NCBI GenBank assembly: GCA_030144725.1
Contig: JASKMD010000030.1
Location: forward strand, 2,232,045 to 2,296,044
Reading direction: 5' to 3'
Source: Haematococcus lacustris
Taxonomy: Eukaryota; Chlorophyta; Chlorophyceae; Chlamydomonadales; Haematococcaceae
DNA: 64,000 bases
The notes under the pieces were generated by a model. The model made no database searches. It had not been told where the DNA came from and worked only from the letters and a program-made list of their open reading frames with translations. The translations under genes were made by a program, and so were the position numbers. Positions 1 to 64,000 of the stretch are shown here, in pieces. How positions within the stretch are numbered: the first letter of the stretch is position 1; every line of letters starts with the position of its first letter.

Positions 1-365
1 GTGCTGGCAATATCGTGCACAGTGTGTGTTGGTCAGTTTGCCAAAGCACACCTCATCATGCAACAAATCGGGATGGAACCACATCAACAATGCATAACAC
101 TCTTCGTCATCATACACCTCCTTCACAGTGTCTTGAAACATGGGCATGGGCTGAAGTGGGGTAGTGGTGTCAGGCTTTATGCATGGCAGGCATGGCACAC
201 TCATGCACGTGCTGCATGCACAAGCAGCCATGGCCCATTGTGCTCCTTGAGGCTCATCCAACCTGCACAGCAGGAGCAGCAGCAACAGCAAGGCAGCTGG
301 GGTGGATGTCTAGCTATGGCTGGTGACAAGCAAGATGGTAGTAGTAGTAGTAGTTGGGGCAACAC

Positions 366-2677
366 TCACTTTGCAGGTTGGGAAGGTAGTTGCTGCTCCT
401 GCTCATCGGCCACTGGCAGCATGGCAAATCTGTTGCTGGTCGTCAGCAACACTGTGGGGGCTGCGCTGTGCACACGCTTCGCTGCGGCTGAAGTCTGCGC
501 GGCTGGCTGCCATGCGCGCTCTTTAGCGGGGGTGTAATGCTCACACAGTCCTCCCACAAAGGCCATCCAACACGTGGCAGCGGGGGTGTTGTTAAACACT
601 TGGTGGCTCCACCACACCTCTGCACCCCCAGTGAGACGACCAGCAGCGTAGGGGACCCACAGATCCCCAGGCATGCCCCATGCGCTGAAGTACTCCGTCA
701 ATGACCTCCCCCAGGCCCTCACAGCCAATCCACTGGCTGTGCCCCCATGCAGGGGTGGTGGTGGCAGGTAAGAAGGGCTGGAGGGCGGTGGCTGTTTTGG
801 GTTGGATTGAGCTTGCTGCGCTGGCCTGGGCTGAGGGGGAGGGGGAGCGGTTGCCAGCAGCAGGCTTTGATGGGCACCCACCACCTCTGAGTAGGGCAGC
901 CCTGGAATGCGCAATGCATGGGCCACATTATGGAGCCTGCACATGCACACAAGCATCCCAGGTGTGGTGTGGTGTGGTGTGGTGTGGTGTGGTGTGGTGT
1001 GGTGTGGTGTGGTGTGGTGTGGTGTGGTGTGGTGTGGTGTGGTGTGGTGTGGTGTGGTGTGGTGTGGTGTGGGTTATGAAAGGTGTGGTTGTGCTTGCTT
1101 GGGAGGGCATGCAAGGGAACTGCGTACCTTGGCATGGGCGCTAGTGTTGTGTCCTGGCGTGGGCGCTTGAAGATGGATGACCTGAGGGACCCAGGGACCT
1201 GGGGAGAGCATGTAGAATGGTCTGGGAGGGGGTGGTGGGTGCTGACAGCCTGCTGGACTGCCGCCTCTTGCAGCTGCTTCTCCACCTGCTGCTGCTTTAG
1301 TAGCAGGTCTGCCTGCTGCTGCTGCAACAGGTGTTGCTGTGCAGCCAGCTGCTGCTGCACCTGGCGTTGCAATTCAGCCCCACTTTGTGCCTCGAGCTGT
1401 TGCTGCAGCCTGTTAAGCTGCTGCTGCAACTGCACCTGGTGGTGTTGCTGAGCCACCTGCTGCTCCCTCTGCTGCAGGTCCGCCTGTTGCTGCTGCACCT
1501 GGTGCTTCTGCTGAGCCACCTGTTGCTCCCTCAGCTGCAGTTCCGCCTGCTGCTGCTGCACCTGTTGCTGCTGTTGAGCCACCTGCTGCTCCCTCAGCTG
1601 CAGGTCCGCCTGTTGCTGCTGCACCTGGTGCTTCTGCTGAGCCACCTGTTGCTCCCTCAGCTGCAGTTCCGCCTGCTGCTGCTGCACCTGTTGCTGCTGT
1701 TGAGCCACCTGCTGCTCCCTCAGCTGCAGGTCCGCCTGCTGCTGCTGCACCTGTTGCTGCTGTTGAGCCACCTGCTGCTCCCTATGCTGCATGTCTGCCT
1801 GCTGCTGCTGCAGCTGGTGTTGCTGCTCAGCCAACTGCTGCTCCCTCAGGTGCATGTCTGCCTGCTGCTGCTGCAGCTGCTGTTGCTGCTCAGCCACCTG
1901 CTGCTCCTTACGTTGAAGTTCCTCCTGCAGGAGGTCCTGCAGCTGTTGCTGTAGATGTTGCAAGCGTTGGGTGTCAGTAGCTTGTTGCTCCCTCTGCTGC
2001 AGTTCAGGCTGCAGCTGGTGCAACTGTGCCTCATAAGCACCAGCATCAGCCTGTGCCTGGGCCTCAGCCTCGTAAGCACCAGCATCAGCCTCATCAGCAC
2101 CAGCCTCATCAGCACCAGCCTCATCAGCACCAGCATCAGCCTGTGCCAGGGCCTGAGCCTCAGCAGCACCAGCCTGGGCCTTGGCCTCAGCCTCAGCAGC
2201 ACCAGCCTGGGCCTTGGCTTCAGCCTCAGCAGCCCTGCGCTGTGCCATAACCTCCCTCGCTTTTTGCGCACCGGCACATCTAGCCATCACCCCCCTTTTC
2301 TTGGTAACCATGGCGTTTACAGGCCTGCACAACGGCAAACACTTCTCACAGCTCAGTGTCTGCATGTTTTTCACTAATTCTTGCCGTTCGTGGTTGCTCA
2401 GAAGCCACAAGCACCAGTAATCAGGAACTCTAGTGCAACCTAAAAATGGCTGCAACATGTGGACTGAACCTGTTTTCAGCGACAATCCGCAATCGCGGTC
2501 ACGCTCCCAACCCAAAATGCCATCGACCTGCGGAGGCGCCGTTTGATGACAAAAGGTGACACTTTGGAGCGGGGGGCAAGGAAGCAGGCCGGGAAGCAGC
2601 AGGTGAGCTTGGGAGTGGGTCTCGATTCGTGCTAGGACGTTGCAGCACTGATGCGTGCTAACCTGAAAAGTTGGCAT
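366..2677 (-). CDS. Gag-like protein with Gln-rich coiled coil and retrotransposon gag domain
   Basis: I assemble two exons, complement(1128..2677) and complement(366..936), which join in phase across a 191-bp intron. Exon 1 encodes an Ala/Glu/Gln stretch and then about ten copies of a heptad-like repeat (LREQQVAQQQQQVQQQQAD type), a long predicted coiled coil. Exon 2 encodes a Pro-rich linker followed at 513-692 by a segment with the signature of the Ty3-type retrotransposon gag domain: YFSAWGMPGDLW, then YAAGRLTGGAEVWW, then a W-FV-L-E-HYTP-ER core. The reading frame stops at 366 without protease or polymerase. The first ATG at 2677 was chosen because it is the longest opening; MVTKKRG further in is an alternative. 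It may be the gag remnant of an LTR element or a domesticated gag gene. No LTRs were found nearby. Confidence 0.55.
961..1072. repeat. Pentanucleotide microsatellite (GGTGT)n
   Basis: About 22 perfect copies of a TGGTG/GGTGT unit. It lies wholly inside the inferred intron (937-1127) of the Gag-like gene, so the His/Thr/Pro repeats seen when translating through it are probably not protein. Confidence 0.95.
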
Positions 2678-2679
2678 GT

Positions 2680-3835
2680 CCAGTCAGGATGCGCCATTCA
2701 CGCCGCTCTGGGTCAAGGCTGCCTAATGCCGTCGCTAAATGTGTCTGCGACGCTCCAGAACACGTCGCGTGTTGGGGGCCAGCCACCCGGCAAACCGCTG
2801 GGGCTGGCTGCACTCTATTCGGGCCATTACTAGCTCATCGCACAAATCGGCGGCCTCATCCGTGCAGAAATGAGTAAGAAAGTTATCTCTTGAGCCATGG
2901 GGGTGCAGCCAATGGCGGGGGTGACCACATGGGCATGGTCGCTAGAGCATGACCCGGTTTGTTAAACAATGTTTAACAAAGTTTAACAAAGGGAGAATGT
3001 TTAACAAATGTTTAACACGACCGCCAGGTCGCGCTCCGCAGCCGCGATGGAAGGCGAAGCAACCGCGACCCCAATGTTCGAACCAATGCACACACGCAGC
3101 CTTCCCGCGAACCAAAGCTACACGCAGAGCTACAGTGCTCGGCTGATGTTTCACTATGATGTAACTGTGCTTGTAGCAGGCCATGGCTGGTCGGCTGTAG
3201 CTTTGGGGGTTGGCTGTAGCTCTGGGGGCGATCATTTCATATGGTATGGGAATAAGGACGCAATTGTCCCGTTAGCTGGGATGGTGGCAGGTATGATGGC
3301 GTGAAGCATCGCAGGCGCAAGTGCACAAAGTGCGCCGTGCAAGTCAGTCGTGCAAGTCAGTGCAGTTGTGCAAGTCAGGCTGCGGGGCTTATCAGGCTAA
3401 CTAGTCAAGCACTCTCCGCACTAGCGGGACTAGCTAAGTGTGCCCCGGGGGGCTACAGCTCTCTATGGCGCGACGCGAGGCACATTACAACATCAGCATT
3501 AACTAAGGTCAACAAGCTAGTCAAGCTTGTGTGCTTGTTATGCTAAAAATCAGGTGTCGAAAATTGCTGCAACAAAAGTAAGCGCGGCTTACTCAGCGGC
3601 TTGCTTAGCCGCTCGGAGGCAAAGCCCACTCAATGAAGCCTATTGCCTGGCTCTTTAGATGTCGGGAGCGTACTGTGTTGCATATTCGTGCATACTGTGT
3701 GCCGGAAGACCTCTACCAAACCCCCATCGCACTCCGGGTCGTCAGGGTGTTAGGCTCAAGGCGTTAACGTTACGTTAAACATTTGTTAAACCACGTTAAC
3801 AGGCCCAAACATCAGGATGTTAACGTTAACAGTCG
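2680..3835. other. Intergenic, no supported gene
   Basis: No convincing coding exon was seen. Two AT-richer patches carry repeated GTTTAACAAA/GTTAAC words (2,955-3,020 and 3,763-3,825), the second including the palindrome GTTAACGTTAAC. Nothing else is recognisable. Confidence 0.5.
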
Positions 3836-3837
3836 TG

Positions 3838-4190
3838 CCCTAATGGTCGCCTACCACCTACAGCATTGCCTGACCCCGGAGGGCTATTATGATCTAGATT
3901 TGGCATGAGAAACAGCTGATAACAGCTCCAAGGGGGGCACACATTACTGTGCCACAGCAGGCTGCTGCTGCTGCTGCTGCTGGGACTTGGGTGGCTTGTC
4001 TCGCACCCGCTAGTACCCATCCTCAGGAACTCCTTGCCCTTGGTTGGCAACTCTCCCTGCTCTGGCCACCAGCACAGCTCCAGCGGGCGCCACTAGGCCA
4101 CCCCAATGCGCTGCATGTACAGCGCTGCATTGCCGTCCCTGTCTCAACACCTGCCTGGCTGTGGGGCAGGCTTTGCCTTGGTGGTTGCGG
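3838..4190 (-). mobile_element. Short Fanzor-derived element, A-like, degenerate
   Basis: On the minus strand this is the 3' end of a short Fanzor element. A damaged RuvC-III block (DRDGNAALYMQRIG) lies near 4,100-4,140. It is followed by the KGKE..RVRDKPPK type tail, a Gln-rich end and the conserved non-coding tail with GCTGATAACAGC, CATGCC-like and GGTCAGGCAAT words. A stop interrupts the block just before the DRD. It abuts the oppositely oriented element at 4,225-4,612, forming a head-to-head pair with both tails outward. Confidence 0.7.
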
Positions 4191-4224
4191 TTGGCAGAGG
4201 AAGGCAGTTTGTTAGGGCTAGTGT

Positions 4225-4612
4225 GGGGGCTGAATCCAAAAGCTGCCAGCCAAGGGCAAGGAGTACCCTGGCCTGGGCGACAAGCGGGTGCGAGACAAGC
4301 CCCCCAAGGCCCAGGAGCAGCAGCAGCAGCCTGCTGAGGCACAGTAATGTGTCCCCCCCCTTCTTGAGCTGTCATCAGCTTACAATTAGTGCATGTTTTG
4401 TCATGCCAACTCTACACGTTGCCCTAACGGGTCAGGCAATAGTGTAGGTGGTAGGCGGCTCATGTGCCATGTGCACTGGGTTTACTCCACACAGCCCAAT
4501 AACACTGTTTGAGTCGAATCTAGTTAGTGGCTGCTAGTGGCTGCTAGTGGCTGCTAGTAGGTACTTCTGATCCGGCTCAAATGGAGGCCCTAGTGAGGGA
4601 CAAGAGGGCTGG
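4225..4612 (+). mobile_element. Short Fanzor-derived element, family B, 5'-truncated
   Basis: Only the last about 33 codons remain (KGKEYPGLG, then [16 protein letters not shown], ending PAEAQ-stop at 4345-4347); the RuvC-III motif is lost at the junction with the left element. The family-B tail follows: hairpin AGCTGTCATCAGCT, hairpin GCATG-TTTTGT-CATGC, GGTCAGGCAATAGTGTAGG, several copies of GTGGCTGCTA and the terminal CCCTAGTGAGGGACAAGAGGG-like end near 4,590-4,610. Confidence 0.8.
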
Positions 4613-4889
4613 GGACACATCATCGAACTGTGGAGCAGTGTAGATGGTTCCCCATAATGCAACACAGCTTACGCCGTAAGTTACGCCGTAAGTTACAGCC
4701 CGATGATTCCTGTTAAACACATCAAGCCCCTGGCACGGGACTGCTTGTCCTTGCTGAACCTGCAACGACATAGGTCAATGCTGCACCTTGCTGCACCTGC
4801 AATGACATAGGTCAATGCTCATTTGTAAAAATACATACCAATGCTGACGTGCAGCAAAGTCAATGTGCTGGAGTGCAATTTACATACCA

Positions 4890-5873
4890 ATGTTGACGTG
4901 CAGCAAAACAGCGCTGCGCAGCGTGGGTGCCAGGCGGGCATCGCGTCACGCATCTAGGTGCACCGCATCGGCTTTTAATGTCCAACGAGCTCTGGCCACC
5001 GGAGTCGCCCTGTGGATGTCGTTTGCGCCTGCTTCCATAGCGGAGGCACCAAGCACATTCTATGATGAGCTGCAAGGGCAGTTGACCACCCTTGACCTAC
5101 CCGCTAGCCCAGACGATGCCACATTTGAAACGCAAACATCAGCCAGCCTGCAAGACATGCTGGGAGCAGCAGAACGGCTGAGTAAAAGCACAGGCAAGCT
5201 GCTGAGCCTGAGTTCTCAGGACCCTATGGCCATGGTGCCTCAATCTCAGGTGAGCCAAGGCCAACAAGCAGGATGCCAGTACAGCTTATGACCAGGTGTA
5301 TCTTACAACACATTCTTTCTGTTTTCTACAGATGGTTGAGGTTGCCAACCGAATGAAACAAGATGCGCTTGCGCTGGCTGAGGTAAGCTCAGCTGGGCGG
5401 CCCAGCCTCAATGTGGCCAGTCTCAATGTGGCCAGTCTGCGTGAAAAATACACGGTTGTGTGAAAATAAGTGCTGGTCACTGGGCACCTCATCAAAAGTA
5501 ACATCATGTCCAAACAGCAGGCCCTTGTTGCAGGCCTCCTGTTGCAGCCTGTTGCAGCCCAGTCTGCAGCCAGTGGCACTGCCTCACCCGGCCAGTCTGC
5601 AGCCAGTGGCACTGCCTGACCCGACTCTGGCTCCTGCAAGTAACACTTGCCACAGCAGCCAGGTTACACCCCACATCTCTTATTCTCTGTGAGTGTCAAC
5701 ACTGCTGCTCTCAGAGGGCAGAAAGGCTGGCCAGCGTGGAACGGGTTTCAGAAGCTGACCGGAAGTTGGCATTGGACATCCACGAGGCAGCCAAGCTTGT
5801 GAGCCAGATCTCTGGAGATCTGGCGAGGCAGGAGCAGCAGAAGCTGGTGTCCACCGGGACTCAGGCCTCATGA
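4890..5873 (+). CDS. Small coiled-coil protein with plastid/thylakoid-lumen leader
   Basis: Three exons, 4890-5249, 5332-5382 and 5715-5873, join in phase to give 189 residues. Residues 1-35 are Ser/Arg/Ala-rich without acids, like a chloroplast transit peptide. They are followed by a hydrophobic stretch (ALATGVALWMSFAPASIAEA) ending in an A-x-A-type processing site, as in lumenal proteins. The mature part is acidic and helical, with a heptad-rich C-terminus (RLASVERVSEADRKLALDIH). No named family is recognised; the lumen location is inferred from the leader. An in-frame ATG at 4863 exists, but it adds residues unlike a transit peptide. The 332-bp second intron holds a 24-bp sequence (5,443-5,467) found inverted at 38,025-38,050. 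Confidence 0.72.
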
Positions 5874-6015
5874 AGGCGCTCTGGCGACCAGTTGACCTGG
5901 CCGGCCTGCCCGACCAGCGCTCGATGCATGATGCTGTGTAGTCGGGCTGGGGCTGTGCTCGCTGAGCTGCCAATGCCAGGCAGACTAGGCAGTACCTGGT
6001 GACAGCCATATTGTC

Positions 6016-6180
6016 CCTCACTTGGGCCACCATTTGAGCCGGATCAGAAGTACCTACTAGCAGCCACTATCAGCCACTAGCAGCCACTAACTAGATCCGA
6101 CTCAAACAGTGTGGCTGTGTGGAGTGTTGAGCCTACCACCTACACTATTGCCTGGTACCTGGTACCTGGTGACAGCCACA
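6016..6180 (-). mobile_element. Solo family-B Fanzor-element tail
   Basis: The sequence matches, in inverse orientation, the terminal part of family-B elements: TGTCCCTCAC, ATTTGAGCCGGATCAGAAG, repeated TAGCAGCCAC units and ACTCAAACAGTGTGGCTGTG, then TACCACCTACACTATTGCCTG. The coding part and the hairpins are missing. Confidence 0.75.
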
Positions 6181-6189
6181 TGCAGAAAT

Positions 6190-7005
6190 CAGCATGCTGG
6201 GATTTGTGGTCCACGGCAATGAAGGTCCAAGTGAAGGTCAAGGCGCCAGGATGTGTGAGAGCAGGAGGTCACGGTAGGGCAACAGCTAGCAGTCCTGAAA
6301 GGATGGCGCACTAAATGGCAGGGCTTATGCATACTTATTACTGCATCTTGGGGTAGGAGGGCTATGGGGATCAGGTGTTGCCCTTGGAACATGGCCTAAC
6401 CTTGCTTTGTTTACTTCCGGCCTGCTTGGTAGCTCTTGCAATTTCGTGAGCTTGGATGCTGGTGACGATTGCAGTTTGACAGCAGTGTTTTAAGGCACTA
6501 ATGACACAACCCCAGACGGAGTTAGCCGTGCTGTAAGGATTGTAGATCCAATAGCTAAGCAAGCAGACCACTGTAACTCCGATGTTATGAGAGTGATGTG
6601 GAGGAGTGACACACTGGTATGATCCTGTAGCTGGTGTTCTGTGAGCTTCGTGCTGTGTGACCTCCCATACTGCTGTTCCTGCCAGCGCAGGTCCTCGTAC
6701 GCATCAAGGAAAGCACGCTTTGTGGTCCACGGCAATGAAGGCGCGAGTGAGAGTCAAGGTGCTGTGAGGAAATAGCTGACTGTCGGACGACTTCGTCCGA
6801 CTGTCATGCAGTCGTGTATGCATGATGCAGCATCGGCTCCTGGACCTACTCCTAGGCAAGCCTCCCTGGGCCCCACAGACCTCACCCTCTCCACACTAAC
6901 TGACTACCGTACTGATACTGACTACGGTACCTTCTGCACTGTGTTGGACTGACTGACTACCTTCATCACGCATAACCCAGTCTTACCACTAGAGCCAGCA
7001 GCACC
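6190..7005. other. Intergenic, with short local repeats and one hairpin
   Basis: A roughly 40-bp sequence containing GTCCACGGCAATGAAGG occurs twice (about 6,206 and 6,722). A near-perfect hairpin (GTCGGACGA-CT-TCGTCCGAC) sits at 6782-6801. Sequences around 6,890-6,960 are built of TGACTAC/TACGGTA words. No gene was recognised. Confidence 0.5.
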
Positions 7006-7500
7006 TCGTCCCTCACCTACATTGGGATCGGACCACTAGGGACCAGTCAGGTCGGTGTTTGGCTGTGAAGAGTGATGTTCACATGCACATGGCATGGGTG
7101 CCTACCACCTACACTATTGCCTGACCCCTGTGACAAGACTGTAGTCTAGACTTTGCATGAGGATTATGCGCTAATCGTGAGCTGATGACAGCTCAAAGGG
7201 GGGACACAATACTGTGCCGCAACAGACTGCTGTTGCGCCGCCTTGTGTGGCCTGGCCTCGCAGCCGCTCGTACCCCAGGCCTGGGTACTCCTTGCCCTTG
7301 GCTGGCAGAGATGGCTGATCACCAGCACAGCTCTAACTGGCGCCACCTGCTCTCCCCCATGCTCTGCATGTTCAGCGCTGCATTGCAGTCCCTGTCCAGC
7401 CACCTGCCTGGCTGTGGTGCTGGTTTGGCTTTGGCTTTGGCAGCCTTGCCCTTGCCCTTGGCGGGCTGGGTGGGCTTGGCTGGCGGGGGAGTGGTTTTTG
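7006..7500 (-). mobile_element. Short Fanzor-derived element, family C
   Basis: The minus strand carries a Lys/Pro-rich linker, [18 protein letters not shown] and a diverged C-terminal tail (about 7,200-7,460), then the conserved non-coding tail: AGCTGTCATCAGCT, a GCAT-AATCCT-ATGC version of the second hairpin, and GGTCAGGCAATAGTGTAGG. The outer end is CCTCGTCCCTCAC at 7,006, where TAGGGC is missing relative to the copies at 30.9 and 59.9 kb. The reading frame is broken. Confidence 0.78.
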
Positions 7501-7587
7501 ATATCGTTAACCTCAGTCTTGAGTATTAGTGAGTTTAAGAGTCTAGTGTAATGGATCTCACTATCTCCCCACTTTCCCTCAGACTGC

Positions 7588-7672
7588 GGATGGTAGCAAG
7601 CAATGCGTCATGCGTCATGCGTCATGCGTCCTTCCTAGGCTAGCCCTCTCAAGGGTCCCCAGCAGCAGGCCC
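7588..7672 (+). repeat. Dispersed repeat shared with 14.2 kb
   Basis: GGTAGCAAGCAATGCGTC and, after a short gap, CCTTCCTAGGC..GCCCCCTCAAGGGTCC-type sequence are also present at 14,203-14,350. In this copy GCGTCAT is expanded three times. Confidence 0.6.
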
Positions 7673-7989
7673 TGCACCAGGCACATTTCCCCCCACTGAC
7701 CCAGCCTGCCCTCCCTATACTCCCCCCCCCCTTCCCACACGCAGCTTCCCCCGCATTGCAGCCCCCCCATCCCAGCACACACCTCCAGTGCAGCTAAACA
7801 GCTTTGACCCCAAGCTGCTAACACAGATCAGGGATGCCATGGACCTGCTCCTCACTGCCAGGGTGCTTGAGCACCTGATGCGTGGGCCACACTGCAACAG
7901 CATCAAATCTGACCGGACCGGATTTGCAGGTGGTGGAGGGGATGAAGTGGGTATCCAGCTAGCACTATGGCCGGAAGAGGGGAGTGGCG

Positions 7990-8590
7990 GTTGGGAGAGG
8001 GCTGCTTCAGCCAGGGTGGGTGGAAGGCAGGGGGGTGCAAGAGGGGTTTCGCAAGGTGGTGGAACGGCCTACATTTGTCAGGCATGACAGGCTGGTGCTC
8101 GTGGATGAGTTCCGCACCAGCCGTGTCAGCTCAAGTGTGCACGGCCCCCAGCGTTGTGAGCTGCACCGGCCATGGGACCAGCCCAGGCCAGCAGACTGGG
8201 TACCTCCAGCAGGTCAGGTCAACCACCGCTGTTGCGCCCAGCCTGGAGCCTGCGGCATGCTAAGGATGTGCGGGGCCTGAAGTGGTGCCATGAGGTGCCG
8301 CCCAACCCCCCTCCCCCTCCCCCAGCCCCTGCCTAGGACCCTCCCCCTCCCCCAGCTCAGCCACCCCTCCCCCCCTCCTGGCACGGGCCTATTGTTGCAG
8401 GCCTCCTGTTGCAGGCCTTCTGCTCAGCCCAGTTGCCTGCAAGAGCGTCCCATTCAGGCAGATGCTGGAAGAGGCAATGTGGCTGCTGCCGCGCTCAAAA
8501 AATGCCGCTGTCCAGCCGGCCCAGGGCCACGTCCCACCGAGCTGTGCTGATGGGTTGGCCGCCCAGCCATGCCAGAGCCGGGCAGGATTC
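7990..8590 (+). pseudogene. Fanzor relic with RuvC-II motif
   Basis: A frame around 8,040-8,215 encodes FRKVVERP..RHDRLVLVDEFRTSRVSS, the RuvC-II region with its glutamate. It then continues as DWVPPAGQV and, after a frameshift, RPAWSLRHAKDVRGLKWCHE and a Pro-rich stretch ending in TAG. A separate block at 8,500-8,580 resembles the extreme C-terminus of the long Fanzor copy at 43.3 kb (RCPAGPGPRPTELC, GRPAMPEPGR) but has a stop. RuvC-I and RuvC-III were not found. Confidence 0.72.
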
Positions 8591-8738
8591 TATTTTTGAG
8601 TAGCAAGATGGTTCCAGGGTTCAAAAGCTGGGCTTATAGTCGAAAGGAAGAGGCATTTGTCAAAGACTTGAGATGTGAGCATCAGCTTCTGGGCAGTTTC
8701 TGGGCCTCGGTGGCGCAACCGTCAATCCCCATGCTGAT

Positions 8739-10475
8739 ATGTTTCCGTGTTCTCCCCCATCGTCACTTCCGCTCGTTGTAAGCGTTGCGCTCGCCATGGC
8801 TTGCTACTGGGGGTTCCAAACAACAAGTAATCGTGTGGTATGGGCCATCGTATTTTCTCTGCTTGCTGTCGGCAAGATTCTCGTCATAGGTATGTGCGAT
8901 TGCTTCATTCCTCTCGCGCTCAAAACTCGACTCCTGCATTAAGCAAAATGCCCCATGCAGTTGGAGCAATCGCTGGCTCCACGGGCAACAAATGCTTGGC
9001 ACGGACCCGGGTATGCCCTTAGAGCCCAATGCATATAGCGGTAGATGGCGGCACATGACATTGCCTAGTGTTTGACAGCTGAATGAGTTTTGTTTGTTTG
9101 ACAGCACATGGCTGTCCTGCAGGTTTGCTTGAGAGCATACGACCTGCATGGTTGCCCTGCAGGATTGCTTGAGAGCATACGACAATGATACGCAGTACTG
9201 CATGGACATCATTGACTGTGACTATGTGACGTATGCCAGCCTCATCATCGCTGGAGTTGTACTCTGGATTGTGGGGGCGCTGTGCACCTCATACTTCTGC
9301 TGCTGCTCCAAACCGCACCCTGGCATGGCGAGCGCTGCCACCCAGGTGCCTGACATGCCCTGCCGTTTGAGCCAGGAGCCTAAGCTTGGCCAGCACCGTC
9401 AGTGCCCTGCAGCAGAAATTGCCCCATTTTATCTCTGCGTTTTTGGCCTTGCAGTTTTACTGCCAAACACCACACTACCCTTGCCTGACTGCGCTCCTGT
9501 CATAATGGCCTCTCCCCGCAGCCACCGCTATACAACAGCGCTGTCTCTCCGTACCCAGTGGCGCACCCTGCCGCTCCTCAATACGCTCCTGGGGGCCCCC
9601 CTCCTCAGTATGGGGCGCAGTACCCGCAAGTCGTCCAGGTGCGGCCGCAAGCACTGTGTAGCGACCATGACTCCAAAACACCAACAGAACCTCACTTTGT
9701 TGTGATGAGCCTCTGATGCTGCATTGGTGAGGGATGCTCGCTGTCATTGGCCCCATCGTCATGAGCACACAGTGTCCACCACATGGTGTCAAGCACTGCT
9801 GGAGTGTGGGCTTGCATCATGCAGGCAAGCTGCACCTCACACTTCTGGCATATGCTTGACCACTGGCTGTCTGCTGAGCATGGAGCCTGCACCAAGGCCT
9901 GGGTCACACAGTTCCAGCACACAAGTTGCAGGCTAGTGCAACACCCTGTCAGCCAGCCTTAATGAGGTGCCCAGTGGTCTCCAGTTGTTTGGATTGAGCG
10001 TGCCACCGGTGTGGAATTTTTAGTCGACAAGGGTGAGAGGAGGATGCTACAACATGTTTGTAGTAGCTGAGTGAGATTACCCACAGTCAAACATGTTGTT
10101 CCATGTTGAATGAGTTTTGTTTGCCTGCCCAGCCAGCACCTGTCTTGTGACACGTAACAGCTGCTTTATTGTGTCATACGCTTTAATGACAGCATCAATG
10201 TTGGTCCCCATCCACCATCCAGCATGGTCCCCACTCATCTTGGATTGTGCTATGCTATTAGGGTCATTTGCCAACATGGCAGGAACATGCTAGCCTGCTG
10301 CCAGCTGCTGCTGCCTGGAGCCCCAGCTGGCCGCTGTCTGCAGTCCTTGACCCAGCATAGCGGCTGTGCTAGCACTGCTGCTGTGCAGGCTGTGCCGGTG
10401 TACGGCTACCCTGTGGCGCCACCACAGCCAGGCCAGGAGCTGCCGGGGACCTCCCAAGGCGGCAAGAATGTCTGA
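8739..10475 (+). CDS. Single-pass membrane protein with Cys-rich segment and Pro/Tyr-rich tail
   Basis: Three 3' exons join in phase: 9163-9345, 9522-9638 and 10389-10475. They encode an acidic Cys-containing segment (YCMDIIDCDYVTY), a hydrophobic helix (ASLIIAGVVLWIVGALCTSY), a CCC motif right after it, and a cytosolic-type tail with PPPQYGAQYPQVVQ and YGYPVAPPQPGQELPG, ending GGKNV. An upstream exon at 8739-8889 encodes another hydrophobic stretch (VVWAIVFSLLAVGKILVI), but its splice phase does not match 9163, so an exon is missing or the start is wrong. The PPxY-like tail suggests WW-domain binding; this is inference. The last intron contains a copy of the 'GTAGCTGAGTGAGATTACC' repeat. Confidence 0.6.
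9107..9186 (+). repeat. 40-bp tandem duplication spanning a 3' splice site
   Basis: CATGGnTGnCCTGCAGGnTT and the following TGCTTGAGAGCATACGAC occur twice with a 40-bp period (9107 and 9147). Each copy has its own CTGCAG acceptor. Only the second copy continues into the conserved coding exon. Confidence 0.85.
9963..10128 (+). repeat. Dispersed repeat F, full-length copy
   Basis: GTGCCCAGTGGTCTCCAGTTG through GTAGCTGAGTGAGATTACC to GTTGAATGAGTTTTG. It matches 60,800-60,960, where it is the tail of a Fanzor relic. Partial copies lie at 10,716-10,806 and 20,300-20,401, and the last 18 bp at about 9,079. Confidence 0.8.
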
Positions 10476-10715
10476 CGCTGCAGACTAGCTGCAGTCGACA
10501 TGAGCTATGTGGCACTACTCGTGTGGCCGTAGGGGGATCTATGCCCTTGCCTATCCCAATCCCAATCACAAAGCGCAGGCCCGCATGCATCATTCCTTGA
10601 ATAAATGCTATAAAAGCCGGCAGGTGGAGCATTGCACCTTGCAATGGAGAAGGGCTTGCATCAGACCTTGCTTCAGACATCGATGATCAATTGATCAAGC
10701 CTCACTGCACATGGC

Positions 10716-10806
10716 TCGAAAGTTTGCCAGCTTCAACTTGTTTGGAGTAGCTGAGTGAGATTACCCACAGTCAAACATGTTGTTCCTTGTTGAATGAGTT
10801 TTGTTG
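10716..10806 (+). repeat. Dispersed repeat F, partial copy
   Basis: Carries CTTGTTTGGAGTAGCTGAG, GAGATTACCCACAGTC and TTGTTGAATGAGTTTTGTT. The region 10,480-11,115 around it holds no supported gene. Confidence 0.8.
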
Positions 10807-11114
10807 GCCTGCACATGGCTCGTAGCTCCTTGTTACTCGGGTGCTCAATCTTACATTGTTTTTGCCCAGCTTGCCAAGGGTTGGGTGAGGCCTACGGTAA
10901 CACGCTGGATCTTCTTGGCCAAGCTATCATGCACTCCTTTACATGCTATCTTCGCCATGAGGTCAAAGTCACGGTCCCCAACGAGCCCAGGGTCACGGTC
11001 AAAGGCAGGGTATAACTAACCCATAGCAAGCACAGCCTAGCTTCTTGCTAGCTTCAGGGTCAAAACCCTCTTGCGCTTCTTACGCTATAGCTACGACAGG
11101 CTTACAGCCCTCTT

Positions 11115-11445
11115 GTCCCTCACTAGGGCCACCATTTGACCATTTGAGCCAAGTACCTACTAGCAGCCACTAGCAGCCACTAACTAGACCCGACTCAAAC
11201 AGTGTGGCTGTGTGGAGTAAACCCAGTGCACATGGCACATGAGCCGCCTACCACCTACACTATTGCCTGACCCGTTAGGGCAACGTGTAGAGTTGGCATG
11301 ACAAGACATGCACTAATTGTAAGCTGATGACAGCTCAACAAAGGGGGACACATTACTGTGCCTCAGCGGGCTGCTGCTGCTGCTCCTGGGCCTTGGGGGG
11401 CTTGTCTCGCACCCGCTTGTAGCCCAGGCCAGGGTACTCCTGGTA
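11115..11445 (-). mobile_element. Short Fanzor-derived element, family B, 5'-truncated
   Basis: The minus strand retains only the last codons (about 11,353-11,440; [17 protein letters not shown].., ending AEAQ-stop) and the full family-B tail to the CTCTTGTCCCTCACTAGGGCC end near 11,118. Beyond 11,440 the sequence changes abruptly at TACTCCTGGTATCAGG. Confidence 0.8.
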
Positions 11446-11624
11446 TCAGGGTTCAGCCTGGTATCGCTGCTTGGCCAATGCAGGCAAGACCTATGATGGT
11501 GAAGTCCCAGGCTTACAGCCCGAGAGACAGCCTGGTGCCAAGGAGACCAGGGGGTAGCTTACCAATCGGTGTATGTCAGAACAAATGAAAGAAAAGAAAA
11601 AGTATTTATAAATAGAAGTAAAGG

Positions 11625-13730
11625 TCAGGCGTTCCCAACTACCTGAAAACCACCCCCATGTGATAGGAAGCCCGTATCTCCGCACCCACTCAGTCAAAAA
11701 TACATGTAAACAGTGCTTCGAACAGAGGAGACTCATAGCTACGAGATGGCAGACGCAGCAAAAACTATCTCGCTCTCAGCGGTGCTCAGTGCCTGCCCAA
11801 ACTTCGACATTTGAATTCATGCGGTTTCGCCCCATGCGAGGCGCGCCGCACTAGCACGCTTCGCCACACTGTTGTGAGTGGCACCTGCAACGCGCAGCAG
11901 CAGTCGGAACATGTTTTGCTTTTGGCATGTGGACGCGACGACGGCAGTCGTGACGACTGGATACCACTATTAGCTTTTGGAGCTGTTGCTGGCGCTAGTG
12001 CATTACCGGCTGCTCTACTACGCATAACAAGGTGCTAGGTGCAGTACGTGGTGTTGTCTCACCTCGCTTTGCTGCCCTCGACTTATTAGCTGCAGGTGCC
12101 TCACGCTTACGTGACGTGCTTGCCGCTGCCAGGTGTTGCTGCTGCTGAAGGGGTGCACCTGCAGGCACAGCCAGCTCAGGGGTGGTGCCTGCAGGTGTCA
12201 GCTGCTGCTGAGGGGGCGCAGCTGCTGCTGAGGGTGCTCAAGCAGTGGTGAGCATTGTAGGGTGCAGTCCTGGCTGCTGGCCTCCCCACAGGGCCCTCTT
12301 GATTTGGAATGAAGATGTCAGTTGGTGAGGGTGCTGGGCTGAGCTGCTCCGCCATGCTGCCCATGGGCCGGCCATGGCTATCCAGCCTTCCGTAGCCAGC
12401 CTCTGCACACCGCCTCAACACCTCCACTGAGACGGGGTGCTGCTCCAAAACCAGCAGTTGCTGCCTCTGCTTGAAGGTGAATGGGGAGTGGTGGGGGTGG
12501 CGTTTGTGCCGGTAGATATGCACCTGACCCTGGAGGCGGCGTCGAGCAGCCCGTAGGGAGTGATTGGTAGCTGCCGCTCTGGATGCCACCTGCTGCAAAG
12601 CCGTATGCTCACCCTGCAGGCCTTGGTGTGTTGCCTGCAGGTCGTCTAAGTCGCCCTGCAACCCATCCACGGTGCCCATGAGGGACTACTCCACATCCCG
12701 CAGCCGCTGCACCTCAGCCTGCAGGTCACGGTTTGTCGCTTGTGCCGTACAAGCTGCTGTTGGGATGATGTTGTTAGGGCAATGCAGATAGCAGCTCTTG
12801 GCGACTTGTTTAGTGCATAGAGATGAGCACTCTTGGCCTTGCTTAATTTCTTCTTCTTCATGGTTTGGGAGGTGGCTGAGCGGGGCTACGGGCTTGGCTC
12901 GGTGGTCAGGGTGATGGGGGGTGATGGATACGGAGATGGGTGAAGGAGAGGTAGGGGGGAGATGGGTGAAGGAGAGGTAGGGGAGAGGTAGGAGGCGAGG
13001 AGAAGGAGAGTTAGGGGGCAGGAGGCTGATGGCAGGCTGGGAGGAGGGGCTACTGGGAGCTGGGCGGGGTAGACGAGGTTGGGAGGTGGTGGGTTAGGCT
13101 GTGTTGGTGGTGGCCACGTGGCGGAGTGGTAAGCCAAGCTCAGTCGGCTCCTCGTGCACCTGTAGCCATCAGCATGTGTACCTTGTAAGCGGTATATCTT
13201 GTCACATACAAACCCAATGATTGAGTTGCATAGTGCCATGGACGCGTTTATGAGTATGCTACAAATGGTATGTGTGAGGTCAGGCTGTTTGTTCAATGGT
13301 GCAAAACATAAAGCGGATCATAACTGGAGGGGGTGACTAGTCCCTACAGTGCCGCCCACCATTACAGCGATACAGCGCTGCCACACACAAACCCGGGTTC
13401 CTTCACATCCTCGCCAAGCGGCCTGCACCATCAGGAACCTCGCGCAGCCATGTTTGCCGGACTTCAGTGGTGCGTGCCACCGACATGTCGTGCATCGCTA
13501 ACGGATAGCCAAGGACGTAGCTTACCGGTGTAGCTAACCACGGTCTGCGATTGGGACACATCCGGGGTCACATGTGGCTGCCCGCATCGAATGACTCCGA
13601 TGGCAATTCCAGTCTTACATTAAACGCGCAATATCACATCGCAGCAGACGCAACAAACGTTACATCAAAAGATTGAGTAGGTGGGCTGCAGTTGCATGAA
13701 GATTGCCAACCCCATGTTGGGAACGCCTGA
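11625..13730. mobile_element. DNA transposon with TCAGGCG inverted ends, copy 1
   Basis: Perfect 15-bp terminal inverted repeats TCAGGCGTTCCCAAC (11625-11639 and, inverted, 13716-13730) are flanked by an identical 7-bp duplication GTAAAGG (11618-11624 and 13731-13737). The subterminal ..CATGGGGTTG at the right end is shared with the left end of the second copy at 14,664. No transposase motif was found. The interior has a minus-strand coiled-coil reading frame with an in-frame stop, and a purine-rich minisatellite near 12,925-13,060. Confidence 0.85.
12176..12861 (-). pseudogene. Coiled-coil reading frame inside the transposon
   Basis: A likely first exon starts at 12861 with a basic N-terminus (MKKKKLSKAKSAHLYALNK). 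The downstream frame reads NRDLQAEVQRLRDVE, then TAG near 12,688, then GTVDGLQGDLDDLQATHQGL and a coiled coil, then YRHKRHPHHSPFTFKQRQQ. The single in-frame stop splits the heptads, so it is either dead or has a misplaced intron. No family was recognised. Confidence 0.4.
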
Positions 13731-14656
13731 GTAAAGGAAATCACATCCGCCTCACTGCAGTTGCCGGCACTCCGGTTGGGTGGTGATCTGATGCATCCCC
13801 CAACACGGCCTCTCCCATAGTGTTGCTGAGTCCCTGAGATGTCGCCGTATAAGAAACGCAAGCGCCCCGTCTCCCCGCACCGGGTGCAACCGGTAAGCCG
13901 CAAAGCTTGACGAAGCGACGCAGCTGACTGGCGACGCGACGCAGTGTGCGACTCCTGCGACAATGCGACTGCGTACATCAAGGTGTCGTGCGTGTGCTGT
14001 GCTTTCCTGTGTTTGCAGGTGCCAGTGGCAGCGGGCAGCAAGATGTCAGTGACGAGGGACAGGCTGTCAAGGAAGTAGTTGGACAGCGGCGCCAGGTCAT
14101 CAAGGCTGCTGTGCGTAACCCTGTGTAGGCAGCGCAACCTGCTCTCAGCCCTGAGCAAGTTGACGCAGTTGCGGCGGAGCTCAACAACCGCTTGATTATG
14201 GGTAGCAAGCAATGCGTCCGGGCAGCAGTTTTGTGCCTGTGCTATCCTATTCCTATTCCTATCTGTGCTGCTCCGGTCCTTCCTAGGCCAGCCCCCTCAA
14301 GGGTCCGCAGCAGCAGGTCCTGCCCCAGCCCCCAGGCACCCTCAATGACGCCCATGTGCCGCTCCGGCCACGACGTCGCTGGGAACCGTGAACAGGAAGC
14401 AGGGCACTCTGTGACCCTACAGGGCTCCCCAAGCCCACCCATAGGCTCTCCCAGGGCCAAGCAGCAACCAGCAGCACAGCAGTTTGTGACAGGCCCCCTC
14501 CAGGCTTCACAGCTGTGCCAGCCTTCATGCAAGGGCGCTAGCCATCTGACCATTTGGTCTCGCTTGCCAATTCATGCCCAGGCTACATGGTTAGGGTTGC
14601 ACAGGGTTTGTATCATCATGTGCACGAAAGCACTGGAGTCGATCAGGTTCAGTCAC
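13731..14656. other. Repeat-derived stretch with a broken gene-like unit
   Basis: 13,745-13,930 is repeated at 21,365-21,550. Both copies begin with an ATG exon encoding a basic peptide (MSPYKKRKRPVSPHRVQP here, MSPKRNRKRPVSPAPSAA there) ending at a GTAAGCC donor. Here an acceptor at about 14,018 opens SGQQDVSDEGQAVKEVVGQR and runs to NPV-TAG-AAQPALSPEQVDAVAAELNNRLI, with one stop inside. It may be the NLS-bearing start of a transposon protein. I cannot name it. Confidence 0.45.
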
Positions 14657-14901
14657 CCAGCAGTCAGGCGCTCCCAACATGGGGTTGATAATGTGCATGC
14701 GATTACTCTCTCAGTACTTCATCTTTTTCGATAGCGTTTGTCACATTGGCAGCTGCACGTCAATGCGCGTTATCTGACCATCAGCGCAAGCCATTGCATT
14801 CTTTGCTCGCGTACTGCCACATGTGCCCGCGAACAAATCACAGCGGCGAGATGGGTCTCCTTGGCACGGTGAGCCACATCGCTGAGGCCCCATCTACCTA
14901 G

Positions 14902-15056
14902 TGTTGTGAGATTGTCATCCAGCCCATCAGACTTCCGTGTGTAGTGGTTATGGACTGGTGAATGATGACATGCTTGATAGAGGTTTCAGTGTGACATGTT
15001 GCTCTTAAGCTTGTTCTCTAGTAGTTTATGTAACGCAAGATCTGTGCTCCTCATCA
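14902..15056 (+). repeat. 5' LTR of the mini-retrotransposon
   Basis: 155 bp, TG...CA ends, base-for-base identical to the 3' LTR by eye, implying recent insertion or gene conversion. Confidence 0.92.
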
Positions 15057-15119
15057 GGTTATGGGCCCACTCGCCCGTGGTGCCGTGTCGGTCGACCAGT
15101 TTGAATAGGGGGCAGTGAG

Positions 15120-15345
15120 CGTTCCGGGCAAGACAGCTTAAGTGCTTGCGCTCGTTAGTGTTTCTGGGCAAGATAGCTTAAGTGCTTGCGCTCAAGGAGT
15201 TCCGGGCAAGAAGGTTTCAGTACCTGCGTCCGTGGTGTTATCCGGGCAAGAACGTTTCAGTACGTGCGTCCGTGGAGTGGTCCGGGCAAGACAGCTTCAG
15301 TGCTTGCGTCCGTGTTCTGGGCAAGATGGCTTCAGTGCCCGAGCC
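15120..15345 (+). repeat. Tandem repeat inside the mini-retrotransposon
   Basis: About five diverged copies of a unit of roughly 50-57 bp, each with CCGGGCAAGA, GTTTCAGTnCnTGCGTCCGTGG or close variants. All frames are interrupted or differ between units. Confidence 0.8.
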
Positions 15346-15924
15346 CGTGGGTGAAGTGCAGCAAGACAACCGGTGTTTGAGCTGGGAGCATGGCTTGTGA
15401 GGTCCATCGCTCGGGCGTGAGGAAGGTGGTTGAGAGCAACCAGTGGTCAAAGTTTGGACGAGATTGTTGTTGTGCTAAGAGGCTTGCTTGCAGAGTACAA
15501 GCCTATGGTGGAGCAGGCCTATGGAGCAGCCAACAGTGCAGAGAGCACTGCCCCATGTGTTGCGGTGTGAGGCTGAGTTGGGCAAGTAGGCGGAGCATGG
15601 TATGGGTGGCAGAATGAATGGTCTGCATGTGCGGGATGGCAAAGCAGTGGGAGCTCGGCAGGGCACTCATGAGACCAGCACAGGAGCGGCTAAGGTTGTG
15701 GAGTGCTAGGTGTGCCATGAGTGGGGCAACGTTGCTCGCTGATGCCCTCATCATAAGGAGAAGGAAGAGAAGGAGTCAGGCTCGTGGGGTAGGTGTGCCT
15801 GCAAACGTGTCGTGTGGTGGGGTACATGTGGATGTGTCCATGCTGATGTGCATGTTAACATGACTTGTGATGTGCATGTGGACATGTCTCTAGTGCTTTG
15901 GCTGATGTGCTGTCTGAGTGGGAG

Positions 15925-16079
15925 TGTTGTGAGATTGTCATCCAGCCCATCAGACTTCCGTGTGTAGTGGTTATGGACTGGTGAATGATGACATGCTTGA
16001 TAGAGGTTTCAGTGTGACATGTTGCTCTTAAGCTTGTTCTCTAGTAGTTTATGTAACGCAAGATCTGTGCTCCTCATCA
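15925..16079 (+). repeat. 3' LTR of the mini-retrotransposon
   Basis: 155-bp copy identical to 14902-15056, preceded by a purine-rich run and followed by the CCTAG target duplication. Confidence 0.92.
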
Positions 16080-17251
16080 CCTAGCGTAGTGAGCTGGTTG
16101 TGCACAAATGGAATGTCCGGCTGACACCCAACGCGATGTCTGCTGGGCGTGCAGGGCGCCTAGACGGGGTGATTGAAACATTGCGATATATTCGCTTCTC
16201 GCCAAATACATCATTTGGGTCGGCGCACACTAAGGTAGCACCATGTTACAGCCCCCCTCCTCCACTGTGTCCTCCACTGTGTTGCACCCGTTGCAACTAG
16301 CGGAAAAGCGATATAAGGTTTTTGTTCTTGACCCATTGGCGCATCTTTTGAAACAAACCGCACATCAAATAGCCCTGGCCTCAATCAGTTTGACACTTTC
16401 AAAGTGACATCATGTTCACCAGGCAGGTTCAAGGCCACGGCATGCAACGACCCACCATGCCCGACCCCCTCCACCCATCATTGCAGGAGCCTACCTCATT
16501 TGAGCCTGCCCACCCCCTCCCAGCCTTTCCCCTCGCCCCCTCCCCAAGCCCACCCCCTCCTAGCCCACCCCTCCCAGCCCACCCCACCCAGAGCACCACT
16601 GTGGGGTGGCAGTTGAGCTATGAAACTTTGCACGCAGGTGGATGGCATATAGGGGAGTATAAGTCTCGGAGGAGCCGAGTCCAAATTCTGTCACGGTATG
16701 GAGTTGCGTGACTGACTGCATGGCCCCGGTCCTGGGATCGGCTAAGGGAGTTGGGGGTCACAGACCAAAGTGAGCGTATGGCTTATCTGAGTATGAGCGT
16801 TTGTAACACTGTCCTGGAGGAGCTTAACCTAGTAAGTAGCATGTTGGAAGTCCGAATAGTCGAGCTGTGGCATTGCCCTCTAGGTATGGGGGGTAGGTGG
16901 GCTCATTGCCACATCGCCGCAACCGCTTTCCGATCCGACTGCTGCTGCCGACGCGCAAGCTCATGTAGAGCAGCCCAAGTTACGCGCGCGGTCGAAGCGA
17001 TGACTGCATGCTCCGCAACGGCTCAAATTTGAATTACTAACTTTGATGCTTTGCTGTGCACGGCCTACTGACTGGATAGTTATTCCGGATGGGTGAAAGG
17101 TAGCTGGCTGGGTTGGCTATATTCTGAGCCAGCTAGCATAAAATTTGGCGCAGCGAGTGCAGAGTTACAGCCGTACTACTACCAGGGGTCGGTTTACTGC
17201 CATTTTTTGAATGTTGGGAGCGCCTGACCAGCAGGCAGGCAATAGCTCAAG

Positions 17252-19943
17252 GTGTCAACACCAGCATGCAAACAATCTAGCCACATGCTATTGCCCTGCT
17301 CTGCGATCGGTGGGCCGCAAGTGAGACTGACACTGGGAGCTGTGAAGCAATCCAATTTGCCCACCTCTCTGTTCACCGGATCCTTGGACGCATCTCCTCC
17401 GGTCTCTCGCGGACTCGTCATGCCCGAGGTGCAGGATTTCTCGGAGCTCGGACCCCCCACCTCCCCGATCTCATGGTAGCGGACATCTCCCCCATCGCGC
17501 TTGCACCACTGTATGCCTGTGCCACCTGTACCTACGCCTTTCCATGCCTGTACCACACATCTGGACATAATCCAGGCAGCTAGCCAAGGAGCTAATAGAG
17601 GATGGCAGCCTGGCCGCTCTAGCCCAACTCCGGCGTAAAGCAGAAGATGTGGAGGCGTATCAGGCTTACCTCCACAAGGTGGTTGCCCATCTGCCTTGGT
17701 GCATTCCGTGTGAGGTGCTACTCTTATTGACTCGTCATGAACACCATCGTCATCTTTACATCTCAATGTGCTGATGTGCGGCAATCAGGTCCCCTCACTT
17801 AGGGGTGGTGTTTGTGTGGAGCCATCACCAGCGCTGTGGACTGGGTTGTTGTCGGTGTCAGTGGCTGGGATGGGTTTAGACGTCATAGACATCTAATTCC
17901 ATAGACTTGAGTGTGCGGTTTATTGCAGTTGAAGTCGGAGTATGCAAGCACCGTGGACTACCTGATGATCACTGTCTTCAAGGCACAACGTACTGTTCTT
18001 ACAGGTAAGCTCACCAGGAGCAGCCATGCAAGCATACCTCCATGTGCACTGAGCCTCCTGCAGGCCTCTGAGCAGTGCATGATACTCAATCCACACTGCT
18101 CCCTCCCTCAGCACACTCGACACCCTCAGCAGCCGCATGACCCAGGGCCCAAGGCACAGCACAGGCTGTGACAGGCTGTTCTTAGACATTTTCTAGTTCT
18201 TAGGGCTTTGTTTTCCCAGTGACCAGCCCGATGTCAGGTTGTGGGCCTGGCCACAAATGCCCCTGCTGCACTGCATTCACCAGTGCAGCTGCTTGCTGGC
18301 CTAGGGCAGCTTGTAAGCTTGGTGGTACGCCTTGCCTGGGGTAAGGGCAAGGGCGGTAGGAGGCAGCAGGGCGGTACGAGGCAAGGGCGATAGGGGCAGT
18401 GCATGTGCGTTAGGCCTCCATTGTGGTGGGCATGCAGCTGGGATGAAGCACAGGACTGCTACGCTGCGGGGTATGCCCCTGCTGCTGGTGCTGGCTGCAT
18501 TGCTGTGTGGCAGGTGGGAAGGTGGCGGCGGTTGCCCCAGCTTGGGTGGCATGTCCAGATCAGGCACCCGTGATAGTGTGGCGCCTAAATGACTTCCCCT
18601 ACTGGTGCGGCCGGGCAGAGGCAGGGGCCTGCCTGATGGCCATCGCACAGCAAGCACCTCAAGCACTTGCTCACAACGCAGCAGCCAACAGCACGCTGCT
18701 GTGTGTGACCTGACACGGGAAGGGGATTAGCCTCCCTTGCCCTTCTTCACTGCACGCTGCTTGTGTGCTGGGTGAAGACCGTGTGGCATGGGCTGCTAGC
18801 ACTCTGTGAAGCACACCTGCTGAGGAGGGTGCATGAGGCACAGGGGAGCAGGAGCGCTGGACCAGCTACTGTGCAGCTGATGTACTTGTCAGCTCATACC
18901 TGCTCATACCTGCTCATACCTACTTATACCCGTGTGTCACTCACTCTCGCACCTCCAAAGGGCACCTCCAAAGGGCACCACCAAAGGGCACCTCCAAAGG
19001 GCACCTCCAAAAGGGCTGACAAGTACGCAGACATAGAGCCCAAGTACCCAGGGTAATGTCAGGGCCATGTGCTGCAGCAAGTGTACCGGAAGTATTGATG
19101 GCTTGCATGGCAACGCTGCAGAAGCTGCTGCACCTGCTCCTGCTGGTCTGATGCGCACCCAGGTTTGAGCCAGGCATCCAGCACTGGGTGCTGTGGAGCA
19201 GCCGGCCCCTGCCCCACCAGGCCGTGCTGGATGAGGTGGCGGGACACTGGCCCGGCAGCCAGTGCCTCCATTGGGTGAACCCTGTGCAGCTGCAGAGCGT
19301 GACAGCGGTGAGGCTCAAGGGGCAGGGAAGGGCAGGGCTGGCACCAGGCAACACACGAGTCAGGATATCAGCCACTATACTGTGACATGCACCTCAGCGA
19401 GTGCAGCCTGGTTTCTTGCTAGCTCCAGGGTAGCAACATACTTGCACATCTCCCTTGTGGACTATGGAAGTCAGTTACATCACTGTCTTCGTGTCTGCCT
19501 TGGCAGCACTGAACTATACAGTCACTGCAGCACCATCCACCCCGTGCTGGGTGTGTTTACACGCACAAACACTATGGTGCTACACCGCAGTCTACACACA
19601 ATGCTGTTGTGCCCTGTCAACTGCTGTGTTTCAGCTCCCAAACACCGCAAGTCAGCTTCATTCAAGCTCCTCTTGTCTTGAATGCACCTGTGTCAGCTAT
19701 CTGACCCACAAGGCTTGTCACTGGCTGCACAATGGTGGGAAGGGGCCAGGGAGCTGTTGCCATGGCCAAAGCGCCTGTCACAATACTCCCCCAGTGAGGG
19801 GACCTGATCCTGCCTTCGTCCTGTTGCAGCCCGCTCCCTCCCTCCTATTCCCTAGCCCTCCCAAGCCCTCTTCTCCGCTGCTGTACCCGCTGAGCTGCGC
19901 AATGGCACCATGTCATCTGCAGTGCATGAACATTGTGCATTAA
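17252..19943 (+). CDS. DUF3605-family protein
   Basis: Six exons join in phase: 17252-17475, 17576-17678, 17929-18004, 18559-18604, 19163-19307 and 19923-19943, giving about 204 residues. The order of conserved blocks fits DUF3605: a W..L-KELI-DG-L..L region (WQLAKELIEDGSLAALAQLR), Y-AYL-KLKSEYAST-DYLM, LNDFPYWFEPGIQHWVLWSS, then LHWVNPVQLQSVTA. The family has no firmly known function. The last exon is the weak point: the phase-correct end gives CMNIVH-stop, whereas shifting one base gives VHEHCALRP, closer to the family's final H.HV motif. The start is uncertain because a transposon ends 25 bp upstream. The last intron holds a repeat shared with 28.5 kb. Confidence 0.75.
18885..19045 (+). 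repeat. Family-A 5'-end repeat with GGGCACCTCCAAA minisatellite
   Basis: CTCATACCTGCTCATACC, TTATACCCGTGTGTCACTC, then five copies of GGGCACCTCCAAA or variants and GCTGACAAGTACGCAGACAT. The same unit occurs at 45,285-45,410, 48,502-48,645 and 57,002-57,095. Confidence 0.8.
19617..19860 (+). repeat. Dispersed repeat shared with 28.5 kb
   Basis: 19,617-19,765 is nearly identical to 28,534-28,682 (CAACTGCTGTGTTTCAGCTC to GGGGCCAGGGAGCTGTTG). After a divergent middle, 19,827-19,860 matches 28,738-28,775. It lies in the last intron of the DUF3605 gene. Confidence 0.85.
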
Positions 19944-20299
19944 GGCCTGTGGAGCCAGACACACAGCACCAGACTGAGCCAGTCCTTGTGTGCTGCAGAT
20001 CTGGCATGCGCATGTGCTGGTGCGCGCTGCCGCTCCTGACTCTCCACCTGCCAGCTGTGCCTGAAGCACGACTGCCATGGCATGGCCACCAGCTTGCTCA
20101 CCTTGAAGGCGTCATAAGACGGATGCGTGCAGTGTGTGACCCCATGCATGTATTTGCATCACGTGTCTGATGTTAGTCACATACATGTCAGTCACATATA
20201 AGTACTGTCACACTAGTCACACGGGAGTGCAAGCCACGTTGGAGATGTATGTACTGGCTCGCTTATGGCTATGACTGGTCATCGTCGGGGTTGCCCACA

Positions 20300-20401
20300 A
20301 GTCAATGGTGCGACCGAGGATGCTTCAACTTGTTTGGGAGTAGCTGAGTGAGATTACCCACAGTCAAACATATTGTTCCTTGTTGAATGAGTTTTGTTTG
20401 A
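20300..20401 (+). repeat. Dispersed repeat F, partial copy
   Basis: GTGCGACCGAGGATGCT, GGGAGTAGCTGAGTGAGATT and TTGTTGAATGAGTTTTGTTTG match the copies at 10.05, 10.75 and 60.9 kb. Confidence 0.75.
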
Positions 20402-20754
20402 CTGGTCATCGTGGGGAGTGCAAGCCACACTAGGGATGTATGGCTTGCTCATGGTTATGTGGAGGGTGAGAGGGGGCGTCATCAGGTTATCATTAGCATG
20501 TTTCAGGTAGCCACAGAAGCCACACTAGTTGTATATGGCTTGCTCATGGCAACCATGGGGTGCGAGTCAGGGGAGCTAGAGCCTCCAGTCTCTAGCCTCT
20601 AGTAGAGGCTGCATCAGGCCACATCAGGTTGGGATCAGGTGAAGCCACAGGTGAAGCCACAGGCTGGGATCAGGTATTGTTATTGTTGCTATTGTTACAC
20701 ACAGCTGAGCCGCTAGCCTGGTATGGCTGCTGTGGGCGTCCAGGGTTGTTGGGT

Positions 20755-21255
20755 GAGGGAGTGGGTCTGAGCCCATCAAGGGCAAGGGCAAGGCTGCCAG
20801 AGCCAAAGCCAAGCCTGCCCCACAGCCAGGCAGGTGGTTGGACAGGGACTGCAATGCAGCATTGAACATGCAGCGCATTGGGGAGAGCAGGTGGCGGCCG
20901 CTGGAGCTGTGCTACTGGCCAGACCAGGGAGCTCTGCCAGCCAAGGGCAAGGAGTACCCTGGCCTGGGCTACAAGCGGGTGCGAGACAAGCCCCCCAAGG
21001 CCCCGGAGCAGCAGCAGCAGCCTGCTGAGGCACAGTAATGTGTCCCCCTTTGTTGAGCTGTCATCAGCTTACAATTAGTGCATGTTTTGTCATGCCAACT
21101 CTACACGTTGCCCTAACGGGTCAGGCAATAGTGTAGGTGGTAGGCGGCTCATGTGCCATGTGCACTAGGTTTACTCTACACAGCCCAATAACACTGTTTG
21201 AGTCGGATCTAGTTAGTGGCTGCTAGTAGGCCCTAGTGAGGGATAAGAGGGCTGA
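20755..21255 (+). mobile_element. Short Fanzor-derived element, family B
   Basis: A frame open from about 20,760 to the stop at 21036-21038 encodes a [16 protein letters not shown] linker, [40 protein letters not shown] and a Gln-rich end. The RuvC-III motif is intact, while RuvC-I and RuvC-II are absent. The tail (21,039-21,250) is complete but has only one GTGGCTGCTA unit and lacks the ATTTGAGCCGGATCAG segment present in the 4.5- and 38.7-kb copies. Confidence 0.85.
21039..21149 (+). ncRNA. Candidate Fanzor guide-RNA scaffold, family B
   Basis: Starts at the base after the stop codon. Three consecutive hairpins can be drawn: AGCTG-TCAT-CAGCT (21056-21069), GCATG-TTTTGT-CATGC (21080-21095) and CCC-TAAC-GGG (21111-21120), then GGTCAGGCAATAGTGTAGG. 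Conservation in copies with rotted coding sequence argues for a functional RNA; no expression data are available. Confidence 0.55.
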
Positions 21256-21364
21256 ATTCAATACACTGTTTATATGTAACTAGTACAGTAGGTAGTAGGT
21301 AGCTGGATGCCTCAGCTGGATGCCTGAACGGGGACAACACCATGTAATGTATATGTAATGGACC

Positions 21365-21550
21365 TCACTTCCGGACTCCGGTTGCCGGCCCTCCGGTTGG
21401 ACGGCGATTTGATGCACCTCCCAGCACGGCCACTCCGCTCCGATGGTGTTGCTCAGTCCCTGTGATGTCCCCGAAAAGGAACCGCAAGCGCCCCGTCTCC
21501 CCAGCACCCTCCGCAGCTGGTAAGCCACTAAGCTCGGCGAAAGGCCCCGA
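21365..21550 (+). repeat. Second copy of the KRKRP first-exon repeat
   Basis: Matches 13,745-13,930, including an ATG exon encoding MSPKRNRKRPVSPAPSAA and a GTAAGCC donor. No downstream exon is recognisable here, because the sequence passes into the TCAGGCG-type transposon relative at about 21,590. Confidence 0.65.
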
Positions 21551-21722
21551 GCTGACTAACTAGCTAAATGTAAAATAGAACATGCAACTACTCTCTGAAT
21601 ACCGCATCGTTTTCAATAGCGTTTGTCACATTGGCAGCCACTGTTTAGTCCGCGTAATCTGACCATCAGCGCTAGCCATTGGAGTCTTTGCTCGCGTACT
21701 GCCACCAGTGATGGGTAATACA

Positions 21723-21784
21723 TGTATCGATACAGGAAATACAAGAAAATACACGAAAAAACGTGTATTTTTTGTATCGATACA
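21723..21784. repeat. Compound hairpin, MITE-like
   Basis: Two copies of the palindrome TGTATCGATACA (21723-21734 and 21773-21784) flank an inverted pair GAAAATACACG / CGTGTATTTT separated by six A. It could be a very small foldback element or a cruciform-forming site. Confidence 0.7.
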
Positions 21785-22439
21785 ATACAGCGATACAGAG
21801 GCGACATGTCACGCGGGAAAGGAGCAGCTATGAGCAGCGCAGCCAGTCCCGCAGCCTGTCCTTGACGGCTGGGCAAGACGGCGACGGCGCAATCAAGTCT
21901 CCCGGTAAAAGTTCCCCCTGTACGGGGGAAGTTTGTTGGCTGTAGATGGGGGAAGTTTAAATTGCCCAACCGCGCTACTCGACAAGCACGAGCGACTAGC
22001 AACCCATACTACGGCTTGCTGGGCTCCATTGCAAGCTGTGACGCGCAACCTGGACGGCCCAGAGGTGGTCGCTGGGGGCGGTTACTGTAATCGTTGATGA
22101 ACGGCCGCAGCGATGCCGACCACAAGCCGTCCCTTAACACCAGCCGACCCACTCCCGTACACGCAGGAGTTATGACCCCGCCGAGGCAAGCGAGGACAAC
22201 GCACAGCTGAAGGACAGCAAGAAGACACGCGTGGAGCTGAGCTAGGCGCGGGCCAGGCGAGCTACAGGTGAGATGGTTAGGGTAATACCTAGCCACTAAC
22301 ACATTAGGGGCAGCACTAACAATTCGCCCCTTGCATTACCCTTGCCATAACTCTGTTGTTGTGTGCCTATACATGCAGGCCATCCACAATAACAGTTCAA
22401 GGAGACCCCAACAACTGAGAACGGCAAGACCGGCGACCC

Positions 22440-23100
22440 GCCGCCCAGCCCCACCCCTTGCCGCCGCAGCCCAGCCCTGCCCCACCCCCTCCCAGCCCTG
22501 CTCAACCCCCTCCCAGCCCTGCCCCACCCCCTCCCAGCCTTGTGTTGCCCCTCCCCTCCTTGCCTAGCCCTGCCCCACCCCCTTTCAGCCCTGCCCCACC
22601 CCCTTTCAGCCCTGCCCCACCCCCTGCCAGCCTTGTGTTGCCCCTCCCCTCCCTGCCCAGCCCTGCCCCACCCCCTCCCAGCCCTGCCCCACCCCCTGCC
22701 AGCCTTGCGTTGCCCCTCCCCTCCCTGCCCAGCCCTGCCCCAACCCCTCCCAGACATGCCCCACCCCTGCCAGCCCTGCCCCACCCCCTCCCAGCCTTGT
22801 GTTGCCCCTCCCCTCCCTGCCCAGCCCTGCCCCACCCCCACCCAGCCTTGCCCCACCCCCTGCCAGCCCTGCCCCACCCCCTGCCAGCCTTGCGCGCCCC
22901 TCCCCTCCCCTCCCTGCCCAGCCCTGCCCCACCCCCTCCCAGCCTTGCGTTGCCCCTCCCCTCCCTGCCCAGCCCTGCCCCACCCCCTCCCTGCCCTGCC
23001 CCACCCCCTGCCAGCCCTGCCCCACCCCATCCAAGCCCTGCCCCACCCCCTCCCAGCCTTGCGTTGCCCCTCACTGCCCTGCCCTGCCCTGCCCTGCCTG
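22440..23100 (+). repeat. C-rich minisatellite, left arm
   Basis: Built from CCCTGCCCCACCCCCTCCCAG-like units, punctuated by longer units with CTTGTGTTGCCCCTCCCCTC. All three frames stay open only because the unit is nearly free of stop codons. Confidence 0.9.
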
Positions 23101-23590
23101 TAGGTGTGTGGCAGTGCAGTCTTCAGGTAGCAGCAGGCTGCAGGTTTGCTGCAGTGCATGTGCAGCAGCAGCAGGCTGCAGTGCATGTGTTACAGTGCAT
23201 GAGCAGCAGCAGCAGGTTGTAGTGCATGAGTAGCAGTGCAAGGACAGCAGCAGCAGTGGATGGGCAGCAACAGCAGGCTGTAGGTGTGTAGCAGTGCAGG
23301 TAGCAGCAGGCTGCAGGTGTGCTTCAGTGCATGAGCAGCAACAGCAGGCTGCATTGCATTTGCTGCAGTGCATGAGCAGCAGCAGCAGCAGCAGGCTGTA
23401 GTGCATGAGCAGCAGTGCAAGGACAGCAGCAGCAGTGGATGGGCAGCAACAGCTGGCTGTAGGTGTGTGGTAATGCAGGCTGCAGGTAGCAGCAGGCTGT
23501 AGGTGTGCTTCAGTGCATGAGCAGCAGCAGCACTACTAGGCTAAAGTGCATGTGCTGCAATGCATGAGCAGCCGCAGCAGCAACAGGCTG
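23101..23590 (+). repeat. CAG/TGCA-rich tandem array, left arm
   Basis: Repeats of AGCAGCAGCAGGCTG, TAGGTGTGTGGCAGTGCAG and CATGAGCAGCAG, with a higher-order unit of about 165 bp. The inverted counterpart is at 24,710-25,270. Confidence 0.85.
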
Positions 23591-23924
23591 TAGTGCATGA
23601 CCAGCAGTGCACAGGGCACAGGACAGCAACATGTGCGGTGTGTGTCTGGTTGCATGCAAGCTCATTTCAAGGCATAGATCTGGCATGGTCTGCGGTGGTC
23701 TTGGTAGCTTTATGCAAATGAAGGCATGCAATATGCGGTTGTTTAACCATGCCATTGCTTGTGTAGCCGCATATGGACACCATATTGGTTGTGTAAGACA
23801 ATTCCCCCGGTGATCGGCAATTGCAACTCGAATATCAGGGTATACAATAGACCTAGCGTACTTGACCGTGCCAGTTGCAGCGTCGATGTAATACCGCGTG
23901 GTAGCATATGGTTGGGTTTGGTGC

Positions 23925-24507
23925 GGATCACTGCCAGGCCTGCACTTGCTAAGCATGACCGTGATGCATACATGCGAAGGGGGTATGTAGCAGGTGGCTA
24001 CCACGTTTGCAGCAATAGCGCATCACCGCGTGGTGGTGGTGTCCATACAAGGGGCATGTGGCGCACCACACCCTAGCATGTGGCTGGATCTGGTGAGCCT
24101 CCACTATAGGTACCATCCGTAGTCCAGCTAGCTGTGACACATTGGGTGTGGATCACTGCCAGGCCTGCACTTGCTAAGCATGACCGTGATGCATACATGC
24201 AAAGGGGGTATGTAGCAGGTGGCTACCACGTTTGCGGCCTTAGCGCATCACCGCGTGGTGGTGGTGTCCATACAAGGGTCATGTGGCGCACCACACCCTA
24301 GCATGTGGCTGGATCTGGTGAGCCTCCACTATAGGTACCATCCATGGTCCAGCTAGCTGTGACACATTGGGTGTGGATCACTGCCAGGCCTGCACTTGCT
24401 AAGCATGACCGTGATGCATACATGCAAAGGGGGTATGTAGCAGGTGGCTACCACGTTTGCGGCCTTAGCGCATCACCGCGTGGTGGTGTTGTCCATACAA
24501 AGGTGTA
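23925..24507 (+). repeat. 225-bp tandem repeat, 2.6 copies
   Basis: Units start with GGATCACTGCCAGGCCTGCA at 23925, 24150 and 24375, an exact 225-bp period. Each contains CGCATCACCGCGTGGTGGTG. The third copy breaks off near 24,507 at CCATACAAAGG. It occupies the centre of the palindrome. Confidence 0.92.
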
Positions 24508-25269
24508 GGTATCATTTGAGATGAGGATACACGGCTAATGACCAGCACCGTTTTCTTCATTACATCTTGACCATTCACAGCTTACAAATCACGTTGTGTG
24601 GCATGGAACTGAACGGAGGCTCAGGACAGCTTGAAAGCTTTTGTACCATGCGACATTCTTCTCAGATGGGCTCAAAGTTGCTGCTGATTTCTAATACACG
24701 ACTGCTCTGCCACACACCTACAGCCTGCTGCTGCTGTCCATGCACTGCTCATGCACTACAGCCTGCTGCTCTTGCTGCTGCTCATGCACCGAAACACACC
24801 TACAACCTGTTGTTGCTGCTGCTCATGCACTGCAGCAAATGCACTGCAGCCTGCTGCTGCTGCTCATGCACTGAAGCACACCTGCAGCCTGCTGCTACCT
24901 GCACTGCTACACACCTACAGCCTGCTGTTGCTGCCCATCCACTGCTGCTGCTGTCCTTGCACTGCTGCTCATGCACTACAACCTGCTGCTGCTGCTGCTG
25001 CTGCTGCTCATGCACTGTAACACATGCACTGCAGCCTGCTGTTGCTGCTCATGCACAGAAGCACACCTGCAGCCTGCTGCTACCTGCACTGCTACACACC
25101 TACAGCCTGCTGTTGCTGCCCATCCACTGCTGCTGCTGTTTGCACTGCTGCTCATGCACTACAACCTGCTGCTGCTGCTCATGCACTGTAATACATGCAC
25201 TGCAGCCTGCTGCTGCTGCACATGCACTGCAGCAAACCTGCAGCCTGCTGCGAACTGAAGACTGCACTG

Positions 25270-25860
25270 CCACACACCTACAGGCAGGGCAGGGCAGGGC
25301 AGGGCAGTGAGGGGCAACGCAAGGCTGGGAGGGGGTGGGGCAGGGCTTGGATGGGGTGGGGCAGGGCTGGCAGGGGGTGGGGCAGGGCAGGGAGGGGGTG
25401 GGGCAGGGCTGGGATGGGGTGGGGCAGGGCTGGGCAGGGAGGGGAGGGGCGACGCAAGGCTGGGAGGGGGTGGGGCAGGGCTGGGCAGGGAGGGGAGGGG
25501 CAACGCAAGGCTGGCAGGGGGTGGGGCAGGGCTGAAAGGGGGTGGGGCAGGGCTGGGCAGGGAGGGGAGGGGCAACACAAGGCTGGGATGGGGTGGGGCA
25601 GGGCTGGCAGGGGTGGGGAGGGGGTGGGCCAGGGCTGAAAGGGGGTGGGGCAGGGCTGGGCAGGGAGGGGAGGGGCAACACAAGGCTGGGAGGGGGTGGG
25701 GCAGGGCTGGGAGGGGGTGGAGCAGGGCTGGGAGGGGGTGGGGCAGGGCTGGGAGGGGGTGGAGCAGGGCTGGGAGGGGGTGGGGCAGGGCTGGGAGGGG
25801 GTGGAGCAGGGCTGGGAGGGGGTGGGGCAGGGCTGGGCTGCGGCGGCAAGGGGTGGGGCT
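25270..25860 (-). repeat. G-rich minisatellite, right arm
   Basis: Inverse of the left-arm minisatellite, but with a different number and order of short and long units (a run of about nine GGGAGGGGGTGG-type units at 25,690-25,840). The arms have therefore drifted by repeat gain or loss. Confidence 0.9.
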
Positions 25861-27841
25861 GGGCGGCGGGTCGCCGGTCTTGCCGTTCTAAGTTGTTGGG
25901 GTCTCCTTGAACTGTTATTGTGGATGGCCTGCATGTATAGGCACACAACAACAGAGTTATGGCAAGGGTAATGCAAGGGGCGAATTGTTAGTGCTGCCCC
26001 TAATGTGTTGGTGGCTAGGTATTACCCTAACCATCTTACCTGTAGCTCGCCTGGCCCGCGCCTAGCTCAGCTCCACGCGTGTCTTCTTGCTGTCCTTCAG
26101 CTGTGCGTTGTCCTCGCTTGCCTCGGCGGGGTCATAACTCCTGCGTGTACGGGAGTGGGTCGGCTGGTGTTAAGGGACGGCTTGTGGTCGGCATCGCTGC
26201 GGCCGTTCATCAACGATTACAGTAACCGCCCCCAGCGACCACCTCTGGGCCGTCCAGGTTGCGCGTCACAGCTTGCAATGGAGCCCAGCAAGCCGTAGTA
26301 TGGGTTGCTAGTCGCTCGTGCTTGTCGAGTAGCGCGGTTGGGCAATTTAAAACTTCCCCCATCTACAGCCAACAAACTTCCCCCGTACAGGGGGAACTTT
26401 TACCGGGAGACTTGATTGCCTTGGCACGGTGAGCCGCATCCCCGTGAACCCATCTACCTAGCGTAGTGAGCTGGTTCTTCACAAATGGAATGTCCGGCCA
26501 ACACCCAACGCGATGCCTGCCGGGCGTGCAGGGCGCCTAGACGGGGCAACTAAAACATCTGGTTGTGTTCGCTTCCGCTGAATACATCATTTCGGTCGGC
26601 GCACACGAAGGTATCACCGGCTTACACCCCCCCCTCCTCCACTGTGTCCTCCACTGTGTTCCACCCGTTGCAACTATAGGGAAATCGATACAAAGACCTT
26701 GTTCTTGACCCATTGGCGCATTTATTAGAACAAACCGCACATTAAACAGCGCAGGCCTGGATCAGTTTAACACTTTCAAAGTTGCATCATGTTCTCCAAG
26801 CAGAACTAGGGCCACGGGGCTGTGGGGTGGCAGTTGAGCTATGAAACTTTGCACGCAGGTGGATGGCATGCAGAGGAGTGTAACTCTCAGAGGAGCCGAG
26901 TCCAAATTCGGTCATGGTGTGGAGTTGTGTGTCTGACTGCATGGCCCTGGTCCTGAGATCGGCTAAGGGAGTTGGGGGTCACAGACCAAAGTGAGCTTTT
27001 GGCTTGTCTGAGTATGGTTGTTTGTAGCAATGTCTGAGAGGAAGTTAACCCAGTAAGTAGCATGCTGTAAGTCAAAATGGTCGAGCTGTGGCATTGCCCT
27101 CCAGGTATGGGGAGGAGGTGGGCTCAGTGCCACATCGCTGCAACCGCTTTCCGATCCGACTACTGCCGCCGACGCGCATGCCCATGTAGAGCAGCCTAAG
27201 CGACGCGGGCGGTCGCAGCGATGACTGCATGCTCCGCTACGGCTCAAATTTGAATCACTAACTTTGACGCTTTGTTGTGCACGGCCTACTCAGTGTGTAT
27301 TAATTCTGGATGGGTGAAAGGTAGCTGGCTGGGTTGGCTACATTGTGAACCATCTAGCATAATATTTGGCGTAGTGAGTGCAGAGTTATAGCCGTCCTAC
27401 TACCAGGGGTCGGTTTCCTGTCATTTTTTGAATGTTGGGAGCGCCCGAACAGCACATCAAGCATGTGATGGGTCAGCTCCGGCACATGGACGATGCCATG
27501 CGAGCTTGTCGGTTCCGGCACCGTCAGTTCATGACAATGTTCACGGAAACGGGACGAAGCCCTTCCCATGTGGTGAAGAGCGTATGAGTGCACCATTGCA
27601 CGGCATGGAGTGCCATGTCAGTTGCATTCGGCCTAGCCCCGTACGACCTGGCCTGGCTCGACGTAACTTAGCACTGACACTAGGCTACTGCTGCTGTTGC
27701 TGCTGCTGGGCCTTGGGTGCCCAATCTCACAGGCGCTTAGCAGCCAGGCCCGGTTGCTTCCTGCTCTCAGCAGCCAGAGCTGGCTAGTCTGGCCACCAGC
27801 ACAGCCATTAGGGCCACCCTTTGCTCGACGGACTGCATGTT

Positions 27842-28535
27842 CAGCACCTTGGCCCTCAACCTAGAGCCTTCATTGCAGTGGAACACTAAGTGTGGACCTC
27901 TACAAAGCGGTGTTTTGTCTGTGTGGAGTTTCCATGCACATGGCACGCACATGGCAAAGACATGGCATACACATGGTCATGGTCGCCCACCACCTACAGC
28001 ATTGCCTGACCCCGGAGGGCTATGTTGTAGAGTTGGCATGACAAACATGCACTGAGCGTAAGCTGATGACAGCTCAAGAGGGGGAGCACACACCACTGTG
28101 CCGTAGCGGGCTGCTGCTGGGCCTTGGGTGGCTTGCCTCGCAGCCGCTTGTATCCATGCTCAGGGTACTCATTGCCTTTGGCTGGCAGCTTCCCCTGCTC
28201 TGGCCAGTAGCACAGCTCCAGTGGGCGCCACCTGCTCTCCCCAATGCGCTGCATGTTCAGTGCTGCATTGCAGTCCCTGTCCAGCCACCTGCCTGGCTGT
28301 GGGGCAGGCTTTGCCTTGGCAGCCTTGCCCTGGGCCTTACCTTTGCCCCTGGTGGGCGGGCTGGGCTCAGCTGCCTGCTCAGCCCTGGTGCGCTTGCTGC
28401 GCTAGGCTGGCAGGGGAGTGCTGGGCCCAGGCTTCCAGGCTGCTGCGTGGGGCCTGGCTGCTGCGTGGGGCCTGTGGGGGCTTGCGGGGGGCCACTACTG
28501 GGAACCACATCAGGCCCCTCACTGGCTGGTCTCGC
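27842..28535 (-). mobile_element. Short Fanzor-derived element, family A
   Basis: The minus-strand frame encodes a Lys-rich linker (one TAG inside), [20 protein letters not shown] and [20 protein letters not shown]. The usual stop after ..ATAQ is changed to TGG, so the frame reads 36 more codons through the conserved tail. The tail runs to the outer end ACCTTGGCCCTCAACCTAG at about 27,845, identical to those at 47.85 and 56.72 kb. The upstream side joins the repeat shared with 19.6 kb. Confidence 0.85.
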
Positions 28536-28780
28536 TGTCAACTGCTGTGTTTCAGCTCCCAAACACCGCAAGTCAGCTTCATTCAAGCTCCTCTTGTCTT
28601 GAATGCACCTGTGGCAGCTATCTGACCCACAAGGCTTGTCACTGGCTGCACAATGGTGGGAAGGGGCCAGGGAGCTGTTGACCTCATCAAAAGTAACAGC
28701 ATGTCCAAACTGCAGGCCCTTCTTGCAGGCCTCCTGTTGCAGCCCGCTCCCTCCCTCCTATTCCCTAGCCCTCCCAACTA
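28534..28780 (+). repeat. Dispersed repeat shared with 19.6 kb and 5.5 kb
   Basis: 28,534-28,682 matches 19,617-19,765. 28,683-28,745 (CCTCATCAAAAGTAACAnCATG and GCAGGCCTCCTGTTGCAG) matches 5,490-5,560 in the second intron of the lumen-protein gene. Confidence 0.8.
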
Positions 28781-28998
28781 GATGTTCAGCGCTGCATGGT
28801 AGTCCCTGTCTATCTGCCAAGCTGCAGGCTGGTCCAGCTATGGCAGCCCTGCCCTTGATGGGCTTGGCATTCTGCTCAGCCTTTGTGTGCTTGTACAGCG
28901 TAGCTGGTGGGGCAGTGCTTGGTCTAAGCTCCAAGGATGCTGGCTGTGCACCTGCCTCGCTGCGTGGGGGATGTATGAGCTTTCCAGCCTTGCTCACA

Positions 28999-31900
28999 TC
29001 ATGGCAGCCAGCCCCCACTGCTCTGGTGCAAGGACCGTTTGCTTGCCATGCTTGCATCGCTGACGTGTGATATGTGGGAGTGGCCCGGCGAACCCACCCC
29101 CGCCCCCAACACCACGCCAGGCAGCCACAGCTGCGTTGGGCTCCGACCTGGGCTGGACAAGCCCTGAGTGTGGTCGCCCAGGCGGTCCTCGTTAGAAGCA
29201 GTATGTAAGGCACTCGAGTCACCAAGCAATCCCCGCCCAGCCTCCAGGCCCGCCAGCGTAGTAGTGAAGGAGGGGCCCCCTGCTCCTGCTGCAGCTGCTG
29301 CTGTTGTGCCCCCAGCTGCAGCTCTCACTCCTGCTGCTGCTGCTGCCATCCCACCACTGAGCCTTCTTGTGGGTGGTCGGCTGGTGAGCCCCTCGCTGGC
29401 CATGTGGCTAGTGCTGCTGGCTGAGTAGGGGGTGCTGGGGGTGCCGTCAGCTGCAGCTGCCAGGTGCAAGGGGTCAGGGCGTCCAGGGTTGTTGGGTGAG
29501 GGAGTGGGTCGCCTCAACTGGTGGCTACGGCTGGCAGATGAAGGTCCTCCCTTGCTGGACAGTTTGACTGCAGGCCGCCGCCCGCGAGTGGCGGGGGTTT
29601 GCCGGAGCATGGCCTGCATGCAGCATGGCCTTGCCATGGCTTGCACTAGGTGTCACAGCCTGAGGTCATGACCATCACCGGGCATGAAGGAACAGCAGTG
29701 GACGTGGAAGAAGACGGCTGACACCACCAGAGCAGTCAGACATTAACAAGGAGCATGGCAAGTAGAGCCCAGCCCTGGCACATCGCCATAGCAGGACTGA
29801 GTGATGATGCACCTCAGTTTAAGCCTGCTGGCGTCATGACCATGCATGTCAGTGCCAGAGCTTGACTCTTCATCTGCTTGCCCCCCAGCAGAGCCCTCTC
29901 CTCCCTGAACAGCCTTGAGGGCAACCCTAGCACTGACCTTGCTGCTGCTTGGCGGCGATGCTGGCAGGTCCTGGTCAGGAGCTGGGGTCCGCACGTCCCT
30001 TGCTGCAGCCAGGGCAGCCAGCCGTGATCCCAACAGACTGACTTGCTGCGCCAGCTCCGCCTTCTTCTTGGCCACGACCAGGCGGCGCTGCCGCTCATCC
30101 TGACACAAGGACCATGAAAACCATGAGTAGCTTGGAAGAGCCACCAAGGTCCCCAAACCTAGCACCTTGTGGCACAATGACTGGTTGAAGTGGAAGTGCA
30201 GAAGCAGTGCCCAACATCACGCCCGCGTTATGCTGTGCCCAGGTTAGGGTATGGCAGTGCAGGCTGCTGCTGCTGCCCACCTTGAGCTGGGTGCGCAGGC
30301 TGTGCAACTGCTCCTCAATCTGGGCATGTGTGGCCTTCAGGTTCACCGTCAGCTCCTGCTCTGCTGCAACCATGCCCTTCAGCTGGGTCTGCAGCGCAGC
30401 CTTGGCTGCCTGGGCAGTCCTGGCTGCGTGTCTGTAGATGCACAGAGGCAGGCCAGCACTGGGTGGAGCACTTCACTTCACGCAAAGACTGCTCAGCAGC
30501 CGGAGCAGTGTCAGGCAAGTCAATGTCAGGTCTGCATCCACAGCCCAGGTGCAGTCACTCCACCATAGTAGTGCAGTGGGCCCTGCCACATAGTGGGGTT
30601 GCATGGCGGCTGCATGGCAAGGATGCATGCCCCCTTCATCTGAACCCATTGCTTGAGTCCTGCAGGGCCCCCAGCAACAACTCTGCTGGCCCTGCACCCC
30701 TGGTGGCCTCCAGCCCTCCTCACCTCTGCTCTTCCACCGCCAGCTTCAGCTCGGCCAGCACCTCATCCCGGCCAGTCAACATAGCCACCAGCTCATCACG
30801 TGCCTCACTTTGAGAAGCAAGCTGCGCATGCGCCGGCCACCAGTAGCCCGCCAGTCAGTGCGTTACTGCTACCCTGACGCCAGAGTAAGGTCAAGTCATC
30901 AATGTCCCCAGCCCCTCGTCCCTCACTAGGGCCTACATCAGAGTCAAACCACTAGGGACCACTAGGGACCACTCAGGTGCGTGTCATGGGGCTGTGTGGA
31001 GTTATGTTCCCATGCACATGGCACACGGCATGGGCGCCTACCACCTACACCACTGCCTGACCCCTGTGACAGGGCTATTGTCTAGAGTCGGCATGACAAA
31101 CATGCACTAGTAAGCTGATGACAGCTCAAGGTATAAGGCACACGCTGCTGTGCCACAGGCTGCTGCTGCTGGGCCTTGGGTGGCCGGTCTCGCAGCCCCT
31201 TGTAGCCCAGGCTCCGGTACTCCTTGCCCTTTGCTGGCAGAGCTGCCTGGTCTGGTCACCAGCACAGCTCCAGTGGGCGCCACCTGCTTTCCCCAATGCG
31301 CTGCAACCCCAAGGTCTAGCTACGAACACGACAGGCTCACAGCCCCTGACACTGACTTCGACATGTAAACCGATATCCTCAGCCTAACGGCTGGCTGGCA
31401 GCTAAGGGTGTTACAAGCACCAAGCTGGTAGTTCTGATGGGAAGCCTAGTGGTCAGGGAATGGTCCAGGGGATGGGGTTTGCAGTCATAGGGGTTGTGCC
31501 CTGATGAAGCTTAGGTTGATGAAGGTGTAGCCAAAGGAAGCTACACACAGGCAGCACCCCCGGCCATGGTATTGAAACGGCAAGCTACAGGAAGGAGTCA
31601 TGCATTCTGTGCCAATCGTGGTTACTGCTGCCTGCTGCTGTTGTGACTGAAGTATGTTGCGACAGCTGTTGTGAAGTCTGTGTGCAGTCTGAACAGCGGC
31701 AGGACCTCATTGTGCAATCAGAACTGCTGAAACCAGGCTGTCAAGAAGTCATGGTCGAATTCGCTCTCATGGACACATGGCAACTACCAACAAGCACAGC
31801 TGCAACAAGCACAGCCGCAACACCAAACTACAAACACCGAGCGAGCCAAAACTTGTTACATTTTGTTTAGTTTCATGTGCTGTAGCAACGCATAATGCGT

Positions 31901-33570
31901 GTGACAGCACATCAGCCAGTGCCACGTAATGACGGCAATGCTGCTGTTGCTGCTGGTGATGATGACTCAGAACTCCACAGTCCAGGCTTGCTTGCATTGC
32001 AGACAACAGTGGGGCCAGGATCTAGGCTGCATGCTTTGTGGCCCACACACCTGCGCCTGGTACTCAACAACCTGGATTTTGAGCTGGTCGCGCTCAGCTG
32101 ATGCCTGCTCCAACAGCTTCTTGGCTTGCGCAAGCTCTGCCTGCATGCATGCAGACCAGCCCATGGTCAGAGCCAAGCTTCCATGCGTGTGGAGGAGCTA
32201 ACCAACACTAAGCCCACCACTAAGCCCACCTCAAGTCCTTCACTGTGGCCCTGCAATGCGGACGTTCGTTGCTGGGCGGTCTGGAAGTGATGACTCAGCA
32301 GCTTGGCCTGCGCCGTGAACTCATTCCGATCGCGGCGCAATTGGGCATCCAGCAAGTCCCTCTCCTGCTGCCGTGCATGCAGCTGCCTGAGGTGTGCCAC
32401 AGCAGAGAACAGGCCCAGGGATGCCTGTTTTGTCCAGTAAATACTATGCAGCATGCAAGCCAAACCATGCCGAACAGGGCCACCTTACTGGAGGAGCTGG
32501 CGCACAAAGTCATCCACCTCTGCTTGCGTGGTGGCAGCTCTCACAAGTAAATCTGCCGAGGCTTGTGTGTGCCCTGTCCCACAGTGCAGCCAGCGTTGCG
32601 TCAGGGTGACCAAGTACAAAGTGCAAGAGCAACGGCTTTCTAACCATGCATTGCACCTTTCATGGCATTAGAAAGCTCGACCCACACAGCAGTTGCATCG
32701 TGCCCCGCCCGCATCGGCGTACTCGCTTCCCTGGCGGGCTGCTCCGTTGAACCCACAGCCCGTGCTCTAGTAGGTGTGATCATCTCGGCCTATGTGCCGT
32801 GCTTCTGTTGGCAAGCTTGCAAGCTATTAAACCAAACCATCGAAAACCAAAATTACCAAAATTCAAAACCATGACGTTGAAAATGTTATGTTATTTGTGT
32901 GTACGACATCTGGATTTCGTATGAAGTGCCCAACAATTCCATACTTTGCCAGGTGGGGCATAGCGAGCACCAAGGTCTCACGCATCAGCGGGGGAATCCG
33001 CCCTGACCTGACCTGTGACTCAGGGGACAGGTGGCCACGAAAGTGTATTCACCTATCCCAGGTGGTTCTCTGGTAGCAGGAAAGCCCTGACTGTCACACG
33101 TCCTTTGATGGGCTATTGCAACTGTTCTGATGCAATGATGTCAGAGCCAAGAAGTTGCTGTTCATACCCATGTGGAGCTTACAACAGCAGGCGTGCAAAC
33201 ATACAGGCAAAGAGCAATAACTGATACACACTGCTTGGTACACCGAATGCCGACAAGACTGATGCCCTTCTTCCTCCCCCTGCACGTCATGCATGCAGCC
33301 CCCTTTGACTGTTCACAGTGCATGTGCATGCACAGTGTCATGCCTGCCTGCCTGGTTGCCTGCAGGGCCATTGCACTCACAAATGCTTCATTTGCCCCCT
33401 GCATGTGCCTTTGTTCTTGAGTTCTTGCCAATACCAACGACAGTCTTCATGCTAGACATTCCCTGTTGGGTGTTGGCCTGAGATAGGATCTCCCTCCACT
33501 GTAAACCTCCATCCCAGCGGCACGTACCATCCCTGATCACAACACTGGCAGCTTCAAACTGACAGCTTGA
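28999..33570 (-). CDS. Long coiled-coil protein, N-terminal part uncertain
   Basis: Exons that read through with good splice sites: complement(28999..29567), (29938..30099), (30281..30423), (30724..30821), (32051..32140), about (32240..32386) and about (32496..32560). They encode long heptads (AELAQAKKLLEQASAERDQL, RDELVAMLTGRDEVLAELKL, ATHAQIEEQLHSLRTQLK, DERQRRLVVAKKKAELAQQV) and then an Ala/Ser/Pro-rich C-terminus ending GGWLP. A likely upstream exon at 33,410-33,560 encodes SVVIRDGTCRWDGGLQWREI, which has the look of an N-terminal C2-like (NT-C2) domain; this is only a suggestion. A family-C Fanzor element sits in the intron at 30.9-31.3 kb. Possible roles are cytoskeletal or organelle-positioning; none is proven. 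Confidence 0.6.
30911..31320 (-). mobile_element. Short Fanzor-derived element, family C, intronic
   Basis: The minus strand keeps [14 protein letters not shown], a stop, then [26 protein letters not shown] is lost at the inner edge near 31,305, and the final stop is lost. The conserved tail is complete: AGCTGTCATCAGCT, GCATG-TTTGT-CATGC, then the extended third hairpin CCCTG-TCA-CAGGG and GGTCAGGCAGTGGTGTAGG. The outer end CCCCTCGTCCCTCACTAGGG is at 30,914. It lies within an intron of the coiled-coil gene. Confidence 0.8.
31036..31150 (-). ncRNA. Candidate Fanzor guide-RNA scaffold, family C
   Basis: Same three-hairpin order as families A and B, but the third stem is CCCTG/CAGGG rather than CCC/GGG. 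The pairing is retained although sequence and loop differ, which supports a folded RNA. Confidence 0.5.
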
Positions 33571-34060
33571 CACTTGAAATGCTTAGCTCATACACTGGAA
33601 ATTAGGGCACGAGTCGGTGTCATCATTGCAAGGGCCATCACACCATGCTGCTGAGCACACAATGCTTGACATGCACTAGTGATGAGCAAGAGAGCGTGCC
33701 CTACCTTCCCCAGCATACATGCCAGCCCAGCTCTATCACATGCAACAATGTACCAGTATATGCGCCGCATGCAATGGTCCGGGTGCTTTGCTGTTCGAGG
33801 ATGCAAGGATCCAACGCAACCTGAGAAGTAAGCATGCCTATGGAACGCCAATGGTGCCAATGGACGCCTTATAGGCATTATGCAGCTCGAGGGTAAGGTA
33901 CTCTGCAATGCACATGGCTGACCAATGTCATGCAGGTCATGTGAGGGGCGGTGGCATCACAATGGGATCCGAAGCATGAGCAGCGGCAGGTCAGTCAATA
34001 CTGGCAGGGAAGTGCTGCGGGAAAAGGTGGGTGGCACATCCCTGCAGGAGTTGAGCAGCA
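32570..34060. other. 5' part or flank of the coiled-coil gene, mostly unassigned
   Basis: Apart from the possible exon at 33,410-33,560, minus-strand candidates such as ALDPCILEQQSTRTIA (about 33,800) and EYLTLELHNAYK (about 33,890) have acceptor and donor sites but cannot be phased with confidence. Confidence 0.35.
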
Positions 34061-37000
34061 TCACATGGCCATGTCAACCATGGGCTCATCTGTGCATAGC
34101 CAATCATGGATGGACGCCATGTCGCACTGACCCCCCTCCTGAGGTCTGGGGGCTGTGGGGCTAGCAGCAACGGGCACCACCCCCTCAGCCGCCCTAGGGC
34201 TAGCCAGGGCCCACAGGGGCAGGAACCCAGAGCCCTTGCCTCCTGGCCGCTGCCCTCGGCCCCCCGCCTTCTGCCACGCGGTGAAGGGCGTGCCCGCCGC
34301 ATCCCATGCCTTGGGCAGGTGGCAGCTGAGCGTGTTCGCGTCCGCCAGTTGAGGGTCGAATGGGCTGAAAGGCAGCAGGCGGGGTAGGGAAGGGGTGTGG
34401 GAGGAGTTGGCTTGGGCCGCTGTGGTGACCTCCGGCTGCTGCTGCTGGTCTCCGCTGGCCTGCAGGCCCTGATGTGGCGTGTCGGCAGGAGGGCGGCCGG
34501 GCAGGTGGGACAGGGTGGGCTGCTCCTGCTCCACACGGGTCATAGAGGGGCCGCGGGTGCGACACCCACCCCCTGTGTGGTCGGGGGCGCACAGGGGTGT
34601 GGCGGCAGGCAGAGCCACTGGCTGCGGACTGGCCCACATGCTGTCCATGGAGGCCGGGCAGCCCAGACGAGGTGTGCCCTGCTCCACTGGCACCAGCTCC
34701 TGCGCCCCCTCAGGGCCATCGGGCAGGTCAGCTTCCTGCCCCCCCCACAGCTCATCACCCTCTAGCTGTTGAGGGGGAGGCTGGTCCACAGAGGCACTGC
34801 TGCTCACGGCAGGACGGGGGCGCTGGCTGGTGGACGGCAGGCACAGCAGTGGCATGGGCTTGGGCTGCGTGGACGCGGCTGCCAAGGCTGCCATGTCTGG
34901 GGTGGGGTGGGGCGGGGCTTCAGTGCCTACTGCTGTTGCGGATAGGGACATGCCTGGGACAGTGGTTGAGCTGTGGGGCAGGGGGCCGGCACCAGCGCCA
35001 GCCTGGCTGCTGGAGAGGCTGGGAGCTGCCCCGCTGCCCTCCCCTCCCTGCTGGTGGCCCAGCGCTTCCAGGGCAGCAGCTAACTCGCGCGCACGCTTGA
35101 GGGCAGCAGCAGAGGCCTGCCACTCCGCCTCCAACTGCTGCTGCAGCAGCTCCCTCAGCCGCCCCTGCTGCCCAGCCAGCCCCATAGCTTCCTCTTCAGG
35201 TGCGGCTATGGCAGCGGGGGAGGGAGGGGCGTCTGGTTTAACGGGGGGCAGGCTGCTGCCCATTACCAGAACACCTGGTGCTGCTGATGTAGTGGCCACT
35301 GCTGCCTCGTGTGCCTTCTTGCCATGTGTGGGTATCGACAGCAGCAGACTAGCGGGGAGGGTGGGCAGGATGGTAGCGGTGGTCGTGATGCAGGTGGGGG
35401 GGGACGAAGGCCGCGAAGCAGGACAGTGCGGCAAAGCTTTAACCCTCGACCCTGCGGCCTTTGCCATACCACCATCCACTGCGTCCATGTCCGGTTTGAG
35501 TTGCTGCAGCAAGATGGCGGTGTTCGGCATTGCAGCCAAGCCTTCCTCTCCCACACTGGCCCCAGGAAGAGCCGGCAGTGCAGCAGGCGGGGAGGGCAGG
35601 CGGGGTGGGGTATTGCGTGGGGCTGGTGGCAAGCTGCACATAGCTTCAGCACTGTGCTGCAAGTTGATCAGGCCATGTGGCCTGGCTCCTGCTTCTGCTG
35701 CCTCACACTCCTGGGCCAGTGGAGCTGACTGGGTCTGCGCCAAGGGCGGCACAGGCGCGGCAGCAGATGGCGGCAGGGTGAGGCCCAGGGAGGTGGTGGC
35801 AGCTGGCAGCCCCCACAGCTGCGAGAGGTCTAGAGGCTGGGTGGGCCAGCCGCAGTTGGGCAACTGTCTAGAGAGCGACACATCAACAGCAGCAATGCCC
35901 GCGTCAGGCTGTGGCCAGGGTGGTAGGAGGTCGGCCAGGTTTACCACCTGCTGGGGCTGTGGCCGCTCCTCAGCTTCTGCCTTGCCAGGGAGCGTTGGCC
36001 AGCTGAGGGCGGCGGAGTGCAGCTGTGGGCCAGGCGGCAGGCCAGGCAGCTGACTGCTGCTGCTGCTGCGCTGCACGCTGGAGGCTCTGTGGGAGCGCTG
36101 AGCAGGGTTGCTGGGCTCGGGCCCCCTGCCCTCTGACAGCCTGCGGGCTCGGCCCTGGTGCTTGGTGGGCCCTCTTGCCTGGCCCTGACAGGGCGGCATC
36201 CAAGTCAGGGGCGGAGGTGGCGGAGGTGGCAGGCTGTCAGCCTCTTCCAGGGGCCCTGAGTCCAAGCCGCGCTTCAGGTTCAGGGCGAGGTGGGGGAAGC
36301 CGGATACGCAAGACGCATCCCTCAGCTCCCTCTTGACCAGCTGCGCCATCGGCTGCACCCTACGGCTGTTGTTGAGACCGTTGACGGCTGGGGCGGCACC
36401 CGCACCGCTTGAGCTGCTCGGCTCAAACTGCTGCCCGGGACAGTCGGTGTCACCGTCGGCGGACAATGGCTCGGGCTCGAAATCACCGAACTGGAAGGAG
36501 GGGGCTCCAGGAACCAGACGCTGCCGCTGAGCCTTCTTCCAGCAGTGCCTGCAGGTGCCCCAGCGGGTGAGCTGCTGCCTTAACAGACAGCGCGACCAGT
36601 GTATGACATGCTGACCTTAGCCCTGTGCCTCGTGCTCCTGCTCATGATCACGCTGTCATGAAAGGTCATCACCTTTGCCGGCTGTTTTTTGTACAGGTTC
36701 CGACAATTCAGATTTCAGATAACGCATCTCCTAGTAGTAGGGGAACTTTACGCTGTCTATCTCAATGGCTGAAAAATGTTACTATGAAATCTCAAATATT
36801 GTTTAATATATTGACATATTGATGAAGAAAGACTAAATGCGATATACAGCATGGACTGTAAGTTGGCAGAACTGGTGTGATGCGGAGCATGGTGGCCAAG
36901 GTGACGGTGATGTTGGTTTGGAGCACGATGGCAGTGGCAGAGGAGGTAGCAGCACGCACCGCCTCAAGGCCGTTAGCTCGGGGCCAATGGCGTAGTTGGG

Positions 37001-37400
37001 ATCCAGGTGCAGCTGCTCCAAGGCGTGCTGGATGGCGTCAAGATACTCCTGGGCACAGCAGTGCAGCTACCTGGGTGACCATGCTGCCTACCTCTGGATG
37101 CCAGCTCCCAGCCCCCCGTGGGCCCAGCCTGACCAACGTCTTCTCCCAGCTCACCCTTTGAGCCAGGATAACTAGCAGAGCTGTCTGGTAGGCACCTGGC
37201 CCCAAGCACCTGTTGAAGAGTTGCGTCCTTGTCTGGATGTGTAAGGATGAACGCACGCAACTGTTGCAGTGATGCCAGCTTCCTGCGCATGTGCACATCA
37301 GCATCAGGGGCGGGCACTGATCAGACTCATCAGTGAGGCTGCTCAATGTCCTCCATGAGGACTGAGTCGCGCATGGTCGTGGGATTTGCCCAACTGATGG
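34061..37400 (-). CDS. Large Ala/Pro/Gln-rich protein, unknown family
   Basis: The last exon is a frame of more than 800 codons, complement(34061..about 36,590), ending DEPMVDMAM. Near its start is a Cys/Trp-rich, basic stretch, WGTCRHCWKKAQRQR. It continues as FQFGDFEPEP and long low-complexity Pro/Ser/Ala regions with one predicted helix (LRELLQQQLEAEWQASAAAL). Upstream minus-strand exons at about 36,990-37,055 (YLDAIQHALEQLHLDPNYAI) and 37,210-37,310 (RRKLASLQQLRAFILTHPDK) may be the N-terminus, with MRDSVLMEDIEQP near 37,370 as a start. Composition resembles the GATA protein at 55 kb, suggesting a regulatory nuclear protein, but no DNA-binding domain was identified. Confidence 0.55.
36685..36770 (+). 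repeat. Solo family-D tail end
   Basis: GCCGGCTGTTTT, GGTTCCGACAATTCAGATTT and AGATAACGCATCTCCTAGTAG match the end of the family-D elements at 44.8 and 58.05 kb. Nothing coding is attached. It lies in the presumed intron between the large protein's exons. Confidence 0.7.
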
Positions 37401-37599
37401 GGATGCCACTCAGTGCAAGCTATCTCTGTAAAGCTGCAAGATAACATAGATCTGGAAGGGAAGGGCTGCTGCAACAACCCCTCTCCTCCTATAGCCGCCA
37501 ACAGGCTAGAACGGGACACCAACACAGCGTTACACTTGTGAAAGTCAGCTGTGAAAGCCTGATTTTTCCTTTGCGTGGTACTTGTTGCCCTCTAGGCCG

Positions 37600-37740
37600 G
37601 TGAGGGAGGTGCTGAAGCTATGGCTGGAAGCAAGGCCTGGGGGAAGGATGGGAAAAGCAAGGTCGCTGCAGCTGTGCTGCTGGCCTGGAATCAAGGTGCT
37701 GCCCAAACAGCAAGGTGTAATGACGGGTGAGCAACTGTCC
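37600..37740 (+). pseudogene. Fanzor C-terminal relic
   Basis: The frame gives ARSLQLCCWPGIKVLPKQQG, resembling [20 protein letters not shown] of the short elements at the same spacing. No DRD motif or tail was found. The rest of 37,400-38,020 shows nothing recognisable. Confidence 0.45.
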
Positions 37741-38024
37741 AGTGTAGCTGTGAGGCAGCCATGGATTCGACGGCCACAGGCTGGCAGGTCATCATAGTAC
37801 AATGCCAAGGTTTTGTTAGGGAGCTCACAAACCAGTTAGCCATCATAGCCTTCAAACCAGGCACCTGCTTTGATCAGACTCTGTAGTACAGATGAGAATG
37901 ACATGCAACACCAGTACAGCAAAAGTGCAGGACAGCGCACTGCTGCAGTGGCTGTGACACAGTCTGGCTGCTAGGCTGCAATGCTGAAAGTTATAGCCTG
38001 GCTGCATCAGCACTTGTGTATTCT

Positions 38025-38712
38025 CACACAACCGTGTATTTTTCACGTCGCACTGCGCATCGCGTGATGGCTAGGAAGAAGCACAAGCCGCAAGCCCCCA
38101 CAGGCCCCACGCAGCAGCCAGGCAGCCACACAGCCAGCAGCCTCAGAGCCAGGGCCCAGCACTCCCCCTCCAGCCAAGCGCAGCAAGCCGGCAGCTGAGC
38201 CCACCAAGGGCAAGGGCAAGGCTGCCACGGCCAAGCCAGCACCACAGCCAGGCAGGTGGCTGGACAGGGACTGCAATGCAGCATTGAACATGCAGCGCAT
38301 TGGAGAGAGCAGGTGGCGCCCGCTGGAGCTGTGCTACTGGCCAGACCAGGGAGCTCTGCCAGCCAAGGGCAAGGAGTACCCTGGCCTGGGCTACAAGCGG
38401 CTGCGAGACAAGCCCCCCAAGGCCCAGGAGCAGCAGCAGCAGCCTGCTGAGGCACAGTAATGTGTCTCCCTTTGTTGAGCTGTCATCAGCTTACAATTAG
38501 TGCATGTTTTGTCATGCCAACTCTACACGTTGCTCTAACGGGTCAGGCAATAGTGTAGGTGGTAGGCGGCTCATGTGCCATGTGCACTGGGTTTACTCCA
38601 CACAGCCCAATAACACTGTTTGAGTCGGATCTAGTTAGTGGCTGCTAGTGGCTGATAGTGGCTGCTAGTAGGTACTTCTGATCCGGCTCAAATGGAGGCC
38701 CTAGTGAGGGAC
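38025..38712 (+). mobile_element. Short Fanzor-derived element, family B, most complete copy
   Basis: Begins near CACACAACCGTGTATTTTTC (also at 5,443, inverted). A first short frame starts MARKKHKPQAPTGPTQQPGS, and a second, overlapping frame carries the AKRSKPAAEPTKGKGKAATA linker, [40 protein letters not shown] and a Gln-rich end, with its stop at 38458-38460. The tail continues to CCCTAGTGAGGGAC near 38,711. The two frames overlap without an obvious intron, so translation as one protein would need splicing or a frameshift. Confidence 0.85.
38461..38570 (+). ncRNA. Candidate Fanzor guide-RNA scaffold, family B
   Basis: Hairpin 1 at 38478-38491 and hairpin 2 at 38502-38517 are identical to the 21-kb copy. 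In hairpin 3 the left strand is CTC instead of CCC, which still pairs with GGG through a G-U wobble. It is followed by GGTCAGGCAATAGTGTAGG. Confidence 0.55.
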
Positions 38713-39958
38713 AAGAGGGCTGCTAGGCTGCAATCGAGACCTGGGACCTAGACATGGACAAGCAGAACGTTGTGTTAATGATCCCAGCAGGGTCGTGGGT
38801 ACCCATGTGACTGACCTGTATGGCCACCTTTGACAGCCCACGTTCACACAAGCGTTCTTGAGCATAGCTGCGGAGACATTGAGTCGAACGGCGGCGGCAT
38901 CTCGCGGAAGGTGCCAGACCTGCGTCAGCGGCGACCGGGCCGGAGAGGGGCGCACTGCTAACCCGGCTGGCGCAAGCGACTATGTGGAACAGGGGTCAGC
39001 GGGTGCAGCACGCTCAGAGGACTACAATGCTGATATGGGCAGCCAATGGCGAACTCGTTCAACCTCGTTATCACCTTTCGCAGCTCCGCTATCCCCAGGC
39101 GCGGGCCATTAACTCCGTTGCCTGCGTCCATACGGTTTGCTATGCGTAGGACGCGGTCAGGCGACCTGTATCCCGGCAAAATTGAGACGACCCACGAACA
39201 AGTCGCCACAGCTGTGCCTATGCTTAAGTGGGTAAAGGCGTAGCAAATGAGCAGTGAACGGCATGTCCAACTTGCACAGCTTTCAAAACTGGCATTGCTT
39301 TGAAAAATCGACATTCAGCAAAAAAACCATATGCCAGGGCTCTTCTGCACTGAGATATGGAGCAACTGCCACTCGTTCTTGATTATGATGTGTGCGCTTT
39401 GGTGTTCATGGCATTGCACCAGGCATGCATACAGCATGTCTCATCCCTCTTCTACCTGTGGTATCTGGTACCTCCAAATGATAAGGACAGCACCCCTAGT
39501 AGTGCGACGGCTATAACACACACACACACGGCGCCAATCATCATGACAGTTGATTCGGGACATAGAACGCCCAGTCGGCTACCCTTTGGACACCTCACAA
39601 CCGCGCATCAGTCAATACGCCGTACTCAGCGAAGCCTCAAAAAACGGTATTCAATGTCTCCGTCCATGCGGGGCATCCAGCCATCGCTGCGACCTTCTAG
39701 CTTGATCTAAATCAAATAAGGATGCGAGATGGCAGCAGCAGTCGCGTGTAAAATCGGTTACGGCAGTGTGGCACGGAGGCAGTTGGCAGGTGTCTGGCTA
39801 CAAGGGGAGTTGTTATTGTTGTTGGTTTTGTGCACTGCAATAATGTATTTGAATCGCAAGGTCGGCGAAGACGACAAACAAACAAACAAAACCGCAAATG
39901 CAAACAAACAAAACCGATAATTCCTAGTATTTGTGATGGCTTGACGATGTTGTTTTCT

Positions 39959-42900
39959 ATGGCTAAGAAAAAAAGACGAACCGTGCCTAGGCCAGTGCCG
40001 GAGGACCCGGACAGTGACATTGAGGACCGCGACGAGGCACTACAGCCGGATCTCACCGAGGCGCAGCAAAATAGAAAGGTTTCCGGAGAGGCCCGCGCTG
40101 CCCGCGATAGGGATAACACATACCACGGCAGGAAGTGTAAGATAGCCCACCTCATCGACCACCTCCCGCAAGAGCTTTGGGATGCCTTCCTGGCCGACGC
40201 TGTGCGGCCACGAGCGGAGGCCATCAGCGAGCGTGGGGTGCTCGCCAGCCTGCTGTTGGGCTTACTCGTGCGCGGCTTGTTTACCATTCGCGTAGCCGAC
40301 CCGCTGGGCCTGCACGACCAGCCCGTGTACACAGACATCCCAGTCTCCCAGGCAGCCATCCCGGACCTGAGCTGCAGGAACCTGTACCTGCAGCTGTGCC
40401 GCGGCCCGCCCGGAAACGGCGCGAACACTCAGCCAAACGCGGCAGTGGCTGCCGTGCTGGCAGAGCACCCTGACCTTCGCGCCCGCCTCGCAGCAATCCC
40501 CCGCCACCTGTCTGACACCAACATGGTGGACCACGTCGGCAAGCAGCTGGAGACAGCTTTCAGCAACATGCTAACGCTGCTCTTCGCTGGCAGGCTCAAG
40601 AAGTCTGTGTCCCTGGCTGGGGGGGCTGGCGGTGAGGCACCTCCACGCGGTGGCCCTGGTAACAATCCGCGTTGACTTCGGTCGCACGGATTGGCTAAGC
40701 TACCTCACCACCGCACCCAGCGGTATATAAATTGGGATGCAACGGGACAGCCTTCCCAGGCTTGAACGGGCACCGCTTTGTCCAGCGGAATACCTATGAG
40801 GTCCAGGTGCCGCACACGACCGTTGCGGGTCATCGAGCTGTTGTGGAGTTGCTGGCGTCGTCAAGGAGGGAGCAGAACTACCTCAACGAGGGACGTTGGC
40901 TGACAGCTGAAGTTTGGACTTTTGGAGCCTGAACTTCAGCTTTTAGTGCGACACCCGACGGACAAGGCGGGAACTGCTCTCGTCAACGAGGAGAAGAGAT
41001 AGGTCCAGTTGCCGAGTGCATTGTTCTTTGCTCCTCTCATGCCTCTTTGTTTGCCTTGGCTGCTAGGGCAGCTTGGTGGGGACATGTCCAGCCTGTGTCC
41101 AACATTTGGAGGTGGGAGCAGGCCGCGCCACAGGCGGAAGCTCCTCCCTTAATGCACGCCGGTTTATACCGGAGTAGTCTTCTTCTTCTTCTTCCCTGGC
41201 TGGGGCAAAGGTCCTGCTGGGCACTGAGGAACACCGGCGCAGATTTGGATTCTGGGGGGTGGGTGGTGGGCACCTGCCAGCCTGGTCAAAGCGGGCGTGC
41301 ACCTATGTGCGCCGCATGGTGTGCGGCCTGGACGTCAGCTGGCTGCTGGAGCAGGGTGGGGTGGTGCCAACTCCAGCCATGCAGGCTGAGGTGGCTTTGC
41401 AACGGGGCCTGCTGGGGCTTGAGGAGGGGGAGAGGGTGGATGACGACTGGGTGGAGGATCCAGTCAACCGGGGCCGGCTGCTGCGCCATGCGGTGCACAC
41501 TACCAGAGAGATGGAGGCAGCCATGGCAGCCTGGCAGCTGGATATGGTGCCTTGGCAGCAGGCTGAGCTCACCAACCCAGGGCTGCTGCCAAGGCCCCCC
41601 CGCCCCCCCACACCCTATGCCCTCACCCCCACCAGCAACTGCCAGGCTCGGCACATCTTCATCGACACCAGGGGCCTATACGGCATGATGCATGACGCCG
41701 GCATGCTGGGGGTGCTGACGGAGGCAGGGGTCACCTCCTTGAAGAAGTTCAGGAACGGTGCCCTACCTGACCCAGCGGTGCCGGGCAACTTCATTGCAGG
41801 GCCCAAAGACAGCCACGTGAGTGCTCCTTGCAGTCAGGTGCTAGCCAGTCCTCTGGTGCTCCGTCAGCTGCCATGTGTGCTGTCACTTGTGAGCCTGCAG
41901 TCAGCTGCCTTGTGCCTGCCTTGTGAGCCCACACAAGCTAATGAAGTGCCTTGGTATGTGCATATGGTGGCTGCAGGTGGCCAACCGATGGGATGCATTG
42001 CTGCCTGACCCTCGCCGCCAGAAGCTCGCTAGCCCCAAGCACAACTTCGCGCAAATCGTGCACACCGATGGAGTCGCCATCAGCGTGATGTTCCTGCGCC
42101 CCAAGCCTGCAGCTCCACCCGCAGAGCTGCCGCGGATGGGCAGGGGCTTGGACGCAGTCAACCCACTGGCCCATCTTCACGCGGAGTGGCTTGGCGTTGA
42201 CCCTGGCAAAACCAACATGGCCACTGTAGCGCACGAGGAGCGCAGCGCTGCCGGCACAGTGGTATCCGTGCGGCACTGGAAGCTTACAGCCGGTCAGTAC
42301 TACCGGGACAGCGGCATTACGCGGCAGGCCCAGGCGACCAAGACGTGGCTGACCAAGGTGAAGCCGCAGCTCACAGCCCTGTCGCGGGTCAGCAGCAAGC
42401 CCAGCTCGCTGGCCTCGTACCGGCGGTTCGCCGACACCGTCCTGGAGACGTACGACGCCATGTGGGCCGAGGTCTCAAAGAAGCGCTGGGCCAACGCCAA
42501 GTTCAGGCTGTACTGTGGCAGGCGGCGCGTGGTGGCTTCGTTCTGGGCCAAGGTAAGGCCCAGTAGCAGCTAGCCACGAGCTAGGCAGCAGCCAACCACA
42601 GTCAGCTCACCTGGCCAGCTGCTGTTGCTCCTGTTGCTGCCTCTGTTGCTGCTGATATACCCGACCTTACACATGTGTGCCACTGTGTGCTGTACCATGT
42701 GTGGATGCAGGTCAAGAAGCAGGCACAGAAGCTGTGGCCGGACCGCACCCTGGCCCTGGCCTATGGGGCAGCTAGCTTCAGCGGCAGCGGCAGCATTGGC
42801 TGCAGGGGTGTCCCAGTCAGCCAGATGAGGAAAGAGGCAGTGCAGCAATTCGGGGCAGGGCGTGTGGTGCTGGTGGCCGAGTTCCGCACGCCGGGTCCGC

Positions 42901-43481
42901 ACGCCGGGTCAGCTCAGCCTACAGCCACCCCATTGAGGCCTTGCCTGGGCAGCCGCCTGAGTCCTTCAGGTGAGAGGGTCAGTGGGGGAGGGCCAGGGTA
43001 GTGCTGGGAGGTGGTGGAGTGAAGGCGGCTTGGTAGGGTCAAGATTGGGAAGGTAAGGGAAAATCTTACAAATGTGCATTGCCCCATGTGTCCATGCAGG
43101 TGGCTGCGGCCAGTGTACAGCGAGGCGAAGCGTTCCCAAGTCAGGGGCTTGATGAGCTCAACAAGCTACAACATCAGGTAAGCAATGACCAGACAATGCA
43201 CATGTACATGGCTGCAACATATCCCACATGAGGTGACACATGACATGGCACATGACTTGACTCAATGCATTTCCCACACCATGTGCAGGTTCTACGACCG
43301 GGACGTGTCAGCCGCGCTGAACATCCGCCGCTGTGCAGTCGGCCCAGGCCCACGCCCCACCGAGCTGTGCTACTGGGATGGCCGCCCAGCCATGCCAAAG
43401 CCAGGCCGGCCAGGCCAGGAGTGGGTGTACTTGCGTGACAAGGCCCTGCTGCGTAAGTGGCGGCGCAGGTGGCGGCGATAG
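39959..43481 (+). pseudogene. Fanzor (TnpB-like RNA-guided nuclease), long form, copy 1, frameshifted
   Basis: Exon 1 starts at 39959 (MAKKKRRTVPRPVPED) and runs to about 40,656. A possible second exon lies at about 40,759-40,917, another ends at 41816, then 41977-42552, 42711-42969, 43100-43177 and 43289-43481. N-terminal blocks include EAQQNRKVSGEA and VLASLLLGLLVRG. The RuvC-like nuclease core is split: WLGVDPGKTNMATVA (Asp at 42199-42201), VVLVAEFRT (Glu at 42879-42881) and YDRDVSAALNIRR (43,293 on). Next to the Glu a 13-bp tandem duplication (42885-42910), net +11 nt relative to copy 2, breaks the frame so that the third motif is lost. Everything downstream is otherwise open to the stop. 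Fanzors are thought to use a 3'-derived guide RNA to cut DNA. Confidence 0.85.
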
Positions 43482-43600
43482 CCAGCTACAGCAAGACAAT
43501 CCAAGAAAACAAGATACCAAACCCCTCACGAAGGGGATGTGTGTGAGTAAGAGCTATAGAGTAGGGTAGAGCTCTTGCTAGTAGTAGCCTGGAGGCACAC
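43482..43600 (+). ncRNA. Candidate 3' RNA region of the long Fanzor
   Basis: A hairpin CCCCT-CACGA-AGGGG is followed by ATGTGTGTG and a TAGGGTAGAGCTCT motif. The deleted copy at 61.87 kb keeps the same stem with another loop (CCCCT-CACAC-AGGGG) and the same downstream words. This suggests the 3' end is an element terminus and/or guide RNA. Confidence 0.45.
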
Positions 43601-43899
43601 ACACCAGAAGGCTGAGCTGAAGTGGGCATTAGGCACACTGTCAGTAGCCTTTACAACAGCGATCTCGCAGCCTGTGTTTGATTACAACTCATGCTTTATT
43701 TTGGTGTTGCATGAGGGCTGTAGGGATTAAAACTTGGAATAGGTGGTGCCAGTGTCTGTGTTCGGTGTGTTCAGGTGTGTTTAGGACTGACATGGCGGTG
43801 TTAAGGACGATGCCCCACAGGTTTTCACCTTGGCTCATCTGCTAGCACGCTAAGAGCCGGAAGGGTGCGAGGAAGTGACGAGTGAGCTGAGACGAGTGT

Positions 43900-46800
43900 A
43901 TGTTGTCTGGTCGCTCGGCCCAACGTGTAGCTTCCTTTTCACGAACTGGCGGACAATTGATGGCAACCGAGCGCCATAAGCCATCTCAAGGCGACTTGGT
44001 GCAAGCAGTGCTGCTGCGTAGCGCGGAGGCCCTCATTGACATTGGCGCTAACCTTGGAGACCCTTCATTTGACAAGGTGCGGCTCAGGGTGGGCAGCGGT
44101 GGCAGGTGAAGCTACGTGGGCAGCTCAACTGGGCGCCACTCCACCTCCCCTGCTCGCTGAAAATTGCGCTAGGTTGCAGTCCCGGTCTAGCCACTTGCGT
44201 GGGTTTGGTGTTGGAGGGTTAGCTCAGCTGCCTTGCCCTTGCCTAAGTGCACTGTGTGGGGAAAGGGTACTGACCGTAGGCTGGCGCCCTACATGGGCCG
44301 CATACCTGCCTGGGGTTAGGGGCAGCTGGTGGCACTGCACCAGGGGTATGACATGAGGTCATGCACAGGCATTTAATCTGCCAATCTGCCAAGAAAAGGA
44401 CAATGTTGCCAAAGCCAGACCAGCCAGACCAGCCAGGCAGGTGGGTAGACAGGGACTGCACTGCAGCGCTGAACATGCAAAGCATTGGGAAGAGCAAGTG
44501 GCACCCTTTGAAGCTGTGCTGCTGGCCAACCCAGGCTTCTCTTCCTGCTAAGGGCTAAGAGCACCTAGGCCTGGGCTGCAAGCTGCTGCAAGACCCGAGC
44601 GCCCAAGGCCCAGCCCCAGCCCCGGCAGCCTGTAGCACAGTAGCATGTGTGCACTAGGCAATGCTTAAGCTGTTGCTTACATCAGAGCATGAGTTTCATG
44701 CCACCACCTATCGCCCCACCCTCGTAAGGGGGCGAGGGTAGGAAATTAGGTATTGGTGCCGGCTGTTTTAAGTATAGGTACCGACAGTTCGTATTGCAGA
44801 TAACGCATCTCCTAATAGTAGGGGTATTATGCGCTGTATTACAGTAGTCATTTCTCAGTCGTATCGCAGTCATGTTCAAGCTGAGCTAGCTTACATTAGT
44901 AGCTTACATTAGTGCATGTTTGTTATGCCAAACTGTCCAGTTGCCCCTTACCACAGGGGCAAATGCAGGAGAGCAGGGGGTGGTCCCTGCAGGCTCAGGG
45001 ACACTAGTGCAGAACTAGTGGATGTGGCGGCTTTGCACACCAGGCACCCCACCACACCACTGCGCCGTCAGCCGTCAGTCAGCACACCAGGTACCTGGCA
45101 TACAATAGTACAGGGTACTAACCTCCTCTTACATAGTGCCGACATGCAGCAGAGTGCTGTAGAGTGCTGCATACCCCTCTGATATCCTCACACAGGCGTC
45201 TTGACTGCTGCTTTTTGCACTGAAGAGCTCTATTCGCATGCTTTGATGAATACTGGATTGCTTCCTCGGAGGCATTGCGCTACTGGGCTCATACCTGCTC
45301 ATACCTATTTATACCCGTGTGTCACTCACTCTCGCACCTCCAAAGGGCACCTCCAAAAGGCACCTCCGAAGGGCACCACCAAAGGGCACCACCAAAAGGG
45401 CTGACAAGTGTCGCTTTTCAGCAGCCTGGTGCCCATGTTGGCGCATGATGTACAGGACATGGATGCGGTGATCCAGCGGGCGCGTGACGCCAATGTGGCG
45501 AGCATGATTGTGACCGGCACCTGCAGCAAAACCTGCTCCAAGGCCCAGCGCCTGTGTGAGCAGAGCAGCTACCCTCTCTACTTCACAGCCGGGGTGCACC
45601 CCCACAATGCCAAAGAGTGCCATGACCTGTGAGTCAGCAGCCAGGCTTGACAGCAGGAGTGCCACTTCGCTCATGCTGACCAGCAGCTGGTGTAAGTGGA
45701 CCATGACCTGTGAACCAACAGCTTGTGGGGATGGCGCCCAGCCTGCATCATCGCAGGCATGAGAGCCCTGGCTGTGCTGGTACTTGGGATCAGCAAGGGC
45801 ATACCCCAGCCCCAACCATGACGCGAGCCCTGACGCAGCAGCACTGCAAAGCTGCAGACCGGGCTTCATATGCTGTCACTGCTGCTGCTGTTGCTGTTGC
45901 TGCTGCACGTTGGGCACTGGAAGCACATGCATAGTAGGGCATGGCAGCTGGGTTGCCTGGCCCGCATGGCTAGCCATTGCAAGCCTGCTGCTGCAGCCGT
46001 ATCCCAGGCACCCTCTCCTCCCCTATGCCCTGGTATGTCCTCACTTACTGTACCTGCATGGTTGTGGCAGCAAGCAGGTGCCTGCTCACTGCCCTGCCTA
46101 CCTGCCCTTGCCCAACACCCGGTTGCAGGACCCTAACTGAGCTGCGGAGGTTTGCTTCTCATGCGAAATGTGTGGCCATCGGTGCGCTGGTCACCCCGAC
46201 CCCCATGCCCATCCCCTGCTTTTGCCCTGGGCCGCTTGCTGTCAGCTGCCTCGTGCCCGGTGCTGCTCAGGTTTGAGACCGCACTGCACCCGCAGGCTCA
46301 GGGACACTAAGAGGGATGGAAAGCTTACACCACCATGCACCTTAATGCCATGTGCTTTGCATTGGCTTATGCTGGCCATGCAACTGCTTACACTGTGTGT
46401 GTGTGAGGTCTTGCTTGGTGGGGGCTGGCAGGGCCGCCCAGGCAGGACTGCTGTCCCTCACTGTGCGGCAGCCCTTCTACCCACATGGCTGTGCCTCTCG
46501 GCCAGAGCAGTGTGCATCCTCTAGGCCAGAGCAGGGCCCACGGGCAAAGGGCAGACTTGTCAGCTACAGGCCTTGTCAGCTACACCTTCCTCTGACCTAG
46601 CTGCCTGCTTACACCTTGCCAGTGCATTTTCTCCCCATCAGCCTTGCATGGGTACTATCTAACTGATTCGAGGCTTCCCCTCCACACATGGCACGGCCCA
46701 GTGCAGCTGCGTTGACCCCTGCTACCACATTGCTCACATCGAACGAAGGCTGTCACGGAGTGGTGCCACTGGATCGTTCAGGTACTTTCACCAGAACACC

Positions 46801-49800
46801 TGCCACAGATAGGGTCAGCAGCCAGGGATGGGTGTGCTGCCTTAGGATGATCCACTGCGTCAGCTCCACATGGCTTGGCAGTGCAGTATGCGCGTAGCCC
46901 CTCCCAGGCACCTGATCTCTCCGCACTGCTCCGCCTGGCTAAAAAAAAAAAGAAGGAAAAGACTACTCCTGCATGGGTATCGTTGTGCATTTAGAGAGTA
47001 GATACTGCCTGGGGCACGGCCTGCACCTATCCTCTACCCCAGCTGTATAGGACACACCCTCAACCCCCTCCTCTGACTCCTGCCCTAATGGCCCAGTGCT
47101 GGCTTGAGCCCATCTGGCCCTGGCCATATGCCCTGCTCCCTCCACTGAGCCCTACTACCACAGCAGCCATGCCTGGCTGACAGCTGTTACAATGTGAACC
47201 CATCCTCACCACTGCTGCCGGGCCTTGTGGCTGCAGGGGAGTGCGGCCTGGACTTCAATCGCAACTTCTCACCCCAGGCCGTGCAGCTGGAGTGGTTTGA
47301 GAAGCAGGTACAGCCTAGACCTGGTTGCCCTGGCCTGCCTGCTCTAGCCTGCTCCTTATTTCTACTATTGACGTACCAGGCCCAGTGCTACTTCATTCCG
47401 GTACCATTGGCCGGTACCACAATTTGGCTGCTTGGCGGTGCATCTGGCGGACAGCCCTTGACAGCCTGCACCTGCCCCCACTGGCACTGTCGCTGCACCC
47501 TAAGCCTCGGACCTCCACCCACCACCCTGCTCATCAGCCTCACTGCCTGAACCACAGCCAACCCTGCACTCCACCCTCCTTTGTGCCTCGATGGTCTCAC
47601 TATGCTGACAGCCTTGTCATGGCATCGTTGTTTTACCCATGACTGCGCTGCCTCGAGTACAGCTGCATGCGGTGACCCTGACCATGCCCAGGTGGCTCTG
47701 GCTGTGGAGCTGCGCAAGCCTCTGTTCATGCACTGCAGAGAGGCCGCACCGCAGCTAGCTGACGTGTTGAGGTGGGTCCCTGGCGCTGCACACACAACCA
47801 CACACAGAGCAGAGATTACATTACGCAAACTGACAGGAACAGAACCTTGGCCCTCAACCTAGAGCCTTCATTGCAGTGGAACACTAAGTGTAGACCTCTA
47901 CAAAGCGGTGTTTTGTCTGTGTGGAGTTCCCATGCACGTGGCATACACATGGCACACACATGGTCATGGTCGCCTACCACCTACAGCATTGCCTGACCCC
48001 GAAGGGCTATGTTGTTGAGTTGGCAAGACAAACATGCACTAAGCGTACGCTGGTGACAGCTCAAAGGGGGGGGGGGGGCACACACTACTGTGCCGTAGCG
48101 GGCTGCTGCTGGGCCTTGGGTGGCTTGTCTCGCAGCCGCTTGCACCCATGCTCAGGGTACTCCTTGCCCTTGGCTGGCAGCTTCCCCTGCTCTGGCCAGT
48201 AGCACAGCTCCAGTGGGCGCCACCTGCTCTCTCCAATGCGCTGCATGTTCAGTGCTGCATTGCAGTCCCTGTCCAGCCACATGCCTGGCTGTGGTGCAGG
48301 CTTTGCCTTGGCAGCCTTGCCCTGGGCCTTGCCCTTGGTGGGCTGGGTGGGCTCAGCTGCCTGCTCAGCCTCAGTGCGCTTGCTGCGCTTGGCTAGCAGG
48401 GGAGTGCTAGGCCCTGGCTGGGAGTGCCGGGCTTTCAGTTGGATGCGGCTCTTGCTCCGCGGTACTGGGCCGCTTCCTTGAAGGCATTGCGCCACTAGGC
48501 GCATACCTGCTCTTACCTGCTCATACCTACTTATACCCGTGTGCCACTCACTCTCGCACCTCCAAAGGGCACCTCCAAAGGGCACCCCCAAAGGGCTGAC
48601 AAGTATGCAGACATAGAGCCCAAGTACGCAGAGCTCATCGCGCTGCTTGTGTAATGTGTAATATCTCTGCTCTGTGTAGTGTCAGGTTGTAGTGTCAGTG
48701 CTGCAGCGAGGTCGGCACTGACAGGAACGGCAGCCCAGGAGGCCATCCACACCAACCTTGCCCAATGCAATGCGCGCAGTGTGCTGTTTTGCAGGCCCTG
48801 ATTGAATGCTCACTTGGTAGCCAGCCAGCCACCCACCCACTTGCCTGGGTGTGATTTGGGAGTGACCCAGGCTGCCTGACATGTCAATTGGGTGACGCCC
48901 AGCGCCACTGACCTACAATAGGTGTGGGTTAGGGTTAGGGTAAGGGTTAGGGTTAAGCTAGGTGTGACTGAGGCACAGAGTGCAGGGTGGGGCTGGAGGG
49001 GTGCTGGAGTGAGTGCAGGGTAGGGCTAGAGGCTGGAGAGAGCATTAGAAGACTTGTGGGTAGGGGCAGCAGGGTGCACACCACTGGGCCTTGCCTGGGC
49101 ACTGCCTGTGGCCCCCACTGCTCAAAACCCTGGTGGACTTCGCAGACGCTACCTTCCCTTACCTGCCCCTGCCGTCGTCCACTGCTTCACCGGCAATGCC
49201 CAGGAGCTCGCCTGCTTCTTGGAGATGGGTCTGCACATTGGCATCACAGGCTGGTGAGAGAGGCACGGCTGCTTGCTGTTGACAGCTTGGTGAAGTGGCT
49301 AAGGGCTATAGGGCATAGGGTGGCCTACAGCCTCAGGTGGTGGCCTGTCTGGCGTCTGGCTGACGGCAGCAGCCCAGGAGGCACGTCCGCTGATGCAGAT
49401 GGGTACGGGCTGTGAGGACCTGAGTGCAGGGTGTGACCTGCTGCTGCGTCACAGGGTCTGTGATGAGCGACCGGAGAGGGGAGGTGCAGAGCTGGCCCGC
49501 CTGCTGCCATCCATACCCCAGGACAGGCTGATGCTGGAGACTGATGCACCCTACCTGGTGACTCCTGGCTGGGCAACTCATTCAAACCACACGGCAAATG
49601 CTTTGAGACAAGCATGCAAGCCAGCCTTCCAGCCATGCCTTGTGGTATTTCAGCCAAGGGTCATGCCCCTGTGCTTGCTTGCCTCACTCTTACATTTATG
49701 CACACGCATGCAGGTCCCACGCACCATCAAACCCAGCAAGGCCCGGCCTGGCAGAAACGAGCCGGCGCTGCTGACACACGTGTTGAACGTGAGTTTGTGT

Positions 49801-50003
49801 GCACTATGGTTTGTGGCCACGCTGAGGCTGACTCCAGTCTGCCAATACACCTCAGGCTGCACCCATGCTCCCTCTGCCTTGCACGTTACGCATGTGGGCT
49901 GCAGGCGGCTGCAGCAGCACTACAGGAGGAGCCTCACCTTCTTGCACGCCGGACCACAGCCGTTGCAAAGCATGTGTTTGGGTTACCGGAAGAGCTGTCA
50001 TAA
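43900..50003 (+). CDS. TatD-family metal-dependent hydrolase (TATDN1-like DNase)
   Basis: Exons: 43900-44105 (end uncertain), 45422-45628, 46129-46181, 47237-47307, 47692-47771, 49146-49253, 49455-49557, 49714-49788 and 49905-50003. From exon 2 on, all join in phase. The TatD signatures appear in order: [103 protein letters not shown] and [11 protein letters not shown]. These supply the metal-binding Glu, His and Asp residues. The family are 3'-5' exonuclease/deoxyribonuclease-type enzymes active in DNA repair or degradation. Introns 1 and 5 hold Fanzor-derived elements. A TGTAA polyadenylation-type signal lies at 50539-50543. A short exon after exon 1 may be missing. Confidence 0.9.
44380..44850 (+). 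mobile_element. Short Fanzor-derived element, family D, in TatD intron 1
   Basis: Encodes [36 protein letters not shown] and then a stop. The tail carries AAGCTGTTGCTT, GCATG-AGTTT-CATGC and, at its end, GTACCGACAGTTCG and ACGCATCTCCTAATAGTAGG. It is almost identical in the tail to the copy at 58.05-58.24 kb. A C/G-rich inverted repeat (CGCCCCACCCTC..GAGGGTAGG) is specific to this copy. Confidence 0.8.
44645..44850 (+). ncRNA. Candidate Fanzor guide-RNA scaffold, family D
   Basis: Keeps the second hairpin of families A-C with a new loop (GCATG-AGTTT-CATGCCA) at the same place after the coding end, while hairpin 1 is replaced. Nearly 200 nt are conserved with the minus-strand copy at 58 kb. 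Confidence 0.45.
45225..45412 (+). repeat. Family-A 5'-end repeat, solo, in TatD intron 1
   Basis: CTTCCTCGGAGGCATTGCGC, CTCATACCTGCTCATACC, TTATACCCGTGTGTCACTC and five GGGCACC-type units, ending CTGACAAGTGTCGC just 12 bp before the exon-2 acceptor. The insertion therefore supplies part of the 3' splice-site context. Confidence 0.75.
47971..48084 (-). ncRNA. Candidate Fanzor guide-RNA scaffold, family A
   Basis: Begins right after the TAG of the ORF. Hairpin 1 is weakened here (AGCTGTCACCAGCG). Hairpin 3 has a CCC/GGG-type stem with loop TTC. A poly-G run of about 13 separates it from the stop. GGTCAGGCAATGCTGTAGG is conserved. Confidence 0.5.
48085..48504 (-). CDS. Mini-Fanzor protein: Lys-rich linker plus RuvC-III only
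   Basis: A continuous 139-codon frame starts at the ATG 48504 ([12 protein letters not shown]). It has a basic, NLS-like centre ([20 protein letters not shown]), then [40 protein letters not shown] and an Ala/Gln end. It corresponds to the C-terminal tenth of a Fanzor: the last RuvC aspartate is present, but RuvC-I and RuvC-II, and hence a full active site, are missing. Whether it is translated is unknown; it may be kept because it overlaps the guide RNA. Confidence 0.6.
   Translation of the reverse strand: MRLVAQCLQGSGPVPRSKSRIQLKARHSQPGPSTPLLAKRSKRTEAEQAAEPTQPTKGKAQGKAAKAKPAPQPGMWLDRDCNAALNMQRIGESRWRPLELCYWPEQGKLPAKGKEYPEHGCKRLRDKPPKAQQQPATAQ
48920..48960 (+). repeat. Short GGGTTA-rich, telomere-like run
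   Basis: GGGTTAGGGTTAGGGTAAGG continues as GTTAGGGTTAAG. Five imperfect TTAGGG units inside TatD intron 5; too short to be more than an interstitial repeat. Confidence 0.75.
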
Positions 50004-50785
50004 CCAGGCGTGCACCCAGTCATGCATGCGAGCGGCTTCCTGCCTGGCCAGCTGGGTATTACTGCCAGACCTTGGATGCGCTGCCTCCATGCTGCGGTTT
50101 CATGCTAGAGCTGTGCTGCTTGTTGACCACATGAAGCCCCCTATGATCTCCCTGCGACAGCAACACCTTGGGGCCAGCCCTGCCCTGGCCAGTCATCCAT
50201 CAACAGCGCCTACCCTGCCAAGAACTGCTTGCCTCCTTCATCATCTGCCTGACCCCCTAGCCCCCTGTGGGCTGGGGCTGTGCAGCAAGCCCTGCCTGTC
50301 ATGGGCCTCCCCCTTGCGGCAGCTGGGAGCACCACTGCCATGGCACTGCAGTGGAGGCCTCAAACCATAAGGGAGGGGAGGCGGGCCTTCGTTTTAGTCG
50401 GTCACACCCAACATTTCCAAAACTGCCAGCGCCCAACAGCCACTGTAGACTTGGTTAGGAGTTGGATAAATGCTCGTGCAGACTGGTCTACTGACATTGC
50501 TTGATGAATGTCGCGCTGCCTGGTGGCAAGGCCAGATTTGTAATCTTAGCGCTACTATGCACACTATGTGAACACTATTGCCTTAGTATGTGTCTGTCTA
50601 ACATGAAGCAACTACAATACTTACCACACACCTCCAATTCTTTGAACAAAGAGTGGACGGGTAGACCAGGATCGAGCGGCAAAGCCGGCAGCAGAGGTGG
50701 ACCAGGTTTAATGTGCACGTGGTCTCACTTTGCCTGTCTCGTAATTGAAGGCTGCCTAACCATAACGGGAACGGCGGTGAACAAA
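50004..50785. other. TatD 3' UTR and intergenic
   Basis: No exon is supported. It contains the TGTAA signal at 50539-50543 and leads into the region homologous to the N-terminus of the long Fanzor (AQQNEKASGEA coded at about 50,790-50,822). Confidence 0.5.
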
Positions 50786-53067
50786 GGAGCAGGCCCAGCA
50801 GAACGAGAAGGCCAGCGGTGAAGCGTGCTGAGCCCGCCACAATAGCAACACCTGGCATGCCAAGCAGCGCAAGCTGCATGCCGTGATGAGAGGGGTGTCC
50901 GCTGCGGGTTTAGAGGCGGGGGCCGGTCGTGGCGTCCGCTGTGGTCGAGGCGCGGCTCGTCCAGCAGATTGAGGCTCGGGTGAAGGCCTGCACTATGAGG
51001 GCGCTGCTCACTAGCTTGCTACTGGGCCACATGGTGCGCGGCTGCTTCACACGGGTCACTGCGCTTGCGGACGGGCGGGAGGCCTTCGACGACATCCCTG
51101 CCGAGGACGCCATCATCCCGAATCTGGCAGAGCTGTGGAGGCTGTGTTGGCCGCGTACCCGGACTTCCACACCCGCCTAGTCGCCATTCCTCGCTATCAG
51201 GGTCTAGGGTAGGTCGAGAAGTGTATGGGCTCCACAGGAGAATATTTAGGGATTTATTTATTTATTTAGGGATACAGGGAAAATTGGACCAGGATGGGTA
51301 GTAAGTACGGCAGCACACGCGACAGAGAGTTGATAATCCGTGTCACCTCGACAGCCAAGTGTGGGGTGGGCTCGACCACATCCTCCGGGTTCACGACCGG
51401 CTCGTCAATCTGCGAACACCATCGTACTACGTAGCGCGTTATCAAGGTCAAGTCTTGGAAGGCAAGGTGCCGGCGGTTGTCGCTACTGGCTAGCAACGCA
51501 TCAAAACATCGGCTGGTGTTGACCGCAGGTGGCCAACCGGTGGAACGCCTTCTTGCCCGACCTCCCATCCCTCTGGCCCAACCGCGGGCAGACATTCGCG
51601 CAGGTGGTGCACACGGAGTCACGGTCAGCGTGATGTTAATGCGCCCCAAGCCAGCAGGGCCGCCCGACTGTTACGTGGGTATGCACCGTATGTGCAACAC
51701 TAACATCTCGCGAGCACCTATTCCAACGCAACACCGACGCTGCCTTGCATGGGCAAGCATGAGGGCGCTGTCGACACGCTGGCGCACCTGGACGCCGACT
51801 GGCTGGGCTGCGACCCGGGGAAGACAAACATGGCGACAGTGGCCCTCAAGGAGCGGCACCCCTCCAGCGCTGTGACGTCCGTGTGGCATCGGCGCCTGAC
51901 TGCGGGGCAATACTACCGGCAGAGCGGCATCACGGAACACGCCAAGACGTCCAAGGCCTGGATGGCCGACATCAAGCCCCAACACGATGAGCTGTCGCAA
52001 GTCACCACCTACACCGTCTCGCTGCAGCGGTACCGGCAGTACGCTAACACGGTGCTGGCAAACTGGCCCGTCATGTGGGCCGAGCTGTCTAAGCCGCGCT
52101 GGGCCAACGCCAGGGTCCGGCTGTACCGAGGCAAGCAGCGCACGGAGGCTAAGTTCTGGGCTTAGGTGAGTAGGCCGTACCCAGCCACTATGTGTGCCAG
52201 TTTGTGTGCCACAATGTTTGTCTTTGCCATGGCTTGACTTGAGCTCACAAATTGGTTCTCCTTGTGTGCCTTGGCTGCAGACTGTGAGGGGTGCCAGGGT
52301 ACGCTGCATCTCAGCTGCCACAGGTCGCCCCCTGGCCCTGGCCTATGGGGCAGCAGGCTTCAGCGGCAGCGGCAGCATTGGCAGCAGGGGTGTGCCTGCC
52401 AAGCAGATTCAACGGGAAGCATGCAAGCAGTTCCCCGGGCGTGTGGTGCTGGTGCATGAGTTTCGTACCAGCCGGGTCAGCTCTGCCCGCACCGACGTGG
52501 TGGCAGGCCAGCCAGAGTCTTTCAGGTAAGAGACCTCAGGTGCATGTTGTTTGTAGGAATGTACTCATTACATAGCTGTAGAATGGCACTTCACACAGCT
52601 GTGAAATAGCCTCACACACCAACCCCTGACTGTGCCAAGCACCGTTTGAACTAGACTATGGCTTGACTAAACACTTGGTTTGGCAAGGAAGGATCTTACA
52701 GATGTGCATTGACATATGTTGCCTTGCAGGTGGTTGTACCCGGTGCGCAACATCCCGGATCAGGGGCCTGATGTGCTCAACAAGCAATGTCATCAAGCGC
52801 AGGCTTCACGACCGGGACGTGTCAGCTGCGCTGAACGTCCGCCGCATTGCAGCCGGGCCGGGCCGCCCACGCGAGCTCAGCAACTGGAGGGGCCGCCCCG
52901 CCATGCCTAACCCAGGCAGGCCAGGCCAAGAGTGGGTGGACGTGCGCGACAAAGGCCTGCTGCGGAAGTGGCAGCGGCGGCACCAGCGGCAGCTACAGTT
53001 TCATGTGTGGCATGCCACAAAACCACGATGTGTGTGCGAGAGAGTCCTGCATAAAGTAGGCCTCTAG
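50785..53067 (+). pseudogene. Fanzor long form, copy 2, heavily damaged
   Basis: Recognisable parts in order: AQQNEKASGEA (about 50,790); VEARLVQQIEARVKACTMRA and LLLGHMVRG (50,935-51,045); AVLAAYPDFHTRLVAIPRY in another frame (about 51,140-51,200); an exon from 51529 (VANRWNAFLPDL); WLGCDPGKTNMATVA (Asp at 51812-51814) up to TAG at 52163-52165, where copy 1 has Lys; exon 52281-52525 with VVLVHEFRTSRVSS (Glu at 52458-52460); and an exon from 52730 with WLYPV, an 11-nt loss, then RGLMCSTS and HDRDVSAALNVRR. The intron of copy 1 at 43178-43288 is absent. The stop at ..HQRQ is lost, adding about 23 codons. It cannot encode a working enzyme. Confidence 0.85.
51266..51500 (-). repeat. Inverted internal Fanzor segment
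   Basis: Within copy 2 the minus strand here is open and reads YVVRWCSQIDEPVVNPEDVV then EPTPHLAVEV. Copy 1 at 41,302-41,400 reads YVRRMVCGLDVSWLLEQGGV then VPTPAMQAEV, with the same spacing. The middle of copy 2 therefore appears flipped. Confidence 0.5.
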
Positions 53068-53140
53068 CGGTTCCTAGGGTCACACCTAGGTTAGGAACAC
53101 ACACCGGTAGGAACACCCACCGGTTCTGGAGAAGTGTAAG
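53019..53140 (+). other. 3' terminal region of Fanzor copy 2
   Basis: GATGTGTGTGCGAGAGAG, CTCTAGCGGTTCCTAGGGTC and the hairpin CCTAGGGT-CAC-ACCTAGG, then AACACACACCGGT, are shared in order with 61,880-61,975. They mark the element's 3' end; the exact terminus was not resolved. Confidence 0.55.
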
Positions 53141-53738
53141 CGCTCCACAGGAGGTTAGAAATACAGGGATATCTGCCAGATATCGGTATTTAGTATCGTC
53201 ATTATTGCACGCGCTGCACCGCCGACCTTTATTATTAGCAGGGACTGTAATGGTTCTGGCTGTGCGTCATTTGCCTCATATTTGATACCCCAACCTAAGT
53301 CGTTTTTTGTGCTTAGTAGATCATGGATTATGACTTATAAGTGAGTTATGAAGGAGTCAGTTACGGCCCATAGACATTTGCAACATCTTGCAGTAGGCCC
53401 TAGCTGATGACGCGAATCGCGGGGTAGCAGCAGCCGCTTGCCGCAGCTGTCATTTCAGCACTACAAGTTTATCGTTTCTACTAAGCTTCTAAGCTTCGTT
53501 TGTCTGCGGCTATACAGATCGTTTCGCTATCAGCCTCACAGTCCGCTGTAACCCCGCCCACCACGGCGAGCTGCCGCAGCTGCTTACGGACACGCAGCAA
53601 TGTACCAGGTGGTATCAGTCACCCCGGTCGCACGTCGCTTCGTCTACTACGATCTGTCATCGACAGCTGGTGGTTTGTGGCTAGTGAACGCACGGGTCTA
53701 AGACGTACCACCATGGCAGCAACAGCAGCAGCACCACG
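53141..53738. other. Upstream region of the GATA gene
   Basis: No coding exon is supported and no TATA box was singled out. It probably contains the promoter and 5' UTR of the GATA gene. Confidence 0.4.
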
Positions 53739-56700
53739 ATGCGAGGTGCGAGGTGTGGCAGCGCCAGAGCCGCGGGCGCAGTTCCCATGCCGGCCGGCGC
53801 CGTGAGCTTTGTCGCTCTATTCTTACTAAGTTCTGCTCGCCGAGCCAGCGAGTTAGTCGCAGCAGCAGCCGTAAACTCGTCAAGTACAGTTGATGTGTCT
53901 TGGGCGAGTTATCTCTGGGGCAACAGCCTTATCCAAAATGGACTTGTTGCGCAGGATGGGTCACTGGCATTGCTCGATGCCATAGACTATGTCTTGAAGA
54001 ACGAGGGAACTGGTGGCCTCCCCACCGATGAATTAGGTACAACTCATGCTGCCCAGCCCAGCTCATGGCAGCACGGATCATAACGTCAGCTTGAACACTA
54101 CCTCGTAAACACGAACACTTGCCTTGACTAAACAACAGCATTGCAGCCGTAGACATGCTACATGTTAGTCGCTGAAGGTGACATCTGTTTGCTGCAGTAG
54201 AGGGCCTTGCCTCTGGGGATGAGGACGAGCCATTCAGCAGTCGCAGGAAGGGTGGCCGGAGGACCAGCTTCCTTGGAGGCCCCTGCGCACACTGTGGCGA
54301 GGCAGACAGCCCACAGTGGAGGCGTCCAGCAAACCGCAACATGGTAATGTTCAACCCAGGAGGAAAGGCAGACCATGCTCATGAGCAGTGTCCTACTGAC
54401 ATGCTCCTACTGACAAGCTGTACCCTCCTGTGTAAGCATGCTCCTTGCTGGTCCTGTACAGCTTGATATGACAGACATGCATTGACGTGAGCATACTGTT
54501 GCAACACTGGTTCCTGCTCCTACTTGGCAGGCCACCAGCGCAAACTCCAACTTCTACGGCAGGGCTAATGCACGACTCTTACAACATCTTGGGACAGGAG
54601 GGCTGTGGGGATGGAGTGTTGCCATATGAATGTGTTGTGGCCAGCCATCTAGCCTGCACAGCCGCAGGGTATACTGTGTCCATGACGATGTCCTTGTTCC
54701 GCAGGTGCTGTGCAATGCCTGTGGTATATACTACTCGCGCCACAACATGCTGCCACGTCATCGCAAGGTTGGTGCCCTCCTGTACGACTTGCATGCTGCC
54801 TTAGACATGTCAAGCAGATTGTACTGAGGCAGGTTCTCGTACCTTGTGACTGCCATCTTGCAGGCATGTCCATCCACAGTGGAGCCCAGTTCAGAGGCAC
54901 GGCCTCCAGGCAGCCCTGCTCAGCCACCACTGATGGCTGACAGAAGCCCCAGCAGTCCAGCTACAGTGACCCGCCAAGCTGTGCAACACAAGCCTGCACT
55001 GCTGGCAATCACTTCAGTGGCTGGCAACCTGCCAGAGCTTCACCGCACAGCTCCTAAGCCTGGCTGCCACTCACCAGTTGCCTGTCCTGCGAATCAGCCT
55101 TGCAGCTCGACCATGCAGGACAGCATCACATCTCAGCCCAGCAACGGCTCAAGCTTCTGCCCAGCAGCAGGTTCAGCTACAGCAGCAGCAGCAGGAGCAG
55201 ATCCGTCCTGCTCTGACAGTCTTTCTCCCGAGCGGCAAGGCAGTGCAGACCCCCTGCTCTCTCCACCCAGTATCCCTGGGCACCCCTCTGATGTCCTGGG
55301 CCAGGCCGGTCTGAAGGGTCTCAGGGACGAGGTGGCTAAGGAGCAAACCATCGCAGCTGGGGTGCATGCGGTAGAGGATGTGGTGATGGTAGACATGAGC
55401 AACATGGCCGCTGTGGACGATCAACAACTCAGTGCAGCATTTTGCAGCACGCCTACAGCATTGCAGGTGGTAGGAAAGCCCCTGCTGCTGCTGCCCCCAA
55501 GCCTCCCTCGGGGCCCAGCCCTCAAACAAACCTTGGAGGCACCCCTCATGCACCTCCAACAACAGCTGCACCCCAGGGACTGTCCTCCTGAGCAGAGCCC
55601 AGTCCATGCCTCACGACCAGCCCCTCGTCCCTCACTAGGGCCTACATTGGAGCCAGTCTTCTCAAGCCTCGACAGCCTGCCATTTCCCGTGCATGCAGCT
55701 CATGCTAGCAAAGGGGCAGCTGGGGTGGGGCCACGTGGCAGACTCCGTGCCTGCATGCTGGGCGAACCGCCACCATCCCGACAGCCACACCACCAAGTGC
55801 CTAGGGGCTTGGAGGCGCTGGAGGCCCTTTGCAATGCCGCAGTGGGCATGTCAGCAGGGCCTGCCTGGGGCCTGCCCACTGTCATGCAGGAGTTGCAGGC
55901 CCGCAAGCGGGCAGCAGAGGAAGGTGTGGTGCAGCACGGCCTCAACAGCCCTGGCCCAGACCGGGATGCGGACCGCTGGCGGTTAGACAAGAGCAGCAGC
56001 CCATATGACAGGCTGGGGGAGCAGCCCCTGACGCCCACACCTGCGCTGAGGCGTCGCCACGGTGACGTGGTCAGTGCTGGTGGTGCATTGCTGGCAGGGC
56101 CGCTGGCCAGCTTCAGCAGTGGCAGTGCGGGATGGCAGGGGAGTGGTGGAGCAAGCCAGGCATGCGGGGCGGTCAACGCGGGGTGTCATCACCGAGGCGT
56201 GTCAGAGTCAGGTATATGGGGAGCTCCCAGCCTGATGGCCCAGGCTGTGCCCCCCTTTGCCTCGCCCACACCCCTGCAGCTGTCAGGAGCAGCTGGGTTG
56301 GGCCCACCCCTGCCCATGTCAGCATCAGACCTGCTGCTCCAGCTGTCTGGGGGCTGCCACAAACATTCGCTCGAGGATGCAGGGCAGTTACTCTTGCATC
56401 AGCTGCAGTTGGCCAGCCCTCGTGCCCACTTGCCTGTGTCAGAAGAGCTTCCGCCTGCAGCGGCAGTGGCGCTGCTGGATGGCGCCTCCTCCCCTCATGT
56501 ACTGCCGCCAACAGGACTGGCTCCACAGTTTGACGGCTTGGCGGTGCATCTGGGCTCCATGGCAACTCCATGGCAACAGGTATGGCTTGCTTGTGCTTCA
56601 GTACCCTTACACCTGAGATCATAGCCTTGATGCTGTATAGCTTGACGTGGCTGATGGCATGCCTGTCAGGGGGTGAGATGGCTTGATGCTCATGAAACCT

Positions 56701-57898
56701 AAGCTTTCCGACAGCACCTTGGCCCTCAACCTAGAGCCTTCATTGCAGTGGGACACTAAGTGTGGACCTCTACAATGCGGTGTTTTGTCTGTGTGGAGTT
56801 CCCATGCACATGGCATACACATGGCATACACATGGCATACACATGGCATACACATGGTCATGGTCGCCCACCACCTACAGCATTGCCTGACCCCGGAGGG
56901 CTATAATGTAGAGTTGGCTTGATGTTTTCACGGGCTTTCAATCGGATGCGGCTCTTGCTCCGCAGTACTGGGCCGCTTCCTCGGAGGCATTGCGCCACTA
57001 GGCTCATACCTGCTCATACCTGCTCATACCTACTTATACCCGTGTGTCACGCACTCTCGCACCTCCAAAGGGCACCTCCATAGGGCACCTCCAACTAGGC
57101 TCATGCTGCGTCAGCAGTACGCAACCCGCTACAGGTACCAGCAGCTTTTCCTTGTTGTGGTGTGCTAGTGGCCCTGCGTTTGTTCTGGGCCGCTTTTCCT
57201 TGCTGGGTGGAGGCTAGTGCTGGCAAAGGCCCAGTTGGGGAGCTAAGCTTTCCGTCAGCGGCTACCCGCTGTCACCACCACAGAAGTGCAACCCATCCTG
57301 CTGCCTTCTTGTCTGTTTGTCATCCCATGACACCACCCCATCAGCAATCTCATGGGTTCAGGTTCCTTTGGCATACGTGGATGCACGACCATGCCTACAC
57401 ACCGAACTCCCTGCTCGCTGTGATTTTCAGGTGCCTGCAGCTCAAGCGACTCGGCGTGCAATGGTCAAGCTAGGCCGTCCGCAGCTTCCACCCCTGGCAG
57501 CCAACCTCATGGCGTCGCCGTTTGATCACAGCCACCAACTGGCCAGCCAAGGGGCTGAGAGGGCCGAGAGGGTCGAAGCAGTTGCACGACCGAGCCACAT
57601 GGGCAACCCTGTTGCAGTTCAGCTTGGACATGCCTCATTCCCACACCCCGACAGCCCCTTGGCAACTGGTGGTGATGACGGCAAGACCAGGAGCTGGGGG
57701 CTGGACCTCTCCACTCCCAGTTGCTTGGTTCTGCCAGGGCTCCCTCGTCACAACCCTTCTCACGGCACAGTTGCCTCACCCACCTCATCACCTGCATCTG
57801 TACAAACCAGGCTGGACGTCAGCAGGCCCGGGCAGCAGGATATCCATGTTGACACAAGCTGCTCGTTGGCAGGGGCCGCCAGGTCTGGAGGAGTTTGA
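53739..57898 (+). CDS. GATA-type zinc-finger transcription factor
   Basis: Five exons, 53739-54036, 54198-54343, 54705-54767, 54864-56579 and 57431-57898, all join in phase to 896 residues. The zinc finger is split across exons 2 and 3: CAHCGEADSPQWRR then NRNMVLCNACGIYYSRH, a C-x2-C-x18-C-x2-C finger of the plant type that binds GATA sites through one zinc ion. A basic run (SSRRKGGRRTS) precedes it. The rest is Pro/Ser/Gln-rich low complexity, as in activation domains, with LLLQLSGGCHKHSLEDAGQL as a possible helix. MPAGAVSF at 53787 is an alternative start. The last intron contains a family-A element derivative. Exon 4 contains 31 bp identical to a family-C element end. Confidence 0.9.
56716..57095 (-). 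mobile_element. Family-A Fanzor element, internal-deletion derivative
   Basis: Outer end ACCTTGGCCCTCAACCTAG, the outer tail with four ACATGGCATAC units, and GGTCAGGCAATGCTGTAGG are present, but hairpins 1 and 2 and the coding part are gone. At about 56,935 it jumps to the GGATGCGGCTCTTGCTCCGC segment and a shortened GGGCACC array. It lies in the last GATA intron, 335 bp before the exon. Confidence 0.8.
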
Positions 57899-58039
57899 TG
57901 CGGGAGTTTGATGCAAGAGAGGTGACCAAGAGAGGTGCCAAGGTGGGTGCCTGTGCAATGCAGCATAGCCTGTCTGTCTCTTGCTTGCCTCTCCAACACC
58001 CTGCAGCAGGCCAGGAGCCGCACCACTACACTTACAACG

Positions 58040-59325
58040 CATAGTTCCCCTACAACTAGGAGATGCATTACCTGAAATCCGAACTGTCGGTACCTACACT
58101 TAAAACAGCCAGCACCAATACCTAATTTCCTACTTCCACCATCTTACGAGGGTGGGGCGATAGGTGGTGGCATGAAACTCATGCTCTGATGTAAGCAACA
58201 GCTTAAGCATTGCCTAGTGCACACATGCTACTGTGCTACAGGCTGCTGGGGATGGGGCTGGGCTTCGGGTGCTCGGTCTCGCAGCTTCTTGAAGCCCAAT
58301 GCCGGGTACCCCTTGCCCTTGGCAGGAGCCACTCCTCGGTGTTTCCACCTGCACAGCTCCAGTGGGCGCCATGGGGCCTCCCCAATGCGCTGGAGGTTGA
58401 GGGCTGCGCTGCAGTCCCTGTCCACCCATCTGCCAGTGTCCTCAGGGGTGGCTTGGTCCGGCTTGGGGCACCCGCACCGGCGCCTTAAACCGCTTGCTCC
58501 AGGCTGACCGCAACAAGCGGTTCTGCACCTGACCTGGCTGGGGCATCCAGCCTTCAGGCCTGGTGGGCTTGCTGCGGCCCAGCTTCTCCTCACAGGGCTG
58601 GGGGCTGTTCACAGCTGAGCTGACCCTGCTGGTGCAGAACTCATCCACAGTCACCACCTTGGGTGGCAGCCTGTCTGTCGGCCTGCCGCTGTTGGGCCTC
58701 TCCACCACCTTGCGTCAGGCCTGCAGCACAGCCTTGGCCCTCCACCCACTCCGGGTGCCAATGCCTGCGTTGCGAAAGAATACCACCAGCTGCTAGCGTG
58801 TCCTCCACCGCTGCTGGGGCACCATGGCTGCATCCTCCTCCATCTGCATGACACACAAGGCACACAATGCGCATGACATCCTTGAAAGGATTGGGGACAT
58901 GGCACCTAGCAGGTCACAAGAGGGGGCAGTCATCAATATCTGGCCCTGTCCCTTCCCCCTACCCTTGGCACTCCCACCTTGTCGAAGTAGCGCTCCAGGA
59001 CCTTCTCCTGCGCGCCGCACAGCCTCATCCTCTGCTCTGCCCACTTGGGATGCAGGCACTCCCCCACACTGCATCCCAGGTGGCCAGGGTGACCGCCACA
59101 TGCCGCTGGATGGCCACCTGGGAGGTACCTGCTGGGGTGGCTGCTGCCAGATGTTGCAGCTCGAGCTTGACGTTGTCATTCCGGCGCTGAGAGCTGCGGC
59201 GAGCCTGGATCAGGCCTCTGGCATGCTGCACCTGGCTCCTAGTCAGCTTGCTGCTGTGGAAGCTTGGGCACCTTGGGGCTTGGGCAATTTGGGCTCATCC
59301 GCACTCTTGCGCTTCTTGCCCTGCA
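58040..59325 (-). pseudogene. Fanzor, family D, near full length but decayed
   Basis: The minus strand begins MQGKKRKSADEPKLPKPQG (59325), then after stops LTRSQVQHARGLIQARRSSQ, LHPKWAEQRMRLCGAQEKVL and ERYFDK (about 59,230-58,980). This resembles the TnpB/Fanzor W..QR.R..AQ-VL-R region. Next come KVVERP..PPKVVTVDEFCTSRVSS (RuvC-II, about 58,640) and [28 protein letters not shown] to the stop at 58228. RuvC-I was not found. Its tail (58,040-58,227) matches family D at 44.65 kb. No single frame spans it, so it is dead, but it shows which longer protein the short elements came from. Confidence 0.75.
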
Positions 59326-59329
59326 TTGC

Positions 59330-59920
59330 GCTTTGTAGTGGACGGCACTTCGACTCTCTCGACTCTCAAGACTCTCATTCTCACGACTAACATTGGAAAG
59401 TCATGAATCTGCAACTGTGATACAGCAGGCTCCTGCTGCTGCTGCTGCAATCAACTTACAGCAAGCATGCATATCCTGCATTCGCAAGCATGCATAGCAA
59501 TGCAGGCTGGACTAGGACGATGTAGCTTCAAGGACAAAATAGGATAGATACAAGGACAGATATATAAGGACAGGTATTAAGCTATCCAAGGCTCACTGAG
59601 TGTGACTGCTTGTGCCTGGGATGGGGTCAGTGAGGATGGTGAGTGCAGCAGGGTCATCGAGTAGGCTACTAGCAGCCTCGGATGGCTTGCATTGATAGGA
59701 GTGCTTGTGTGATTGATAGGTAAAAACACGCAGCGCAAGAGTTGGTCTCACAAGTGCTGTTCCCCACCCCACAGTGCTTGGCTAACTAGGTGCAGAATCA
59801 ATGTGGTGCCACCAGGAGGTTTATTGGGCGCAAACTGCCCTGCAGATGCCATCGACAGCGGTAGAGCCCAGCCCCCAGCCCTGTGTGTGTATCCATATAT
59901 TTATATGCCTCACGACTAGC
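59330..59920. other. Intergenic, no supported gene
   Basis: CTGCTG- and GCATGC-rich sequence with a tandem TCGACTCTC at 59,350-59,385 and a 23-bp near-repeat around ACAGATATATAAGGACAGG. No exon was recognised. Confidence 0.45.
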
Positions 59921-60175
59921 TCTTCGTCCCTCACTAGGGCCTACATTGAAGTCGGACCACTAGGGATCACTAGGGACCACTCAGGTGCGTGTCATGGGGC
60001 TGTGTGGAGTTGTGTTCCCATGCACATGGCACACAGCATGGGCGCCTACCACCTACACCACTGCCTGACCCCTGTGACAGGGCTATTGTCTAGAGTCGGC
60101 ATGACAAGCATGCACTGTATGAAGCTGATGATAGCGGAAGATAGGGGGCACACACTACTGTGCTTTCACGGAGTG
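59921..60175 (-). mobile_element. Family-C Fanzor-element tail
   Basis: Outer end TCGTCCCTCACTAGGGCC, then CACTCAGGTGCGTGTCATGG, TACCACCTACACCACTGCC and the CCTGTGACAGGG hairpin. Hairpin 1 is mutated (GCTGATGATAGC). The coding part is missing. The inner junction AGGTCTAGCTACGA also borders the inner edge of the 30.9-31.3 kb copy. Confidence 0.75.
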
Positions 60176-60195
60176 ATTCATAGAGTGATTTTTGC

Positions 60196-60965
60196 TTGTC
60201 CAGGTCTAGCTACGACCACGACACCGCCAAGCCGCCAAACTGTGGAGCGCCTCCCGACGAGCCCAGGCCCACAGACTGGGTGCCTCCTGAAGGGGAAGTA
60301 ATGCAGCAGCTGCTGCGCCCAGCTTGGAGCCTACGGCATGACAAGCTGGTGTCGGGTTTGCGCCCAGCCTGGAGCCAGCGGCCTGACAAGTATGTGCGGG
60401 GCCTGATGTGGTGCCATGAGGTGCCGCCCAACCCCCCTCCACCTCCCCAGGACCCACCTCCCCCTCCCCCAGCCCAGGACCAGCCCCCCCCCTGGTGCAC
60501 CTGGCCCAGTGCCATGACCCTTGGCCCCCCCTTGGGGCAGGTGGCTGGACCGGGAGACCAACCTCGTGCCTGTATTTCCAGCGCACTGGGGAGAGCATGC
60601 AGCGCCCCCTGGTGCTGCGCCAATGGGATCCGCTCTGCCCCCCATTAGCGAGGGAATGCCAGCAGCGCTACAAGCTGGTCGACGACCGGCTGCCCAAGGT
60701 CGAGCAGAGGCTGCATCGGGCTGCAGAGTACCGGCGGGGCATTGATGGCCGGGCCCGCAACAACCCATAGGGCCTAGTAGTTTACACAAGGTGCTACTAT
60801 TGATAAAGTGCCCAGTAGTCTCCAGTTGCTTGGAGCGAACGTGCCACTGGTGTGGGGTTTGTGGTCATCAAGGGTGCGACCGAGGACGCTACAGTTGAGT
60901 TGTAGCTGAGTGAGATTACCCACAGTCCAACATGCTGTTCCATGTTGAATGAGTTATGCTTGAAT
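60196..60965 (+). pseudogene. Diverged Fanzor relic with DRE in place of DRD
   Basis: The frame opens DEPRPTDWVPPEGEV, then LRPAWSLRHDKLVSGLRPAW, KYVRGLMWCHEVPPNPPPPP. Next, in another frame, GRWLDRETNLVPVF and, after a one-base shift, FQRTGESMQRPLVLRQW and QRLHRAAEYRRGIDGRARN to a stop at 60770. Aligned with the short elements ([23 protein letters not shown]) the second Asp of DRD is Glu and the NAALN core is lost. The tail (60,800-60,960) is repeat F. The region 8.1-8.3 kb is its closest relative here. Confidence 0.65.
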
Positions 60966-61389
60966 GGATTATCACGGGGTATGCATGGGGTTTCCATGAA
61001 ATGAAAGGTATGAAAAGGCATGAAATGTCATGGGTGCCCCATGGCTGTAGTGGAGGGAGAACCACCCACAGGCAAAACGTATGTCCATGTACTCTAGCTG
61101 GCTCGTGGATGCGCTAGGGGTGACACTGTGTGCAAGATGTAGGGAATGAATTAATGTACACATGGGGAGGGGGCGTATGCTGTGTTGACAGATGGTGTTG
61201 ATGAAGGCTTACACCACTAATGTCATCAGTCACAACGCTGCTTCGCCGCATTCTGTGCTGACGGACGAACCCATAAGGGTTGGCACTGATGTCCTTGCAT
61301 CCCGCTCGAAGGCATTCAGAGCATCGGCCGGACAGTCTGTCCGTCTAGAAATAAAAAACCTAGCTAGGCAGGAGAAGTGCAGCGAAACA

Positions 61390-61820
61390 GACAGCGTAGA
61401 CGCGCAGCTAGAACCAAGCCAGGCTCAGCAGAACATGCAGGCCAACGGCGAAGCGCGTGATGAGAGGGGTGTCCGCTGCGAGCGTAGAGGCGGAGGCGGT
61501 CGTGGCGTCCGACGAGGTGGAGGCGCGGCTCTACGGGCAGCTTGTGCTTTGGGTGGAGGCCTGCAGGATGAGGGTGCTCGCGGTCCCGGATCCGGGGCCT
61601 GATGTGCTCAACAAGTATCAACAGCATCAGGTCCCGCGACCGGGACGTGTCAGCCGCGCTAAACATCCGCCGCATTGCAGCCGGGCCGGGCCGCCCTCGC
61701 GAGCTCAGCAGCTGGCTGGGCGCCATGCCTAACCCAGGCAGGCCAGGTCAGGAGTGGATGCACGTGCGAGACAAGGGCATGCTGCGGAAGTGGCAGCAGC
61801 GGCACCAGCGGCAGCGATAG
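61390..61820 (+). mobile_element. Long-Fanzor deletion derivative, copy 3
   Basis: The N-terminal block (AQQNMQANGEARDERGV; then DEVEARLYGQLVLWVEACRM in another frame) runs to about 61,585 and is joined directly to the C-terminal block RIRGLMCSTS, SRDRDVSAALNIRRIAAGPG and RKWQQRHQRQR-stop (61818-61820). The entire RuvC-I/RuvC-II middle is missing. The 3' side keeps CCCCT-CACA-CAGGGG, the TAGGGTAGGG run and the CCTAGGGT..ACCTAGG hairpin to about 61,975. This is what a non-autonomous derivative of the long element should look like. Confidence 0.8.
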
Positions 61821-61975
61821 TGACATGTGTATCATGCCATGAGCCAAGCAAACAAACAAACAATTCGATTGCCCCTCACACAGGGGATGTGTGTGCGTTA
61901 GAGTGTGCATAGGGTAGGGTAGGGCTCTAGCGACTCCTAGGGTTAGGGACCTAGGTCAGGGACTCACACCGGTCC

Positions 61976-62310
61976 CTCACTGCTGTTGACAGTGATGGGG
62001 ATACAGGACGGCCTGCTTTGCATTCACCCGCCTAGATGGTTTTTGAGGTCGACGAGATAGGAAACACACCAAGCTTTCGATAAGGTTTGGCCATGGCCGT
62101 TGCATCGAGATCCACGCATGATTGAGGACAGCATACACCGCTGCTCTGCAGTATACACAGAGGAACCCCGGAGCTACACGGCCGAAGCAAGAGTTTTAAA
62201 CGCATTGTGGCCAAACTGGAGTTAAAGCCGTTACATGCAGTTTACTTCCGCTCGAAGGCTGATATTCTGTAGCGTGCGAGACAATTCTGCGTTCTACTGC
62301 CTTTCGCTAC
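61976..62310. other. Upstream region of the pfkB kinase gene
   Basis: About 335 bp with no exon. It probably carries the promoter and 5' UTR; no motif is strong enough to name. Confidence 0.4.
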
Positions 62311-64000
62311 ATGGCCGCAATGCTTCCGCAGAGGGCGACGGGTTTTGTGGCCCAAGAGGCGCACCCAGCATTTTCACGCGTTCACCGCACTTCCAGACGG
62401 CAACATAGGTCTTGCAGCAAGCACGCGGCAGCTCAACAGGTCCACACGTCGGCGCCACCACGCATTTTTGCCGACTTCCCTGCACTCCCCAGCAAAATGG
62501 TGGCCGCTGAGGCCAGGTCCGCAACACCTCACTCCGGAGGCAAGGCGAGGTGGGACATCCTGGGCTTGGCGCAAGCAATGGTAAGTTTCGACCGCAGGGT
62601 CTGGCTTTGTGCACATGGTAGCCCGGTTGATGTATCGTGTTTCGCAAGCTATTGCGTGCTAACTCAGATGCAAATGCTGATCCTGATTTGCTTGACGGCA
62701 TGTGTGCTCTGCTCTACCACTGCAGGTGGATTTCACAGCTTCTGTACCCGAGGCTCTGCTCAGTGAAGCCCCATTCAGTGTTGCGAAGGGAGCCCGGCGA
62801 GTTATCACCCTGCAAGAGCGTCATAAAATCATGCAGGAGCTTGACACGCATGGCTGCGAGTCCCAGGTCCGTCGCAAGTGCCTTGGTGCAACAACCCCTG
62901 CCTCTAAGCCAAGCTGATGCAGTACATACAGTTGAGCTGGTGTGTGCAATGGCCTGCCTTGTTTTTGCAGGTCAGCCCGGGTGGGAGCCTAGCCAACACC
63001 CTTGTCGCCATCTCCAGGCTCAGTGCGGCACACAAAGCACCCATGCAAACTGCCATAGCTGGTTGCGTGGGTTCTGACACCCTGGGCAGTTACTTCAATG
63101 CGCAGCTGAAGCAAGCAGGAGTGCAAGTTTTGGTGGACCCTGACAACACCTCACACACCGGCACAGTGATGGTGAGCAACTGCTCACTGCTTGCAGTTTC
63201 AATACCTTCAAGGAGTTCAGCTCTCCATACCTATAAGATCGTGGTGCTCCTTGCCCTCACAGGTCCTTACAACTCCTGATGCCCAGCGCTCATTCCTGTC
63301 CTTCTTTGACTCAGGCAAGCTGTACATGACGCAGTCCATTGCAAACGGTAAGTTGTCCATTGTGTACATTGCAATGCAAAGACATTGCCCCCTGGCCTAG
63401 TGCCAACATCAGTGACAGTTGTCAGCCTCCTGGGCAGTGTTGCCAAGTCACTAACCTTCACTGCCCTGTATTGGCTGCCCTACCTGCACATTCCTACACT
63501 GTATCACTTGTCCTATCTTTGCACTGAAGTAGTGTCTCGCGCTCAAAACTGGATTTTGCATGCTGCCCCCTGCAGCGATAATTGCCTCAAGCATGGTAGT
63601 CATTGAGGGCTACATGCTTGAACTGCCAGGCGCCCATTGCTGGCTTTCTGAGGTGATCAGCCTGGCCCGAGCGCATGGCGTTCAAGTCGCCCTTACCGCT
63701 GGCGACCCAGGGGTTGTGCAGCGTCATCGCATCGCCCTCCAAAGCCTGCTAGATGCGGGGGTGGTTGACCTTTTGTTCTGCAATCGGGAGGAGGCGTGTG
63801 AGCTGCTGGGGGGTCAAACCCTAGAGGATGCACGGTGCGCTGGTGCTTCAGCTGCTGTTGCCTTGGGACGCCAGGCAGAGGTGGTGGTGGTCACAGACGG
63901 GCCCCGAGGCGCCTTCATCTGCAGTCGAGGCGTGGTGCATGAGGTGCCACCGCACTGGACGCCACACGGGCCTGTTGACGTGTGTGGTGCTGGAGATGCC
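62311..64000 (+). CDS. pfkB-family carbohydrate/nucleoside kinase, plastid-type, 3' end beyond window
   Basis: Exons 62311-62580, 62726-62866, 62971-63171, 63263-63347 and 63576 to the window end join in phase. Residues 1-60 are Ser/Arg/Ala-rich, like a chloroplast transit peptide. The kinase part opens KARWDILGLAQAMVDFTASV. It then shows the first pfkB signature region (VSPGGSLANTLVAISRL, AGCVGSDTLGSYF), LTTPDAQRSFLSF, LLFCNREEACELLGG and VVVTDGPRGAFI, and enters the second signature at VDVCGAGDA where the sequence stops; the catalytic Asp is in the GAGD motif. Such enzymes phosphorylate a sugar or nucleoside hydroxyl using ATP. The substrate cannot be decided; plant plastid adenosine-kinase-like proteins are the nearest pattern. 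Confidence 0.9.

Follow-up and report, generated by a model that had tools for sequence, protein, structure and literature searches.

Probable relics of Fanzor1-bearing, intron-containing DNA elements in a contig of the green alga Haematococcus lacustris

The window analysed here, a 64,000-nucleotide stretch of Haematococcus lacustris contig JASKMD010000030.1, contained pieces of at least three families of Fanzor-related sequence, designated A/C, B and D (Table 1). A tblastn search of the window with eight related proteins gave 257 matches in 26 clusters (E ≤ 1e-3) and the same search of the reversed window gave none, so that the blocks are not due to chance. A first-pass annotation had proposed eleven blocks with a DRD-type motif, and these were all recovered: a six-frame pattern scan found ten in frame (at 7.4, 20.8, 28.3, 38.3, 43.3, 44.5, 48.3, 52.8, 58.4 and 61.6 kb), and the 4.1-kb block proved to be a decayed eleventh copy, detected by DNA alignment and by tblastn (3983-4161, 74%). 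The same annotation had described a dense, multi-family Fanzor locus. Several families are indeed present, but a locus of special density is not supported; because hundreds of database relatives are spread across many contigs of this one species, the sequence data suggest dispersed repeats instead.

Table 1. Coordinates of the Fanzor-related pieces in the window
Positions	Strand	Family	Description
3843..4181	-	A	decayed RuvC-III (4.1-kb block); DNA alignment, tblastn
4240..4611	+	A	no RuvC-III, no DRD codons, same 3' end; orientation opposite to adjoining copy
6003..6161	-	A	159 bp; noncoding tail only, no DRD codons, same 3' end; 15-bp direct repeat
6999..7493	-	A	RuvC-III present, broken reading frame
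7767..8297	+	D	family D type piece, displaced-glutamate motif
9959..10127	+	D	noncoding tail
11105..11507	-	A	403 bp; no RuvC-III, no DRD codons, same 3' end; 12-bp direct repeat
20286..20397	+	D	tail, 112 bp; 14-bp direct repeat
20767..21254	+	A	RuvC-III present
27842..28487	-	A	RuvC-III present; left edge approximate
30909..31315	-	A	cut inside terminal exon, no DRD codons, same 3' end
37967..37982	+	A	16-bp direct repeat, left copy; flanks 37983-38722
37983..38722	+	A	740 bp; putative ATG leader reading MARKK plus 3' part
38540..38567	+	A	28-nt block in 3' noncoding tail; 24/28 columns invariant, 10 aligned copies
39959..43451	+	B	long copy; Fanzor1-type gene, almost entire; tblastn with P0001, motif scan
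44396..44838	+	C (subfamily)	3' end copy, RuvC-III then in-frame stop
47840..48716	-	A	877 bp; 5' leader followed directly by 3' part; flanked by 12-bp direct repeat
50808..52992	+	B	long copy, RuvC-I/II/III motifs (51812, 52458, 52813); tblastn with P0086
56712..57242	-	A	531 bp; 5' leader plus noncoding tail, no RuvC-III, no DRD codons, same 3' end; 12-bp direct repeat
58033..59249	-	C (subfamily)	upstream exon, displaced-glutamate exon, RuvC-III; tblastn
59917..60163	-	A	noncoding tail only, no DRD codons, same 3' end
60265..60985	+	D	3' part: coding remnant plus tail
61457..61931	+	B	3' end copy limited to the last exons; tblastn to 61793, end at 61931

The long form is represented by family B. 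Its best copy comprises exon blocks at 39959-40621, 41196-41852, 41974-42558 and 42687-43451, with introns kept, a DPG motif at 42199 and a frame break inside the displaced-glutamate exon; by tblastn, blocks one to three were 98.6, 92.5 and 97.9% identical to P0001, and the match in block two extends into an intron. Three long copies had been proposed: this one is nearly complete, the copy at 50808-52992 has lost its middle (the part matching P0086 residues 154-377), and the third (61457-61793) is reduced to its last exons. The 58.4-kb block, previously classed as a mini element, also has an upstream exon and a displaced-glutamate exon (58136-59249). The EFRTSRVSS motif at 8.1 kb belongs to a family-D type piece adjoining a downstream family-B end piece (8482-8649). 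Two Fanzor-less repeats carry part of the long copy's 5' region.

The sequence and structural comparisons identify the long copies as Fanzor1-type nuclease genes. Guillardia theta Fanzor1 (GtFz1) was the top match of the PDB profile search, and when a family-based structure model was compared with 350,542 PDB chains by Foldseek, five Fanzor structures took ranks 1-5, the best being SpuFz1 and GtFz1 at about 14-16% identity; VIA-align likewise placed Fanzors at ranks 1-5. The model used for Foldseek, the second, was of low confidence; the first, built from P0001 with alignment A1, was discarded as too poor (pLDDT 40.4). Within that limit, the fold search indicated a RuvC fold like that of solved Fanzor1 structures. 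The Fanzor fingerprint of Yoon et al. 2023 (PMC10711439) consists of DPG in RuvC-I and a catalytic glutamate that has moved to a site six residues upstream of the zinc-finger position. Among the 240 listed relatives, numerous fragments included, 118 had DPG in RuvC-I, 187 had the displaced glutamate, and 97 had DPG, displaced glutamate and RuvC-III in that order; DPG was also found in both long copies of the window (39959..43451 and 50808..52992). In alignment A1 (42 rows, picked without using the DPG motif) D500 and G502 were invariant and P501 and E674 nearly so; E261 was invariant in A3, most rows of which were selected by a motif pattern. The D-E-D layout of RuvC is common to GtFz1, SpuFz1 and the Haematococcus family, and families A and B were 33% identical over 245 aligned residues. 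Unlike SpuFz1, which in the published description is a single ORF between inverted repeats, the Haematococcus gene has multiple exons. Other searches were negative: Pfam and PDB searches with single window ORFs gave no Fanzor/TnpB match, the single-sequence PDB search with the joined protein was empty, a family-B-only profile gave one unrelated PDB match (E 1.3), and NCBIfam gave nothing for six proteins. The outcome that the first-pass annotation had named as refuting its reading, no significant TnpB/Fanzor profile match or a different RNase H-like family, was looked for and did not occur, although Pfam taken by itself lends weak profile support.

The short copies were best represented by family A, in which 11 copies shared one common 3' end and had many different starts, being 5'-truncated or internally deleted to varying degree; where a direct repeat bounds the copy, lengths ranged from 159 to 877 bp. 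Most of the copies in the window retain little beyond the tail of the element. The short copies had been described as RuvC-III-only minis, a description that is not supported, because the 5' cuts fall at a whole series of points and RuvC-III is missing altogether from several copies; that they are non-autonomous is, on the other hand, supported, while their proposed dependence on a full-length Fanzor is hypothetical. In the 740-bp copy the leader, so assigned because related proteins open with a similar MARKK, abuts the 3' part at a join that we read as an internal deletion. The right copy of its 16-bp flanking repeat (38719-38734) shares four bases, GCTG, with the end of the element. For 5 of 11 family-A ends, and for one more in family D, a direct repeat of ≥12 bp stood at a plausible left edge; at random positions, such repeats were found at 1.1% of 3555 or 3.6% of 4000. 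A sixth family-A end that reached 12 bp (27842) was dropped because the match falls inside the element itself. In three of the six retained cases (five of family A, one of family D) the duplicated sequence starts with the element's terminal GCTG, and in none of the six, all from one species, was the repeat preceded by TTTT. At the three family-B ends examined, matches were ≤10 bp and in implausible places. For the family-D piece at 60265..60985 a direct repeat was sought and none was found, and at 9959..10127, which like 20286-20397 is a tail without coding sequence, none exceeded 9 bp. Folding placed short hairpins close to the family-A 3' terminus (-6.4 to -12.8 kcal/mol, values that carry no control).

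Taken as a whole, the blocks are probably relics of DNA elements that carried Fanzor1, contained introns, fell into at least three related families and spread by 3'-anchored copying. Because the long copies keep their introns, copying would have been at the DNA level; it may have started or been anchored at the 3' end and often halted early or jumped, in the manner suggested for CRe-1/2/3 of Chlamydomonas reinhardtii, with a transposase provided in trans. Short copies would then retain the RuvC-III codons chiefly because those codons adjoin the 3' end. Intact copies, judging from Fanzor biology, would encode a nuclease directed by an RNA that derives from the 3' end, with the guide supplied by the flank.

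The short-copy pattern resembles one already described in that related alga (Bao & Jurka 2013, PMC3627910). As described there, CRe-1/2/3 have a Fanzor1 gene split into 5 to 10 exons, hundreds of copies, frequent 5' truncations and internal deletions, intact 3' ends and variable target duplications. The Haematococcus copies are likewise intron-bearing, 5'-truncated and internally deleted, with fixed 3' ends, variable duplications and hundreds of relatives; they differ in that their duplications begin at or beside (G)CTG, whereas CRe insertions follow TTTT. Insertion after TTTT is one of the Helitron2 traits listed there, along with a 3' terminal or subterminal hairpin, a paired 5' structure and a RepHel partner sharing ends.

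An alternative is that the short copies are working 'ghost' donors of omegaRNA, kept for a 3' RNA and flank-derived guide that serve a Fanzor made elsewhere. The 28-nt block in the tail favors this, its 24 invariant columns being matched in 0 of 5000 column shuffles, as does the precedent of Spizellomyces, in which ghost loci with active omegaRNA are reported. Among ghost Spu-1 elements (Saito 2023, PMC10432273), Fanzor-less copies keeping the 3' region also occur beside Fanzor-bearing ones, but the ghosts are bounded by inverted repeats at both ends and their omegaRNA has been tested, whereas the Haematococcus copies have one fixed end and at most a putative omegaRNA. Moreover, only 1 of 27 predicted pairs in the tail had changed on both sides, the copies are diverged and cut at many points, and tail conservation may equally mark a transposition end, so we regard the donor role as unlikely. 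Less likely again is a more elaborate form, in which a large radiation of D-E-D Fanzor1 lacking the zinc ribbon (TNB/NUC domain) would coexist with Fanzor-less 3'-end omegaRNA donors, and guides derived from the flank would correspond to the empty allele, so that RNA-guided cleavage there, followed by repair, would duplicate or preserve insertions.

Similarly improbable is an origin of the short copies by retrocopying, with a LINE acting in trans through target-primed reverse transcription. Such a process would yield copies truncated at the 5' side but fixed at the 3' end, with duplications of varying length and a common (G)CTG; truncation and duplications were observed, as was the terminal GCTG opening half of the duplications. 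However, long copies retain introns (an argument that says nothing about the shortest copies), three copies have a 5' leader joined to the tail, and the listed ends showed no A-rich tail; DNA-level copying from the 3' end remains the preferred reading. That the protein is some other RNase H-like nuclease is very improbable, for although the zinc finger of the published motif is missing, Pfam gives the single ORFs no Fanzor/TnpB match and two single-sequence PDB searches were empty, Fanzors head the profile and fold searches and both DPG and the displaced glutamate are there.

The window by itself is close to ordinary: transposon relics of this sort have been on record since 2013. Its relatives are numerous: one database search gave 895 matches, and the rows listed in three protein searches were Haematococcus throughout, with none found in IMG/VR viral contigs or in plasmids. 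No description of Haematococcus Fanzors was found in the accessible portions of the open-licence literature on Fanzors and on Haematococcus transposable elements. This scale is possibly new; so many relatives in one alga would offer a good natural test of what benefit a Fanzor brings to its element.

The families also depart from the expected protein architecture. The C4 zinc finger, common to SpuFz1 and ISDra2 TnpB, is called strictly conserved in the Fanzor/TnpB motif by Bao and Jurka and is absent here, the comparison being with their general motif. Yoon et al. give it to many but not all Fanzors, and we therefore read the lineage as zinc-fingerless Fanzor1-type and not as a textbook member. 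In contrast to the CCCC finger reported for SpuFz1, CxxC occurred between RuvC-II and RuvC-III in 0 of 188 segments of relatives, all three families included, and in none of 36 further segments examined. Judged from these sequences, loss of the finger in all three families with D-E-D kept is possibly new, and any intact copies that proved active would be Fanzors working without it and would reveal that part's role. The position of its first cysteine was serine in 201 of 207 cases. The acidic RuvC residues (D, E and D, the E displaced) are encoded by the long copies and were kept in relatives of all three families.

Ten of the eleven RuvC-III blocks (DRD-x-(S/N/T)AALN-like motifs) in the window were recovered in frame by a six-frame scan, and the eleventh by DNA alignment. 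At E ≤ 1e-3, tblastn with eight related proteins matched the window 257 times, in 26 clusters; the reversed window gave no match with the same proteins at the same threshold.

Fanzor1-type elements and associated repeats, in window positions (letters A, B, C and D were coined in the present analysis)
Feature	Positions	Strand	Remark
Family B, long copy	39959-43451	+	near-complete gene
Family B	50808-52992		
Family B	61457-61931		
Family A including subfamily C	58033-59249		also most short copies
Family D	7767-8297		
Family D	60265-60985		
Family D tail	9959-10127		
Family D tail	20286-20397		
Fanzor-less repeat pair	16075-17233, 26451-27454	both -	84-89% alike; part of 5' region common with long copy

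The first-pass annotation took these blocks for a dense Fanzor/OMEGA locus. Having found many relatives in one species, we infer instead that they are dispersed repeats, with nothing special about this locus. At E ≤ 0.001, three protein searches, the second with a joined D/A sequence as query, found 245 proteins among 8000 scored candidates, 895 among 7994 and 385 among 586, in overlapping sets; among the matches listed, the best 120 of each set, all 360 rows (329 distinct proteins) are labelled Haematococcus lacustris. Exon blocks of the long copy share 98.6%, 92.5% and 97.9% identity with one H. lacustris protein, P0001, the 92.5% block extending into an intron. Transposable elements make up 50.8% of the published Haematococcus assembly (PMC10400597), and a word search of the part of that paper's text available found neither Fanzor nor Helitron. 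In many annotated Haematococcus relatives among the matches listed, a Fanzor tail stands alongside Pfam domains unrelated to it (e.g., histone, Ras, actin); such proteins are probably gene-model fusions across inserted copies, some possibly being real exon capture.

The proposed RuvC-III-only mini elements are real as short copies but not as RuvC-III-only, since several lack RuvC-III. Eleven family-A copies have a common 3' terminus (ten were placed in the alignment). Direct repeats of at least 12 bp occur at six of the eleven ends, with a plausible left edge in five, against 1.1% of 3555 random positions with low-complexity DNA excluded and 3.6% of 4000 unfiltered. As matched, the repeats span 12 to 16 bp; several open with bases from the terminus of the element itself and shrink to 8 to 12 bp once these are discounted. 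Family-A copies bounded by direct repeats measure 159, 403, 531, 740 and 877 bp, and a family-D copy 112 bp. In three copies (left edges 37983, 48716 and 57242) a leader with a start codon is joined to the 3' part, that at 37983 being presumed from its MARKK start. Stand-alone pieces of the family-A 5' leader lie at 18892-19051 and 45251-45409; their arrays repeat a 13-bp unit, GCACCTCCAAAGG (+ strand), that leaders at 48.5 and 57.0 kb also carry.

Retention of RuvC-III codons in short copies is most likely due to their adjoining the fixed 3' end. The terminal exon is broken in two of seven copies compared; changes in five of the seven number 18, 12 and 44 at codon positions 1, 2 and 3, a sign that the elements from which they derive had been constrained in their protein sequence.

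The long copy keeps its introns, which argues for copying at the DNA level. The nearest precedent is the Chlamydomonas elements CRe-1/2/3, whose movement their authors, in the text available, read as one-ended Helitron2 transposition (PMC3627910). Two Fanzor-less repeats, at 16.9-17.1 and 27.2-27.4 kb, are similar to part of the long copy's 5' region (67-89%, short stretches), which recalls the 5' ends common to CRe and Helitrons. However, five of the six Haematococcus direct repeats begin at (G)CTG or next to it and none follows TTTT, unlike in CRe, and no Helitron partner was identified within the 64-kb window. The elements likely work like CRe, a claim of which Helitron2 membership forms no part.

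The C4 zinc finger, termed strictly conserved by Bao and Jurka in the text available (PMC3627910), and common to SpuFz1 and ISDra2 TnpB according to the part seen of PMC10432273, is missing from the Haematococcus relatives: CxxC occurs in none of 188 segments between RuvC-III and the displaced-Glu motif (a RuvC glutamate six residues before the finger position), nor in two further sets, of 16 and 36, overlapping the 188. Serine occupies the first cysteine position in 201 of 207 such motifs. All segments were chosen by pattern, which differently built relatives would escape; the simplest reading is that the finger was lost before the families diverged.

A 28-nt block in the family-A tail, a candidate omegaRNA region, has 24 invariant columns across ten copies, matched by none of 5000 column shuffles, but the predicted tail structure shows two-sided change in only one of 27 pairs. 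By parallel with the ghost elements described for Spizellomyces in the part seen of PMC10432273, the short copies could conceivably act as RNA donors.

Elsewhere in the window, a 157-bp perfect direct repeat (14900-15056 and 15923-16079) encloses 866 bp of other sequence and may stem from a very long target duplication or from a recent rearrangement. An inverted repeat of ~1.7 kb (21889-23593 and 24800-26419; 89% alike) is rich in low-complexity repeats. The reading frame at 49393-50370 (+) is perhaps a host gene; its match in Pfam, TatD DNase, is weak and falls below the cut-off (E 1.5e-4).
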